Shown piece by piece: positions 1 to 47,000 of a DNA stretch of 47,000 nt. Position 1 is the first letter of the stretch. Each line of letters opens with the position of its first letter. The notes under the pieces are model-generated. The model was given only the letters and a program-made list of their open reading frames with translations. It was not told where the DNA came from and made no database searches. The translations under genes and the position numbers were made by a program. The DNA comes from a virus: positions 1 to 47,000 of the IMG/VR virus record IMGVR_UViG_3300035643_000004; one strand, given 5' to 3'.

Positions 1-131
1 AAAAGCCTTGTGCATTTCCTTACAGCGGAACGTACATAACCGCTGGTGTAAAGTATGGGCATCCGTTCTACGTTTGCCAAATCCGCGAAACACGCGGCTT
101 CCAAGAATCAGATGCTAACGCCTGCCTTATC
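1..131. repeat. Direct terminal repeat, left copy
   Basis: Bases 1-131 match 46870-47000 with one difference: position 127 is T here and A at 46996. The match is exact for the first 126 bases. A reading frame crosses the join without interruption, so this is the overlap of a circular or terminally redundant genome of 46,869 bp. The sequence alone cannot separate a real terminal repeat from an assembly overlap. Confidence 0.95.
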
Positions 132-284
132 GCCGCTGCGCCGAGGCTGCTGGAGGCTGGTCTTAACCTTTATAAGGCAGTCTTGGCAGCTATGGTGTGT
201 GGCGTTTCGATGCCAAAACCTCTATTAGAGCAGGCTGAGGCAATGAGAGCAGCTATCGTCAAGGCCCAAGGGAGGCAAGTGTGA
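1..284 (+). CDS. TPGPW-type small phage protein, 3' part (gene crosses the genome junction)
   Basis: This is the C-terminal part of a 107-residue protein whose start lies at 46830. Joined, it reads as a protein that opens with HTPGPW and later has NACLIAAAPRLLEAG. The combination of TPGPW near the start and a DA..IAAAP.LLEAL segment is a very common layout in small early phage proteins of unknown function. The codon at 126-128 is CTT (Leu) here but CAT (His) in the right-hand copy; Leu is what this family normally has. The stop at 282-284 overlaps the GTG start of the next gene by four bases. Function is unknown. Confidence 0.85.
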   Translation, partial: KPCAFPYSGTYITAGVKYGHPFYVCQIRETRGFQESDANACLIAAAPRLLEAGLNLYKAVLAAMVCGVSMPKPLLEQAEAMRAAIVKAQGRQV

Positions 285-421
285 AAATTGAAACTGCTCA
301 ATGGCTCGCCCGTGAGCGTTTGCGGCTCTATCAGGAGCGTATGCGCTGGCAGAGTCTTATGCGAAAGGATTGGCTGAGGTGGCTATATTGGCAAGCCAAG
401 TTGGAATTTCATCCACTTTAG
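281..421 (+). CDS. Small hypothetical protein (46 aa), last gene of the rightward block
   Basis: The GTG start overlaps the previous stop (GTGA), and GGGAGG at 270-275 is a good ribosome binding site, so translational coupling is likely. The product is Trp- and Arg-rich (WLARERLRLYQERMRW, then WLRWLYWQ) and probably forms an amphipathic helix. I recognise no family. Its stop lies inside the palindrome at 412-425, which also holds the stop of the convergent leftward gene, so the two genes overlap tail to tail by four bases. Confidence 0.6.
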   Translation: MKIETAQWLARERLRLYQERMRWQSLMRKDWLRWLYWQAKLEFHPL

Positions 422-425
422 TGGA
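412..425. promoter_or_regulatory. 14-bp palindrome TCCACTTTAGTGGA, copy 1
   Basis: Six-base arms TCCACT and AGTGGA flank a TT centre. It supplies stop codons in both directions (TAG on plus, TAA on minus) for two convergent genes. The identical 14-mer recurs at 10287-10300 and a degenerate copy lies at 7831-7844. It could be an operator or a short hairpin; the role is not shown. Confidence 0.5.
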
Positions 426-747
426 TATTTAAATCTCGCCGCACAAACTCCATTGTCGGATATCGACTGCCTTTGGGGAAAAACCAAATTTCTTTTGAGC
501 AACAGTAAGGGACAATCGCATCCTGGATTGTCCATCGTTCCTTTGCAGTCGGTTTCTTGTTCTTTTTGACCTGAATGAGCCGCACTAGCGGCAGGCCATC
601 ATCCTCGATGTGTTCACGATAAGCCCACACGTCCCACAGACCATGCGAGCCAGCCGCCCGGATCGCAACGTAACCTTGGCGTCTCAGGATTTCGCAGGTT
701 CGGTACTCGGCATACCTTCCGCTCGCATAGTTCTTATTTCGGCTCAT
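418..747 (-). CDS. Hjc-like PD-(D/E)XK nuclease, putative Holliday junction resolvase
   Basis: This 109-residue protein has the order of conserved elements seen in archaeal-type Hjc resolvases and related phage nucleases. An N-terminal helix contains Glu (YRTCEILRRQGY), then GSHGLWDVWA holds the catalytic Asp, and LIQVKK supplies the Gln-x-Lys of the active-site strand. Members cleave branched DNA, for example recombination or replication intermediates before packaging. It is the last gene of the leftward early block, overlaps the upstream gene by 14 bp and has a moderate ribosome site (ATAGGT) before ATG 747. The fold call is fairly secure; the exact substrate is inferred. Confidence 0.75.
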   Translation of the reverse strand: MSRNKNYASGRYAEYRTCEILRRQGYVAIRAAGSHGLWDVWAYREHIEDDGLPLVRLIQVKKNKKPTAKERWTIQDAIVPYCCSKEIWFFPKGSRYPTMEFVRRDLNIH

Positions 748-1027
748 GTTTACCTATTCTCAGGATGAATTTCGGCCTAAATTCGGCCAACCAGCGCATA
801 GCATCGTTCCAAAGCTGAATGCGCTCCAGGAATGGCCTTTTAATGCCCGTAACAGGGCCTTCTGGCCTCCAGCGCCGCAGTTTTGCTACCGCACTATGGC
901 GTCTTATCCTTGCTGTTGGCTTGTTGTAGTTCCACCAGGCGTTTGCGCACTTTCCCTGATTTGAGCAAAATCGCTGCCAAGGTACCTTTGGGTCAAAGGA
1001 TTTTTGGCACCAATCACACCTGCGCAT
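734..1027 (-). CDS. Small zinc-finger protein (97 aa)
   Basis: I place the start at ATG 1027, with GGGAGA upstream, because an upstream in-frame extension to 1129 would overlap the HNH gene heavily. The N-terminus has CDWC, then FCSNQGKC about 15 residues later, giving a four-Cys zinc site (residues 4, 7, 21 and 27). The rest is basic and Trp-rich. Many phages encode such short treble-clef-like proteins next to HNH genes. Function is unknown; nucleic-acid binding is a reasonable guess. It overlaps its neighbours by 14 bp at each end. Confidence 0.6.
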   Translation of the reverse strand: MRRCDWCQKSFDPKVPWQRFCSNQGKCANAWWNYNKPTARIRRHSAVAKLRRWRPEGPVTGIKRPFLERIQLWNDAMRWLAEFRPKFILRIGKHEPK

Positions 1028-1358
1028 CGCGCGGTCTCCCAGGTTTACGACCGATCCTCGAATGCAATCGGCCATCAAGCAACAGCAGATTGCCAAAATG
1101 TAAGGGCTTGCCGTCTGGTCCTGCAACACCCACGCAATTATGTTGGCGGTTAAAATCCATGTGGTCTACCTCAAAGCCTGAAGGTATCGGCTTCCCAAGT
1201 ACGATTTCCATTTTTACTCGATGCTCGTACTTCCCGCGATTGGGGCCAGCAGAGAATCGTCGGTAACCTTCTTCATTGATACGCACGCCGCCTTTCCATC
1301 GAGGATTCAAAATCCCTGGCTTCCATGCTGCGCCCGTGTTGTGATTAGGTTTTTGCAC
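1014..1358 (-). CDS. HNH endonuclease (homing-type)
   Basis: This 114-residue protein shows the HNH core: YEHRVKMEIVLGKPIP, then FEVDHMDFNRQHNC, then LLLLDGRLHSR. The EHR...VDHxDxNxxxN arrangement is typical of phage HNH homing endonucleases, which nick or cut DNA using a metal held by the beta-beta-alpha fold. It starts at GTG 1358, overlapping the end of the 67-aa gene upstream. The insert between the VDH motif and the final LH is somewhat long. It may be a free-standing selfish nuclease or a packaging-associated one; it lies far from the terminase genes, so the former is likelier. Confidence 0.7.
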   Translation of the reverse strand: MQKPNHNTGAAWKPGILNPRWKGGVRINEEGYRRFSAGPNRGKYEHRVKMEIVLGKPIPSGFEVDHMDFNRQHNCVGVAGPDGKPLHFGNLLLLDGRLHSRIGRKPGRPRDAQV

Positions 1359-1548
1359 TGTCCGGCTTCAATTTCCTCAGACACGAGAAAAAGAACTCTT
1401 CAGCCTCAGAATAGCGGCGAGTCAAAAGCCGATGTACAAAGCCCTTAGAATCGCGGTAGCGAACCAACTCTTGACCCTTATAAGCTTCCCATTCAAGCGT
1501 AGCACGGGGAATCATGCGCGTTCCTGGCAGTAGAGTTTCTTCAGCCAT
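1345..1548 (-). CDS. Small hypothetical protein (67 aa)
   Basis: This short ORF is tightly packed between two HNH genes, overlapping each by 8-14 bases. The product is charged, with the segment EAYKGQELVRYRDSKGFVHRLLTRRYSEAEEFF. I recognise no family. The support is its position in an overlapping gene string and the lack of another ORF on this stretch. Confidence 0.55.
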   Translation of the reverse strand: MAEETLLPGTRMIPRATLEWEAYKGQELVRYRDSKGFVHRLLTRRYSEAEEFFFSCLRKLKPDSAKT

Positions 1549-1846
1549 TTAATCTCTTGCCACTTCGGTTGTCTTGTTCATCGTGGCATACAAAGCAGAG
1601 TGTTCTCAGATTTTCCATGCGGTCATCGCGAAAGCCACCGCCCATTCGCCGCTTCTGAATGTGGTCAATCAAACCTGGAGTGAAATACGATAAATTTCGG
1701 TGACACAATACACAACGCATTCCGTCTCTCACCCAAACTGAAAAGCATCGCATTCGATAGGCCAACCCTGATAGGATTTCTCTCCCATCTTTTGTAACTC
1801 TTCGCTTAGGGTGATTTTTTCTGCGCCGAATCCACGAACGCTTCAC
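1541..1846 (-). CDS. HNH endonuclease with zinc-binding cysteines
   Basis: The core reads VWVRDGMRCVLCHRNL, then GLIDHIQKRRMGGGFRDDRMENLRTLCFVCHD. The two CxxC pairs hold structural zinc, and DH...N...CxxCH is the classical HNH motif (McrA-like). I choose GTG 1846 as start because GAGAGGA lies just upstream; the frame stays open to a TTG at 1951, but that would overlap the 51-aa gene. The product is 101 residues with a very basic N-terminus (RRRKNHPKRR), suited to DNA binding. Confidence 0.75.
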   Translation of the reverse strand: MKRSWIRRRKNHPKRRVTKDGREILSGLAYRMRCFSVWVRDGMRCVLCHRNLSYFTPGLIDHIQKRRMGGGFRDDRMENLRTLCFVCHDEQDNRSGKRLNG

Positions 1847-1905
1847 GCCGCTTTCCTCTCGCAGATTCTCAGTAGCCTTTCGAGGTATTCTTCTCGGAAA
1901 GTCCG

Positions 1906-2061
1906 CTAGCCTTTGTCCCAGTGTTCTTTCATCTGACGCACAAACAAGCAATCCTTGCGCGAGATGAGCCCTTTCATGGCGAGTACGGATGCTTGACCGA
2001 TCATCCGCTCGGTAATCTTGGCCTTGGCTTTCACAACTTCCAACTCATTTTCTTCGCTCAC
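1906..2061 (-). CDS. Small hypothetical protein (51 aa)
   Basis: GTG 2061 overlaps the TGA of the upstream gene (GTGA), a typical coupled start. The product begins with an acidic helix (SEENELEVVKAKAKITERM) and ends KEHWDKG. No family is recognised. The 59 bases between its stop and the next start show nothing else. Confidence 0.5.
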   Translation of the reverse strand: MSEENELEVVKAKAKITERMIGQASVLAMKGLISRKDCLFVRQMKEHWDKG

Positions 2062-2831
2062 GCGGCTCCGGCCTCTTGCATTGGCTTTTGGTCATCTTGA
2101 ATTTCCGCCGCGGCAACTAAAGTGGACATCAGCGCATTAAGTAAAACAACTACATCCGCCCACTCCTGAGCAGTTGGTCTAAGGTCGCCACGACGCACAC
2201 AATCTGCGTCTACTGCGCGAATTTGCCGTGCTAAAGCTACAAGCGGTCCGGCTGGCAGTTCGCCGATGTCCCGGGCAATTTCGTGTTCCGCCATAATTTC
2301 GACGGCTTGCGCATCAGTCTCAGCATCACCATTCTTTTTCAGTACGTTAATGGCGTGGGCCAATTTCCCACGCGCTTCTTTACTCTCAAACACAATCGTT
2401 TTCGGATGCTCAACTGGAAGGTGAAGGTTCGGCCTTTTTTCATTCAGGAATTTGTGAAACGCGAGCTTTGCAAGTTTCTTTGCCGCAATGAGCAAGTCTT
2501 TCCGCAACGCCTTCGGCACATCTGGACCGAATGCCCGGACCAGCAGCTTGCCGTTATCAAACCGCATCTGAATGATGTCCCGATGTGAGTACGATCCCTC
2601 AAGTTGAGTATAGACGTAAATCAAATCCTCGATTCGACTCCGGCTCAGGTCGCGGCTTTCCATGAAGGCTTCCCACGTCTCAAACCCCAGCTCGATGTAC
2701 AAATGGTGTGTGTGCATCTTGCGGTACATAGCGCCTAGACCCAGATAGGTTTTACTTATTGCGGATTCGTTGCGGTCAATGTCAGCCTGTAATCTCTCTG
2801 CTTCAGTTTTACGAGTTAGCGCGTTTCTCAT
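2058..2831 (-). CDS. Hypothetical 257-aa protein, possible ParB-like helical DNA-binding protein
   Basis: The N-terminal third contains GLGAMYRKMHTHHLYIELGF followed by ETWEAFMESRDLSRSRIEDLIYVY. A short alpha-helical unit of this kind (a 'growth, then choose, then Ser-Arg-Ser' pattern) is seen in DUF3102/ParB-related helix-turn-helix proteins of phages and plasmids. The remainder is helical with no motif I know. It sits in a coupled string (ATGA overlap upstream, GTGA downstream) directly after the putative replication genes, so a role in replication or partition-like DNA binding is possible. The assignment is weak. Confidence 0.55.
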   Translation of the reverse strand: MRNALTRKTEAERLQADIDRNESAISKTYLGLGAMYRKMHTHHLYIELGFETWEAFMESRDLSRSRIEDLIYVYTQLEGSYSHRDIIQMRFDNGKLLVRAFGPDVPKALRKDLLIAAKKLAKLAFHKFLNEKRPNLHLPVEHPKTIVFESKEARGKLAHAINVLKKNGDAETDAQAVEIMAEHEIARDIGELPAGPLVALARQIRAVDADCVRRGDLRPTAQEWADVVVLLNALMSTLVAAAEIQDDQKPMQEAGAA

Positions 2832-3121
2832 TTTAACAACCCCCAGTTGATACGTCGTGATTCGTTTGCCATCTGCTGCCGACGTTTACGATGTTCTATG
2901 CGACGGCGAATATTCCGATTGGGCTGAATTCTGCGGCGAGCGAAGAAGGGACGCATGAGAAGCCGCGTTATATCAGCTTTGCGCTTGTCTTCTCGGATGG
3001 CAGCATCAATCCCCAGTGGTCGAAACGGATTGAGTTTCCTCCCGCCTCGGATGCTTTCTTTTATGCGCTCTGCGGCTTTCGTGACGGCTGCTTTGATGCG
3101 TTCAAATGGTCTGAGAATCAT
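2828..3121 (-). CDS. Small basic hypothetical protein (97 aa)
   Basis: The ATG overlaps the upstream TGA by four bases, and the stop overlaps the downstream ATG in the same way. The product is extremely rich in Arg and Lys (for example RPFFARRRIQPNRNIRRRIE), giving a strongly positive charge. Such proteins often bind nucleic acid, but no fold is recognisable. Its place between the putative helicase-loader gene and the 257-aa gene suggests a link with replication. Confidence 0.55.
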   Translation of the reverse strand: MILRPFERIKAAVTKAAERIKESIRGGRKLNPFRPLGIDAAIREDKRKADITRLLMRPFFARRRIQPNRNIRRRIEHRKRRQQMANESRRINWGLLK

Positions 3122-3792
3122 TGTGTTAACCGCTTCATGATTTGGCCTATACTCTCAGGTTGACCTAAGCGCTTTGGTTCTTTGCCCTCGGCCAATTGCA
3201 GATGTTCTTCCACAGCTTCGGCGCGTTTGTACGATTCGATGAATTCTTTTTTAAGCCAAGGATACTTTTCACTCTGAAGATCGTACCAAATTCGCTCGTA
3301 ACCGCCAATGGCCTCAATGGCGGTTTGGATACGGTCGCTCAGAACTTCCACTCGTTTCCAACTTTCCTCATCTCCCAGTGGATGTGTACTAATACACCCA
3401 TTTGTTGACTCCCACATTCTAAATCCGTTGTCAGGATCGTAATGCTTTAAGACCCAGCGCTCGGTTTCAATCCATGCAGCTTCCGCTTCTACTGACTCGC
3501 TTTGGCTTCTAATCTCTTTCAAAAATCCCCGGATGTCCGCAGGGGAGGGGAATCTCCCGCGCACGTTCTTGGCCGCAAGCTCGCAAGCAACCTCAAGCTC
3601 GTCCGCAGTCAAATCTTTGAGCAACTGATAGTAAACCTCAGCGCGTTCCTCAGTGATTATCTGTGGGCGTCCGCCCTGGTCTGGATTCGCCACGGCAAAC
3701 ACGTTCATCCATTTGGCGATGACGCTGGATAAATCGTCGGCTGGCTTCAAGGTTTTCCTTGAGTTGTTCGCTTGGCGTGGCTCTTCGCCCAT
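3118..3792 (-). CDS. Putative helicase-loader-like replication protein
   Basis: The start is set at ATG 3792 because AGAGGAG lies ideally upstream. The 224-residue product has a helical segment DELEVACELAAKN...GRFPSPADIRGFLKEI near residues 60-95. A pattern of 'growth helix then FPxxADI' is found in phage helicase loader/inhibitor proteins (G39P-like, lambda P-like), which deliver the host replicative helicase to the phage origin. That role would fit a phage with no helicase of its own. Its first 143 bases overlap the 3' end of the upstream replication gene in another frame. The family call is tentative. Confidence 0.5.
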   Translation of the reverse strand: MGEEPRQANNSRKTLKPADDLSSVIAKWMNVFAVANPDQGGRPQIITEERAEVYYQLLKDLTADELEVACELAAKNVRGRFPSPADIRGFLKEIRSQSESVEAEAAWIETERWVLKHYDPDNGFRMWESTNGCISTHPLGDEESWKRVEVLSDRIQTAIEAIGGYERIWYDLQSEKYPWLKKEFIESYKRAEAVEEHLQLAEGKEPKRLGQPESIGQIMKRLTQ

Positions 3793-4048
3793 TCTTATTC
3801 TCCTCTGGCGCAATCTCATCCTCGAACCGGCGCTGATTAAGAAATGTAGATAAGTGCGGAATGAATCCCTCTTGCCATTGCCGAGTTTCCATGTGCCTCA
3901 TGATCGAACCTATGATCTTCTCGACATCATTATAATCGCAGTGTAACTTTTGAAAGCACTTGAAAGCATAAGCCTTGGCCTTGCGCATTTGGATAGGGCA
4001 AGCGTTCCACAACCGGTCAAATTCTGAAGTATATTTAGGAATTACCAT
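3650..4048 (-). CDS. Putative phage replication protein (replisome-organiser C-terminal type)
   Basis: This 132-residue product reads like the C-terminal domain of phage replication initiators: FDRLWNACPIQMRKAKAYAFKCFQKL, then WQEGFIPHLSTFLNQRRFEDEI. The GFIPHxSTFLNxRRFEDE motif is well conserved in replication proteins of lambdoid and related phages. The usual N-terminal winged-helix domain is missing. Genes for an initiator followed by a loader would fit replication by host machinery. ATG 4048 has no clear ribosome site. The last 45 codons overlap the next gene in a different frame, and both frames look protein-like. Confidence 0.65.
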   Translation of the reverse strand: MVIPKYTSEFDRLWNACPIQMRKAKAYAFKCFQKLHCDYNDVEKIIGSIMRHMETRQWQEGFIPHLSTFLNQRRFEDEIAPEENKNGRRATPSEQLKENLEASRRFIQRHRQMDERVCRGESRPGRTPTDNH

Positions 4049-4645
4049 TATTCAACCAAGCTCACTTCTTCCAGCTTGCGCTTTACCCTCAACAGCACGT
4101 GAGTAGGTCATCCGATCTACTATGGAAGCATCTAGCCGAAGTCAACCTCGATGATGAGGGAGCAACTATCTCGCGCACACTAAAAGGCGAGCGAATCCCA
4201 AGCACAAACAGCGGACGCCGATTTTTCGGCTGGCCTGACCTTGGTCTTGATGACCGTTACGAGACTCAATCTTGTTTTGTGCTTTTCGTCTCATCTAAGA
4301 ACCTTCAAGTAATCTCAGGACCGATGCCTCTACCGCATGACTCTTTATCGGAATCATCTGGTTGAGACACCGTTCCATGATGCCCTCGGCTCCCACTATG
4401 CTGGGCCAAATGTTCTGACGCAAATGAGGGCCGACCGGCACGATGATCCGCATTTGCTGCGGCGATTATCTCCTGCGCGTCAACTTTTTGTTGGAGGTCG
4501 TGTTGGTGGGTGAAAGTCATTTACCCGCCCTGATCGGGATTGTGGGGGCTAGTGATCAGGGCACCAGCCCCACAAATCTACTTCCCTGCCGCCCCTGGCC
4601 TGAAGCGACAAGAATAGCCTAAATCAAATAATCATACCTGTCAAG
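4049..4645. other. 597-bp stretch without a supported gene
   Basis: Several short ORFs compete here. On minus: 4305-4520 (71 aa), 4295-4453 (52 aa) and 4166-4294 (42 aa). On plus: 4099-4365 (88 aa, GTG start without a ribosome site) and 4338-4513 (58 aa). None has a recognisable family, and they contradict each other. The only clear signal is the pair of interleaved inverted repeats at 4527-4575, just upstream of ATG 4520. The rest may be a decayed gene or regulatory DNA between two leftward genes. Confidence 0.4.
4527..4575 (-). promoter_or_regulatory. Two interleaved, mutually exclusive hairpins
   Basis: Arms GCCCTGATC (4527-4535) and GATCAGGGC (4554-4562) are perfectly complementary. Arms TTGTGGGGGCT (4540-4550) and AGCCCCACAA (4566-4575) pair with one bulged G. 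The order is A-B-A'-B', and the connecting loops (3-4 nt) are too short for both full stems to coexist, so one stem should exclude the other. On the leftward transcript the last arm carries an AGGGCGGG stretch just before ATG 4520, so folding could mask a ribosome site. No U-run follows either stem. Confidence 0.5.
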
Positions 4646-5311
4646 CTAATTCTCACTGGCAGGCTGAGACTCTAATAAGTGCCATGCGTTAATGTAGTTT
4701 CTCCAACCGTGAAAATCAGATTTTGCTCCGTATCGAGTGTCAGGATTCAGAACGAATCCAGTCTGATGCCAGAGATGGCTGGGAACAATTAAGTAATCTT
4801 TGGTTCTCTGAATTTCGCAAATAACAAACTCACAAGAAGCAAGAGTTGATTGCTTTATTGCTCGCATCCATATTATTTTCCCATCTGGACGTTTGCCAGC
4901 ACCACGACTTACGAAGCAGACGTGCCCATTGATGGTCACGTTCGAGCGAGAAAACATATATTGTGCGCTTGCAGCAGACGTTTTGATTAGATTGGCGGAG
5001 AAAGGACACACAAGAATTAGTTTGCGAAAATATATTTTGAAAAATTCATCGGCTCGCCTTAGAGTACAAAGGTGCCTTCTGCTAAAACCATGGAAGCCAT
5101 ATCCTAGGGCTATCTGTCTAGCTCTTTCCCCTGTAATTCGTAAGCGAGTGCCAATTTCGCTTAGAGTGACACAAGGTTTCATAAGCAGCGTTCTAATGCG
5201 CTTGTGATGTCTATGGCGAACAGAATTGCGATGAACTGGCGACTGGAGGTGACCAAGCGTTGCTTCGGCTCCGCATTCGCAGATAATTTTTGGTAGTCTG
5301 CACTTCCCCAT
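4646..5311 (-). CDS. Zinc-finger plus sigma-70 region-4-like HTH protein with C-terminal nuclease-like domain
   Basis: With start ATG 5311 (just after the upstream TAG at 5314) the protein has 221 residues. Residues 11-27 offer a Cys-x-Cys...His...His zinc site. Residues 48-68 read VTLSEIGTRLRITGERARQI, which closely follows the sigma-70 region 4.2 consensus (TLEEIG..LgvTrERvRQIE) that contacts -35 elements. The C-terminal part (KIIWMRAIKQ, then CEFVICEIQRTKDYLIVPSHLW) resembles the strand pattern of PD-(D/E)XK proteins, though the catalytic set is incomplete to my eye. It could be a DNA-binding nuclease or a transcription regulator. The HTH is clear; the rest is inference. Confidence 0.55.
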   Translation of the reverse strand: MGKCRLPKIICECGAEATLGHLQSPVHRNSVRHRHHKRIRTLLMKPCVTLSEIGTRLRITGERARQIALGYGFHGFSRRHLCTLRRADEFFKIYFRKLILVCPFSANLIKTSAASAQYMFSRSNVTINGHVCFVSRGAGKRPDGKIIWMRAIKQSTLASCEFVICEIQRTKDYLIVPSHLWHQTGFVLNPDTRYGAKSDFHGWRNYINAWHLLESQPASEN

Positions 5312-5313
5312 TG

Positions 5314-5601
5314 CTAATATCCAGCTTCGTCTGCCCGCGCCAAGGCGACCGCTACGGCCTCTTCTTGGTCCTTTTGGTCGTAGCAACTGAAGTATTGACC
5401 TTGCAGGCTCTCCCGAATCAGAATCAGAGCTTCGTAGTAACCATGATGGTTTTGGCGGATTGTCACTCGACAAGGATTGCCGCGCTTTGTTTTACTTTCC
5501 CACTCTTGAATGAGTTTCATCGGTCCTCCGATCGTAAAATTCTTGAGTAATTGACGAACTCGATCCATTTCCGAACTAGTTGGGATTTCAACCTCATTCA
5601 T
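5314..5601 (-). CDS. Hypothetical 95-aa protein
   Basis: ATG 5601 overlaps the upstream TGA (ATGA) and has AGGGAG about ten bases ahead, which fixes the start. The product includes KRGNPCRVTIRQNHHGYYEALILIRE and a C-terminal EEAVAVALARADEAG helix. This looks like a small alpha/beta fold with one helix packing on a sheet. No family is recognised. Confidence 0.6.
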   Translation of the reverse strand: MNEVEIPTSSEMDRVRQLLKNFTIGGPMKLIQEWESKTKRGNPCRVTIRQNHHGYYEALILIRESLQGQYFSCYDQKDQEEAVAVALARADEAGY

Positions 5602-6029
5602 TCTTGTGCTCCCTGACGCGCCTCCTTGTCGGCGCACCAAGCGCACTCGACCTCGATTCCGGTTCCTTTACAATGCGGACAGTCAAACTGGTCCTCAACA
5701 GACATTGGCAGATGGCCTCCACAATGAGTGCAGGTGAATATCCTTTGGCACGCCCTTGGATGCCCGCAGGGAAGCGGCTCGCTGGCCTCGGCCCTGCCGC
5801 GCTCATAGGCGCAATAGCGACACCCACTGATAACGCTCATGTGCCTGTGCTTGTCGCAGAGCAGCGAGGATAGAAGTTCAGCCTTGCCCTGCTCGTAGGC
5901 TTCGCCCCACGCATCGTAAGCAAAACTCTTAGCCCAATTCAGGTCCGCGCCAGACACTCCATATTGCTCAGTCAGGCCAGCGGTACGTTTCTTCCACCAC
6001 ACCTCGAATACCTCAGCCCAATCGCTCAT
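5598..6029 (-). CDS. Multi-zinc-ribbon protein (143 aa)
   Basis: The start at ATG 6029 is supported by GGAGGG. The N-terminal half is helical (WAEVFEVWWKKRTAGL). The C-terminal half is dense in metal-binding pairs: CDKH, CRYC, CGHPRAC, CTHCGG, CPHCKG and CAWC. The spacing suggests two or three zinc ribbons, one resembling the CxxCxG knuckle of DnaJ. Such proteins usually bind nucleic acid or partner proteins. It is one of many zinc-knuckle proteins in this early block. Confidence 0.6.
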   Translation of the reverse strand: MSDWAEVFEVWWKKRTAGLTEQYGVSGADLNWAKSFAYDAWGEAYEQGKAELLSSLLCDKHRHMSVISGCRYCAYERGRAEASEPLPCGHPRACQRIFTCTHCGGHLPMSVEDQFDCPHCKGTGIEVECAWCADKEARQGAQE

Positions 6030-6134
6030 CTGACCCTCCAAATTGACGGCGGTGTCGGCATCTCAGTCGAGAAGCAGAGCCTTCGTTCTGCTTGGTTCGA
6101 TTCCCCTCCGCTCTGCGCGGCTCACCGCCGAAAC

Positions 6135-6320
6135 TCACTTCGCCCGGTGCAGCCCAATTTCCTTCATTGTTGCCAGCACTTGGGCGCGATCTTTGGAGTG
6201 ATGCTTCTCTTGGCACCAAGAGCACTCCATCTTGCTACAAAATGGGCAAAGCGTAACCTCAAAAATGTAAACGTCTCCGGAGAAATGTGTGTGACATGTC
6301 TCGCATTCAGTCCTAGTCAT
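6135..6320 (-). CDS. Small zinc-ribbon protein (61 aa)
   Basis: Two or three Cys pairs are visible in a short protein: CETCHTHF, CPFC and CSWCQEKHH. This suits one or two small zinc sites. ATG 6320 follows GTGAGAT. Function is unknown. The 105 bases between it and the next gene downstream (6030-6134) hold only a possible 20-codon frame and a hairpin at 6072-6093. Confidence 0.5.
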   Translation of the reverse strand: MTRTECETCHTHFSGDVYIFEVTLCPFCSKMECSWCQEKHHSKDRAQVLATMKEIGLHRAK

Positions 6321-6802
6321 ATCTCACCACCGGAACTTGTGGCCCCGTCGCCGGGTAACCTTATGGCGTATGCTATTAAGCGCGGAGCCAAACCACGCAC
6401 CCGGAAACCACGGGCCCACAAACTTGGAGCCGCCGCACGCTGAGGGTTTGGCATGAGGTTACTAATCTCATACCTTATTTACCGTCTGCGACTACCCATA
6501 AGTCTGTAGGGCGTCATCTCAACTAGGCCGGACCTCAGCATCCGCGCTCTCGCACTAGCGGCGGCACAATCTTGATGCCGGGGCTTTGCTAGTCTCTAGC
6601 CCAAGGATTGGTAAACCGCACCCCTCCGAATTGAACGGAGAATCATGCCCCGGCACAGTCTTGATGGCGAGCGGCTGGATTCGGCACCAGCTTCCCGAAC
6701 CGCTAAGCGTTCTCGGGCTCCGCGCTCTCCGGCCTCGGTATGCATCCCTATCCGGTCCCCTAGTCTCGCGTGTCCTTCCACGCCGCGCTCGCCACAAGCC
6801 TA
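6321..6802. other. 482-bp stretch without a supported gene; short repeats and hairpins
   Basis: Frames on both strands are Arg/Pro/Ser-rich and look random. The stretch holds a 19-bp near-repeat, CGGCACAATCTTGATGCCG at 6562-6580 and the same with two changes at 6651-6669. It also has a perfect hairpin CTCCG...CGGAG with a seven-base loop at 6624-6640. I could not fit a complete tRNA around that hairpin. It lies between the coiled-coil gene and the zinc-ribbon gene, so the block's transcript would have a long untranslated or structured segment here. Confidence 0.4.
6562..6580. repeat. 19-bp imperfect direct repeat (second copy at 6651-6669)
   Basis: The two copies differ at two positions and are offset by 89 bases. 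The left copy can itself fold, with CGGC pairing GCCG across an 11-base loop. No function is evident. Confidence 0.45.
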
Positions 6803-7807
6803 TTATCCACGAATCCCCGTAGTTTTCGCCTCGCGTTTGAATATTACTCCAGGAACCTTCGGTTCGTTCTCGCCTTGCTGGTCGGCGTAATCTTGCAAGA
6901 GTTTTTCAGATATTATCCAGAACCGCATAGGCACAACCGCACGTTCAGAAATTCGGTCGAGTAACCAGCGAATCTTCAGATGTTGGCCCTTCTCACGTCC
7001 AAGTTCCACTTTGGGAACCGCAACCGGTGCTGCTTGTTCTTGTTCCACTACAACTGGGGCAACTTCTGCTGTGGTTGTCGCTGCCGCTTTCTCAATCCTG
7101 CGAGCCGCTGCCTTGTCGCCAGCTTCTTTAGCCTTGGCAGCCGCAATGCGGGCGGCTTGGTGCATTTTGGCATTCGCAACTGCTTGCCGAACCGCAGTGG
7201 CGTTTGCTACAGGATCGCGGAATGCTTCTGGTGTAGAATCAAGGGCATCAAATTTCTCGACAACGGCCAGAATTTCTTTGGCTGTCTCTTCTTCTTCGCG
7301 GCTGAGTGCGCGGGCAATTTCACCCTGTGCAGCAGATATTTCATGCCGCAACGCCTGAAGGTCAAGCCGCCGCTGCTCTGCTTTCCGCTTTCGCTCTTCT
7401 TCTTCGCGTCGGCGTTGCTCTTCCTTGAGTCGTTCCTGTTCCTTCCACTCAGCGTACCGGGCCGTTTCGACTTGCAGGGCTTTCTCAATCTTCGCCGCAG
7501 GGTCATCGAGTTCATGGATATAGCCCATAAGTTCGTCTTTGGCGTTGTTGAGAGAATCTTTGGCTGGCTTCACACCAGCTTCCGCTTGCTTTCGAAATGT
7601 GCGGATTTGCTTGATAAGAGCAATCCCAAGGTTGTATTGGTCATCCGTTGTAATCGCATTGACAATGCTGCTTGCCTGCGTAACGATTGCTGTCAAAGCT
7701 GATTTGGCGAGATGGAATTTCTCGTTTGGCTCAACAGTGATCGGCAGGTTACGAACCTCAATCAATCCGACGCTCGCATCTGGAATCTTAACTATTGCTA
7801 GTCCCAC
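6803..7807 (-). CDS. Coiled-coil recombination-cluster protein (334 aa)
   Basis: GTG 7807 is preceded by AAGGAGAACACGA. Residues about 105-175 form a long charged coiled coil (EWKEQERLKEEQRRREEEERKRKAEQ region), followed by an Ala-rich linker. The last 60 residues (KIRWLLDRISERAVVPMRFW...VPGVIFKREAKTTGIRG) match a short C-terminal domain common in phage proteins encoded with Erf or RecT annealing proteins and exonucleases. It probably assists single-strand annealing or assembles with the exonuclease. Its molecular role is unknown. It lies in the same operon as the Erf and exonuclease genes. Confidence 0.65.
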   Translation of the reverse strand: MGLAIVKIPDASVGLIEVRNLPITVEPNEKFHLAKSALTAIVTQASSIVNAITTDDQYNLGIALIKQIRTFRKQAEAGVKPAKDSLNNAKDELMGYIHELDDPAAKIEKALQVETARYAEWKEQERLKEEQRRREEEERKRKAEQRRLDLQALRHEISAAQGEIARALSREEEETAKEILAVVEKFDALDSTPEAFRDPVANATAVRQAVANAKMHQAARIAAAKAKEAGDKAAARRIEKAAATTTAEVAPVVVEQEQAAPVAVPKVELGREKGQHLKIRWLLDRISERAVVPMRFWIISEKLLQDYADQQGENEPKVPGVIFKREAKTTGIRG

Positions 7808-7830
7808 TCGTGTTCTCCTTTTTGATTTCG

Positions 7831-7844
7831 TCCACTAAAGTAGC
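7831..7844. promoter_or_regulatory. Degenerate copy of the TCCACT-AGTGGA palindrome
   Basis: TCCACTAAAGTAGC matches the palindrome in its left arm and partly in its right arm. It sits in the 39-bp gap upstream of GTG 7807. Read on minus, the sequence AGTGGACGAAA is shared with the copy upstream of the Erf gene at 10287. Confidence 0.35.
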
Positions 7845-7846
7845 TG

Positions 7847-8029
7847 TCAGCTTCCAGTTTCCAAAGCGTCTTTGCGCGCTTCTTGAAGGCAATCCTCGCA
7901 TGGGTCAACGTGGATAGCAGTCCGCCTGGGGGTCGGCGAATCGATAAATATGGCTTTGAGTTCCCTGCCGCAAGCTGAGCATTTGACGCCAACTTCAAGA
8001 GTTATATCTGTGCGAGTTTCGATTGTCAC
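7847..8029 (-). CDS. Small zinc-ribbon protein (60 aa)
   Basis: It starts at GTG 8029 with the ribosome site AAGGAG. Its leader is almost identical to that of the gene at 7807 (AAGGAGAACAC then G or T, then AGTG). Cys pairs CSAC and CEDC about 26 residues apart predict one zinc ribbon. The first 35 bases overlap the previous gene. Function is unknown. Confidence 0.55.
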   Translation of the reverse strand: MTIETRTDITLEVGVKCSACGRELKAIFIDSPTPRRTAIHVDPCEDCLQEARKDALETGS

Positions 8030-8183
8030 TAGTGTTCTCCTTGGGAATCTTTCCTAAGTCGGTTTTTCGGAACCATGAGCGAAAACTTGTGCTGCCGCAT
8101 TCGGGACATACTGTAACTGGAACGCAAGTGGCTGTTTCCTCAAAGTTAAACGGACAAAGCGGATTTGCACAATACATTGTCAT
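7995..8183 (-). CDS. Small zinc-ribbon protein (62 aa)
   Basis: GGAGG lies five bases upstream of ATG 8183. The product begins MTMYCANPLCPF and continues with CPECGSTSF, giving two Cys pairs of a rubredoxin-like knuckle. Function is unknown. Confidence 0.55.
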   Translation of the reverse strand: MTMYCANPLCPFNFEETATCVPVTVCPECGSTSFRSWFRKTDLGKIPKENTSDNRNSHRYNS

Positions 8184-8219
8184 GTTAACCTCCGGCAGTA
8201 CAATGCGAATCTACCACAA

Positions 8220-8244
8220 GGCGCACGGCCTTCCATCGTGCGCC
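8220..8244 (-). terminator. Strong hairpin after the 26-aa gene, possible terminator
   Basis: GGCGCACG and CGTGCGCC form a perfect eight-base stem with a nine-base loop. On the leftward transcript the stem is followed by TTGTGG, so the U-run is poor. It may attenuate or stabilise the message rather than terminate it. Confidence 0.45.
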
Positions 8245-8258
8245 CTAGCTAGATTCGA

Positions 8259-8339
8259 CTAAACTGGTGCTGCTTCGGGTGGCACCACTGGGTCAACAGG
8301 CTTTTGCTTCTTCGCTTTCTTAGCCTTCTTTTTCACCAT
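8259..8339 (-). CDS. Tiny Lys-rich protein (26 aa)
   Basis: An excellent ribosome site (GGAAAGGAGGGATC) precedes ATG 8339. The product is a run of Lys and Ala followed by a Pro/Val-rich tail (VDPVVPPEAAPV). It overlaps the end of the upstream gene by 20 bases. No family is known. The ribosome site is the main support. Confidence 0.5.
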   Translation of the reverse strand: MVKKKAKKAKKQKPVDPVVPPEAAPV

Positions 8340-8505
8340 GATCCCTCCTTTCCCTATCAAATGTTTCTGCGGCATTCTCGATCATATCCTTCACTTCATC
8401 TATATTGGTATCAGCAAGTCGAATCACGTAAGTTGTGACATTACCTGCGCGGTTTCTACCATCAAGTCGTATTTTCACGGATGAGAGTTTGCTTATGATT
8501 TTCAT
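8320..8505 (-). CDS. Small hypothetical protein (61 aa)
   Basis: The product contains SVKIRLDGRNRAGNVTTYVIRLADTNIDEVKDMIENA, an alternation that looks like two strands and a helix. No family is recognised. It follows the exonuclease gene by 13 bases. The ribosome site is weak. Confidence 0.5.
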   Translation of the reverse strand: MKIISKLSSVKIRLDGRNRAGNVTTYVIRLADTNIDEVKDMIENAAETFDRERRDHGEKEG

Positions 8506-8518
8506 TGCGCTAACATTT

Positions 8519-9145
8519 TCACCCTAAGACTTTCCAAATATCTTCACCGGAATTGATTCGCCGCCAGACAAGGAATAAACCCGATTGGAATTCCTGAAGA
8601 TCAGCCGAGTCAGTCCATTCGTGGAACCGATACTTCCCGTTTCCCAGAAGTTGCAATGTGGCACGGCGATAGTAGAATGGGGCAGTCAACGGCGGGAATG
8701 CCCCGTGGGTGTATGCGGCAGTCTGTATGCCCCATGAGCGATGGGGCTTGCCTTCGGCGATCTTGCCATCAATGACCCAGGCGTAGTGGTCCATTGCTCC
8801 CGCAAAATCATATTCCATTCCGTAGGACATTCCTCCCAGGACCGCCCATCGTCGGACATGAATGCGTTGAACCTTAAATCCCGTATCTCGCACGAACCGC
8901 TCATAGCCCATTAGCCTCGCCGCAACTTCTAGGTCAAGAGTGCTTCGGTCTAAATCGTTTTCTTGCAAGAATTGAACGGCATGGTCTACTGCATTACCAA
9001 TCTCCCGCCTGTGCTCAAGGACTGCGGGATTTACCATAGACAAATCCTGGGCCACCCCTGTCAACCTGAGAACTTGTGAAACGCTCGGAATTCTGCGACC
9101 ATCAACCAAATAGATGTGGCCCTTTTCAATGAACTCTTCAGGCAT
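8519..9145 (-). CDS. PD-(D/E)XK exonuclease (Cas4/RecB-like) of the recombination module
   Basis: The 208-residue product opens with a short beta unit (GHIYLVDGRRIPSVSQVLRLTG) typical of phage Cas4/RecB-family nucleases. It then has an Ala-His-rich helix (IGNAVDHAVQF) and the core MEYDFAGAMDHYAWVIDGKI followed by WGIQTAAYTHG. These supply the Asp, the Asp-x-Lys pair and the trailing Gln-Thr-Ala-Ala-Tyr. The enzyme would chew double-strand ends to expose single strands for the Erf protein, whose gene is directly upstream and overlaps it by eight bases. The pair resembles the Red-type recombination systems of lambdoid phages. Confidence 0.8.
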   Translation of the reverse strand: MPEEFIEKGHIYLVDGRRIPSVSQVLRLTGVAQDLSMVNPAVLEHRREIGNAVDHAVQFLQENDLDRSTLDLEVAARLMGYERFVRDTGFKVQRIHVRRWAVLGGMSYGMEYDFAGAMDHYAWVIDGKIAEGKPHRSWGIQTAAYTHGAFPPLTAPFYYRRATLQLLGNGKYRFHEWTDSADLQEFQSGLFLVWRRINSGEDIWKVLG

Positions 9146-10271
9146 TTTCAGCTACTTTCTTAAACCCCTCAGATTCCGGTCCTTTGAGGAGCACCGATTT
9201 GATTGCGCCTACCATGTCCGCTGGCAAGTCCTTTGTGGATTCGTAGCCCACACGCCGAAGGTAACTATGATACGGGTCATCTTCCCTTGGCTGTTTCCCC
9301 TCCCAGCCGTGTCTTCGTGCGAGTGAATGTAATGAGCCGATTTGCTCAGGAGAAACCCGCTTCATCTGTCCTTCGCTTCCATCTGACGGAGTTCTTTTGT
9401 TCTCAGCTTTTTGCGCAGGTTTCCAGCCGCGAATGCTCTCAAGCACCTTCGGATATTGGGCACCCGTAATCTCGTTGCGACTCCTGATACCGAATTGCCC
9501 GGTTAGGAATGCCATCACCTTTTCTGCCGGTCCGATGCCAGCCTGCTTGCCTTCAATGAAGATTTGGTTCCATTCGTCGTCGCTGATCGTTTGAATAGTT
9601 TTGCTTGGTGCTTGCGGTTTCGTTCCTTGTGTCGCTTCAGATTGTCGTCGTGGCTCTTCTATACTTGGTTGACCGTCTTTATCCTCGTCTTGTGCCGCTA
9701 GGCCAGTTATGGCAAGAAATGAGTACCGCCGTGCATAGCTCATAGCGATTCCCACACACTGAGCAGGATTAGCTCCCACAGTCTTGCCATCTTCCCCAGT
9801 CATAACGACAATGGGCATTTCGATTGGACCGCTTTCCTCGAAGTGGCCGAGAGCATGAGTTATGCGGCACACGGAGGTTACGCTTTCTGGTTTCTGAGCG
9901 ATTCGGTAGGAAACTGTCAGACCAACCGAAGCCATCACCGGGAGAACTCGCTTGTTCAATTCATCCAGCGATGCAAACTTGTAGGAGAAGCTGCCACCCC
10001 CGCGTGTCGAGATCACTGCCTTGCTTGTTTTGAAAATTGCAGGGCAGCGTTTGTGGAATTCCGCCATTGCTTCGTTGTAGGCGGCCTTAGCTTGCTCAGC
10101 TCGCACGTCTTTAGCGAGTTGAACAAGACGCTCTAAGGTTGCAATGTCTGTCCCCTTCTCAATAGCAACCTTCAAAAGTGCTTGAGGATTTAATCGCGGC
10201 TGCTCAGCAAGCGGTTCTTTTTCCACTACAGCGAGCGCCGTGGGTTGCTTGGACTTTTTCTTTGCTGCCAT
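9138..10271 (-). CDS. Erf-family single-strand DNA annealing protein
   Basis: The 377-residue protein has the ERF signature in residues 60-200: AYNEAMAEFHKRCPAI, YKFASLDELNKRVLPVMASVGLTVSYRI, then QCVGIAMSYARRYSFLAITGLA. P22 Erf and relatives form rings that anneal complementary single strands, giving recombination and genome circularisation independent of RecA. The C-terminal half is variable: a linker, then a segment with WNQIFIEGKQAG and a final helical part likely used for partner binding. ATG 10271 follows AAAGGAAACTGC. The gene leads the recombination group together with the exonuclease. Confidence 0.9.
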   Translation of the reverse strand: MAAKKKSKQPTALAVVEKEPLAEQPRLNPQALLKVAIEKGTDIATLERLVQLAKDVRAEQAKAAYNEAMAEFHKRCPAIFKTSKAVISTRGGGSFSYKFASLDELNKRVLPVMASVGLTVSYRIAQKPESVTSVCRITHALGHFEESGPIEMPIVVMTGEDGKTVGANPAQCVGIAMSYARRYSFLAITGLAAQDEDKDGQPSIEEPRRQSEATQGTKPQAPSKTIQTISDDEWNQIFIEGKQAGIGPAEKVMAFLTGQFGIRSRNEITGAQYPKVLESIRGWKPAQKAENKRTPSDGSEGQMKRVSPEQIGSLHSLARRHGWEGKQPREDDPYHSYLRRVGYESTKDLPADMVGAIKSVLLKGPESEGFKKVAENA

Positions 10272-10286
10272 GCAGTTTCCTTTTCG

Positions 10287-10300
10287 TCCACTTTAGTGGA
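10287..10300. promoter_or_regulatory. 14-bp palindrome TCCACTTTAGTGGA, copy 2
   Basis: Identical to the 14-mer at 412-425. It lies 16 bases upstream of the Erf start and contains the TAA stop of the 37-aa membrane protein. Operator or message-processing hairpin are both possible. Confidence 0.5.
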
Positions 10301-10406
10301 ACTTCTTTAGCCTTTTGCTCCGCGCGCGAATGATGAGAACGGCGAACACAACCCACATGACTACATACAATATAAGGACAATAGAAAATATTGTTGGGCC
10401 AATCAT
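10293..10406 (-). CDS. Tiny membrane protein (37 aa)
   Basis: ATG 10406 overlaps the upstream TGA (ATGA), and GAGGCGG lies ahead as ribosome site. The peptide is one transmembrane helix (IFSIVLILYVVMWVVFAVLII) followed by a basic tail RARSKRLKKFH, so the tail is expected inside the cell. Early phage membrane peptides of this kind often alter the host membrane or block superinfection. No specific role can be assigned. Confidence 0.55.
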   Translation of the reverse strand: MIGPTIFSIVLILYVVMWVVFAVLIIRARSKRLKKFH

Positions 10407-10798
10407 GTTTTGCCGCCTCGTCGGGTCTTCAGTTCTTGTCTCCACCGATAGGATTTACAGCGAGGACATGCTTTGGGCTTTTGAACTCTTGATCTCCAAT
10501 TGTGCCCGCAACTAGAGCAAAGACGAGTTCGTGCGCCAGTCAACAAATGCTTTGGCCTTGAGTATTCATGCAATTTATGATGCCCGGAAGTATGGCATCC
10601 CTGACAAAGCCAAATGACATACAGCGGCTTTGAATAATCAGCATGATGGGCATGGCAATCGGATTTCTGACGGCACTTCGAACAACGCTCCGGTTTTCTG
10701 AGCATCCCGTTTTTTATACACCTTTGAACTTTCCGGTGTGCGAAATCTCGAAGTTCAGGGTGCAAAGGTTCAGGAAACATGGCTATCTCTTTTTTCAT
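10403..10798 (-). CDS. HNH-type zinc protein (131 aa)
   Basis: The core CSKCRQKSDCHAHHADYSKPLYVIWLC..CH..HHKLH is a widespread phage motif (CHAHHxDYSKPLxVxWLCxxCH), an HNH-like fold with structural zinc. A second ribbon follows (CSSCGHNW, CPRCKSYRW). It may be a nuclease or only a DNA-binding protein. The start could be ATG 10798 or ATG 10780; the latter overlaps the regulator gene less. It lies directly behind the Cro-like regulator. Confidence 0.65.
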   Translation of the reverse strand: MKKEIAMFPEPLHPELRDFAHRKVQRCIKNGMLRKPERCSKCRQKSDCHAHHADYSKPLYVIWLCQGCHTSGHHKLHEYSRPKHLLTGARTRLCSSCGHNWRSRVQKPKACPRCKSYRWRQELKTRRGGKT

Positions 10799-10970
10799 AT
10801 CTCTGGATTTTGATTAGTCCAAAGAATCTCAGGATTTTACGACCAGGCATTCGTCGACCCCTAAGAAGGTCACATAGGTACGCCTCAGAAATTTTCATCT
10901 TCTGGGCGAGCTGTTTTTGGGTTCCACTACCCTGAGCCTTTTTTAACAAATGGCGTATGTCTGCTTGCAT
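10770..10970 (-). CDS. Cro/XRE-family transcription regulator (66 aa)
   Basis: Residues 17-40 read TQKQLAQKMKISEAYLCDLLRGRR, a standard XRE-type helix-turn-helix. The small size matches Cro-like proteins with no oligomerisation domain. It is the first gene of the leftward early block that runs to 418, so it probably controls that block and itself. No ribosome site precedes ATG 10970, and the promoter lies so close that the message would begin at or near the ATG. Confidence 0.8.
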   Translation of the reverse strand: MQADIRHLLKKAQGSGTQKQLAQKMKISEAYLCDLLRGRRMPGRKILRFFGLIKIQRYEKRDSHVS

Positions 10971-10971
10971 G

Positions 10972-11006
10972 GCTTATAAGCTAATCTGCTTTCAAAGGAA
11001 AGTCAA
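10972..11006 (-). promoter_or_regulatory. Promoter and operator region of the Cro-like regulator
   Basis: On minus, TTGACT (11006-11001) is followed after 17 bases by TAGCTT (10983-10978), seven bases before the ATG. Two symmetrical elements overlap it: CTTTC-aaag-GAAAG at 10989-11002 and the perfect ten-base palindrome GCTTATAAGC at 10972-10981. This arrangement fits an autoregulated leaderless promoter. The -10 match is only moderate. Confidence 0.5.
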
Positions 11007-11048
11007 GCCTTTTATTGCGCTTGTTTTTAGAGACTTAGAAGGATTTGA

Positions 11049-11570
11049 TTACTCAGATGTGTTCAGGAGCGACATACCAGCGGCGAATTCTGCTTCTTCA
11101 AGTTGCCGCCTTTTGAGCAAGTCGGCAAGAACTTTTCCGCCCGCATGATCCCACAATTGGAACTGCGCAGCGGCACCTGAGTAATCTTTGTTATTAAGCA
11201 AGCGCAGCAATGTTGATTCCTCAAAATTGCCTGCGCCGACATTATAGACAAAGGAGCAAAGCGCGTCGAATTCGCCCTGAGTGAGGGGCACTATGACCAG
11301 CCGATTGACTTCAGATTCAACCCAGGTAAGGTCAGAAACTAAAGTTGAATCGGCTTGCGGTTGCGTCCAGACAGTCGTGGGAGTAACGCCGTAATGACCC
11401 CAACCGCACGACCATCCTTTACAGGGATTACCACAATTTGGGCAATATCCGTCAGGCTTAACTTCGATGTTGCATTGGTCGCACTTCTGGCCTTGTGGAT
11501 CAGGATAGGCAGTCAGCGAGCACGTTTCGCACCGTTTAACTAGAGCAATACCGTCTTGGCTGATCTGCAT
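11049..11570 (-). CDS. GH24 endolysin (lysozyme) with an inserted zinc ribbon
   Basis: The fold is that of T4/RrrD-type muramidases: LVKRCE with Glu15, AYPD with Asp24 nine residues on (same spacing as T4 Glu11-Asp20), GWGHYGV, LTQGEFDALCSFVYNVGAGNF, and a C-terminal STLLRLLNN...WDHAGGKVL..LLKRR. It cleaves peptidoglycan glycan strands. Between Asp24 and GWGHYG the normal six-residue loop is expanded by roughly 23 residues with C30, C33, C43 and C46, a zinc-ribbon pattern. The usual catalytic Thr seems replaced by Ser54. There is no signal peptide, so it needs a holin. ATG 11570 follows GAGGA. Confidence 0.9.
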   Translation of the reverse strand: MQISQDGIALVKRCETCSLTAYPDPQGQKCDQCNIEVKPDGYCPNCGNPCKGWSCGWGHYGVTPTTVWTQPQADSTLVSDLTWVESEVNRLVIVPLTQGEFDALCSFVYNVGAGNFEESTLLRLLNNKDYSGAAAQFQLWDHAGGKVLADLLKRRQLEEAEFAAGMSLLNTSE

Positions 11571-11582
11571 AACAAGTCCTCA

Positions 11583-11708
11583 TTAGCCGCCCATGAAGAT
11601 GCCGCCCAGTTTGCCGACGATCCACCAGAACAAGAACCACCCGCCAACGAGCAGAGCAAGTACGATGGTCACTCCGAGTACGATCTTGCCAAACAGTGCC
11701 CAAGTCAC
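11583..11708 (-). CDS. Tiny membrane protein, holin candidate (41 aa)
   Basis: GTG 11708 overlaps the upstream TGA (GTGA), with AAAGG ahead. Nearly the whole peptide is one hydrophobic segment (GKIVLGVTIVLALLVGGWFLFWWIV). It sits directly upstream of the endolysin gene, where holins are normally found. Single-helix holins of this size exist, but most are longer, so the role is inferred from position. Confidence 0.5.
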   Translation of the reverse strand: MTWALFGKIVLGVTIVLALLVGGWFLFWWIVGKLGGIFMGG

Positions 11709-11809
11709 GGCGAGCCTTTCTTGCCAAAAAGTTTGTGGGCTATCCAGCCAATTCCAATCCCAATTATGCCGATAGGCCACGCCCACCAAATTAACGGAGA
11801 TGCCGACAT
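11705..11809 (-). CDS. Tiny membrane protein (34 aa), possible holin partner
   Basis: The ATG at 11809 shares a base with the upstream TAA (TAATG). The peptide has one helix (LIWWAWPIGIIGIGIGWIA) and a basic tail HKLFGKKGSP. Together with the next 41-aa peptide it forms a coupled pair of single-pass proteins before the endolysin. A holin/antiholin pair is possible. Confidence 0.45.
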   Translation of the reverse strand: MSASPLIWWAWPIGIIGIGIGWIAHKLFGKKGSP

Positions 11810-12528
11810 TAGTGTTGCCCGAAGAAGTATGAGATTCCGCCCGACACCGCAACGGCGTTCGCTCCCCAAGGCGCACCTGGCGCGCGGAGCAGGTCAACTT
11901 CGACGATGTTGAACTGAACTCCATTTGCGAGTTTCCAGTTTACTCCGCCCCCAACCATCAGGGCGATGTGCTGGCTTCCGGGACCAGTTGGAGGCGCAAG
12001 TCTGTCTATTCCGACTGTGCCTCTGGCATAGAACCCTAGCGGACTCAACGCGGTGTTGGCAAACGGATTCTTGGGAATCGGGAACAAGACTCCCCCGCCA
12101 TAATACTGGAAGTTAGCGCCGCTATTCAACAGGGAGTCCGTCATAAAGCTGAGATTCTTCAGGACCGAATTCTTGATGCCAGGGTTGATTTGCAAAATCA
12201 CATCTGCGGCTGCTTGTGAGCCTACACCGAAGATCGAACTCCCAACGTTGAAATTCAATGTAGATTGTGTGGGAGTGGGAACAGGGGTTGGCGCTGGCGT
12301 CTGTGCTTGGGCATGCGTAACACCCAAAGTCAGAATGATCGCCAAAAACATACTGAGTTTCGTTGTGCCGCCCGTTACGTTGAAGTCTTTGGCGAGAATT
12401 CCGAGCAAAGCCATAGCTGCCGCAAGCACTGCATCGCGGAGTTTTACGCCTTGGCTCATCTGTTGGACAATGAGATAAACAATTCCGCCCAGAACACCTA
12501 CGAGACTTGTTTTCCAACTGCTTGTCAT
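11809..12528 (-). CDS. Holin-like N-terminus joined to a secreted beta-barrel-like domain (239 aa)
   Basis: Start ATG 12528 follows AGGAGGAG; a GTG at 12609 would add 27 residues in frame. Residues 1-55 (SWKTSLVGVLGGIVYLIVQQ...MALLGILAKDFNVTGG) match a small phage membrane protein commonly placed in lysis clusters. Then comes a second hydrophobic stretch ending ALA-like (MFLAIILTLGVTHAQAQ), a Pro/Thr linker, and about 130 residues alternating like beta strands that end in SGGISYFFGQH. That end resembles outer-membrane barrels. It may be a Lom-like envelope protein. Whether the two halves are one protein, or the second starts internally, is open. Confidence 0.55.
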   Translation of the reverse strand: MTSSWKTSLVGVLGGIVYLIVQQMSQGVKLRDAVLAAAMALLGILAKDFNVTGGTTKLSMFLAIILTLGVTHAQAQTPAPTPVPTPTQSTLNFNVGSSIFGVGSQAAADVILQINPGIKNSVLKNLSFMTDSLLNSGANFQYYGGGVLFPIPKNPFANTALSPLGFYARGTVGIDRLAPPTGPGSQHIALMVGGGVNWKLANGVQFNIVEVDLLRAPGAPWGANAVAVSGGISYFFGQH

Positions 12529-12628
12529 GTCTGATTTCTCCTCCTGGTTTAATTTCTGCGAGACCTTGCCCCATTTACGCCAGAGGCAGAACGCATCTAT
12601 GATATTCACTTCCCACCTCTAACCGAGA

Positions 12629-12654
12629 GGGGCGAGGGTGCGAATCCTCGCCCC
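12629..12654. terminator. Perfect nine-base hairpin between lysis genes
   Basis: GGGGCGAGG and CCTCGCCCC flank an eight-base loop. It is a very stable stem in the gap 12529-12685. There is no U-run on either strand. It resembles a tRNA T-arm in sequence but the loop has eight bases and no acceptor partner exists. It may be a transcription attenuator or a message-stabilising structure. Confidence 0.45.
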
Positions 12655-12685
12655 GGAGAGCCTCGAGAAGCATCGCAGTGGTCAT

Positions 12686-13030
12686 TCATTGCGGTTGTTT
12701 TACTCCCGCAGCATCGTCCTTGTCAAGTGGTTTTTCGCTTCCGTTTCCAATAGGAACCGGCACGATTTTTCGGTTCTCGGCCCACGTCTTAACCACAAAC
12801 CAAAGTTCTGCATTTGATTCTTTGATTTCTTTTAGCGCGCTACCATGACTGGAAAGTTCCTGCTGCACTTGGAGAAGTTGGGTTTCGACTTTTTTGTGCC
12901 ACTGTTCCGTACTCCAGTTGTTTTTAAACCATCCGTAGACACCGCCAAGCAATAAGAGCAGTACAGGGATACACAGAATCACTTCTCCCAGTGTCATGTG
13001 CCAGTCAATCCAGCGGCGTTTTTCAGGCAT
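12686..13030 (-). CDS. Membrane-anchored coiled-coil protein, inner-membrane spanin-like
   Basis: The 114-residue protein has a short basic N-terminus, one transmembrane helix (about residues 16-35, VILCIPVLLLLLGGVYGWF), then a coiled coil (VETQLLQVQQELSSHGSALKEIKESNAEL). This is the architecture of i-spanins (Rz type), which link to an outer-membrane partner to fuse the membranes at lysis. The position in the lysis cluster agrees. No separate lipoprotein o-spanin gene was found. A holin-like structural protein is an alternative. Confidence 0.5.
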   Translation of the reverse strand: MPEKRRWIDWHMTLGEVILCIPVLLLLLGGVYGWFKNNWSTEQWHKKVETQLLQVQQELSSHGSALKEIKESNAELWFVVKTWAENRKIVPVPIGNGSEKPLDKDDAAGVKQPQ

Positions 13031-13038
13031 TTAATTTC

Positions 13039-15102
13039 CTATGGTCCGCAACGCCTAGTTACAATATAGGTGGAACCCGAAACAGGTGTGCCACCAAAAG
13101 TAAATACGGGTGCTGTCGCGCTCAGACTCGTTTGGTTTATAAGCGTATTAGTGCCTGTTCCACCAACCATTCGCATATCACAAACGACCGACGCGCTTGG
13201 CAGTTGATTCGTGAGTGTATCGGTAATGGTAGGATTCGCACCCATAGTTCCGCTCGCAGTGATTGTCCACTGGCATGTTTGGCCTTGGCCGACTACGCTA
13301 GACACAGATGCGGAACTTCCCCAGCCCCCACTCAATGCAAGTTCACTGTTTGTGCAACCTGTACCTGTAGTCGCAAAAGCTCCTGATCCCAGGACATTAC
13401 CACCTTGCATTAGTGCTGCTTGAGTCGTTCCCGGCGTTCCCCAATAAAAGGCTCCAGACTTACTGATGGAACCTATAATGCTCCCGCCGCCTGAAATTAA
13501 AAGTGATCCATCGTAATTGCCAGGATAGCCGTTTTGCAGACAGTAGTTTTGACTTGTTGATTCAGTGGAAGAGAGACAGAATCCTTCACCCCCGCCGCCA
13601 TTACCTGTGAGGTTCATAGTAACGACATTAATCGAGTTGGCGATTCTACAATTTTCGCAAAACACACTTAAGTCCGACGCCTGACTATTGGTAGCTTTGA
13701 CATATTTGAGGCTGCCACCAATTATATTAAGCAGAGCCCAATTTGCACTTGTACTTGTATTCCAGAGAACGTCAGGTTCAGATGAAGTCCCAGCAATTGA
13801 ATAGTAATCAATCAGAGTAAGAACTTGTGGCGCTCCTGCACCGCTAAATGACGATGTGCCCACTCCGAGCAGCGGATTATTCGGAGCAACAGCCAAATCA
13901 TAAATACCTGTTTCCTGAATCGTTGTGTGTGCCATACTTAGGAGATTGATCGCGCCCCCCACTGGCATTTGAAACACTAAGGCTCGGATCGCATTATTTA
14001 TCCCGAAACTGCTTGTGATTTGGGCTTCGAGCCACAATGCGTAAGTGCCTTGTGTGCTACTCGGAGCATTGCAAGTAGTACCGCTGAAACTACAGGCTGT
14101 AAATCTGCTTGTTTCAAACGTATTAGCGTTCACGCCAGGATTTTGCGCAAAAATTTCGGGCACGGTATTTGCAGACGGGTAATAAACATCATTGTGATCC
14201 CACCAGTTGCTTACATAAATGGCGCTGGAGCCAACGCTGTAAACGACGGCCTTAGCGGTGTTATATTGCAAAATCAAGCAGTGATGAATATGCCCATGGG
14301 CGGTAGTTCCACCGACAAGGTTAAAAACGTGTCCTCCGCCAGTCGCTGAAATGAGATTCAGATGAGAAATTTCCCAGTTCACCGCGTAACTACTGCTTAA
14401 AAATAAATCGCTACTGCTATTTATGAGAGTTGATCCCAACCCAGCAGGGAAAGACGATCCCAAATAACATGCACCGGACGTAATCGGAAGCGGACTGCTA
14501 GTTTTATACGTCCCTGATGGAAAGTAAACGCATCCTTGAACGGCGATAGCTGCGGTTTCGGCTGAAGAGATTGCGGTTGTGTCATCCGTTGTACCGTTTC
14601 CCGTCGCGCCATATGCTTTGACGTTATAAATCTGACCGGCAGCGGCAATGAGCAACGATTGCACTGCGCCAGAAGTAGCAAGCGTAGGCAAGTCCTGAAT
14701 TTCTTCTGTGAGCTTGTCAAGACCATACTCGAATGTTTTGTAGAGTGCTGGCATGTACTCCGTAAAAGAACTGGTCTGCGTTTGTTCGGTCACACGCTGG
14801 ATTGTGAGTAAATTACCTGTAGCACAAGCACTCGAAAGTGAAATGCTCCCACCGTTTGCAAAGGAATTGTTGACCGGAGTGATTGTGTATTGGGTAGAAG
14901 GAATGGTACTCGAAACGCTGCCAATGGTTTCGATCACTTCTATGCTGCCTGCATCGTAGGCTGGGAAGCTAAACGAGAATGGCCCCGTAGAACCAGAGCA
15001 AGTATAGGTCACACTGTTACTCGTACTGGTCACTGTGCCGAACAGGGTTCTACCTGAGATTAAGAATAGAATTATTGCAGCGGTCGCTTTTAAGATTTTC
15101 AT
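13039..15102 (-). CDS. Tailspike with T7-type N-terminal adaptor, pectate-lyase-like helix and a signal peptide
   Basis: Residues 1-22 are a Sec-type signal (basic start, then ATAAIILFLISGRTLFG). Residues 25-150 read like the T7 gp17-type virion-binding adaptor (FSFSFPAYDAGSIEVIE, GGSISLSSACATGN, LLTIQRVTEQTQ, YGLDKLTEEIQDL). From about 160 the NVKAYGATGNGTTDDTTAISSA motif begins a right-handed beta-helix of the pectate-lyase/tailspike type, which usually binds or degrades surface sugars. Many Cys occur in near pairs (FTACSFSGTTC, FCENC). A signal on a virion-attached spike is unusual. ATG 15102 follows CGAGG. Confidence 0.8.
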   Translation of the reverse strand: MKILKATAAIILFLISGRTLFGTVTSTSNSVTYTCSGSTGPFSFSFPAYDAGSIEVIETIGSVSSTIPSTQYTITPVNNSFANGGSISLSSACATGNLLTIQRVTEQTQTSSFTEYMPALYKTFEYGLDKLTEEIQDLPTLATSGAVQSLLIAAAGQIYNVKAYGATGNGTTDDTTAISSAETAAIAVQGCVYFPSGTYKTSSPLPITSGACYLGSSFPAGLGSTLINSSSDLFLSSSYAVNWEISHLNLISATGGGHVFNLVGGTTAHGHIHHCLILQYNTAKAVVYSVGSSAIYVSNWWDHNDVYYPSANTVPEIFAQNPGVNANTFETSRFTACSFSGTTCNAPSSTQGTYALWLEAQITSSFGINNAIRALVFQMPVGGAINLLSMAHTTIQETGIYDLAVAPNNPLLGVGTSSFSGAGAPQVLTLIDYYSIAGTSSEPDVLWNTSTSANWALLNIIGGSLKYVKATNSQASDLSVFCENCRIANSINVVTMNLTGNGGGGEGFCLSSTESTSQNYCLQNGYPGNYDGSLLISGGGSIIGSISKSGAFYWGTPGTTQAALMQGGNVLGSGAFATTGTGCTNSELALSGGWGSSASVSSVVGQGQTCQWTITASGTMGANPTITDTLTNQLPSASVVCDMRMVGGTGTNTLINQTSLSATAPVFTFGGTPVSGSTYIVTRRCGP

Positions 15103-15111
15103 AGTTCCTCG

Positions 15112-15360
15112 TTATCTTATAATGCCCTCACGCAACAAGTAGACCCCTAAGCCTAGTGTAGTCCTAATACCTAAGAGTTGACGAGCATTCCTCAGATGGT
15201 TCTTGACAGTTTGATAGCTTACGCCGAGTTCTGTTGCAATCTCTTTTGGCTGCATATCGTCTACCAGCATCTTTATCACATCTAATTCTCGGCCTGTGAG
15301 CTTGTGAGCAAATTGCCGCCTCTGCCTTGCGGTTCTGGCGATTGGGCGCGATTCATCCAT
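15112..15360 (-). CDS. LuxR/GerE-type helix-turn-helix regulator (82 aa)
   Basis: Residues 20-75 match the GerE domain closely: LTGRELDVIKMLVDDMQPKEIATELGVSYQTVKNHLRNARQLLGIRT. This tetrahelical domain binds DNA in response regulators and quorum-sensing proteins. There is no receiver or autoinducer domain, so it is a stand-alone HTH. It lies between two spike/fibre genes in the same operon, an unexpected place for a regulator. It may time late or lysis genes, or act on host promoters. Confidence 0.85.
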   Translation of the reverse strand: MDESRPIARTARQRRQFAHKLTGRELDVIKMLVDDMQPKEIATELGVSYQTVKNHLRNARQLLGIRTTLGLGVYLLREGIIR

Positions 15361-15376
15361 TGTAAATCCGAGTGAA

Positions 15377-16918
15377 CTACTGCCTTAAAATGCGAAAGAA
15401 TCCGGGGAACCCTAGCTCTTCAAGGTGGCTCTCCCATTCTACCAACTTACTGATTATAATTGGCGAGGCCGTGCCAGGGGGAGGCATCAACGGTCCACCG
15501 GCAGTCATGGCAGCCGAAACAATCACGTTTGAGTAGATTACATCGGCAGCATTGGAGATGGTTCCTGAACCCAATTTGCCGATCCTGAATAGAAATGTTC
15601 CACCGCCGAAGGCTTCATGGGTGCCTGCCTCGGTAAGTTGACTTAGTAAAGATGTGACTTGGCCGCTAGAGTTGACATTGAAAAGCCAGAGATAGTTTGT
15701 GCCGCCTGATCCAGTTACATCAAACGTCTGCCAATAATATATGTTCGTCGTGATCGTACTGGTTGCGGGAGCGCTGCCTCCACCCTGCTGATTCTCCAGG
15801 TGGATGACGAAGTTAGTACCACTACCAGTGTAATATTGGGAATTGTACTCGTCGCTACTTGCACCAAGTAGGAGCGAGTCAATGTTCCCAGACGCACCAA
15901 GCGTTCCGGTAGGGTTAATCCTTATGTACAGGCCACACGCCAAGTTCGGGTATGAAGTATAGAATGTGTTCCCCCAGTACCCTTCCGCCCCCGATGTGGT
16001 AGTGACGTTCATATCGAGGGCGACATTTACGTTGCCGCTGTATGACCCCCCGCAGGCGCTTAAGTTACTAGGAAAAGGCTGTCCTCCTTGGACGTAGCTA
16101 TACGAGATGCCCGTCAGGGTGCTAACTACCCAATCGCCCGTAGCGTTCGCGTTCTGCGCGTTAAAGTTGCAGGGTGTGCCTGATTGTAAGGTGGAGGCAG
16201 TCACGGAATTTCCGTACTGCCCGTTGAAGTTCACGTAGAACGAAGGCGGCCACTGACCAGTTACTGTCGTTCCGTTTAGCGTGATCGTCTGAATGAAAGT
16301 ATTATAGCCGTTCCCCCCGCCTACTTCAATCGAACCGATTGGGTATCCGGGGTCGGCCCAAGAGCTTCCGCACTGCGTTCCGTCTATATATCCGTACATC
16401 GTGGTGCCGTTGCTGGTTTCTTTGAGCGTGTGCCCGGCGTTCGCTGAGGCTGTACATGTGGTGCCGTTAGGGAACTCAAATCCGCCTGTATAGGCCTGAA
16501 TCTGGCCCTCGATGTTCCCTGATGTCCAGTAAGAACGTAATCTAGCCAATTCCGTATAGGAGCTTGGATAGGCAGACAGGTTTGCCATCATGGTGAAGGT
16601 AAATCCGGTGTTCAGTGGCACCAATGGCATAGTGCCCGCGCTGATCAACTTATTCGCGGTAGTCGCCGACGCTAACTCTAAGGCGTTTCCGCTCCAACCG
16701 CTCGGCGCGGTAACAATGCTTTGACCACTTCCCGAACTCGCATACCACTGTTGAATGCACTCAGCTGCGGACCCCGTTCCGCCTGACCAGCAAGCCTGTG
16801 GATTAACCCCATTATTGCCGAAGTTCTCCTGGAAGGCCGTGCCCGCGGGATAAATCTGCTGTGCTTCTTTAGTAGAAGGCCAAAGTATCAGAATCAGAAC
16901 TAGGAATAGTCGTCTCAT
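15377..16918 (-). CDS. Secreted fibre-like protein (513 aa)
   Basis: A signal-like N-terminus ([20 protein letters not shown]) is followed by a beta-rich body of low charge, high in Gly, Ser, Thr, Tyr and Asn. The segment [26 protein letters not shown]...[14 protein letters not shown] resembles a jelly-roll or lectin-like sandwich. Cys are paired ([13 protein letters not shown], then TTC...TQC). The ATG overlaps the upstream stop (ATGA), so it is translated with the 1286-aa fibre. It probably binds glycans as a receptor-binding or accessory protein. No exact family is recognised. Confidence 0.65.
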
Positions 16919-19900
16919 TGCGCCTGCACGGTATTCAAAATTGGTGGACCGAGCGTGAGCGTGAAAATATCCGGACTCACCGCCGCTGTGTCTCCCGAGC
17001 CACGGCTGACCTGGATGAATATTTGCCCGCCTGCTGTACAGTTTGTGAGGCTGGTCGAGTTGAGGAGCACCGACTCAGAAAAGACCGTATACGCAGTGGA
17101 AGTTGTCGTGGCGGTTGGAAACGCCTGCGGGGTCTGAAACGATGGGTTGCTCGTTGGCGTCGAAGAGCAGGCAATCGCGATGCTCAGGATGATCGAACTG
17201 GAGGCTGTAGTGTAATTGCCTTGATCGAAATCTATTGTGGCGTAGAGGCCTGTCGAGAAATCCCAGTTCTTTGGGATATGGTAAACCGGCGGCTGCCCGG
17301 AAGTGGACTGAGCTATCGTCAGCACACCCTGGTTTGTGTTGGATTGCGTAAGACAGGTAGGCACCAGAGCGGCTGATGTCGGCAAATTCCAAGCTGTCGC
17401 TGCCGTCGTGCCGTTACAGGCCGCCGCCGGGAACTCTTTCGAGTCCATGAAGTCGGCAGGAGTATAAGTGCCCGCTGTAGTAGTCGAGAAGGGAATCTTA
17501 CCGGCAGTCGTAGTGGTGTTTGCTCCGTCGATCATCACACTACTATTCACGTCGGATGAAATTACAGATGAACTCGTTAGATTACCCGAGGCGTTTAGAT
17601 GAGCTACGCCCGCACCAAGCGTAGTAACTTGAACGACTCCGGCTGAGCCCGCTGTACCTGACCCCCCTGTACCAGCCGCTCCTGGCGTCAGTACAATGTT
17701 CCCCCCGCTGGCGTTATTGGCAGTTCCCGCACTATTCCCTCCCGCACCTGCCGTAATTGTGCAAGAACCGCCAGCCGCTCCAGCATTGTTTGAACTCGCA
17801 CCTGTTCCACCCGCCCCGCCACAAGTAAATGTCCCGGCACCAGCGGTACCTCCAGCGCCAGCCGTAGGCGATCCACCAGCGCCCGCAAGGACTAATGTGG
17901 ATGAACCTCCAGTACCTCCTGTTCCCGACGTGGCACCACCCCCAGCGCCACCAAGCGTAAGTGTTCCACTACCACCATTTCCTCCATTCCCGGATGTACT
18001 TCCCCCGGCAGAGCCAGCCGCTGCAAAACTCCCTGTAAATCCCCCGCCTGTATTTCCTGCGCTTGTGACACTTGCTGGGCCGCCGCCGATGGCCGCGTTT
18101 ACTGACACAACATTCGGGGTATTTGTCCCGGATGCTGCCGCCGATTGAGTAACTTTCAATGGGATTGCCGTGGAGCCGCTAGATGTGGAGATTCCAACTT
18201 CAATATCACCGGACCCGCTTGCTGCCGAGGTTTCGCCAAAAGAAACTGCCGTCTGTGAACCTGTGGTGGTCGCCGAATTGAAAGCTAAGGTATAATTGCC
18301 ATCCGCAAATGTTTTTGACGCTGCTGCACTTCCCACGAGGTCCAGCGTCAAACTTGTGCAAGTTGGCACAGCAGTCGAACTGATGGCTGTTACCCATTGA
18401 CTGCTACAGGTTCCTCCAGTTACTGTCGGGAAGACGCTTGAGCCTAGCGTCCAAGCACTTCCAGCAGCAACCCATGTTGCTCCGTATCCAGCGGTTGGTG
18501 TCAAACTCGTGGCATAGGCCGCAAGGCGTGAATCCGCGCTGTTAATATAGCCGTGATAATCTTTGTTTGTGGTATCGAACACTAAAGCGCCTGCTGCCGA
18601 GGCAGTGTTAGAAGAGTTGGATGGGAGCTTAAAAGCCGCAGTCCCAGTAGCCGCGCTCAAATCAACAAGTCCTGACGCACCTGATTTCAGAGTGTGGGCT
18701 GTTGATCCGATTGTGAAGTCAGCAGAAGCAACCGGAGCGCTTCCCGAACCACCCCCTTCCAAAACTTCATACTGAGTGAGTCCAATATCAGGAGTATTCG
18801 CACAATTATTATTGCCATTGCTCAGCCCTTGCGAATACTGAACTCCTGTGCAAAGAGACCCCAGTTCCGCAACTCCGTAGGCTGATGTCGTAGAGTAGGG
18901 CATTTCTGCGCTGACACTATCGGTATTGCTACTTTTGCTGGTCTGGAAAGTCACATTGGCGTAATTGCTTTGCGCTGCTGGGGTTGAAGCGTTGAAATTG
19001 ACCGTATCGCCTGCGGTAAGTCCAGTTCCTGCAATCTGAAGCGCATAGCTGCTTGGTGTCTGAAGAGCGAGCGAACCATTATTATCGAATAAATATCCGG
19101 TACTGGACGCTAAGGTGGGTAGGGAAATTCCTCTCAGAGCTACTACTGTGGCTGCCATCGAGCCACTTGTCGTCACGTCTGCCGACAGATTACCGGTCTC
19201 AATCGTCGTGCTCGATGCCCACTCTGCCAAACTGCCTGTAGTAATAACGCCAGAAGTGCTGACGTTGCCCGATCCTGATGGCGTAGCCCAGGTTCCGTCT
19301 CCCCGCCAATACGTTGAACTACTCGCGCTCGTGCCGTTATTGAGGTTGCCGACAGGCAGATTTCCTGTGATGATATTTGCGCCGCCCCCAAGATTGAGTG
19401 CGCCGTAAACTGGAGCAGCGCTTGCTTGTGAAATGAGCGGTACTCCCGTTACAGTTCCGGGGCCTACTCCTGCTAGTGCCGCGCCCGCTCCCTCATTGAT
19501 TGCGACGCTGTATTGTGCCGCACTACTGTTGACGTTGCAGTTTGATCCCAACGTGCAGGTTTGACCATTCACAGTCGCCGCTGTGTTGGTCATACTGAAA
19601 GTTCCATTACCACCCCCAGCCGTAAATGTTAAGCCCGTTCCAGCGAGATAAGGCCCGACGCCGTAGTAAGCAGAACCGCTTGAGAAAACAACCAACGTAT
19701 CGTAGCTGTTTAGCGTTGGTGCGGAACTACCGCCATTCCAAGTGTTACCATTCAGACTCACGGTTGCGAGTGTTGATCCGATGCTCTCTACCTCGACTGA
19801 CCAAGGCGCACCTGGGGGGGTACCTGGCAGCGTAACTGCGCAAGTAGAAGAGCAATTCATCACGATGAGGGCACCTAGGTCCGTGGACGTAATAGTGTAA

Positions 19901-20775
19901 GCAGCGGTTTTGACTACCGCTCCCTCAGTAACAGGATTAGCTAAGGATAGGGTCACGCTGCCGCTCGTTCCTCCTCCTGAAAGTCCGGTGCCCGCCGTTA
20001 CGCCAGTAATGGTGCCACTGCCGGCAGGCGTGTACCAACCCTGCGAAGTACCGTTGTAGCCCCAGTATTGTCCGTTAGCTGGACTTCCGGCTATTGCAGA
20101 AGCAGTTGCGGAGTTAAATCCGGTGGCACTACTGATCGAGTTCCCAAGGCAAACATTGGTCGAGCCTAGAGTGATACAGGAATTGGCACTCCCAAACAGA
20201 GACGACGGAGAGACTGATCCGTAATCTGACAGATCACTTGAAGCTGGTTGTGTTTGTCCAAAGGTATTCGGTGCCGTAAATGAGTTGATCCACTTATGGC
20301 TAACCGCAGAGACACTTGAGAGTGCGGCCTGTTTACCATTGAACGTAGACCAGTCAGTTGAAGCTAGGTATCCACTTGCGCTTGTAGTGGCAACTGGAAT
20401 GGATAGTGTATTCGTACTGAGGGTCAATGGAGAACTGATAGTCGCCGTGATCTGGCTAAGAGCATAATCGCTGGTGCTTGGAGAAACCGCGCCTGTACGC
20501 CCGTTGAACGAACTCACCCCACTCACGCCTGACTGGGCTACGGAACTCCAAGTATTCGCTGAGCCTGTGTAGAAGCATACCACCCAAGTTGTCCCGGAGC
20601 CTGTGCCGCAATCTGACGAATTGGCACCGTTTGTTACAATCACAATCCCAGCAGGTTGAAAGGCGGCGCTAATCGGAATGGTTGTCTTCGGGATTGCAGT
20701 TGGCGCTGGGAGAATGGCCCATGAACAAGGAGCCAATGTGAGAATGACTATTAGAAAAAGCAGTGACTTTTTCAT
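16915..20775 (-). CDS. Giant secreted tail-fibre-like protein (1286 aa) with a Gly-rich region
   Basis: Residues 1-20 are a clear signal ([20 protein letters not shown]). The body carries fibre motifs: [22 protein letters not shown], then [26 protein letters not shown], both common in phage long fibres. Around residues 905-1045 a Gly-rich stretch with GG-x-GG repeats ([24 protein letters not shown]) could form polyglycine-II helices as in adhesin tips of T-even-like phages. Cys are strikingly paired ([33 protein letters not shown]). The C-terminal 130 residues look like a beta-sandwich tip. It is likely the main receptor-binding fibre. Confidence 0.75.
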
Positions 20776-20785
20776 GTTCGTCTCA

Positions 20786-21340
20786 CTACTGAGATTTGAA
20801 GATCAGGTCGAAAATAATTACGGCATTAGCATTGGAACTTGTGTTGCCAGTAACACCAAGCACCAAATTGCCGCTCCTTACTACAGGATAGTTCGTAGTC
20901 GAATTTGCTATCACATTCATCTGCGCTGCCGTTGCACTGCCATTTGATGTTAGTAGACCAAGATCGAGAGCGAATCCCTGGACATCTGTAATGGTCGTGC
21001 TGTAGTTGGCAGTTGGGCATGTGGCGGAGCAGCTAGTATTTGAGGCCGTGACGTTCCCTGGCGTTCTTCCAACTTGATATAAATAATACCCAAATAGATT
21101 ATAGGTATTGATTAGACCAGAAGAACTGGTTGACCCGCTCATCGGAATGGCAGTGGCAGTCGGAATGCTCCCGCTTCCATCAGCCGTGCATTTAATTACC
21201 ACATCGACGGTCCAGGAATCAGGTACGCGACTGTTGGCATTCTGCGTGCTAGTTACGTCAGTCACCGTACAGGTGCCAGTTGCAAACACAGGAACAGTTA
21301 TAGCCAACGCCAAAAGCAAAAATAAAGCCTTGAGTTTCAT
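20786..21340 (-). CDS. Secreted fibre-associated protein (184 aa)
   Basis: The signal [20 protein letters not shown] is textbook. The mature part is beta-rich, contains Cys in [17 protein letters not shown] and SCSATC, and ends with [13 protein letters not shown]. The GGAGG ribosome site before ATG 21340 is strong. It lies directly upstream of the giant fibre gene, so it may be a fibre subunit or its periplasmic folding partner. No family is recognised. Confidence 0.65.
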
Positions 21341-21349
21341 AAATCCTCC

Positions 21350-22603
21350 CTACCAATACCCCCATGTCTTCAGAGTGTCGATCTTTTCCTTAGCAATGGG
21401 GAAAGCTCTTGTGAATGACTCAACTTCCGTGCCTTTCAGTTGCCCGCTGATTTCTTTGCACCGCTCCATGCAATCATCTAAGTTGCTACCGTGAGCAACT
21501 ATTGCCGCGATTCTCGGGTCGTCGCCATGCGGCATGATCCAAGTCTTGCCATCAAACTCTGTATTATACCGAAATTTTAAGTCATTTCTATATTTTTGAG
21601 GAAATTCCACTAGGAGCGGGTGTTGTCGCGCCCACTCTGAATGCACGATCAGTTCAACGCCGAATCTGCCATCATAAACCGGATTGACCATGCGGCCTTC
21701 TGCGCCTTCCCAGAGAATATCAGCCAAATTGGTGATCCAGTTCAATTGCAGTTCAAGGGGAGGCGATCCAGCGCGGCAACACGGATCGCCAAGGTAAATC
21801 CGTTTGGCAAATGCGCGAGATTCTAGGGACAAGAAGTTCCGATATTCGTATTCCTTAAAGCTTCCAGAAAGTTTACTGTAAATCTCTCGCAGCAGATGAG
21901 GCATCGCAGCCCAAGCAGCGACTTCACCCACATAACATTCGCCCTTTTCTTCCGTACCAAGGACTGTTGTGTCTGGATATTGTCCGTCGATGCAATGCGT
22001 GTCGATGGCGAGGTCAATACTTTCCTTGAGATTTTCCTCCACAATGTAAGTCATCTGGTTAGCTTTCGGACCTAAGTGAGTTTCAATCTGATCCAACTTG
22101 TTTTTGCCAAGATCGTAGCCCTCGACACAAAAGGTTTCAAAGTCACCTCTGGCTTTGTTCCCTTTTATCCATAACTTCTGGCCGTCGTGAGTCTTGACGT
22201 ATTTTCGGACATTCATCATGCCCTTGATCGGCTCATAGTCCGCCTGCAAGATGCCCAACTCCCGACAGTGGATTTTTGAATCTTTCCGGTAAATCTCAAG
22301 TTCGTCGCCTTCCCGAGACCCCCAAACGCGCTTGCCGATGGATGCCAAGTAAACTTGCATCGGCCCTTGGTAGATGTCCGGGAAAATAAAGAGATCGCAA
22401 TCGTTGATGACCTCATGCACATCATCAATCCTATCCACTTCGGCCATCCCCTCAGAAACTTCAAGTTGCTCACTTACTGGAAAACCTGAAACCCAGGGGG
22501 ATGTATACCATACTTGGCCGAACGAGCGGGAGAGCGTTCTTGCCAGTTCGCTAAACAGCCCGTTATCAGAAACGCAGACGCTCCGCTTTTTATAGGAGGT
22601 CAT
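21350..22603 (-). CDS. ATP-grasp enzyme of the PurD/carbamoyl-phosphate-synthetase-like type (417 aa)
   Basis: ATG 22603 overlaps the upstream TGA, so the shorter of two possible starts is chosen. Residues about 120-290 carry the ATP-grasp core: WIKGNKARGDFETFCVEG, MTYIVEENLKESIDLAIDTHCIDGQ, then EYRNFLSLESRAF and GDPCCRAGSPP. The last resembles the metal-binding DPxCRxxSP seen in phage PurD-like proteins. Such enzymes join a carboxylate to an amine, thiol or similar group using ATP. The substrate is unknown. Being inside the virion operon, it may modify a virion protein or host metabolite. Other phages have such a gene near structural genes. Confidence 0.75.
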   Translation of the reverse strand: MTSYKKRSVCVSDNGLFSELARTLSRSFGQVWYTSPWVSGFPVSEQLEVSEGMAEVDRIDDVHEVINDCDLFIFPDIYQGPMQVYLASIGKRVWGSREGDELEIYRKDSKIHCRELGILQADYEPIKGMMNVRKYVKTHDGQKLWIKGNKARGDFETFCVEGYDLGKNKLDQIETHLGPKANQMTYIVEENLKESIDLAIDTHCIDGQYPDTTVLGTEEKGECYVGEVAAWAAMPHLLREIYSKLSGSFKEYEYRNFLSLESRAFAKRIYLGDPCCRAGSPPLELQLNWITNLADILWEGAEGRMVNPVYDGRFGVELIVHSEWARQHPLLVEFPQKYRNDLKFRYNTEFDGKTWIMPHGDDPRIAAIVAHGSNLDDCMERCKEISGQLKGTEVESFTRAFPIAKEKIDTLKTWGYW

Positions 22604-25600
22604 CGGTAAGACCCCCGAATGCTGAATTTTTTTTTGCCAGTCCGAAGTGGTTTTACTCCCTTGGGAAGCACATGCCTTGGAGGTGCGCCGCCGATCATGG
22701 TGAGATAGTCCCAGAAACCGTAATCGTGCGTTGTGTCGGTCAACATCCGAACCGCATTGGTGATACTGAACGGGATCGGCGCAGTATCCAAGACTATATG
22801 CCATGCGCCTTCTGCCGTACCCTTGAGAACTCCGGTTCCCCTTTTAACAATCTGGCGGCCCATCCAATCTCGGTTGGTTTCGAGTTGAATCGCAGTTCGC
22901 ACAACGGGACTGAGCTTATTGCCGATAGTGACTGCCGTACCTATGACTGCGCCGTATTCGGAGACGTTGTTCATAAACGTGATAAGGTCTTTTGGCGCGC
23001 CGGCGAAGAACATATTGGAGTAAACCTCACGTCCATGCTTGTCCTTGCCAATGTAGACTTCAGTGGGATGATTCGACGGCTGGCCTGAAACAGCGAGACT
23101 CATTGCTTGCGTCATGCCCATTCCAATAAGCGCAGACCGAATCCAGAAAGCTCGTGCTGCGGTTCCCGCAGGTCCACCCTCAAAAGCGTATTTCAGATTT
23201 AGAAAGTTCGAGAACGTCCAATCAGGTGCCAATAGAATCGCTTGTGCGACCGCACGAAAGTTTCTGCTCGCTCCCATCACTTCCCAATTCAATCCGCCGT
23301 AAACCGCATTGACTTCTCTTGCAATTCCTCGTTTGGCCGCAATCAGTTCATCAGAAGCAGCATCTGGATGCTTCGCCATCCATGCCGCCTTTTTCGTTGC
23401 GTAATCCATTACCTTGAACTTGCGCTGCATCACATCAAAAGTCTCATGGGTAAGCCATGCAGCAACGGCCTCTACCTGCTTTACGCCAGGAAGTTCCCGG
23501 AGCACATCTGTTCTTGAAGGAAAAGTCTTAGGCTGAACTGCTCGGTATGCTTCAACAGTCCTGCCAAGCACAGGAGTTTGTAGCCCGTTCCGTATTCCGT
23601 CTACCTCTTCGTCTTTGAATTCCGTAGATTCCATATCGGACATCCAAGATCGCATGAGACCACGTAATCCTTCATTACTCAAGGCTGAGATATTGAGTGC
23701 CTTCATGTGGAAGACGGATAATCCAAGCTCAGCAGCTTTAATATACATTTGTGCCGCGCGGAACGTCGAGAAACCCGGAACACTGAAAAGTGTCGCCCCT
23801 TCCAGGATCGGTCTCATCGCATCTCGCACCTTCGTGGGAACCATAAGCATTTGTAGCGCTTTTCTTGGTTCACCTGTTTCCTTGTCGATGTAAGGAATGA
23901 TGTTGCGAAAGAGTCCGATCCCAGGAGCAAGTTCGACCCAACCATCAGGAATGTTATCGGCGTTCTTGAATCCCCACTTGCCAAGTTCTGTTTCTTTGAG
24001 TTCATTGACAAACATACGGGTCGCAGCAGCGGTCGCGTGTTTTGAGCCGTAAATTGTCAGTGCATCAAGAGCATTAAGCGTTTGCGCTCTGACTTTACCC
24101 GTTTCCAGCGCATCAAGAACTGTTGGATACTTTCTTTCTTTGGCGAACCGGAGATATCGGCCAATTGCGGGACGCGGCAGAAATGTTGCCGCTGGTTCTT
24201 CTGGCTCTGTTTCTGGTCTAAGCAGGTGTGTGATGTATTCTTCGTTCGTAATTTGACTATCAAGGAAACCCAGTCGCTTACCTTCTTCAAGGCGAGTTTG
24301 AAAATACTCCGTCAGCCGCCGATCAGCTTCAAGTATCTGCGCTGTTGGATTCAGTGCTCTATCAATGATTGGAATGAGCTTCTTCAGTTTCGCAACGTCT
24401 CCTGCCTCGTAACGTGCTCGCCTTTCGGCAAGTTCTCCTGGTCGGTTTTTGAAATCGCGCACCAAACTCAATGCTTCTTGGTCGCGGTAGTCCGGTACGA
24501 GTTTGTGGAGAGAATCGGCCAGTTGATTCGTTTCGGCTATGCGCGCATCTCGGTTGCCCACGAAAAATGTTCTTAGTGCCTCTCCAAAGCGCGAACCTTC
24601 AGGTAGACCACGCTCAATTCTTTTGAGTCGTGTGCGTAAGTCTTTCAATTCAGCAGTAAGCGGAGCTAGACTCGGACCAGCTTCCTTGCCGTGGACCTGT
24701 CTTGCAGCTTCGTTGTAATCCTCAGAATGGAATTCTGCGCCTTCCCCTGCAATCCCTTGCCAGGCTTTGTATACTTCCGGCTCATTTTCCTCAACCCAAC
24801 TTCGAGCTTCTTCACGAGTCAGGAAATCTCTTTGAGGAGCAGCAAACCCACGCTCCGCTTCTGCTGGAGCTTCGCCTTCTGGGTACATTCTTTGGAGAAT
24901 GTCGGGATGCGTTTCTCCTGGTTCACCAGCTTCAACCCGCTCACCTATTCTGATCGCAGGTTTCAAGTTGCCTAAAGGCTCGTCTCCTTCTTCCATCGGT
25001 GGCGCAACCGAATCGGGATTGGCAAGCACCTCTGCGGGATGCACGCCTGCGCGTGCGTAAGTATTCTGAAGATAATCACGTGCTCCGCCGTATCCAAGTG
25101 TCCCAACATGAATTGCAGCAAACATTGCAGCGTTGTCGATAAAATCTCGCTTCGTAGGTACTCTTCCTTCAAGTAAACTTCCCACTGTCGTCATTGTCGC
25201 CAGTTCTGCCGCAGCTTTGTATAAACGGGGGCTGATATACCTACCGACAGCACCCGTAGCGACTGGCGCAACTTCTCCAGCCACTCCGAAAGCCGCCCCA
25301 GTCAATGCACCTTTGCCAGCTGCTTCAAATACATCCAGAATCTCACGGAAAGCCGAAATTTGCTTGCCATCGTACTTATCGACGAGCCATTGACGCATCG
25401 CTCTGGTTAGTCCAAAACCCCCAGCGCCAGCGCCGACGACCCCGCCCGAAATCGTCCCGACAACGGGAAATTCGGGTGTTCCAACTAAACCTCCAACAAA
25501 TGCCCCGCCTGCCATTCCAATCAGGTAGAATGGTAAGTCTCCCACCATTTGTCCAAACTCTTCAGTCCATCTCGCCAATTCATCATCCGATTCAAAAGGC

Positions 25601-25953
25601 TTAGGAATTTGGCCGTGATACCATTCGCCAATGATGGAGTCTTTCGTAATCCCTCTCCACCCCGCGCTCACATATTCACCCAGTTTTTCTCGCAACACAT
25701 CCGCAATGCCGTCATGGTACTCATAAGTATAACGGGGATGAATGTTAAGCATGTTCGCGTAGATGAGAGCATCGGTCGCTTTTCCCGCGTCTTTCAAATT
25801 GATAGATACAGGAACGCTTAGGTCGGACCCTACAGCCCTGGCAGATGGCGCAAGAGCTATAGGATTAGCTTGCTCCCATTGACTTGCTGGACTCGGAACG
25901 GGCGTAGCCGCTTCCCATTCTCTCTCTGTAACGGTTTGTGGCGAGTTTGACAT
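22600..25953 (-). CDS. Large internal virion (ejection) protein (1117 aa), T7 gp16 position
   Basis: The gene follows tail tubular B and two smaller internal proteins, which is the position of T7 gp16. Hydrophobic Gly-rich segments at about residues 140-175 (FYLIGMAGGAFVGGLVGTPEF...GGVVGAGAGGFGL) could insert in membrane. The rest is helical and charged. No transglycosylase motif is visible, unlike T7 gp16. The likely job is to leave the capsid and help form the DNA channel across the envelope. ATG 25953 overlaps the upstream TAA (TAATG). Confidence 0.65.
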   Translation of the reverse strand: MSNSPQTVTEREWEAATPVPSPASQWEQANPIALAPSARAVGSDLSVPVSINLKDAGKATDALIYANMLNIHPRYTYEYHDGIADVLREKLGEYVSAGWRGITKDSIIGEWYHGQIPKPFESDDELARWTEEFGQMVGDLPFYLIGMAGGAFVGGLVGTPEFPVVGTISGGVVGAGAGGFGLTRAMRQWLVDKYDGKQISAFREILDVFEAAGKGALTGAAFGVAGEVAPVATGAVGRYISPRLYKAAAELATMTTVGSLLEGRVPTKRDFIDNAAMFAAIHVGTLGYGGARDYLQNTYARAGVHPAEVLANPDSVAPPMEEGDEPLGNLKPAIRIGERVEAGEPGETHPDILQRMYPEGEAPAEAERGFAAPQRDFLTREEARSWVEENEPEVYKAWQGIAGEGAEFHSEDYNEAARQVHGKEAGPSLAPLTAELKDLRTRLKRIERGLPEGSRFGEALRTFFVGNRDARIAETNQLADSLHKLVPDYRDQEALSLVRDFKNRPGELAERRARYEAGDVAKLKKLIPIIDRALNPTAQILEADRRLTEYFQTRLEEGKRLGFLDSQITNEEYITHLLRPETEPEEPAATFLPRPAIGRYLRFAKERKYPTVLDALETGKVRAQTLNALDALTIYGSKHATAAATRMFVNELKETELGKWGFKNADNIPDGWVELAPGIGLFRNIIPYIDKETGEPRKALQMLMVPTKVRDAMRPILEGATLFSVPGFSTFRAAQMYIKAAELGLSVFHMKALNISALSNEGLRGLMRSWMSDMESTEFKDEEVDGIRNGLQTPVLGRTVEAYRAVQPKTFPSRTDVLRELPGVKQVEAVAAWLTHETFDVMQRKFKVMDYATKKAAWMAKHPDAASDELIAAKRGIAREVNAVYGGLNWEVMGASRNFRAVAQAILLAPDWTFSNFLNLKYAFEGGPAGTAARAFWIRSALIGMGMTQAMSLAVSGQPSNHPTEVYIGKDKHGREVYSNMFFAGAPKDLITFMNNVSEYGAVIGTAVTIGNKLSPVVRTAIQLETNRDWMGRQIVKRGTGVLKGTAEGAWHIVLDTAPIPFSITNAVRMLTDTTHDYGFWDYLTMIGGAPPRHVLPKGVKPLRTGKKKFSIRGSYR

Positions 25954-27695
25954 TACCGGATTGTTCCGTCTTGGTACTTACTGAGAATGCGTCCGTCTTT
26001 GGTTTGGCGCTGTTCTACGATCTGACCATGTTCCGTCCATTCTGAATATGGAGTTTGGATTGTTGGCATAGTCGCTCCGGAGATAGCTTCTCCCTCTTTG
26101 GGAGTTGCGAATCGTCGTGACCAAATCCTGTCAAACCACTGGCTGATAAAACTCTGGTTCACTCGGTCTGCTCTGGCTTTCAATTCTTTGCTCAGTTCGT
26201 CGGTTATTCCTTCTCCAGTCAAATGGTTTGCTTCTACAGTTCGTTCAAGCGTTTGAAGAAATTTCGACATCTCGATCTTGTTCGCATCAATTGTCAGATC
26301 ACCAAACGTGGGCGATGTCTGGACGATTGCAACAGCCTGCCTCCAAGCGGGGTCTGACTTGATGCTTGTAGTCTTAGCTAAGAAATTGTAATCAGCATGT
26401 GTCAGATCGCCAGCGTACTTCTGAAGTTCCTCTTCTGGGATGTAACCGCCGTGGGCGTCCATAAGAATCTTCTGCGCTAAGTCGGCACTTCTTACCTCAC
26501 GTTGCTCACGCTCAAATCTTCGCTGATCCATCGTGAGCATGAGTTTCTGTCTTTTGATTTGGTCGTCTGCCTGCACAATTGCAAGCCCAACATCCTCCTC
26601 GATCTGGCCGCTTTCTATCTGTTGTTCGATAGCTTGTATCTGTTGGGAGTTCAATGAGCCAGTCTCGGCTAGGAACTTAAAATGAGTGATGACTTCTCTA
26701 TTTGCCGTCGTAAGCGCTGCTCTCTGATCTTCTGCGCGCGCCCGCAACCGAGGCCGGACATAATCTTTGACTTTTTCAGGAATCGTGTTGTCCTGATCCA
26801 GTCGTTCGATTGCTTGACGCCAATCGGTCCTACCTGTTCTCGGGTCTTTCAACGTCACATCGTTTGAATCTTTGACCAGAATTGGATCACCTTGCGCTCT
26901 GACATCATCTTCATCCTTCAGTCTTTTGGCTTCTCGAAAGGCGACATTCAAATGCGCACGAAGTTCCTGAAAGCGTTTTTCCTCAAGTTCCTTAAAGTGC
27001 TCAGGATGTTGAGTGGTTTCATCAATCATAGTCTGAATTTGTGATGGATTTTGGCTTATAATTGCGTTCGTAATCCTGTGGTCCTGAGCGGCAGCATCAA
27101 GCCTGCGCATGTAGAGGGCGTGCTCTTTGGCAGTAATCCAGCCGCTTGATTCACCAGCCAAGGCCAAATGCTCAAAGTCTCCCCGGTCTCGCGCATAATC
27201 CTCTGGCGTAGTGTCATTAGCCATCTTAAAGGCGGCGTTCTCTTGCGCAAGCGTCAATTGCTCGATAAATTGCCCGCGCTGTAAGCTCAATTGGCGCATA
27301 AGGGTCAGATGGCGAGCGTCTTCGCCTACAGCGTCAACGTGAAGGTCAAGCGCACGCTTAACCATTGGGTCAGCATACTTTGGCTTTCCCTCATAGGAGT
27401 TTTTCAGATTGTCGATAAACGTCTGCGGATTCGGCAGGTTGTCAGGATCACCGGATTGCGAAAGTGTTTCCTGGAATTTGTTGTACGCTGCCTCGATCTC
27501 GTTCTTCGCTTTGGCAAGCGCCAAGTCAGCTTGTGCTCTTCTGATTCTCCCGGCAACTTCGACGCCGTAATCAGCTACAGCACCGAATTCTTGTCCAAGA
27601 TGGGCAAGTGTCTCCCCTGGTTCCGCCGCAATCTGCGGACTGATCTCCGGTGGAGGAACCAAACGAGGTGCCGTAACTGTGGGAACTTCAGCCAA
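25953..27695 (-). CDS. Internal virion protein (580 aa), T7 gp15-like position
   Basis: The product is almost entirely helical and charged with long heptad-like stretches (ERFEREQREVRSADLAQKILMD region), starting from a Pro-rich N-terminus. The gene order gp12-like, gp14-like, this, large protein mirrors T7 genes 12-14-15-16. It probably belongs to the ejection core. The start is a TTG at 27695 with a weak ribosome site. Confidence 0.65.
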   Translation of the reverse strand: MAEVPTVTAPRLVPPPEISPQIAAEPGETLAHLGQEFGAVADYGVEVAGRIRRAQADLALAKAKNEIEAAYNKFQETLSQSGDPDNLPNPQTFIDNLKNSYEGKPKYADPMVKRALDLHVDAVGEDARHLTLMRQLSLQRGQFIEQLTLAQENAAFKMANDTTPEDYARDRGDFEHLALAGESSGWITAKEHALYMRRLDAAAQDHRITNAIISQNPSQIQTMIDETTQHPEHFKELEEKRFQELRAHLNVAFREAKRLKDEDDVRAQGDPILVKDSNDVTLKDPRTGRTDWRQAIERLDQDNTIPEKVKDYVRPRLRARAEDQRAALTTANREVITHFKFLAETGSLNSQQIQAIEQQIESGQIEEDVGLAIVQADDQIKRQKLMLTMDQRRFEREQREVRSADLAQKILMDAHGGYIPEEELQKYAGDLTHADYNFLAKTTSIKSDPAWRQAVAIVQTSPTFGDLTIDANKIEMSKFLQTLERTVEANHLTGEGITDELSKELKARADRVNQSFISQWFDRIWSRRFATPKEGEAISGATMPTIQTPYSEWTEHGQIVEQRQTKDGRILSKYQDGTIR

Positions 27696-27704
27696 GGAAT
27701 AGCT

Positions 27705-27902
27705 CTAAGTCATATCAGGATTCCATACCGATCCAAACACCAGAACGTTGTTCTCCTTATCCACGACTGGGCAAGCGATCGCACCAGGAGGTCGAGGGCA
27801 ACCATGTGAAATCCTATCAGCGCAATCTTCGCACACATACTGTTCAGTGCCTTTTACCTTGAATAGCGGAGTAGATTCCTCCTTACACATCACACATTTC
27901 AT
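27705..27902 (-). CDS. Small zinc-ribbon protein (65 aa) within the virion operon
   Basis: MKCVMCKEE and YVCEDCADR provide two CxxC pairs 20 residues apart, a single zinc ribbon. The ribosome site GAGG is well placed before ATG 27902. It sits between the two smaller internal virion genes, so it may be a minor virion or assembly protein. Function is unknown. Confidence 0.55.
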   Translation of the reverse strand: MKCVMCKEESTPLFKVKGTEQYVCEDCADRISHGCPRPPGAIACPVVDKENNVLVFGSVWNPDMT

Positions 27903-27911
27903 GTTGATACC

Positions 27912-28361
27912 TCACGCCATAATGGTAGCCATCTGGCTACCTGATTTCGCCAAGCCAGCAAGGAACGTGCTGATACCACCGACGGTCCCGCTGAAAGCCA
28001 CCATCTTGCCGTAGTAACGCTGCAAGGCGGCTTCTTCGGTGCCAGCCAGATATTCGCTTTCTTGCTCTTTCGCACCTTGCACTGCGGTATGCGCCATTAC
28101 CAAAAGCGGTGAGCCGGAAGCAATATCCACACCTGCCGCAGCATACCGAGACGCCTGCTTACCCGTTAGAATAGCATATTGCGTCTCCGAGGTCTGCATT
28201 TCTTCTTGCATTCGCTGGAGGGTGACTGCGGCATTATAATCATAGGCGGCTTTCTTTTCCTGACCAGCTTCATACTCTCCCAAGCCCGACACCGCACTGG
28301 TCAGAGCGCCAAGTCCAGCAAAGCCCATCTGGAGATTTTTAAGTGTGAGCAGGTCGCCCAT
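27912..28361 (-). CDS. Internal core protein, T7 gp14-like (149 aa)
   Basis: The N-terminus has a Gly/Ala-rich helix (LQMGFAGLGALTSAVSGLGEYEAG), then a long charged helix, the turn AAAGVDIASGSPLLVMAHTAVQGAKE and a hydrophobic C-terminus (FSGTVGGISTFLAGLAKSG). This layout is typical of gp14-like internal proteins that enter the outer membrane at ejection. It starts within the stop of tail tubular B (TAATG). Confidence 0.65.
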   Translation of the reverse strand: MGDLLTLKNLQMGFAGLGALTSAVSGLGEYEAGQEKKAAYDYNAAVTLQRMQEEMQTSETQYAILTGKQASRYAAAGVDIASGSPLLVMAHTAVQGAKEQESEYLAGTEEAALQRYYGKMVAFSGTVGGISTFLAGLAKSGSQMATIMA

Positions 28362-30946
28362 TATCCCATCTCCGCAACGTCCAAACGCGGTATGACGCTT
28401 CTAAGTGTAAACGGAAACGGCTCGCCATGAACAATGGAAATCGTGGCCTCGTCCTCCCAATCTCCGTCCAAATCCCGCGTGATATTACCTGTGAACAAAG
28501 CTGGCGGTAATCCTTTGGCTCCAGACCCGTATGCCATCAGATGAAGATGTTGTTGGTCGTTTCCGTAGAGACCTCCAATTGAATCGCAAAGGCTGAAAGT
28601 CACGCGGGAGATTTTTTGTTTCTTGCCTTTAGAAGTTTGCTGAGGACTCCCGAGGGTGGGATTCATCGGCTCGATGATGGTCTGGAATGTCAACCCGATG
28701 GTCACGAGATTAGCGTAATATGCGAACGTCACTTGCCCATTTGAGGGCACCGTACCTTGCCAAATTTTCGCGCCATCTCCTAGTGCAACCGCGCTTTGAC
28801 CTTGGATGTACTGAAGACCCGTGACGGTGTTTGTCACTTGGCTCGCTGAGCCGCCTGACGTGTATGGATTCCAGCCAGTCGAGTCAATCCCTGACAACTG
28901 AAATGTGTTGCCGCTCACACCCGCGACCGTATACGCCGAAGCAGGATCGTTATTCACCTGAGTCATCCCTTGCACTCCGATGATTCTAACGCTCTGGCCG
29001 TTCTGCAACGTGTGTCCAGGTGCCGTCACTACACAGGGATTGGCTCGTGATATTCCCGTAATCGTGAAAGGTCCGACTCCTTGCCACTGAAGCCCGCAGT
29101 GGACGAAAAAGCTGTTTGACAATTCGTTGAAGAGTCCTTGCGGCATGAAATACTCGATATACCTTTGAGCAACGCCATTCACAGTGCGTTGCACTGAAAT
29201 CCATACTTGGTCTTCGGCTCCGTCTTGGCTTATGCAAGCTACCGATTCGATAATTCCATCGGTGACGATTCTGAACCAAGCAAAAACCTGATCCTCTCGC
29301 TCGTAAGTCAGACCGATAAGCTGGCCGTCCGCACGCACTGCCCAGAAGATGAAATACGGGTCACGCTGAAAGGCGGTTTGTACGATGCCCGATTGCGCCT
29401 CGGTAGGCCCAACCGTTATCTCACGGTTTAGTCGCGTAAGATCGGGGCCTTCCCACTGGTTTGTGACCCAGTTATAGATGAGCAATCTTACAATGTAGGT
29501 GGAGCGCGTAACCCAAATGATAGCGTCGTTTACCAGTTGCGGGGCTACTGCGCCGACGCCCATGCTTGTCTGCTTCGCTGCGGTCACATTAGTTTGAGAT
29601 AGTGCCGTGCCTGTAGGACTAAACATTGCCCAGACACCGCTTGCGGTTCCGAGCAGAAGCGCGCTGGGAGTGCCAATCATCCACCGAATCTGGTCAATCT
29701 GCTGGCTTACCAAAGTGAATTGAATGGCATAATCATCCTCATTGGGATCACAAATGAAATCGGGGAAATCGTCCTGAACACTGCCGTTCATCTGAGTGGG
29801 ATTATCTTCCGAACCGGCTAGGCAAAAGCGCTCTTGATAAAACGTAGCGCAAGCTGGATAGTTTCCCGCAGTATTAAAAAGCGGCGGAACTTTGACTGCG
29901 AAACCGCCGCCTTCATAAGCAAGAAACTTCGACGCGTCCAAGGCGCTACTGTTCACAACTGCACTAACGACAGCCGATAAACTTTGTCCCAAAACAGTGT
30001 ACTCAATTAAGTCTCCTACCTCATACCCAGTACCAGGATCACCAACGGAAGTCCCCGTTATGACCCAAATGCTGTCATAAACATTTTCGGCTGTGATGAC
30101 CACTGTCAGGTTCGTGCCGGATCCATTGGTCGTAGTTGCGTATGTTCCTGCTGGATTAGATGTGAAAGCTCCGCCAGAAGTATCGCTCAGAGCGGCTACC
30201 GGTCCACTTGGACTTACCCCAAGCGGTAAGAGTTGAAACGTCCACGGCGCACTCGCGCTCATATTAAACACGATAAATTGGCCTTCGTTCAGTTCGACCA
30301 TGCCAGCACAAAGGTTAATGTAAATTCGGTCGCCATTCGCAAATGGCGCAGTGCTGCTGCTACTCGCAAGCGTCACTTCGGCTGGAGCGGTTGCAGAAAT
30401 AGCACTGATACATTGACCGAGAGCACTGTAGCCAGTTTTTATGACATCCTGAGTGCCGTACAGCGAAAGAACGATATAAGTCCAGTTTGTATCAGAAATC
30501 CGATTCAAGGAAGCTGGCGGGTACTTTGGATGAAGAATGTAAAGAACATCAGCGCTCTGAGTTGATACGTCGAGGTCGAACAAATCAGCTTCCGCGTAAG
30601 GCGTTGAGACTACGACGGGCGAGCCACCGCTTTCAATTAGTCCGCCGTTCATCCAAATACGGATGCCCAGAGCGTAAAATTCGATAATAGCAGTCTGAAG
30701 AGTCGAAAATTGGAAAGGAACGAGTCTCGACTTGCCTGTTGTGGCCGTCCCTAGCGGTCCACCATTCCCGGCAATTCCTGCGAAGATTGTTCCGGGCATT
30801 TTCTTCGCACCGCCTTCGACAAGCGGAATGGCGTTTTCAAGAGTCCGGCAACCGGAGGCATATTTAGAAAGATCGCTTCGGCTCTCGATGAGCCTTGAAA
30901 ATTCGCCGCCATTAAAATTATTAACAAGAACATTGGCGCGAGCCAT
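28361..30946 (-). CDS. Tail tubular protein B / nozzle, T7 gp12-like (861 aa)
   Basis: The opening NNFNGGEFSRLIESRSDLSKYASGCRTLENAIPLVEGGAKKMPGT is the hallmark of the podoviral nozzle family. The middle has VSQQIDQIRWMIGTPSALLLGTASGVWAMF and a later segment typical of its propeller (YFIFWAVRADGQLIGLTYEREDQVFAWFR). An added module near residue 640 (PFTITGISRANPCVVTAPGHTLQNG) is an insertion common in phage virion proteins. It forms the distal tail tube and holds fibres. The ATG at 30946 is favoured over a TTG one codon upstream. Confidence 0.9.
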   Translation of the reverse strand: MARANVLVNNFNGGEFSRLIESRSDLSKYASGCRTLENAIPLVEGGAKKMPGTIFAGIAGNGGPLGTATTGKSRLVPFQFSTLQTAIIEFYALGIRIWMNGGLIESGGSPVVVSTPYAEADLFDLDVSTQSADVLYILHPKYPPASLNRISDTNWTYIVLSLYGTQDVIKTGYSALGQCISAISATAPAEVTLASSSSTAPFANGDRIYINLCAGMVELNEGQFIVFNMSASAPWTFQLLPLGVSPSGPVAALSDTSGGAFTSNPAGTYATTTNGSGTNLTVVITAENVYDSIWVITGTSVGDPGTGYEVGDLIEYTVLGQSLSAVVSAVVNSSALDASKFLAYEGGGFAVKVPPLFNTAGNYPACATFYQERFCLAGSEDNPTQMNGSVQDDFPDFICDPNEDDYAIQFTLVSQQIDQIRWMIGTPSALLLGTASGVWAMFSPTGTALSQTNVTAAKQTSMGVGAVAPQLVNDAIIWVTRSTYIVRLLIYNWVTNQWEGPDLTRLNREITVGPTEAQSGIVQTAFQRDPYFIFWAVRADGQLIGLTYEREDQVFAWFRIVTDGIIESVACISQDGAEDQVWISVQRTVNGVAQRYIEYFMPQGLFNELSNSFFVHCGLQWQGVGPFTITGISRANPCVVTAPGHTLQNGQSVRIIGVQGMTQVNNDPASAYTVAGVSGNTFQLSGIDSTGWNPYTSGGSASQVTNTVTGLQYIQGQSAVALGDGAKIWQGTVPSNGQVTFAYYANLVTIGLTFQTIIEPMNPTLGSPQQTSKGKKQKISRVTFSLCDSIGGLYGNDQQHLHLMAYGSGAKGLPPALFTGNITRDLDGDWEDEATISIVHGEPFPFTLRSVIPRLDVAEMG

Positions 30947-30958
30947 CAAAACCGTCCG

Positions 30959-31687
30959 TTAGTTCATGGTGTACTCGTAACTCAGGCGCAGGTGATCGGC
31001 GCAGCTAACTGGTGCGGTTGCCACCTCCCAAAAGACGTAATCTCCGCTCGCCACAGATGTCGCTGTAATGCCGCACGACGTAGCGCCCAAAGTCGTTGCA
31101 GCAGCCGTGCAGTTTGAGGAGGAAATTTCCACCGCGCTAGTCTTGGAAACACTCGTATTGTAGTAAACCGCGTAGGCTGGTTCGGTACTACATGAACTCG
31201 CCGGAACTTCTGTCAGCACCCACGCCGCGCGCACCGTGATCGCCTTGGTTGCATACATTATCCCGAGCAGGCTAGAGGTGGTTTCGGCTGGTAATGTGCT
31301 TCCCGTACTCCAGGCTTGTTCCTGGAGTCGAGGCGTCCCACCCGAACTCGAAATGTCGCCTTCTAGGACATAATTAGTCACGGCTGGGAATGTGGCACTG
31401 TAGTTTGTCGAGCTAGAATTCGCCGAAGTAAAAGTTGTCCCTCCAGTCGAGGAGCCGAGTAGGATAATGTCGCTGTTATTGAATGTCTTGGCAGCGGTGA
31501 TTGACTGCGCCACGTTCGTTACGTCGATGTTGGCACCAGCGAACGTAGACGCGCCAGTGCCACCGTTTGCAATCGGCAGAATACCCTGTATCTGAAGCAC
31601 TAGGTTAAGCTGCGTTGTGGACGCCAAGCCGAAGCAAAGTGCGAGCACAACGCCCGCTGAAATAAAGAGCCGAGAGAGGAATTTCAT
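30959..31687 (-). CDS. Secreted fibre-like protein with NGGTG motif (242 aa)
   Basis: The signal MKFLSRLFISAGVVLALCFGLA is followed by LNLVLQIQGILPIANGGTGAST. ILPxANGGTG is a recurring unit of phage tail fibres. The C-terminal part has Cys in SSCSTEP, SNC...TSC and VSC and ends in SYEYTMN. It is one of two adjacent fibres with related N-termini. It probably attaches to the tail tip near tail tubular B, whose gene follows. Confidence 0.7.
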   Translation of the reverse strand: MKFLSRLFISAGVVLALCFGLASTTQLNLVLQIQGILPIANGGTGASTFAGANIDVTNVAQSITAAKTFNNSDIILLGSSTGGTTFTSANSSSTNYSATFPAVTNYVLEGDISSSGGTPRLQEQAWSTGSTLPAETTSSLLGIMYATKAITVRAAWVLTEVPASSCSTEPAYAVYYNTSVSKTSAVEISSSNCTAAATTLGATSCGITATSVASGDYVFWEVATAPVSCADHLRLSYEYTMN

Positions 31688-31696
31688 TAGCTAACC

Positions 31697-32608
31697 TCAG
31701 TGGTTGTAGAACGCGGTAAAGAGGTTCGTACCCGAGGATGGGCACCCGCTAACCAGCGTAATTGTACTGCCAGAGATTGTATAATCGTTAGACGAACCCT
31801 TGGTCAAAAGCTGCCCGTTCTCGAAGAATAGTAGGTTAAGCGGTGTGTAAGTTAAACTCAGCGTGCCACTTGAGCAAGTCGGACTATCGGTTTGAAAGTT
31901 GATATTGATGGCTGTTTGTGGATTCTGTAACTCGAAACTTGTGCCGTCATATACCGCGCACGCTATCGCCGTAGTGGTCAGGTCACTAGCCGCTAGGGAA
32001 GCCCCGCCAACCTTGATAATTGTTTTAGCGGTTAGGCTGTTTACAGCGAGGGTTGGTCCAGAACCAGTGTTGGCTGCGGCTGGCATCCAGCAGACGTACA
32101 GACCAGCGGTTAAGGACGTAATTGCAGGCGAGAGAGTCAACGTTTGCGCTTGAGCGGTACCACCTCCCGCCGCATAGCCCATGCTGTCAAGATTGGCCTC
32201 CGTGGCCGCTATCAGTTGCTTGCTTGAATTTGTTCCCACCAAGGGAGCACTTACTGGGATGGCCGCGCCTTCGATCTGGCCAACCGTCGTACCGCATGAA
32301 CCAGCAGTGCTTGTGACATCTCCTGTAAGCGCAGGTTCCTGGGAACAGACAACGCTCGTGCCCGTTGTCATCACAGTCCCGGATGTAGGAAATGTAGCGG
32401 TTGAGTTCTGTCCGGTTCCACCATTCGCTGTGGGAAGGATTCCCTGAACCTGGGTTGTGAGGTTAATCTGAGTGGCTGCGCCAATCCCAAGTAAGCCAAG
32501 CACAAGAATGCAGAAAATGAAGAAAGGCCCAGGCGAGAAAGTTGCGTATTTTACTCCGCTCCCGTACCAAAATCTTCCTCTCGCATCCCGAAAAGACAGT
32601 AAACGCAT
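31697..32608 (-). CDS. Membrane-targeted or secreted fibre-like protein with NGGTG motif (303 aa)
   Basis: AGGAGG before ATG 32608 fixes the start. The first 30 residues (MRLLSFRDARGRFWYGSGVK) are soluble and basic, and then comes a hydrophobic segment GPFFIFCILVLGLLGIGAA, so this one may be a signal anchor. The mature part starts TQINLTTQVQGILPTANGGTGQ, nearly the same as the next gene. The tail of the protein (LFFENGQLLTKGSSNDYTISGSTITLVSG) is a fibre-type beta unit. Paired Cys are present. Confidence 0.7.
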   Translation of the reverse strand: MRLLSFRDARGRFWYGSGVKYATFSPGPFFIFCILVLGLLGIGAATQINLTTQVQGILPTANGGTGQNSTATFPTSGTVMTTGTSVVCSQEPALTGDVTSTAGSCGTTVGQIEGAAIPVSAPLVGTNSSKQLIAATEANLDSMGYAAGGGTAQAQTLTLSPAITSLTAGLYVCWMPAAANTGSGPTLAVNSLTAKTIIKVGGASLAASDLTTTAIACAVYDGTSFELQNPQTAININFQTDSPTCSSGTLSLTYTPLNLLFFENGQLLTKGSSNDYTISGSTITLVSGCPSSGTNLFTAFYNH

Positions 32609-32617
32609 TGGAGCCTC

Positions 32618-32914
32618 CTAACAACGATACCAAGCCAAAAGTGTAAACGGCGGCACAAGGGCGCTACTAAATGTAAGTTGATTGCCACTGAGTGTGTAGT
32701 CAGCACCTTGATTTTGAACCATGCCGTTGACGGATAAAATTAAACTTCCTCCCGGCGCTGGCACACCAGCTAGACTGAAGTGCTGATGATCGCCCGAATC
32801 TGCTGGCGTTTCGGAATCAGAGAAATTACCAGGATCGGTGACTAATTGGCTGTGCCTCAGAGCTCCTTTCAGCCTTCTAAACTCTGCGACGGAGAGTTTT
32901 ACGGTCTTCGCCAT
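32618..32914 (-). CDS. Small fibre/tail protein (98 aa)
   Basis: The C-terminal half, PAPGGSLILSVNGMVQNQGADYTLSGNQLTFSSALVPPFTLLAWYRC, is a common phage fibre module in which strands alternate. The same unit appears at the end of the 303-aa neighbour. The ATG directly follows the stop of tail tubular A (TAAATG). It probably belongs to the tail. Confidence 0.65.
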   Translation of the reverse strand: MAKTVKLSVAEFRRLKGALRHSQLVTDPGNFSDSETPADSGDHQHFSLAGVPAPGGSLILSVNGMVQNQGADYTLSGNQLTFSSALVPPFTLLAWYRC

Positions 32915-33856
32915 TTAGCGTAGCCATCCCCATCCCGGACAGGGGCACCTGCCAGCTTCCACCCAGCTTTGAGAACCTTGCTCGTCCTTCAAAAAGTCGT
33001 CGCACTCCAGTTGAGCTTGCGCAGAGTTCAGCGCGTCACGAAACGCCTGCATCATACCCTCAGCTTTTTGCTTGTCCTCAGTGATGGGTAAAGCTAATTC
33101 TCCAGCAAGCCGGTAAGCTAAGCAGTTCACAAAACCGGGCATCAATTGAGTCAAATCTGTAATCAGTCGGATGTAATTGATTTTCACCGGAATGTGAACT
33201 TCGCCCCAATCAGGATAGTTGCTCAAGAGGTACTTGTTGCCATCAGACAATGTTTCCACGACGTAGGGCGCGACTTCGCGTGGCCACACAGGTACGTCTC
33301 TGTCTCGCCAGCAGCCGTGACCGAAGAATGGATATAGGCCCACATCATTGAAATAGGCGATGGAGCGTTCTTGCGGCACTTCGCGGGGCTTTACAAGTCG
33401 GAGAAAGTCGGAAGGAAGAGCGTAAGCATGGCGGTAGGCGTAGAGCGGACGCATCGCAGTCGTCATGCTTTCGCTGGGAACCGTTTGCGAAATACTAACC
33501 GTGTATGTGCCGGTTTGACCTGTGCCGGTTCCTAAAGCTGTGATGACGGTTCCCGGCAATATTCCTGTACCGCAAATCGCCTGCCCGACTTTCAAAGGCC
33601 CGTAAGCAATAGCTGTGACAGTGAGGGTATTGCCCGAAATCGAAGCCGTGAAACTCCCCTTGCCAGCTTCTTGTAATTCAGCGCGAATCTTGGCGAACTT
33701 CCAGTCTCGTTCAGACAATACTTCCTGGAAGATCATATCCCAGACAGTGTTCACCTTAATCGCATTGGGAGAATCATCTTGGAGACTAGCAATCGACCCG
33801 CGAGCGCCGATGCGCAGCAAAGCCATGTTCGCAATCGACACTGCCGAATAGTTCAC
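32915..33856 (-). CDS. Tail tubular protein A / adaptor, T7 gp11-like (313 aa)
   Basis: The start [49 protein letters not shown] and the later [14 protein letters not shown] are typical of the podoviral adaptor that docks on the portal. Residues about 66-134 are an insertion ([18 protein letters not shown]...[23 protein letters not shown]) also present in the 262-aa head gene. GTG 33856 follows AGAGGG. Confidence 0.85.
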
Positions 33857-33898
33857 TGCGCCCTCTTAGTTAGTCGCGGGGAGCCGGGGAAAGGAGGA

Positions 33899-34165
33899 CT
33901 AGGAAACCCGACTCCCTGCGGCCTTTTGCGGCTTCGGATTCTCAAGTGGCACAGGTTCCGGGATAGGAGCGTGCAGCATCGCTGCTACGAGTTTCGGATC
34001 AGGCGGTTGTCTCCCGTCCCACTGAAATACCCATTTCCCTGATGGGGTCAACATTTGGGCGAGCGGGCCTTCTGTGTTCAGTTCAACAATATCCCCAGGA
34101 TAGTACAAGCGTTTGCCTTGATTGTCGAATGCTTGCGCGACGCACTTGGCTTTAACCAGCGGCAT
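33899..34165 (-). CDS. Small structural or head-completion protein (88 aa)
   Basis: The start at ATG 34165 is supported by GGAGGGGAG. The product (LVKAKCVAQAFDNQGKRLYYPGDIVELNTEGPLAQML) is a short SH3-like beta unit often encoded beside the major capsid gene, followed by a Pro-rich tail. Similar proteins exist in many podoviruses without known role. Confidence 0.55.
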   Translation of the reverse strand: MPLVKAKCVAQAFDNQGKRLYYPGDIVELNTEGPLAQMLTPSGKWVFQWDGRQPPDPKLVAAMLHAPIPEPVPLENPKPQKAAGSRVS

Positions 34166-34166
34166 T

Positions 34167-34955
34167 TTACTGCTCCCCTCCAGTCTTCGGGCCGTACCAT
34201 GCAAGAATCGTCCCAGTCGTCGGATCGCCGCCACCACCAGCGGTGAACAGCGCATAGAAATTCAGGTATCTCAAAACCGCAGCGAAATTCACCGGGATGA
34301 AGTAATGCGCTCCGACAACTTGAAGTTGTGCGTAGGTCAGCGCTCTGCTGGCTATTGGATTAGACCCGCCAGTGGTAGCTCCCGCAGTTGGGCTGGTGCA
34401 AGGCTGAAAAGAGATTGAGGTGAACGCGCTTGAAGCGTAGAACGCCGATTCGATCTGAACATGCAAGCCGAATTCGACGGCCCCATCTCCGACAACTTCT
34501 GGGGGAAATGTGTATCCCTTTTCGCCGTAGGATGGGAAGCCAGGTACGGCACCAAGAGCACCAGAGCCGACACCAAAATCAAGCTCGTTGTTGGAGTATT
34601 GACTGCCGCTTGCGCAGAGAGTATCTCCAATGGGAGTTTGACTTGTCATGGCTTCGCTGGCTACTGTCTGGGAGATATTTACAGTGTAAGTACCAGCACC
34701 CCCAGTTCCAGTTCCCAGAGCCGTGATTTTTGTACCTGCTGCCACGCCTGAGCCGTAAACCATATCGCCAACTGCAATTGTACCCACCGGAGCGGGATTT
34801 GTACTTGAACCCGCTGCCACAGTCAGAGTTGTAGTTGAGATTGATCCTGTAAAACTCGCTGCGTAGGCAGCCGATGAGCCAGGAGCGTTTGTAACTGGAC
34901 CATAGGCAGAACTTCCTGCCCCATGAACGTAAAGAAGTGCATCTGTGACTGGCAT
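34167..34955 (-). CDS. Putative head decoration protein (262 aa)
   Basis: The gene directly follows the major capsid gene. Residues about 33-105 are the [31 protein letters not shown] module shared with tail tubular A. The rest is Gly/Ala-rich, and one segment ([25 protein letters not shown]) looks like a beta-sandwich core. The composition and position fit a decoration or cement protein. This is inference from context. Confidence 0.6.
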
Positions 34956-34970
34956 GTTTGTGCCTCCCTC

Positions 34971-36020
34971 CTACGTCAGCACCGTCTCTGTCGTCAAAAT
35001 TTTCTCGGCGACAAAGATCGGGATACCCTGAAAACGAGTGACCGGGCGGCCAAAAACATCGCCAGTCGCCTTGTCTTGGGTGAAGTAAGTGTTGATTTTC
35101 TGGCTGACCGCACGAATGTCGATTTGAGTTTTCAGCCAGCGGTTGACGAAGATTGCTGTGCCGGGATTCTCCCCGCCATCTGGTAGCCAGTTTTTCGCTT
35201 CAATGAAAATGTTCTCGTCAAAGTTATTGCTGGACAGGATAGCCGGGTTGATGTTGGCGATTCTCTGGACACAGCGTTCATCGACAACCTGGATGCCCAC
35301 CCACCACATGAGCAGCGTTCGGTAGACTTGGAGCAACTTGTTCATGGTCGGGCCACCTGTGGTGCTGGTGGCAATTTCTTTGGTCATCTCACCAAGATCG
35401 CGGATTTGAAGCCCCGCAGCGGTATTTCTCGGATAAATGCCGTGAACTTTCTGCTTGCCGAACTCAATGAACCAAGCACTTGTGACTTGGCCCGATGAAG
35501 CCCCTCCGTTCCAAACATTCGGAGGCCAGTCGGCTAAGCCATTGGGCAAGGATTCTAGGTTGTTGAATCGAGTAGCCAAACCGTTGAATGCTCCCCCGTC
35601 TTGATTTAGCGACCCATACCACATCATCAATTCCAGCTTCTGCCGGAAACCTTCGACATGGTTAGCGTCCTGATCTTGCCGCCAGGCAGTCGGATCGTTC
35701 TGAAAATCGCACTTGTCTTTATCCACTTCGGAGTAATCATAGAAAAGTGCGATCGGATCGTTCAATGGAATGTTGTGCGCGACGGTCGGCGTCACGCCTT
35801 CATCGAAACGCCGAGTGGCTGGGCTGGGAATATAATCCGTCCGAGTTGCGACATTGGACAGCATGTTGTTTGATTCGATCATGGGCATGATGCGAATGAG
35901 CGGGCAGGTGCGGTCCAAGATGCGAGCAGCCCAAATAAACAGGGCTCGGGCGTCAGTAGACGAATAGTTATTGAAAATGTCGATTAGGGTTGGATAACCC
36001 AACACCGATTGTTCTGCCAC
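34971..36020 (-). CDS. Major capsid protein (349 aa)
   Basis: The gene lies right after the scaffold gene. It reads as an HK97-fold subunit of the type used by podoviruses with separate scaffold: an N-terminal arm, then ILDRTCPLIRIMPMIESNN, RRFDEGVTPTVAHNIPL, and a C-terminal P-domain with NWLPDGGENPGTAIFVNRWLKTQ and VTRFQGIPIFVAEKIL. GTG 36020 follows AAGGAGAAAAAAC. It builds the icosahedral shell. Confidence 0.85.
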   Translation of the reverse strand: MAEQSVLGYPTLIDIFNNYSSTDARALFIWAARILDRTCPLIRIMPMIESNNMLSNVATRTDYIPSPATRRFDEGVTPTVAHNIPLNDPIALFYDYSEVDKDKCDFQNDPTAWRQDQDANHVEGFRQKLELMMWYGSLNQDGGAFNGLATRFNNLESLPNGLADWPPNVWNGGASSGQVTSAWFIEFGKQKVHGIYPRNTAAGLQIRDLGEMTKEIATSTTGGPTMNKLLQVYRTLLMWWVGIQVVDERCVQRIANINPAILSSNNFDENIFIEAKNWLPDGGENPGTAIFVNRWLKTQIDIRAVSQKINTYFTQDKATGDVFGRPVTRFQGIPIFVAEKILTTETVLT

Positions 36021-36040
36021 GTTTTTTCTCCTTTGGAGGA

Positions 36041-36796
36041 CTACGCCTTAGCGGGAGGCATGTTGCTCTTGTCATAGACCATTTTGTCTCCAACAGGAGC
36101 AGTTGTTCTTTGCGTACCTCCAGGCAAAGATGTGTCTTCTCCGGTTTTCGCGGCCATTTTCAGAATGTACCGGATAATCTGAAAGCGGTTGACGGATGTC
36201 TCGCCAGTGAACGCTTTATCGAAATCGCTATCCGTGTACTGCTTCCACAGCCGCGTAGCCAGTTGAACACTGGCATCGTACTTGTCTCCTAACTCGGTTT
36301 TGAGTTTGGCAGAAGCATCTTCAATTTCCTTCTTGATTGCTGCATTGTGCGCTTCCACCATTTTCGAGATTTGGCCTTGGAGAGCTTGAGAGAGCGCCTT
36401 TGCGGTATCCTTGGAAACGCCGAGCTTGAAAAGTTCACCCTTCCAATAGCTCGTCCACTCTGGCGCGTCCTTGCCATCCCCGGCGAACTCGTACTCTTCA
36501 GCCGTTTCCGGCCGTCCGAGTGACATCAGGTAAATATCCCGCTCTTCCTGCGTGGCATCATCGGGAAGTTTGGGAATCGCGTCTGCCAGTTTCGCCTCAA
36601 GTCCTTGGACCTTCGCTGCCGTCTCAAGGTGGGATTTTGCAAAATCTCCTACCGTCTTGTACGGCGTGAAAGCCGCATTTTCCTTGAGGTCATCTGGCAG
36701 GCCCGCTCGCCATCCCAGCGATGGTGTTTGCTGGTTGCCCGCTTGCCCTGAACCGCCGCCTTGATCCCCACCTGGGTTCACTTGGCCTTCTGGCAT
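36041..36796 (-). CDS. Scaffold protein (251 aa)
   Basis: Start ATG 36796 is supported by GGAAGGAG. The protein is acidic with a Gly/Gln-rich N-terminus and long helices (KALSQALQGQISKMVEAHNAAIKKEIEDASAKLKTELGDKY), the usual make-up of capsid scaffolds. The end (KMVYDKSNMPPAKA) is probably the coat-binding part. That end is shared with two small neighbours. It is expelled or digested when DNA enters. Confidence 0.8.
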   Translation of the reverse strand: MPEGQVNPGGDQGGGSGQAGNQQTPSLGWRAGLPDDLKENAAFTPYKTVGDFAKSHLETAAKVQGLEAKLADAIPKLPDDATQEERDIYLMSLGRPETAEEYEFAGDGKDAPEWTSYWKGELFKLGVSKDTAKALSQALQGQISKMVEAHNAAIKKEIEDASAKLKTELGDKYDASVQLATRLWKQYTDSDFDKAFTGETSVNRFQIIRYILKMAAKTGEDTSLPGGTQRTTAPVGDKMVYDKSNMPPAKA

Positions 36797-36834
36797 TGCT
36801 ACTCCTTCCGCTGGACTCAAAGCTAGAGTGAAAG

Positions 36835-37005
36835 TTACTTCTTGTCCTTCTTCTCCTTCGTGCTGGTTTCACCAGCGTAGCTCTTACCTTTCAAAAAACA
36901 ATAGCGCCGATATTGGCCTTCCTTGAGTTCGTGGGCCTTGTTTGGCCCAGAAACGGTCCTCACACGGCCTCCCCCAGAAACGCAGCGGTCAAAGTCAGCA
37001 GGCAT
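36835..37005 (-). CDS. Small phage head-region protein (56 aa)
   Basis: GGAGTGAGTT precedes ATG 37005. The product begins PADFDRCVSGGGRVRTVSGPN and goes on with YRRYCFLKGKSYAGE, a pattern familiar from a conserved small protein encoded in phage head clusters, with a Lys-rich end KEKKDKK. Function is unknown. It had to be read by hand because of its size. Confidence 0.6.
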   Translation of the reverse strand: MPADFDRCVSGGGRVRTVSGPNKAHELKEGQYRRYCFLKGKSYAGETSTKEKKDKK

Positions 37006-37008
37006 AAC

Positions 37009-37251
37009 TCACTCCTTCGCAGGCGGCATCTCGCTCTTGTCATACTTCATCTTCGACTTTGCGATTCTTTCCATAGCCTCTGCCCGCTCACGTGCTTCCT
37101 TAGCGAGTCTTTCTCCAGCTTCCTTGGCCTTTCCATGCCGCTTTGCATCCGCCTTGATAACTTCGGCCTCCGCAAGAGTTCGTGCGTCGTCTTCGGCCTT
37201 CCATTTCTCCTCGCGTTCCTTGTTCGTCATTGGAGTCCCGGCATCTTTCAT
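37009..37251 (-). CDS. Small coiled-coil protein sharing the scaffold C-terminus (80 aa)
   Basis: ATG 37251 overlaps the upstream stop (ATGA). The body is a continuous charged helix (AEVIKADAKRHGKAKEAGERLAKEARERAEAMERIAKSK). It ends KMKYDKSEMPPAKE, almost identical to the scaffold end. It could be a mini-scaffold or a cofactor that binds the same coat site. Confidence 0.65.
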   Translation of the reverse strand: MKDAGTPMTNKEREEKWKAEDDARTLAEAEVIKADAKRHGKAKEAGERLAKEARERAEAMERIAKSKMKYDKSEMPPAKE

Positions 37252-37430
37252 GGCCTTCGCGGGTGCATGTGCGACTTCGGATAGGTCATGCCCTTAACCG
37301 CTTTCTTATCCCGCAGTTCCTTTCTACGCCTGTTCACCCAGGAGCGAAACCAATCCTCATCATCATGTAAGGCAGGATTAGATGCCTTGCCTTTTCCTCT
37401 GCCTTTACTGCCACCGCTAGTAGCGGGCAT
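37248..37430 (-). CDS. Small basic protein with related C-terminal motif (60 aa)
   Basis: The ATG at 37430 follows GAGGA. The product is basic (GGSKGRGKGK, then RSWVNRRRKELRDKK) and ends GMTYPKSHMHPRRP, a version of the motif seen at the ends of the next small gene and the scaffold. It may bind DNA or coat protein during assembly. No family is known. Confidence 0.55.
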   Translation of the reverse strand: MPATSGGSKGRGKGKASNPALHDDEDWFRSWVNRRRKELRDKKAVKGMTYPKSHMHPRRP

Positions 37431-37445
37431 CAAAAGTCCTCACTG

Positions 37446-37835
37446 TTACGCATTCGGTCCCAAGAGAGCACCGCTATTTGTCCCAGTGTGAATCACGAAG
37501 CTCGTCTTGCTAATGGGACATACGGCGACATTGGTCGTGTTCGTTCCACACTGAATCGCGATTGTGCAACCAGCACCGCTCGCAAGATTTATGATCGATA
37601 CCATAAAACCTGGCTGGCAGCATGGATAGACAATCGTACAAGCTCCTCCAGGGGTTGCCGTAATCACCGAGGCTCCCGCTTGGTCAGGTGTTAGGTAGGT
37701 GGTCGAGCCGCTGGCGAGACTACCGAGGTCGAGTTCCTTCTCGACCGCGTACATGGCGTGTTGAACTTCCAGCGGGAAGCGGATTCCATCCGGCCCTGCC
37801 TGGCGAACATTGTCATAATATGGACCGCTTGGCAT
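37446..37835 (-). CDS. Hypothetical structural protein (129 aa)
   Basis: ATG 37835 is preceded by GAGGAGGG. The product starts PSGPYYDNVRQAG and contains a beta-rich second half (ATPGGACTIVYPCCQPGFMVSIINLASGAGCTIAIQCG) with several Cys. It lies between the Bbp19-like gene and the small head proteins. It could be a decoration or head-fibre protein. It has no signal peptide. Confidence 0.55.
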   Translation of the reverse strand: MPSGPYYDNVRQAGPDGIRFPLEVQHAMYAVEKELDLGSLASGSTTYLTPDQAGASVITATPGGACTIVYPCCQPGFMVSIINLASGAGCTIAIQCGTNTTNVAVCPISKTSFVIHTGTNSGALLGPNA

Positions 37836-37839
37836 ATTC

Positions 37840-38091
37840 TTACCCTCCTCTAATGCCCAGAAAACTGTCAACCTCGCTCATAATACCACACATGCGGGCA
37901 ATAGCAATCCCTACGTTGTATTCAATCCGCTCCTCGTCTGTGTTCAGCGGTACGCCGAAGTGACACATCACCAAGATGTCTCCCAGCACCAAACGTCCCT
38001 CTTCGCTACCAAAAACATTCCGGTAGCGTTGCCTCATTTCCTCAAGTTTCTTCGCGTCCAGATTGGGTGGTTCGAACTCTATAGGCATCAT
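37840..38091 (-). CDS. Bbp19-like small phage protein (83 aa)
   Basis: The segment YRNVFGSEEGRLVLGDILVMCHFGVPLNTDEERIEYNVGIAIARMCG follows the pattern of the Bbp19 family (F.s..G..VL.DL.......E..G.R..), named from Bordetella phage BPP-1. These sit behind the portal gene in many podoviruses. Function is unknown. The start overlaps the portal stop (ATGA). Confidence 0.7.
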   Translation of the reverse strand: MMPIEFEPPNLDAKKLEEMRQRYRNVFGSEEGRLVLGDILVMCHFGVPLNTDEERIEYNVGIAIARMCGIMSEVDSFLGIRGG

Positions 38092-39959
38092 TCACCTGGT
38101 TCTGGACTTCCGCCCATAAGTGTCTTGAGCGGACTTCCTTGTTCACTGGCTTTGCCTGCAAGTGCCATTGCCTTAGCAACCTTTGGAAGCTCCTCAATTT
38201 TTTCTTGACGCGCCAATTTCTCTTGTGCCATCCGGCGAATCTCGGCAACCGCTTGCGGGTCACGTAGACACGAAGCTGGGAATCCAGTAGCATCAAGCGC
38301 TTCCCGTACCGCCTGGTCAAAGTCAATGACGTGCATTGAAACTGGGTCCACCTGAGCGATTTGTGTTGCCAAGGCCACGCCCGACTGAATAGACCGAACT
38401 TTGGACAATCTCATCTGAGCCTGAGCCAGCGGCCCCAGATATTGAACTTGCACAGGACCGTGTTCAGCATTCAGGAGAATATCAGGCGCATCAGGAATTC
38501 GCCCAGCGCGCGCTTCGATGTCAAAAACTCGAGCAATTAAAGGGTCAAAGGCTTCTGATTGCAGATTCCCCACGCGAGTCCCCAAGACTGCCGCTTTCTC
38601 ATTCATTAACTCGAAAATTTGCTCAGTCACCATACGCTCACTCGCCTTGGCTTGCGCAAGTTGAGTGAGCAGCATGAAAACATCGGTATGAAAGTGCTGG
38701 TTGATAATCTGGCTGACCTTAGTCTGATACTCAGCATTGAACAGAAGGTTTTGTACCCCTGTTGTGAGCGGCTGAGGCATCCGTACTCGCAGGTCACCTC
38801 GATTCGATTCAACAAAAGTAATTCCATTTGGCCCGCGCTGGATTTGTCCCCGCATGTCAGAATACGCGACCAACGGAGGTTCGGCGGCTTTTTGTGCAGT
38901 GATGAGATTCGTTCTTCCCATCTGATTAGCAAGCGCGATAGCCACCCAAGCATCATGCGCTGGCCCGCGACCGTAAATCTCATCCGAATTCACCCGCCAG
39001 CGCCAAGTAATCGTGGGCATCGAATCATAGCCACCCTCAGATAACAAACTCAGAGCGTTACCAGCCGGAGGATTAAGCTCTACATTGCCTTGAAACGGCG
39101 ATATTCTGCCGCCTCGACAATAAACCCACAATGATGCCCACGGCTTACCTTGGGCATCAATTCGCCCAGGCTTGTAATCTTTGCGAGGATAAACCGCGTG
39201 CAAAACTTCGCGCTCCGCGTGCATGTTGGCTCTATAGGAATTCTCGAAATTCGGCTCGGCCTCTTTCATGCGCTCCATCCCAAACTGTTGTGCGAATTGC
39301 CGCAGCGTCATTTTGTAGATCCGGTAGTTAGTATCAACTTGGCCGAAACGGTTAACAGCAATGAAGCATTCGCGAAAGTGCGGAACGATGAATACGATAG
39401 TTCCCGTTATCACATCCTCTTCCACAACCAAATGCGAAGTCCCGCAAGTCGCTCCATCACTGATGAATTCTGTCACTACATCATAGAAGTTAGACCGATT
39501 GAAAGCGGAGTACATGACTTCCTGACAGTCCTGAAGCCAGCGCTGAACTTGCGGATATTCGTCAACACGCTTTCCTGTCCATGCTCTCATGCCCGCACCA
39601 CGCGGGAAGTTTAGCTTGCCTGGTATTTCGAGTGCGAACCAAGGCTGATTGCGACCGCACAAATACCCACACATGCCATCTACGAGCATATTTCGAGCGA
39701 GCATGGCGCTGTCATCGTAAATCTCCATACCTGTGGGCATTCCCGGCCACAAGTCTTTGTCCTGGATACTTCGACGGCCATGGTTGACGTACATAATTAA
39801 GTTATCTATCTGCGGCTCCCAAGGAAGCCGTTGCTCAGCGAGAACGAGCAAATACTTTTGCGCTTGCCTCGCACGTTCTTCCGCAGTGTCAGCGGCCAAA
39901 CTTGCTGGGTTGAAAGTGGAATTGTCTCGATATGGAAGCCCGATCCCAGAGTAAGCCAC
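38088..39959 (-). CDS. Portal protein (head-tail connector), T7 gp8-like (623 aa)
   Basis: The protein shows the podoviral connector pattern: RLPWEPQIDNLIMYVNHGRRSIQDKDLWPG near residue 55, then MLVDGMCGYLCGRNQPWFALEI, YGRGPAHDAWVAIALANQMGRTNLITAQKAAEPPL, and the LTQLAQAKASERMVTEQIFELMNEK region. Length agrees with the family. Twelve copies would form the DNA channel at the capsid vertex, docking with terminase and then with tail tubular A. It starts at GTG 39959. Confidence 0.9.
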   Translation of the reverse strand: MAYSGIGLPYRDNSTFNPASLAADTAEERARQAQKYLLVLAEQRLPWEPQIDNLIMYVNHGRRSIQDKDLWPGMPTGMEIYDDSAMLARNMLVDGMCGYLCGRNQPWFALEIPGKLNFPRGAGMRAWTGKRVDEYPQVQRWLQDCQEVMYSAFNRSNFYDVVTEFISDGATCGTSHLVVEEDVITGTIVFIVPHFRECFIAVNRFGQVDTNYRIYKMTLRQFAQQFGMERMKEAEPNFENSYRANMHAEREVLHAVYPRKDYKPGRIDAQGKPWASLWVYCRGGRISPFQGNVELNPPAGNALSLLSEGGYDSMPTITWRWRVNSDEIYGRGPAHDAWVAIALANQMGRTNLITAQKAAEPPLVAYSDMRGQIQRGPNGITFVESNRGDLRVRMPQPLTTGVQNLLFNAEYQTKVSQIINQHFHTDVFMLLTQLAQAKASERMVTEQIFELMNEKAAVLGTRVGNLQSEAFDPLIARVFDIEARAGRIPDAPDILLNAEHGPVQVQYLGPLAQAQMRLSKVRSIQSGVALATQIAQVDPVSMHVIDFDQAVREALDATGFPASCLRDPQAVAEIRRMAQEKLARQEKIEELPKVAKAMALAGKASEQGSPLKTLMGGSPEPGE

Positions 39960-39960
39960 G

Positions 39961-40386
39961 TTAAGCCCTCAAGGTTTCTTGTTCACGTCTACAAATGGCG
40001 GATTGACTGAACTCATCCGAAGGCGGCGAAACACCATATTTCTTTTGGAGCCACTCTGGAACTTTGCGGCTACTCCACCATGTTGCGCCCTTCAATAATT
40101 GCCACGGCGTCCCGTTCTTGTCTGGATGATGAAAAGCTGAACCAGTTCCATCTGGAAGTTTGAAAGCAAAAACTACTGGCCCGTAATCTATATCTAGGCC
40201 GTTCCAACGTACAATTAAAAACCCCTCGCCGTTATCAAGACTACCACGAAGCCAAATCCATGCGTGATCTGCAGACGAGCCCGCCTCAAATTCTGCTACT
40301 TTTTTGCTTGTGCAAATTATTACACGATGGAATGGTGCTTTATGATACTCGGGCTTAGGACCACGCTGGATTAGATATAGATTCAT
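39961..40386 (-). CDS. Hypothetical protein (141 aa) next to the portal
   Basis: ATG 40386 lies two bases after the upstream stop with GGGAG ahead. The protein is alpha/beta with Trp-rich stretches (HAWIWLRGSLDN, TPWQLLKGATWWSSRKVPEWL). No family is recognised. It is probably virion- or packaging-related by position. Confidence 0.55.
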   Translation of the reverse strand: MNLYLIQRGPKPEYHKAPFHRVIICTSKKVAEFEAGSSADHAWIWLRGSLDNGEGFLIVRWNGLDIDYGPVVFAFKLPDGTGSAFHHPDKNGTPWQLLKGATWWSSRKVPEWLQKKYGVSPPSDEFSQSAICRREQETLRA

Positions 40387-40388
40387 GG

Positions 40389-40658
40389 TCAAGCTCCCAA
40401 GGTTGCACGTCCTACAGTTGGCTGAGTTGTCACACCAAGCGGGCTTGTAAGAATTGTTGAAGCCATTCCCCGCCTTGCCGTCAATGCTTGCGCTTCAGCA
40501 AGTGCCGCTGCCTGCTGAGCCTCCGCTTGCTGAGCAGCAGTTTGAGCAGAAGTCGGTGCGGGAGGCGGTGAGGGCTTCGCTACGGCCTCATAGATACCAG
40601 TGCCGATTGTTCCCGCCGCACTGACCGCAAGCGTGGCAAGAAGCGCTGTCACGCCCAT
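40389..40658 (-). CDS. Small Ala/Gln-rich virion-region protein (89 aa)
   Basis: A hydrophobic N-terminus (VTALLATLAVSAAGTIGTGIYEAV) is followed by Pro and Ala/Gln-rich sequence and a C-terminal RRGMASTILTSPLGV...GRATLGA. This layout (hydrophobic start, then a G-ASTILTS-LG tail) recurs in small podoviral structural proteins near the portal gene. AAGGAGG precedes ATG 40658. Confidence 0.6.
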   Translation of the reverse strand: MGVTALLATLAVSAAGTIGTGIYEAVAKPSPPPAPTSAQTAAQQAEAQQAAALAEAQALTARRGMASTILTSPLGVTTQPTVGRATLGA

Positions 40659-41156
40659 TTACTTCGCCTCCTTGAAAACCGGCGCAATTCGGTTTGGGCC
40701 ATTCGGAAGTACTTTCACGAAGTACTGACCGAAATTCGAGTATTTCATAACTTCAAACAGGCGGTAAACTCCGTTGTGCATCCCGCCGTGGGTAATCATC
40801 AACTGCGCCCCGGCTTTTTCAGCTTCCCGCTCCGCCATGCTGACAAGGCGCAATCCCTCCATGCCGCGTCGGTATGTTGGTTCAATAAAGAGCAGTGGTA
40901 AGGAAGCCGCAATGCAGGCATAGTGTGGGTGCGGTCCCATTATGACCATCGCGCCGCCCTTGAGTTCCCCCGCTTCATTTCTCGCGCAAATCACGATGAG
41001 ACGACCAATGTCTTGAGCTTTCAGGTAAGTGTCCCAATCAACATCAGGTGGGAACTGGTGGAATGGTGCCGCGACATCTTCCCAATACTCTTTCTGCATA
41101 GGAAGCATTTCTGAGATCAATTCGCGGGTTAGTTTCTCAACGCGAAATTCAAGCAT
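40659..41156 (-). CDS. GNAT-family acetyltransferase-like protein (165 aa)
   Basis: The sequence follows the GNAT fold: LIVICARNEAGELKGGAMVIMGPHPHYACIAAS, then LPLLFIEPTYRRGMEGLRLVSMAEREAEKAGAQLMITHG, in which RRGMEGLRL stands in the acetyl-CoA pyrophosphate loop. GNAT-like proteins between terminase and portal genes are common in podoviruses, but their target is unknown. The gene overlaps the upstream 30-aa ORF by 8 bases. Confidence 0.7.
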   Translation of the reverse strand: MLEFRVEKLTRELISEMLPMQKEYWEDVAAPFHQFPPDVDWDTYLKAQDIGRLIVICARNEAGELKGGAMVIMGPHPHYACIAASLPLLFIEPTYRRGMEGLRLVSMAEREAEKAGAQLMITHGGMHNGVYRLFEVMKYSNFGQYFVKVLPNGPNRIAPVFKEAK

Positions 41157-41241
41157 CGCTCACCAATCTACTGGATCGTTTTATCTGCCGGCTCCGAGTC
41201 CCCGGTTTGGCAACTGTGATGGCTGGTATTCCAGCGGGCAT
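41149..41241 (-). CDS. Possible tiny basic protein (30 aa)
   Basis: The ATG overlaps the upstream TGA (TGATG), and the stop lies inside the next gene. The product is basic and Pro/Ser-rich. Coupling on both sides is the only support, and it could equally be a translation relay. Confidence 0.35.
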   Translation of the reverse strand: MPAGIPAITVAKPGTRSRQIKRSSRLVSDA

Positions 41242-41420
41242 CACCGTCCTTTCATCTTCCTCAGTCCGTTGCCCGATACGACTACGCGGAAACCATCACC
41301 AAATTCAATCAGGCATGAGTTCATCTTGCCGCGGGCCAGAATCCGGCATCGCTGGCCCTTCCGCTTCAGGGTTCGTATATAGCGCGGTCCCCAGGCCCAA
41401 ATGTAGGGCAGGTCAGCCAT
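41241..41420 (-). CDS. Small basic protein (59 aa) after terminase
   Basis: ATG 41420 has GAGGA upstream. The product (YIWAWGPRYIRTLKRKGQRCRILARGKMNSCLIEFGDGFRVVVSGNGLRK) looks like a compact SH3-like or OB-like beta barrel with basic surface. It fills the gap between the terminase and GNAT genes. No family is recognised. Confidence 0.6.
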   Translation of the reverse strand: MADLPYIWAWGPRYIRTLKRKGQRCRILARGKMNSCLIEFGDGFRVVVSGNGLRKMKGR

Positions 41421-41459
41421 TTAAGCGAAATCCTCAGCAGTCACGCGCATCATCGTCCT

Positions 41460-43175
41460 TCATCTGACTCTCATTCCGTGTGTCATGGGATTATAACTTT
41501 CATCCCGCCGCTTCTGTTGTCCTGGCAACCCTTTCAAGAGTGCGTCCATTTCGTTCTCAGGCTCGCGCTCAGGCACTCGGTAAACCGGTTGCTCTAAGGC
41601 CAAGTACCTCACACAATCCGCGAAGTCCTTGTAGGCTTCGTCTGGCTTGTCTGTTCCTTGCTTCCACTGATAATTAAAGATGTCCTGAATCGGCCCACGA
41701 TCTCCACGGCAGCCTTCCTCCGCGAACAACATAGCAGGAAACTCCGCATTGCGCAATGGCGAATAATGCGGTCTGAGATATTCCTTGACTCGCTTGTGCC
41801 CAAGCGCAATATCGCCAGGATCAGAATGCGAGAGGTAGATATTCTTGATTCCAGCCTTTTCTAATTCTTCTTCCCACGAAGTTGTGACCTCTACTGTCTT
41901 TACAGTCTTAGCTCCGAACTTGGCATCCAGAATCACCATCTCCGGCGTGACGTAATTATGTTGCGCGCGCTTCATTCGTACCTGTTTCACAATTTCATGG
42001 ACGTTGCCATTTGCCAACAGGTAATCATAAATGCGAACCCGATTGGCTGGCTTGCCGTTGATAATCACTTCCTCTGGCGAGACTGCCGCAAAGAGCCACC
42101 TAGTAGGACGTGCATCGTGCGGGTCAACAACTTCCACTTTCATCCAGTCTCGCGGAATCTCAAAATCTGGATACAAATGAATCTCCCGCTTCAACTCTTT
42201 GTAAACCAATCCCGAAAGATGCGCCCACTTGCCCTCAGTGTGCACTTCCAATTCGTCAGGGTCTACGAACAGCTTCAAATAGTTCTTAATCCCCGCCCAC
42301 GGAATAAACCCCATGACTTCGCCGCACTTTGGACAGATGTTAACTGGCCGCTCTTGAAAAGCATCCGCCATTTTCAGGGGATCATTCTCTGGGATGTAGC
42401 AATTGCACTTCCGGCAGTAATCTTGGCAGTTGTCATACATCGAACCGCGAAACACTGCGATGTCGGGATCGGTCCCGCCAGCATTGAAGGCTTTTACCGA
42501 AAACATATCGTAAAGATACGCCTCGGTCAAAGGTGTCATCGTAAACCAAGTTGGCGCATCAGTGGTTACCGCACCGCGCTGGACGGCAATCAAGATTGCT
42601 CTTGGCGGCGGTTCATCAAAGTGCTGCCAAGCGTAGTCAATCCCCAGAAACGTCTTAGGCTCTTGATTGTAACTGCGAATGTGGATCGTGCTTCCACATC
42701 GGTTGCCCAAATAGTCGTACCGCAATGTGACACACTTTAAAGCACCCGTCGTATCCCGCTTCCATTCCGGCGCGCAGTGAGCCGGTATCAGCGTCTCCAA
42801 CTCAGGTTCAACTTTCGCGTTTACGGATTGGGCCATTGTCTCGCATCCAATCAGGCCCTCGTTCGGAACTCTGACCGAAATCTTCCAATCGGGATCACTC
42901 TCTTCAAGCCACGGCCTAAAGCCCATTGCGTGGGCTATGTCCTCAGCAATCCCCACTCTTGTTTTGCCAGCTTTTTCGCCAGTCTCCAAAATTCGCACTT
43001 TCGGAGTTCGGCCAAACTTGTTTTTGATTCTGATGAACGGTTCCTGGATGCGGTTCATACGCAGCAGGCCAATCTTCATCAGAGATTCAACCGCTGCAAT
43101 CGCCTTGGCGGAATCTATAGACTCGCCACTCTTGCCTAGTTTTGTCAGAGCGTCTTCAAGTTTGGCGTTCTTCAT
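41460..43175 (-). CDS. Terminase large subunit (571 aa)
   Basis: The ATPase domain has a Walker A variant GEKAGKT (residues 66-72) and a Walker B region FLGIDYAWQHFDEP. The C-terminal RNase-H-like nuclease shows VVDPHDARPTRW, MVILDAKFGAK and YKDFADCVRYL as its acidic residues. Between them is a zinc ribbon (CRKCNCYIPE and ICPKCGEVMG), an insertion found in several phage terminases. The protein packages DNA into the prohead through the portal. ATG 43175 is favoured over 43184 because AGGA is better placed. Confidence 0.9.
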   Translation of the reverse strand: MKNAKLEDALTKLGKSGESIDSAKAIAAVESLMKIGLLRMNRIQEPFIRIKNKFGRTPKVRILETGEKAGKTRVGIAEDIAHAMGFRPWLEESDPDWKISVRVPNEGLIGCETMAQSVNAKVEPELETLIPAHCAPEWKRDTTGALKCVTLRYDYLGNRCGSTIHIRSYNQEPKTFLGIDYAWQHFDEPPPRAILIAVQRGAVTTDAPTWFTMTPLTEAYLYDMFSVKAFNAGGTDPDIAVFRGSMYDNCQDYCRKCNCYIPENDPLKMADAFQERPVNICPKCGEVMGFIPWAGIKNYLKLFVDPDELEVHTEGKWAHLSGLVYKELKREIHLYPDFEIPRDWMKVEVVDPHDARPTRWLFAAVSPEEVIINGKPANRVRIYDYLLANGNVHEIVKQVRMKRAQHNYVTPEMVILDAKFGAKTVKTVEVTTSWEEELEKAGIKNIYLSHSDPGDIALGHKRVKEYLRPHYSPLRNAEFPAMLFAEEGCRGDRGPIQDIFNYQWKQGTDKPDEAYKDFADCVRYLALEQPVYRVPEREPENEMDALLKGLPGQQKRRDESYNPMTHGMRVR

Positions 43176-43233
43176 CACCCGCATCCTAGCACAAATTGAT
43201 TGTCCAATGACGCTACTTCTTCACTAAATGCCT

Positions 43234-43422
43234 TTAGCGAAGCATTGACTGAAACTCATGACCAAAAGGTTTGGAGCCGGGCGGATTACCAAGAAAAGCT
43301 CCGTGTATAGCAGTGTGTTTCGCGCAACCGCATTTCAAACATCTACCGCATCGACACTTACCTGGTGTCGGACATTGACTTAGGTCTACCGCGCCTTTTA
43401 TCTGTCCAATCTGATTAACCAT
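43234..43422 (-). CDS. Cys-rich small protein (62 aa)
   Basis: CPTPGKCRCGRCLKCGCAKHTAIHGAF contains seven Cys in 19 residues plus two His, so it probably binds one or two zinc ions in a knuckle. The ending PFGHEFQSML is non-polar. It lies between the RHH gene and the terminase large subunit gene. Function is unknown. Phages often have a CxCGxC..HTAIH protein near terminase. Confidence 0.55.
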   Translation of the reverse strand: MVNQIGQIKGAVDLSQCPTPGKCRCGRCLKCGCAKHTAIHGAFLGNPPGSKPFGHEFQSMLR

Positions 43423-43434
43423 TCTTATCCTCCT

Positions 43435-43887
43435 TCAAAGTTTTCCTTTCTGGTACAACTCCCACTCCGCCTCAGTCGGATTCCTGCCAAGTCTCGCGCT
43501 CACTTGCCGCCAACTGTCGAAGCTCCATTTGCTCCCCAGTGGGGGCTTTAAGCAAATTGCTTGGGCGGAAATATCTTTCGCCGATTCTCCAGGCTTGCTA
43601 TTTCTTGTCCTGCGCGTAATAGCGCGTTGAGTGCTACGCACAGTAGACATTCGCCGTCCTGATGAACTATCTCTTGGTGTAGGAGCGTCTGGTAATTTCC
43701 TGAGCATATTTGCATGTCTTATCTCCTTTCCCAATTTATGTACTTCATCTAAAAACCCAAAACAAACTTCCCGTATCCAGACACTCAAGGCTCGTGGCCC
43801 TGCCGCCCCTCGCCATTTCTCAAACTCGTCCTCAGTGAGCTTTATGGTCACCAGCCTGCGTCGCGGATTCTCGCTCTTTGGCCTCAT
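43435..43887 (-). CDS. Ribbon-helix-helix regulator (MobC/CopG-like N-terminus, 150 aa)
   Basis: Residues 11-45, RLVTIKLTEDEFEKWRGAAGPRALSVWIREVCFG, match the ribbon-helix-helix domain of CopG/MobC-type proteins: one DNA-reading strand and two helices. The C-terminal part is Ser/Arg-rich and ends with a helical FDSWRQVSARLGRNPTEAEWELYQ. It most likely represses its own promoter through the palindromes just upstream. The ATG has no ribosome site. Confidence 0.7.
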   Translation of the reverse strand: MRPKSENPRRRLVTIKLTEDEFEKWRGAAGPRALSVWIREVCFGFLDEVHKLGKEIRHANMLRKLPDAPTPRDSSSGRRMSTVRSTQRAITRRTRNSKPGESAKDISAQAICLKPPLGSKWSFDSWRQVSARLGRNPTEAEWELYQKGKL

Positions 43888-44116
43888 GTGGTAATGGTAA
43901 TACGTATTCCCAATATGTCAAGGGCTAAATGAAAGCGGAATACGGATTCCGGTAAGGGAACTTTTGGGGAAAAGCGCTTGGAGAGGATGTGTAAATTCGC
44001 AGGTAGGGGTGATCTATGGGGGGATCGGGTCGCGGATAGGCTCTCTTTTTAGGCTCGTGAAAGTCTGTGGAAAATCCGCTGAAAATCGTGCTCGCGGCTG
44101 ATAATGTTATATTATG
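43888..44116. other. Non-coding interval between terS and the RHH gene; promoter, operators, possible packaging or origin site
   Basis: The 229 bases carry no ORF. They hold the RHH promoter and operators, a TTTTCCACA element on minus (44066-44074) that fits the DnaA-box consensus, an AAGCGCTT palindrome at 43972-43979, and an AT-rich symmetrical stretch around 44101-44115. A recognition site for the terminase small subunit often lies beside its gene, so this is a candidate packaging site or origin. Confidence 0.4.
43894..43951 (-). promoter_or_regulatory. Promoter of the RHH gene with two palindromic operators
   Basis: On minus, TTGACA (43921-43916) and TACCAT (43899-43894) are separated by 16 bases, and the ATG follows six bases after the -10. 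Operator 1 GGTAATACGTATTCCC (43896-43911) covers the spacer and part of the -10. Operator 2 CGGAATACGGATTCCG (43936-43951) lies 40 bases away centre to centre, close to four helical turns. Both share an AATACGnATTCC core. Confidence 0.6.
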
Positions 44117-44605
44117 TCAACCTGTATCTTCTTTAGATTCACTAAATGTCATAAGTTGGTTAACGTTTTTGCCCGTTTCTTGAGCAGATTTCCGCATTTC
44201 CCGCACCGCTGAAACAGCATCCAGAAGCACCTGAACGTCTATGCTCGTAGCCTGGCCCCGGATGATCCGCGCCTTATCCTCAAGAATCGCGGCCCCCGTA
44301 ACTCGTTGAAGCATCGAGCTTTTCTTGATGTCTTTGTTTGTTATAGACTCAAGATTCCTCATTTGAATCGCATCAAAGATGTCAGCTTTTTCTTGCTGAT
44401 AGCGACGCAATTCAGCTTCGGAATGATTATCACCCAGGAAGCGTTTAAGGACGTGATGGACATTAGCGGCACTACATCCTACGCGGCGTGCAATAGCCGA
44501 TTCTCCAAGCTCTGGATAGCGCATCTTGAGCTTGCGGATTAGCGGTGCTTTCCCACGCTTTCCGTCTCTAACTGCGATAGGAACTTGCGATACAGGTCCA
44601 GGCAT
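44117..44605 (-). CDS. Putative terminase small subunit (162 aa)
   Basis: The N-terminus has an HTH (YPELGESAIARRVGCSAANVHHVLKRFLG) followed by a helical part (ADIFDAIQMRNLESITNKDIKKSSMLQRVTGAAILEDKARIIRGQATSIDVQVLLDAV). The DNA-binding plus helical oligomerisation layout and the position at the head of the packaging genes suit a terminase small subunit, which recognises phage DNA. ATG 44605 follows AAGGAA. A general regulator is a less likely alternative. Confidence 0.65.
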   Translation of the reverse strand: MPGPVSQVPIAVRDGKRGKAPLIRKLKMRYPELGESAIARRVGCSAANVHHVLKRFLGDNHSEAELRRYQQEKADIFDAIQMRNLESITNKDIKKSSMLQRVTGAAILEDKARIIRGQATSIDVQVLLDAVSAVREMRKSAQETGKNVNQLMTFSESKEDTG

Positions 44606-44727
44606 GATTCCTTATAACATGCTCAAGTATAGCACGCAAGCACAATTGCTGCGCAATTTGAGACGATTTTCGCATTTGCGATTTATCAATTTAGCAGTCA
44701 AAAAATGTCTAGCGTGGTGACACAAAC

Positions 44728-44743
44728 GGGCAAGCGCTTTGCA
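44728..44743 (+). promoter_or_regulatory. Second, weaker sigma-54-like element
   Basis: GGGCAAG-CGCT-TTGCA has the right spacing between its -24 and -12 blocks but two mismatches in the first. It matches the downstream element in 14 of 15 positions and lies 111 bases upstream. It could be a duplicated promoter or a shared operator. Confidence 0.35.
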
Positions 44744-44838
44744 ATCATAAGGTTAATTGCTGGTTTCGCCGTTTATTTGCTGACACAAAATTCCTCTACT
44801 TACATAGGCTACATCTTTAGTTTCAGCAATTTACAGTT

Positions 44839-44854
44839 TGGCACGCGCTTTGCA
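44839..44854 (+). promoter_or_regulatory. Sigma-54-type promoter (-24/-12) for the rightward block
   Basis: TGGCACG-CGCT-TTGCA fully matches the sigma-54 consensus TGGCACG-N4-TTGCW, and the base before it is a T as preferred. Transcription would begin near 44865, giving a 14-base leader with CGGAG before ATG 44879. No enhancer-binding protein gene is present in the phage, so a host activator would be required. Confidence 0.5.
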
Positions 44855-44878
44855 GGACAAAGCTCGGAGATTAAAAGA

Positions 44879-45178
44879 ATGCGAAACCGAGACATAATCA
44901 TTCGCCTCAAACAAATGGGTTATACACCCGCTCACGTTATCGGTGAGCGCACAATCGTCCCCCTGGCCCACAAAGTTCCTCACAAAAAAGACTGGGCTGA
45001 CTTCCTCAACATTTGGCATAACATCGTTTGGAAAGCCAATTCTGGTCGGTATGGCATTACGATTAACGTAGACCGCCAAGGTAGACCAGTGATGCCTACA
45101 TTTGATACCCGACAATGGAAATCAGATGGGCTTGACTGGAGCGAACGAGTCCAGGTCGGCGAAATTACAAGAGGCTAA
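44879..45178 (+). CDS. First gene of the rightward block, hypothetical (99 aa)
   Basis: I start the gene at ATG 44879 because CGGAG lies at 44865-44869 and the promoter candidate lies just upstream. A longer frame to 44705 would run through that promoter. The product (MRNRDIIIRLKQMGYTPAHVIGE, then KDWADFLNIWHNIVWKANSGRYGITINVDRQGRPVMPTFD) seems alpha/beta. No family is recognised. Confidence 0.55.
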   Translation: MRNRDIIIRLKQMGYTPAHVIGERTIVPLAHKVPHKKDWADFLNIWHNIVWKANSGRYGITINVDRQGRPVMPTFDTRQWKSDGLDWSERVQVGEITRG

Positions 45179-45184
45179 TAACAC

Positions 45185-45376
45185 GTGAAACTCCGAAGCA
45201 AACTCGCAAAGCTAGACCGATTGATCGAGAAAGCCATTCAAGCACGAGCCCGCGCAGCACGCGGATCGCTGGCAGAGTTTGACAAGGCAGAGCGCAAACT
45301 GGCGAACCTCCGAATCAAGCGCGTCCAATTAGATGAGGAGAAACGAAATGACCATATTCTGCAAGAGTTGCGGTAA
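45185..45376 (+). CDS. Small helical protein (63 aa)
   Basis: This is a Lys/Arg/Ala/Leu-rich protein (KLRSKLAKLDRLIEKAIQARARAARGSLAEFDKAERKLANLRIK) likely forming a helical hairpin. The GTG start has a weak ribosome site. The final 29 bases overlap the zinc-ribbon gene. Confidence 0.5.
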   Translation: MKLRSKLAKLDRLIEKAIQARARAARGSLAEFDKAERKLANLRIKRVQLDEEKRNDHILQELR

Positions 45377-45620
45377 TCAAGCACGGGTCAGCAAGTACAA
45401 TAGCAACGGAATGTGCAACCCTTGTCGCGCTAAAGAACGAGAAGCACGCCTCCAGCATAACCAAGCCATTGTTCAAACTGGCCTATGTCCAGACTGCGGA
45501 AGCAAGCTGAAACGTAACTGTGCTATGTCTGGTTGGTGGCAGTGTGAGCAATTCGGTAGTGAGCAATTCCGAGCGCGACCAAATGCACCAGAGTGCAATT
45601 TTCAGGTCTTTACGGCCTAA
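45348..45620 (+). CDS. Double zinc-ribbon protein (90 aa)
   Basis: ATG 45348 is preceded by GAGGAG. The pairs CKSCGNQ and CNPCRAKE make one zinc site, and CPDCGSK with later Cys (NCAMSGWWQC) a second. It is probably a small nucleic-acid or protein adaptor of early phage genes. No family is known. Confidence 0.6.
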   Translation: MTIFCKSCGNQARVSKYNSNGMCNPCRAKEREARLQHNQAIVQTGLCPDCGSKLKRNCAMSGWWQCEQFGSEQFRARPNAPECNFQVFTA

Positions 45621-45651
45621 GCCCTGACGCAAGCAGGCAGCCGGAGAGGAA

Positions 45652-45918
45652 ATGACAATGCGGGGACTGATGGCGCTAATTGAGGTTCCGAAAGCTCACG
45701 CTAGGGTTATCGTTCCAAGCCCACGTGATGCCATTCATATTGCGCGTCGAATCGTTGAGCACGGCCTGGGTGATGTTGTTGTGAGCCGATGCTATGGCCC
45801 TGCTAGTTTGGAATCGAAGGTACAGGCGGCTGGCTGCTTTCTGGCTTGTGACGGCAATTCTCAGGTATGCGGGAAGCTCCATGCTGGCGTATGTATTCAT
45901 CATGCGCGTCTAAGCTAG
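45652..45918 (+). CDS. Hypothetical protein (88 aa)
   Basis: GGAGAGGAA precedes ATG 45652. The product has SPRDAIHIARRIVEHGLGDVVVSRCYGPASLESKVQAAGCFL, an alpha/beta layout with a few Cys at the end (CGKLHAGVCIHH). No family is recognised. Confidence 0.55.
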   Translation: MTMRGLMALIEVPKAHARVIVPSPRDAIHIARRIVEHGLGDVVVSRCYGPASLESKVQAAGCFLACDGNSQVCGKLHAGVCIHHARLS

Positions 45919-45969
45919 TTCGCGCTCTGCCTCCCGTGTCACAGGTGGCGTGGGAGGGAGGATACGAAC

Positions 45970-46263
45970 ATGGCAAAGCTAAAGGAACTGCTGGCCGAAA
46001 CTACTTGGCCGCGCCCGCTTGCAGAACATGAAGCGGAGTACAACGCTGATCGCCGCCATCCGCCCAAACTCGGCACGTGCTGGGTGGCGCCGGGGCAAGG
46101 AAGCACATGGTGGGAACTCCGCAAAGTATTCGGCGAACATGATGGCGCCTGCAAGTGTCCATTCTGCGTCGAGCATGACAAAGACCATACAAACTTGCGT
46201 CTAACCGGCTGGCCGATAACGCAAGAAGATCGAATTCGCTGGGAGTCGGGCCTTGTAGAGTAA
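45970..46263 (+). CDS. Zinc-binding protein (97 aa) with a WESG C-terminus
   Basis: GGGAGGGAGG precedes ATG 45970. The product has CKCPFCVEHDKDHTNLRL, a likely zinc or metal site, and ends DRIRWESGLVE. The next gene also ends DRERWESGNVE, so the two share a tail. Function is unknown. Confidence 0.55.
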   Translation: MAKLKELLAETTWPRPLAEHEAEYNADRRHPPKLGTCWVAPGQGSTWWELRKVFGEHDGACKCPFCVEHDKDHTNLRLTGWPITQEDRIRWESGLVE

Positions 46264-46320
46264 CTCTTGCTTGTTTTCCTACCATGTGTTAACCTTGATA
46301 TGGTGGGAAACCGAGGAGCA

Positions 46321-46818
46321 ATGAGAAATGCCAAGAGGATGCGAGACGACCCAGAGTACGCCGAAAGACGGCGCGCTGCAACACGGGATTGGAAGAGAAG
46401 AAACAGAGCCAAAGTGGCCGCTTACCGCCGCAACTGGTATTGGAGAAACCCGGACAGAGCTAGAGCCATCATTCGAGCGTGGAGGCAAAGGAACGCAACT
46501 AGCGTCCATGAAGCCTCACGCAAAGCTAGGGATAAAGCCAAGCGAGAAGCTGTACTTAGTTACGGTGGGAAGTGCGCTTGCCCACCATGCGGTGAAACTT
46601 GTCTTGGATTTCTCACAATTGACCATATTGCAGGTGGCGGAAACAAACACCGTGAGCAGATTGGCAAAGGCTATGCCTTCTATCGGTGGTTACGACAAAA
46701 TGGCTGGCCTTCAGGATATCAAGTTCTCTGCTACAACTGTAATTGCGGACGCGCAAAGAGCAATGGTGTCTGTCCTCACATAGACCGCGAGCGCTGGGAG
46801 TCAGGGAACGTCGAATAG
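46321..46818 (+). CDS. HNH/endonuclease VII-like nuclease (165 aa)
   Basis: ATG 46321 follows GAGGAG; an upstream in-frame start at 46267 lacks a ribosome site. The N-terminal half is a very basic helix (RRRAATRDWKRRNRAKVAAYRRNW). The C-terminal half is CACPPCGETCLGFLTIDHIAGGGNKHRE, then YQVLCYNCNCGRAKSNGVCPH, a zinc-bound HNH of the endonuclease VII type. Such enzymes cut branched or unmodified DNA. The final WESG motif is shared with the gene before it. Confidence 0.75.
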   Translation: MRNAKRMRDDPEYAERRRAATRDWKRRNRAKVAAYRRNWYWRNPDRARAIIRAWRQRNATSVHEASRKARDKAKREAVLSYGGKCACPPCGETCLGFLTIDHIAGGGNKHREQIGKGYAFYRWLRQNGWPSGYQVLCYNCNCGRAKSNGVCPHIDRERWESGNVE

Positions 46819-46829
46819 GAGGCCAAACA

Positions 46830-47000
46830 ATGAGCGAAACAAAACACACACCGGGGCCGTGGGGCATCGAAAAGCCTTGTGCATTTCCTTACAGCGGAAC
46901 GTACATAACCGCTGGTGTAAAGTATGGGCATCCGTTCTACGTTTGCCAAATCCGCGAAACACGCGGCTTCCAAGAATCAGATGCTAACGCCTGCCATATC
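46830..47000 (+). CDS. TPGPW-type small phage protein, 5' part (runs off the right end)
   Basis: ATG 46830 follows TAGGAGG. The frame (SETKHTPGPWGIEKPC) leaves the window at 47000 and resumes at base 3, giving 107 residues in all and confirming circularity. Near the end this copy has His (CAT at 46995-46997) where the left copy has Leu. Function is unknown; see the entry at 1-284. Confidence 0.85.
   Translation, partial: MSETKHTPGPWGIEKPCAFPYSGTYITAGVKYGHPFYVCQIRETRGFQESDANACHI
46870..47000. repeat. Direct terminal repeat, right copy
   Basis: It repeats 1-131 with one mismatch at 46996. The mismatch changes Leu to His in the crossing gene, so one copy is either a population variant or an end-of-contig error. 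Confidence 0.95.

Follow-up and report, generated by a model that had tools for sequence, protein, structure and literature searches.

Sec-type signal peptides and a coupled cysteine pair on T7-type adaptor fibres of a soil podovirus group, with a possible route of export and late docking

The accepted view places the assembly of tailed-phage virions in the reducing cytoplasm, and we know of no tailed virus that exports its fibres and locks them with disulfides before attaching them. The stretch of viral DNA analysed here (the window; 47,000 nucleotides of the record IMGVR_UViG_3300035643_000004) contains six fibre- or spike-like genes whose products begin with hydrophobic, signal-like segments, and the question that they raise is whether such fibres are exported, where they would then fold and how they could reach the virion. 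A search of open-access full text brought up no paper that describes signal peptides on the fibres of tailed phages.

Six fibre genes and their N-terminal segments

The 47-kb window carries the genes of a podovirus-type phage on its minus strand, where PHROG matches identify a portal (phrog_332), a capsid (phrog_212), an internal virion protein (phrog_418) and an endolysin (phrog_7). The tail nozzle-like protein (28361 to 30949, minus strand; phrog_376, E 3e-150), which has no signal, was taken as the reference gene for gathering relatives; it is 86% identical in the sister phage IMGVR_UViG_3300033977_000008, where the fibre leaders are kept as well. Two further features of the minus strand may be recorded. 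Gatekeeper-like and capsid-neighbour proteins (32915 to 33856 and 34167 to 34955) have an inserted module in common, similar stretches of which occur in virion proteins of the relatives, as for a mobile beta module. The gene at 21350 to 22804, whose true start probably lies near 22603, encodes a conserved protein of about 417 residues, located in relatives between the internal virion proteins and the exported fibres, for which Pfam and PHROG searches gave no match.

N termini were evaluated with a home-made Sec score that considers a basic n-region, a hydrophobic core without charged residues and small residues at positions -3 and -1, and for which 20 known signal peptides of E. coli and M13 gave values from 4.5 to 8.2. 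The six open reading frames, all on the minus strand, lie where the sequence-only reading had placed them, and its further claim that each has a signal-like start stands in part: four starts are clear, presenting all the listed traits of Sec and signal peptidase I substrates with scores of 5.1 to 7.6, one is borderline but conserved, and one has a long n-region and is possibly an anchor. Among the other virion genes of the window, none approaches the signal range, the next score (4.3) belonging to a membrane protein of the lysis region (11809 to 12609).

In particular, fibre or spike 1 (13039 to 15102; 687 aa) consists of a signal peptide in residues 1 to 22 (MKILKATAAIILFLISGRTLFG; 15037 to 15102; score 5.1), a T7-type adaptor and a pectate-lyase-like beta-helix (PF12708, E 6e-11, residues 159 to 217). 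Fibre-like protein 2 (15377 to 16918; 513 aa) is the borderline case, with residues 1 to 19 (16862 to 16918) as a putative signal that is conserved in the sister phage (L010, 8111 to 9703) and scores low (2.1) because of its charged c-region. The same locus conserves fibre-like protein 3 (16915 to 20775; L010, 4230 to 8114), a product of 1286 aa with a glycine-rich repeat stretch and a signal in residues 1 to 20 (20716 to 20775; score 7.3). A small protein of 184 aa (20786 to 21340) is predicted to be exported through residues 1 to 20 (21281 to 21340; score 7.6); its structure search returned a generic jelly-roll (best Z 7.3) with no secure match, and a search among cultured phages found no relative. 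Fibre-like protein 5 (30959 to 31687; 242 aa), which contains an NGGTG motif, has its signal at about residues 1 to 23 (31619 to 31687; score 6.3), and the different gene that occupies this position in the sister phage also has a signal-like start (L002, 9500 to 9982; score 4.1). Finally, fibre-like protein 6 (31697 to 32608; 303 aa), conserved in L002 (8779 to 9492) and again with an NGGTG motif, starts with a 28-residue n-region followed by an 18-residue hydrophobic stretch, and scores 0.7 for this long n-region signal or anchor (residues 1 to 45; 32474 to 32608). Since its sequence after ...GIGAA (TQINLTTQVQGILP) aligns with that of protein 5 after ...GLAS, both a cleaved signal and an anchor are possible, and the protein may be anchored and not cleaved. 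Between two of the fibre genes lies a lone LuxR-type helix-turn-helix-like domain of 82 aa (15112 to 15360, minus strand), which is kept in the sister phage.

Presequence and cysteine pair in the T7-type adaptor

The presence of a T7-type virion-binding adaptor in fibre 1, suggested from the letters of the DNA, was borne out by matches to PHROG tail families at residues 23 to 136 and by a T7 gp17 fold. The domain covers residues 23 to 137 (14692 to 15036, minus strand) and includes Cys35 (14998 to 15000) and Cys93 (14824 to 14826). In the AlphaFold2 model, with a pLDDT of about 95 over residues 31 to 100, residues 27 to 106 match residues 5 to 80 of T7 gp17 (7ey9_a; Z 10.2, rmsd 2.0 Å, 72 aligned), and the match to 8ck1_B reaches Z 10.4. 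A profile search aligned the adaptor with the tailspike chain 28lx/8ck1 (E 1.2e-17) from residue 1 of that chain; the Pfam search of fibre 1 gave no T7 tail fibre model at E 1 or better. As the match begins at the start of the solved chains, the presequence appears to have been added before a complete adaptor, and its removal would return the protein to the customary first residue: the predicted mature N terminus of fibre 1 corresponds to that of T7 gp17. Residues 1 to 191 are kept at 69% in the sister phage, where the C-terminal part of the protein is different.

We collected adaptor homologues from related loci and from cultured phages, obtaining 66 distinct sequences. Of these, 28 have a signal and 38 do not, the latter belonging to phages of Pelagibacter, Alteromonas, Klebsiella, Yersinia, Escherichia, Burkholderia, Acinetobacter, Vibrio and others, and to uncultured lineages. 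Within the domain, the 28 presequence-bearing adaptors all have two cysteines, neither more nor fewer, at fixed positions, and the pair is found in none of the 38 that start directly at the domain. This strict co-occurrence counts sequences related by descent and not independent events; on the adaptor tree the label changes at least once, with a best estimate of three changes overall, and a Fisher test on the first 44 adaptors (p of about 4e-12) ignores relatedness and was entered as 29 versus 15 for a tally of 28 versus 16. L093 was rejected as a signal-less adaptor, since it probably starts further upstream, at a GTG that gives VKKLMLAVFLLFPVLASA, which makes it signal-bearing.

Some virion proteins use hydrophobic N termini, and the anchor-like start of the product of 31697 to 32608 would agree with an explanation in which the hydrophobic segment is no Sec signal and is retained, holding the protein in the virion or in an internal channel. 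The 28 presequences (18 to 23 residues) make this very improbable. They have Ala at -1 in 26 cases, Ala at -3 in 20 and Pro at -6 in 16, and they keep an AxA motif and a basic n-region, with no Asp or Glu, while the rest of the segment diverges freely. Furthermore, they end at the residue aligned with the start of T7 gp17, of the solved tailspikes and of the signal-less homologues, and the cysteine pair tracks their presence. A cleavable signal peptide is thus the preferred reading of the adaptor presequence.

Two of the 38 signal-less adaptors (L052/L120 and L075/L159) are close relatives of that of the window, and occur as proteins of 357 residues with no cysteine, and the genes right after them encode signal-bearing, cysteine-containing fibres; the next genes of L119 encode products of 1119 aa with 20 cysteines and 699 aa with 15. 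L052 and L075 form a sister pair in the adaptor tree, so the loss of signal and cysteines within the clade may be one event. A separate case is L123, in which two signal-bearing T7-type adaptor fibres (3189 to 5315 and 7986 to 12347) lie one on each side of the gene that we call ATP-grasp-like, a name that reflects a sequence impression only; two fibre types could therefore be present on one tail.

The distribution of signals was considered beyond the adaptor in the 80 related viral contigs gathered with a profile of the nozzle protein. The Sec score was passed by 52 of their 825 non-redundant proteins, and the core families contributed no signals (nozzle 0/58, gatekeeper 0/54, portal 0/31, capsid 0/32), and signals were likewise absent from the virion genes of T7 and four other control phages. 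After the ATP-grasp-like gene, 51 of 66 genes were signal-positive, across all 20 of the 20 contigs that continue past it, versus 1 of the 52 genes before it. The 76 signal-bearing proteins of at least 120 aa form 34 unrelated N-terminal families, so that spread with a single mobile domain was rejected as the cause of the signals. These are metagenome contigs with automatically chosen starts, and the score is a simple one, so that wrong start codons or meaningless hydrophobic leaders, due to chance or annotation, have to be weighed. We find such an artefact hardly credible, given that the large core families encoded on these contigs have no signals, that most starts are conserved and preceded by ribosome-binding sites, and given the deposited annotation of the cultured Tunturi phages described below, which gives the same result.

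A different outcome concerned cysteine spacing. The cysteines of the six fibres had been described as coming in near pairs, a description that did not survive counting, with 10 gaps of 12 residues or fewer in the six mature proteins and 9.7 expected by chance; close spacing was discarded as evidence, as it was not above permutation in the window six or in the clade's signal-bearing proteins. The stronger cysteine signal is the adaptor pair and its coupling to the presequence. Cysteine density is nevertheless about doubled, at 1.83% in the signal-bearing proteins of the clade versus 0.87% elsewhere in the same contigs. Moreover, in the small exported protein (20786 to 21340), nine aligned homologues, 34 to 91% identical to that of the window, all keep Cys24 and Cys51, and Cys104 and Cys108 are both present or both absent.

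Host order and cultured acidobacterial phages

The host of this group of soil viruses is probably a member of the Acidobacteriota. In an Acidobacteriaceae MAG, one contig holds a signal-bearing adaptor together with ordinary bacterial genes, and the disulfide-forming enzyme VKOR is encoded in that MAG and in another genome of the same order. Adaptor copies in 397 genomes of the host order amounted to two matches, which suggests that the phages are mostly lytic or unsampled; the nozzle profile found no relative in bacterial genomes. In the same order, a second phage-like contig (L146, G363:C36, 1154 to 9213) has a signal-less adaptor without the cysteine pair, beside four signal-bearing fibre-like genes.

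Tunturi_1 and Tunturi_2 are cultured podoviruses of Tunturiibacter, described in a paper that makes no mention of signal peptides or tail fibres (PMC11924767). According to the deposited annotation, they possess five signal-bearing, cysteine-rich fibre or spike genes in one cluster before the endolysin, a clustering that they share with the window clade, and in Tunturi_2 these genes have 2.07% cysteine versus 0.49% in the other virion genes. One Tunturi spike has a signal-bearing homologue among the spikes of the window clade (E 2e-24; 28% over 618 residues). Different from the window, these phages have 63-kb genomes, belong to another lineage and show no T7-type adaptor by profile search. A rule imposed by the host was rejected, because the first 50 kb of Tunturi_3, a podovirus of the same strain (Tunturiibacter psychrotolerans X5P2), and of Tunturi_4, a siphovirus of a related host, encode fibres that are poor in cysteine and have no signals. 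Since Tunturi_3 is signal-less on the same host strain as Tunturi_1 and Tunturi_2, the trait belongs to virus lineages and not to the host.

Export, oxidation and late docking compared with known systems

Export of the fibres through Sec, with disulfides forming outside the cytoplasm, had been proposed from the window alone and is now well supported at the level of sequence by the coupling of signal and cysteine pair, by the 20 of 20 contigs and by the cultured phages. It is possible to hypothesize the following route. The fibres and spikes would be made as preproteins, each chain directed through Sec by its signal peptide; signal peptidase I would cut at AxA, leaving the adaptor fibre with an N terminus equivalent to that of T7 gp17; and the chains would fold in the oxidising periplasm, where disulfides would form, one of them putatively inside the window adaptor, between Cys35 and Cys93. 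Heads with tails would meanwhile be assembled in the cytoplasm as usual. Once holin and endolysin open the cell, virions could meet the stored mature fibres, and the T7-type adaptor could dock on the tail. Some relatives would make a cysteine-free adaptor base in the cytoplasm and limit export to the fibres that follow, presumably the distal ones.

The endolysin of the window, a phage lysozyme downstream of the fibre cluster (11049 to 11570, minus strand; PF00959, E 2.7e-36; phrog_7), would be part of the breach that brings virions and exported fibres together. Its N-terminal stretch is cysteine rich and zinc-ribbon-like, with weak Pfam Zn_ribbon matches. Also in the lysis region, the protein at 11809 to 12609 (minus strand) and its counterparts (L010, 12682 to 13482; L084, 12963 to 13715) have transmembrane segments resembling those of holins, followed by a second signal-like segment (MFLAIILTLGVTHAQAQ) and, at the C terminus, by a beta-rich domain with SYFFGQH as the last residues; the product is perhaps an outer-membrane-like protein freed by signal peptidase.

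Attachment of the fibres to virions in the course of lysis or afterwards is suggested by the T7-type domain, by the position of the gene and by the match of the mature N terminus to T7 gp17. Finished particles of P22 and T4 can be completed in vitro by late addition of the tailspike and the long fibres, respectively, so that a late docking step is plausible. The exported fibres could, as an alternative, be no part of the virion and be shown on, or released from, the infected cell, where they would block superinfection, occupy receptors or degrade surface polysaccharides. Signals and disulfides are expected of surface proteins, the window encodes several different exported fibres, and Bdellovibrio offers surface adhesins that are exported, phage-fibre-like trimeric proteins with signal peptides (PMC10769870). 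However, the adaptor retains the virion-binding fold of T7 gp17 with a conserved C-terminal segment, its gene stands where T7 and its relatives encode the tail fibre, the same place is taken by signal-less homologues in close relatives, and sister phages differ by an exchange of the C-terminal part, a pattern known from receptor-binding fibres. Display on the cell surface is thus unlikely, and exported, oxidised receptor-binding fibres that dock on virions after the membrane has been breached are the best explanation, to which we assign a probability of roughly 70%. We also lean towards regarding this as a new assembly route for tailed phages, in which Sec-exported, disulfide-bonded fibres use T7-type adaptors to attach to the virion, and do so only once the inner membrane has been opened.

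Should this be true, the final assembly of a widespread group of soil phages would happen outside the cytoplasm, fibres could be exchanged between phages leaving the same cell, the cysteine content would be explained, and the laboratory production of fibres for such phages would have to change. The proposal can be tested now, on one host strain with cultured phages that have signals (Tunturi_1 and Tunturi_2) and one that does not (Tunturi_3).

Among known systems, pIII and pVIII of M13 are filamentous-phage virion proteins with Sec signals, and pIII is disulfide bonded; M13, however, is a tail-less filamentous phage extruded through the membrane, whereas the window belongs to a tailed phage with signals on its fibres only. 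The mosaic adhesive trimer (MAT) proteins of Bdellovibrio, compared by description, are similarly phage-fibre-like, with a signal peptide directly before a beta-rich domain of about 130 residues and a reported disulfide at the tip, but they are bacterial surface adhesins, not encoded by a phage, and no T7-type adaptor is reported for them in the passages considered (PMC10769870). The virion-binding fold of the window adaptor, with the same extent, occurs in T7 gp17 and in the T7-like tailspikes Dpo31/Dpo36, and the gene neighbourhood is also that of T7, after the internal virion proteins and before the lysis genes. In T7 gp17 and all 38 signal-less homologues, the domain stands at the very start of the protein and the cysteine pair is absent; different from them, the window clade features an additional, cleavable-looking Sec signal and two cysteines.
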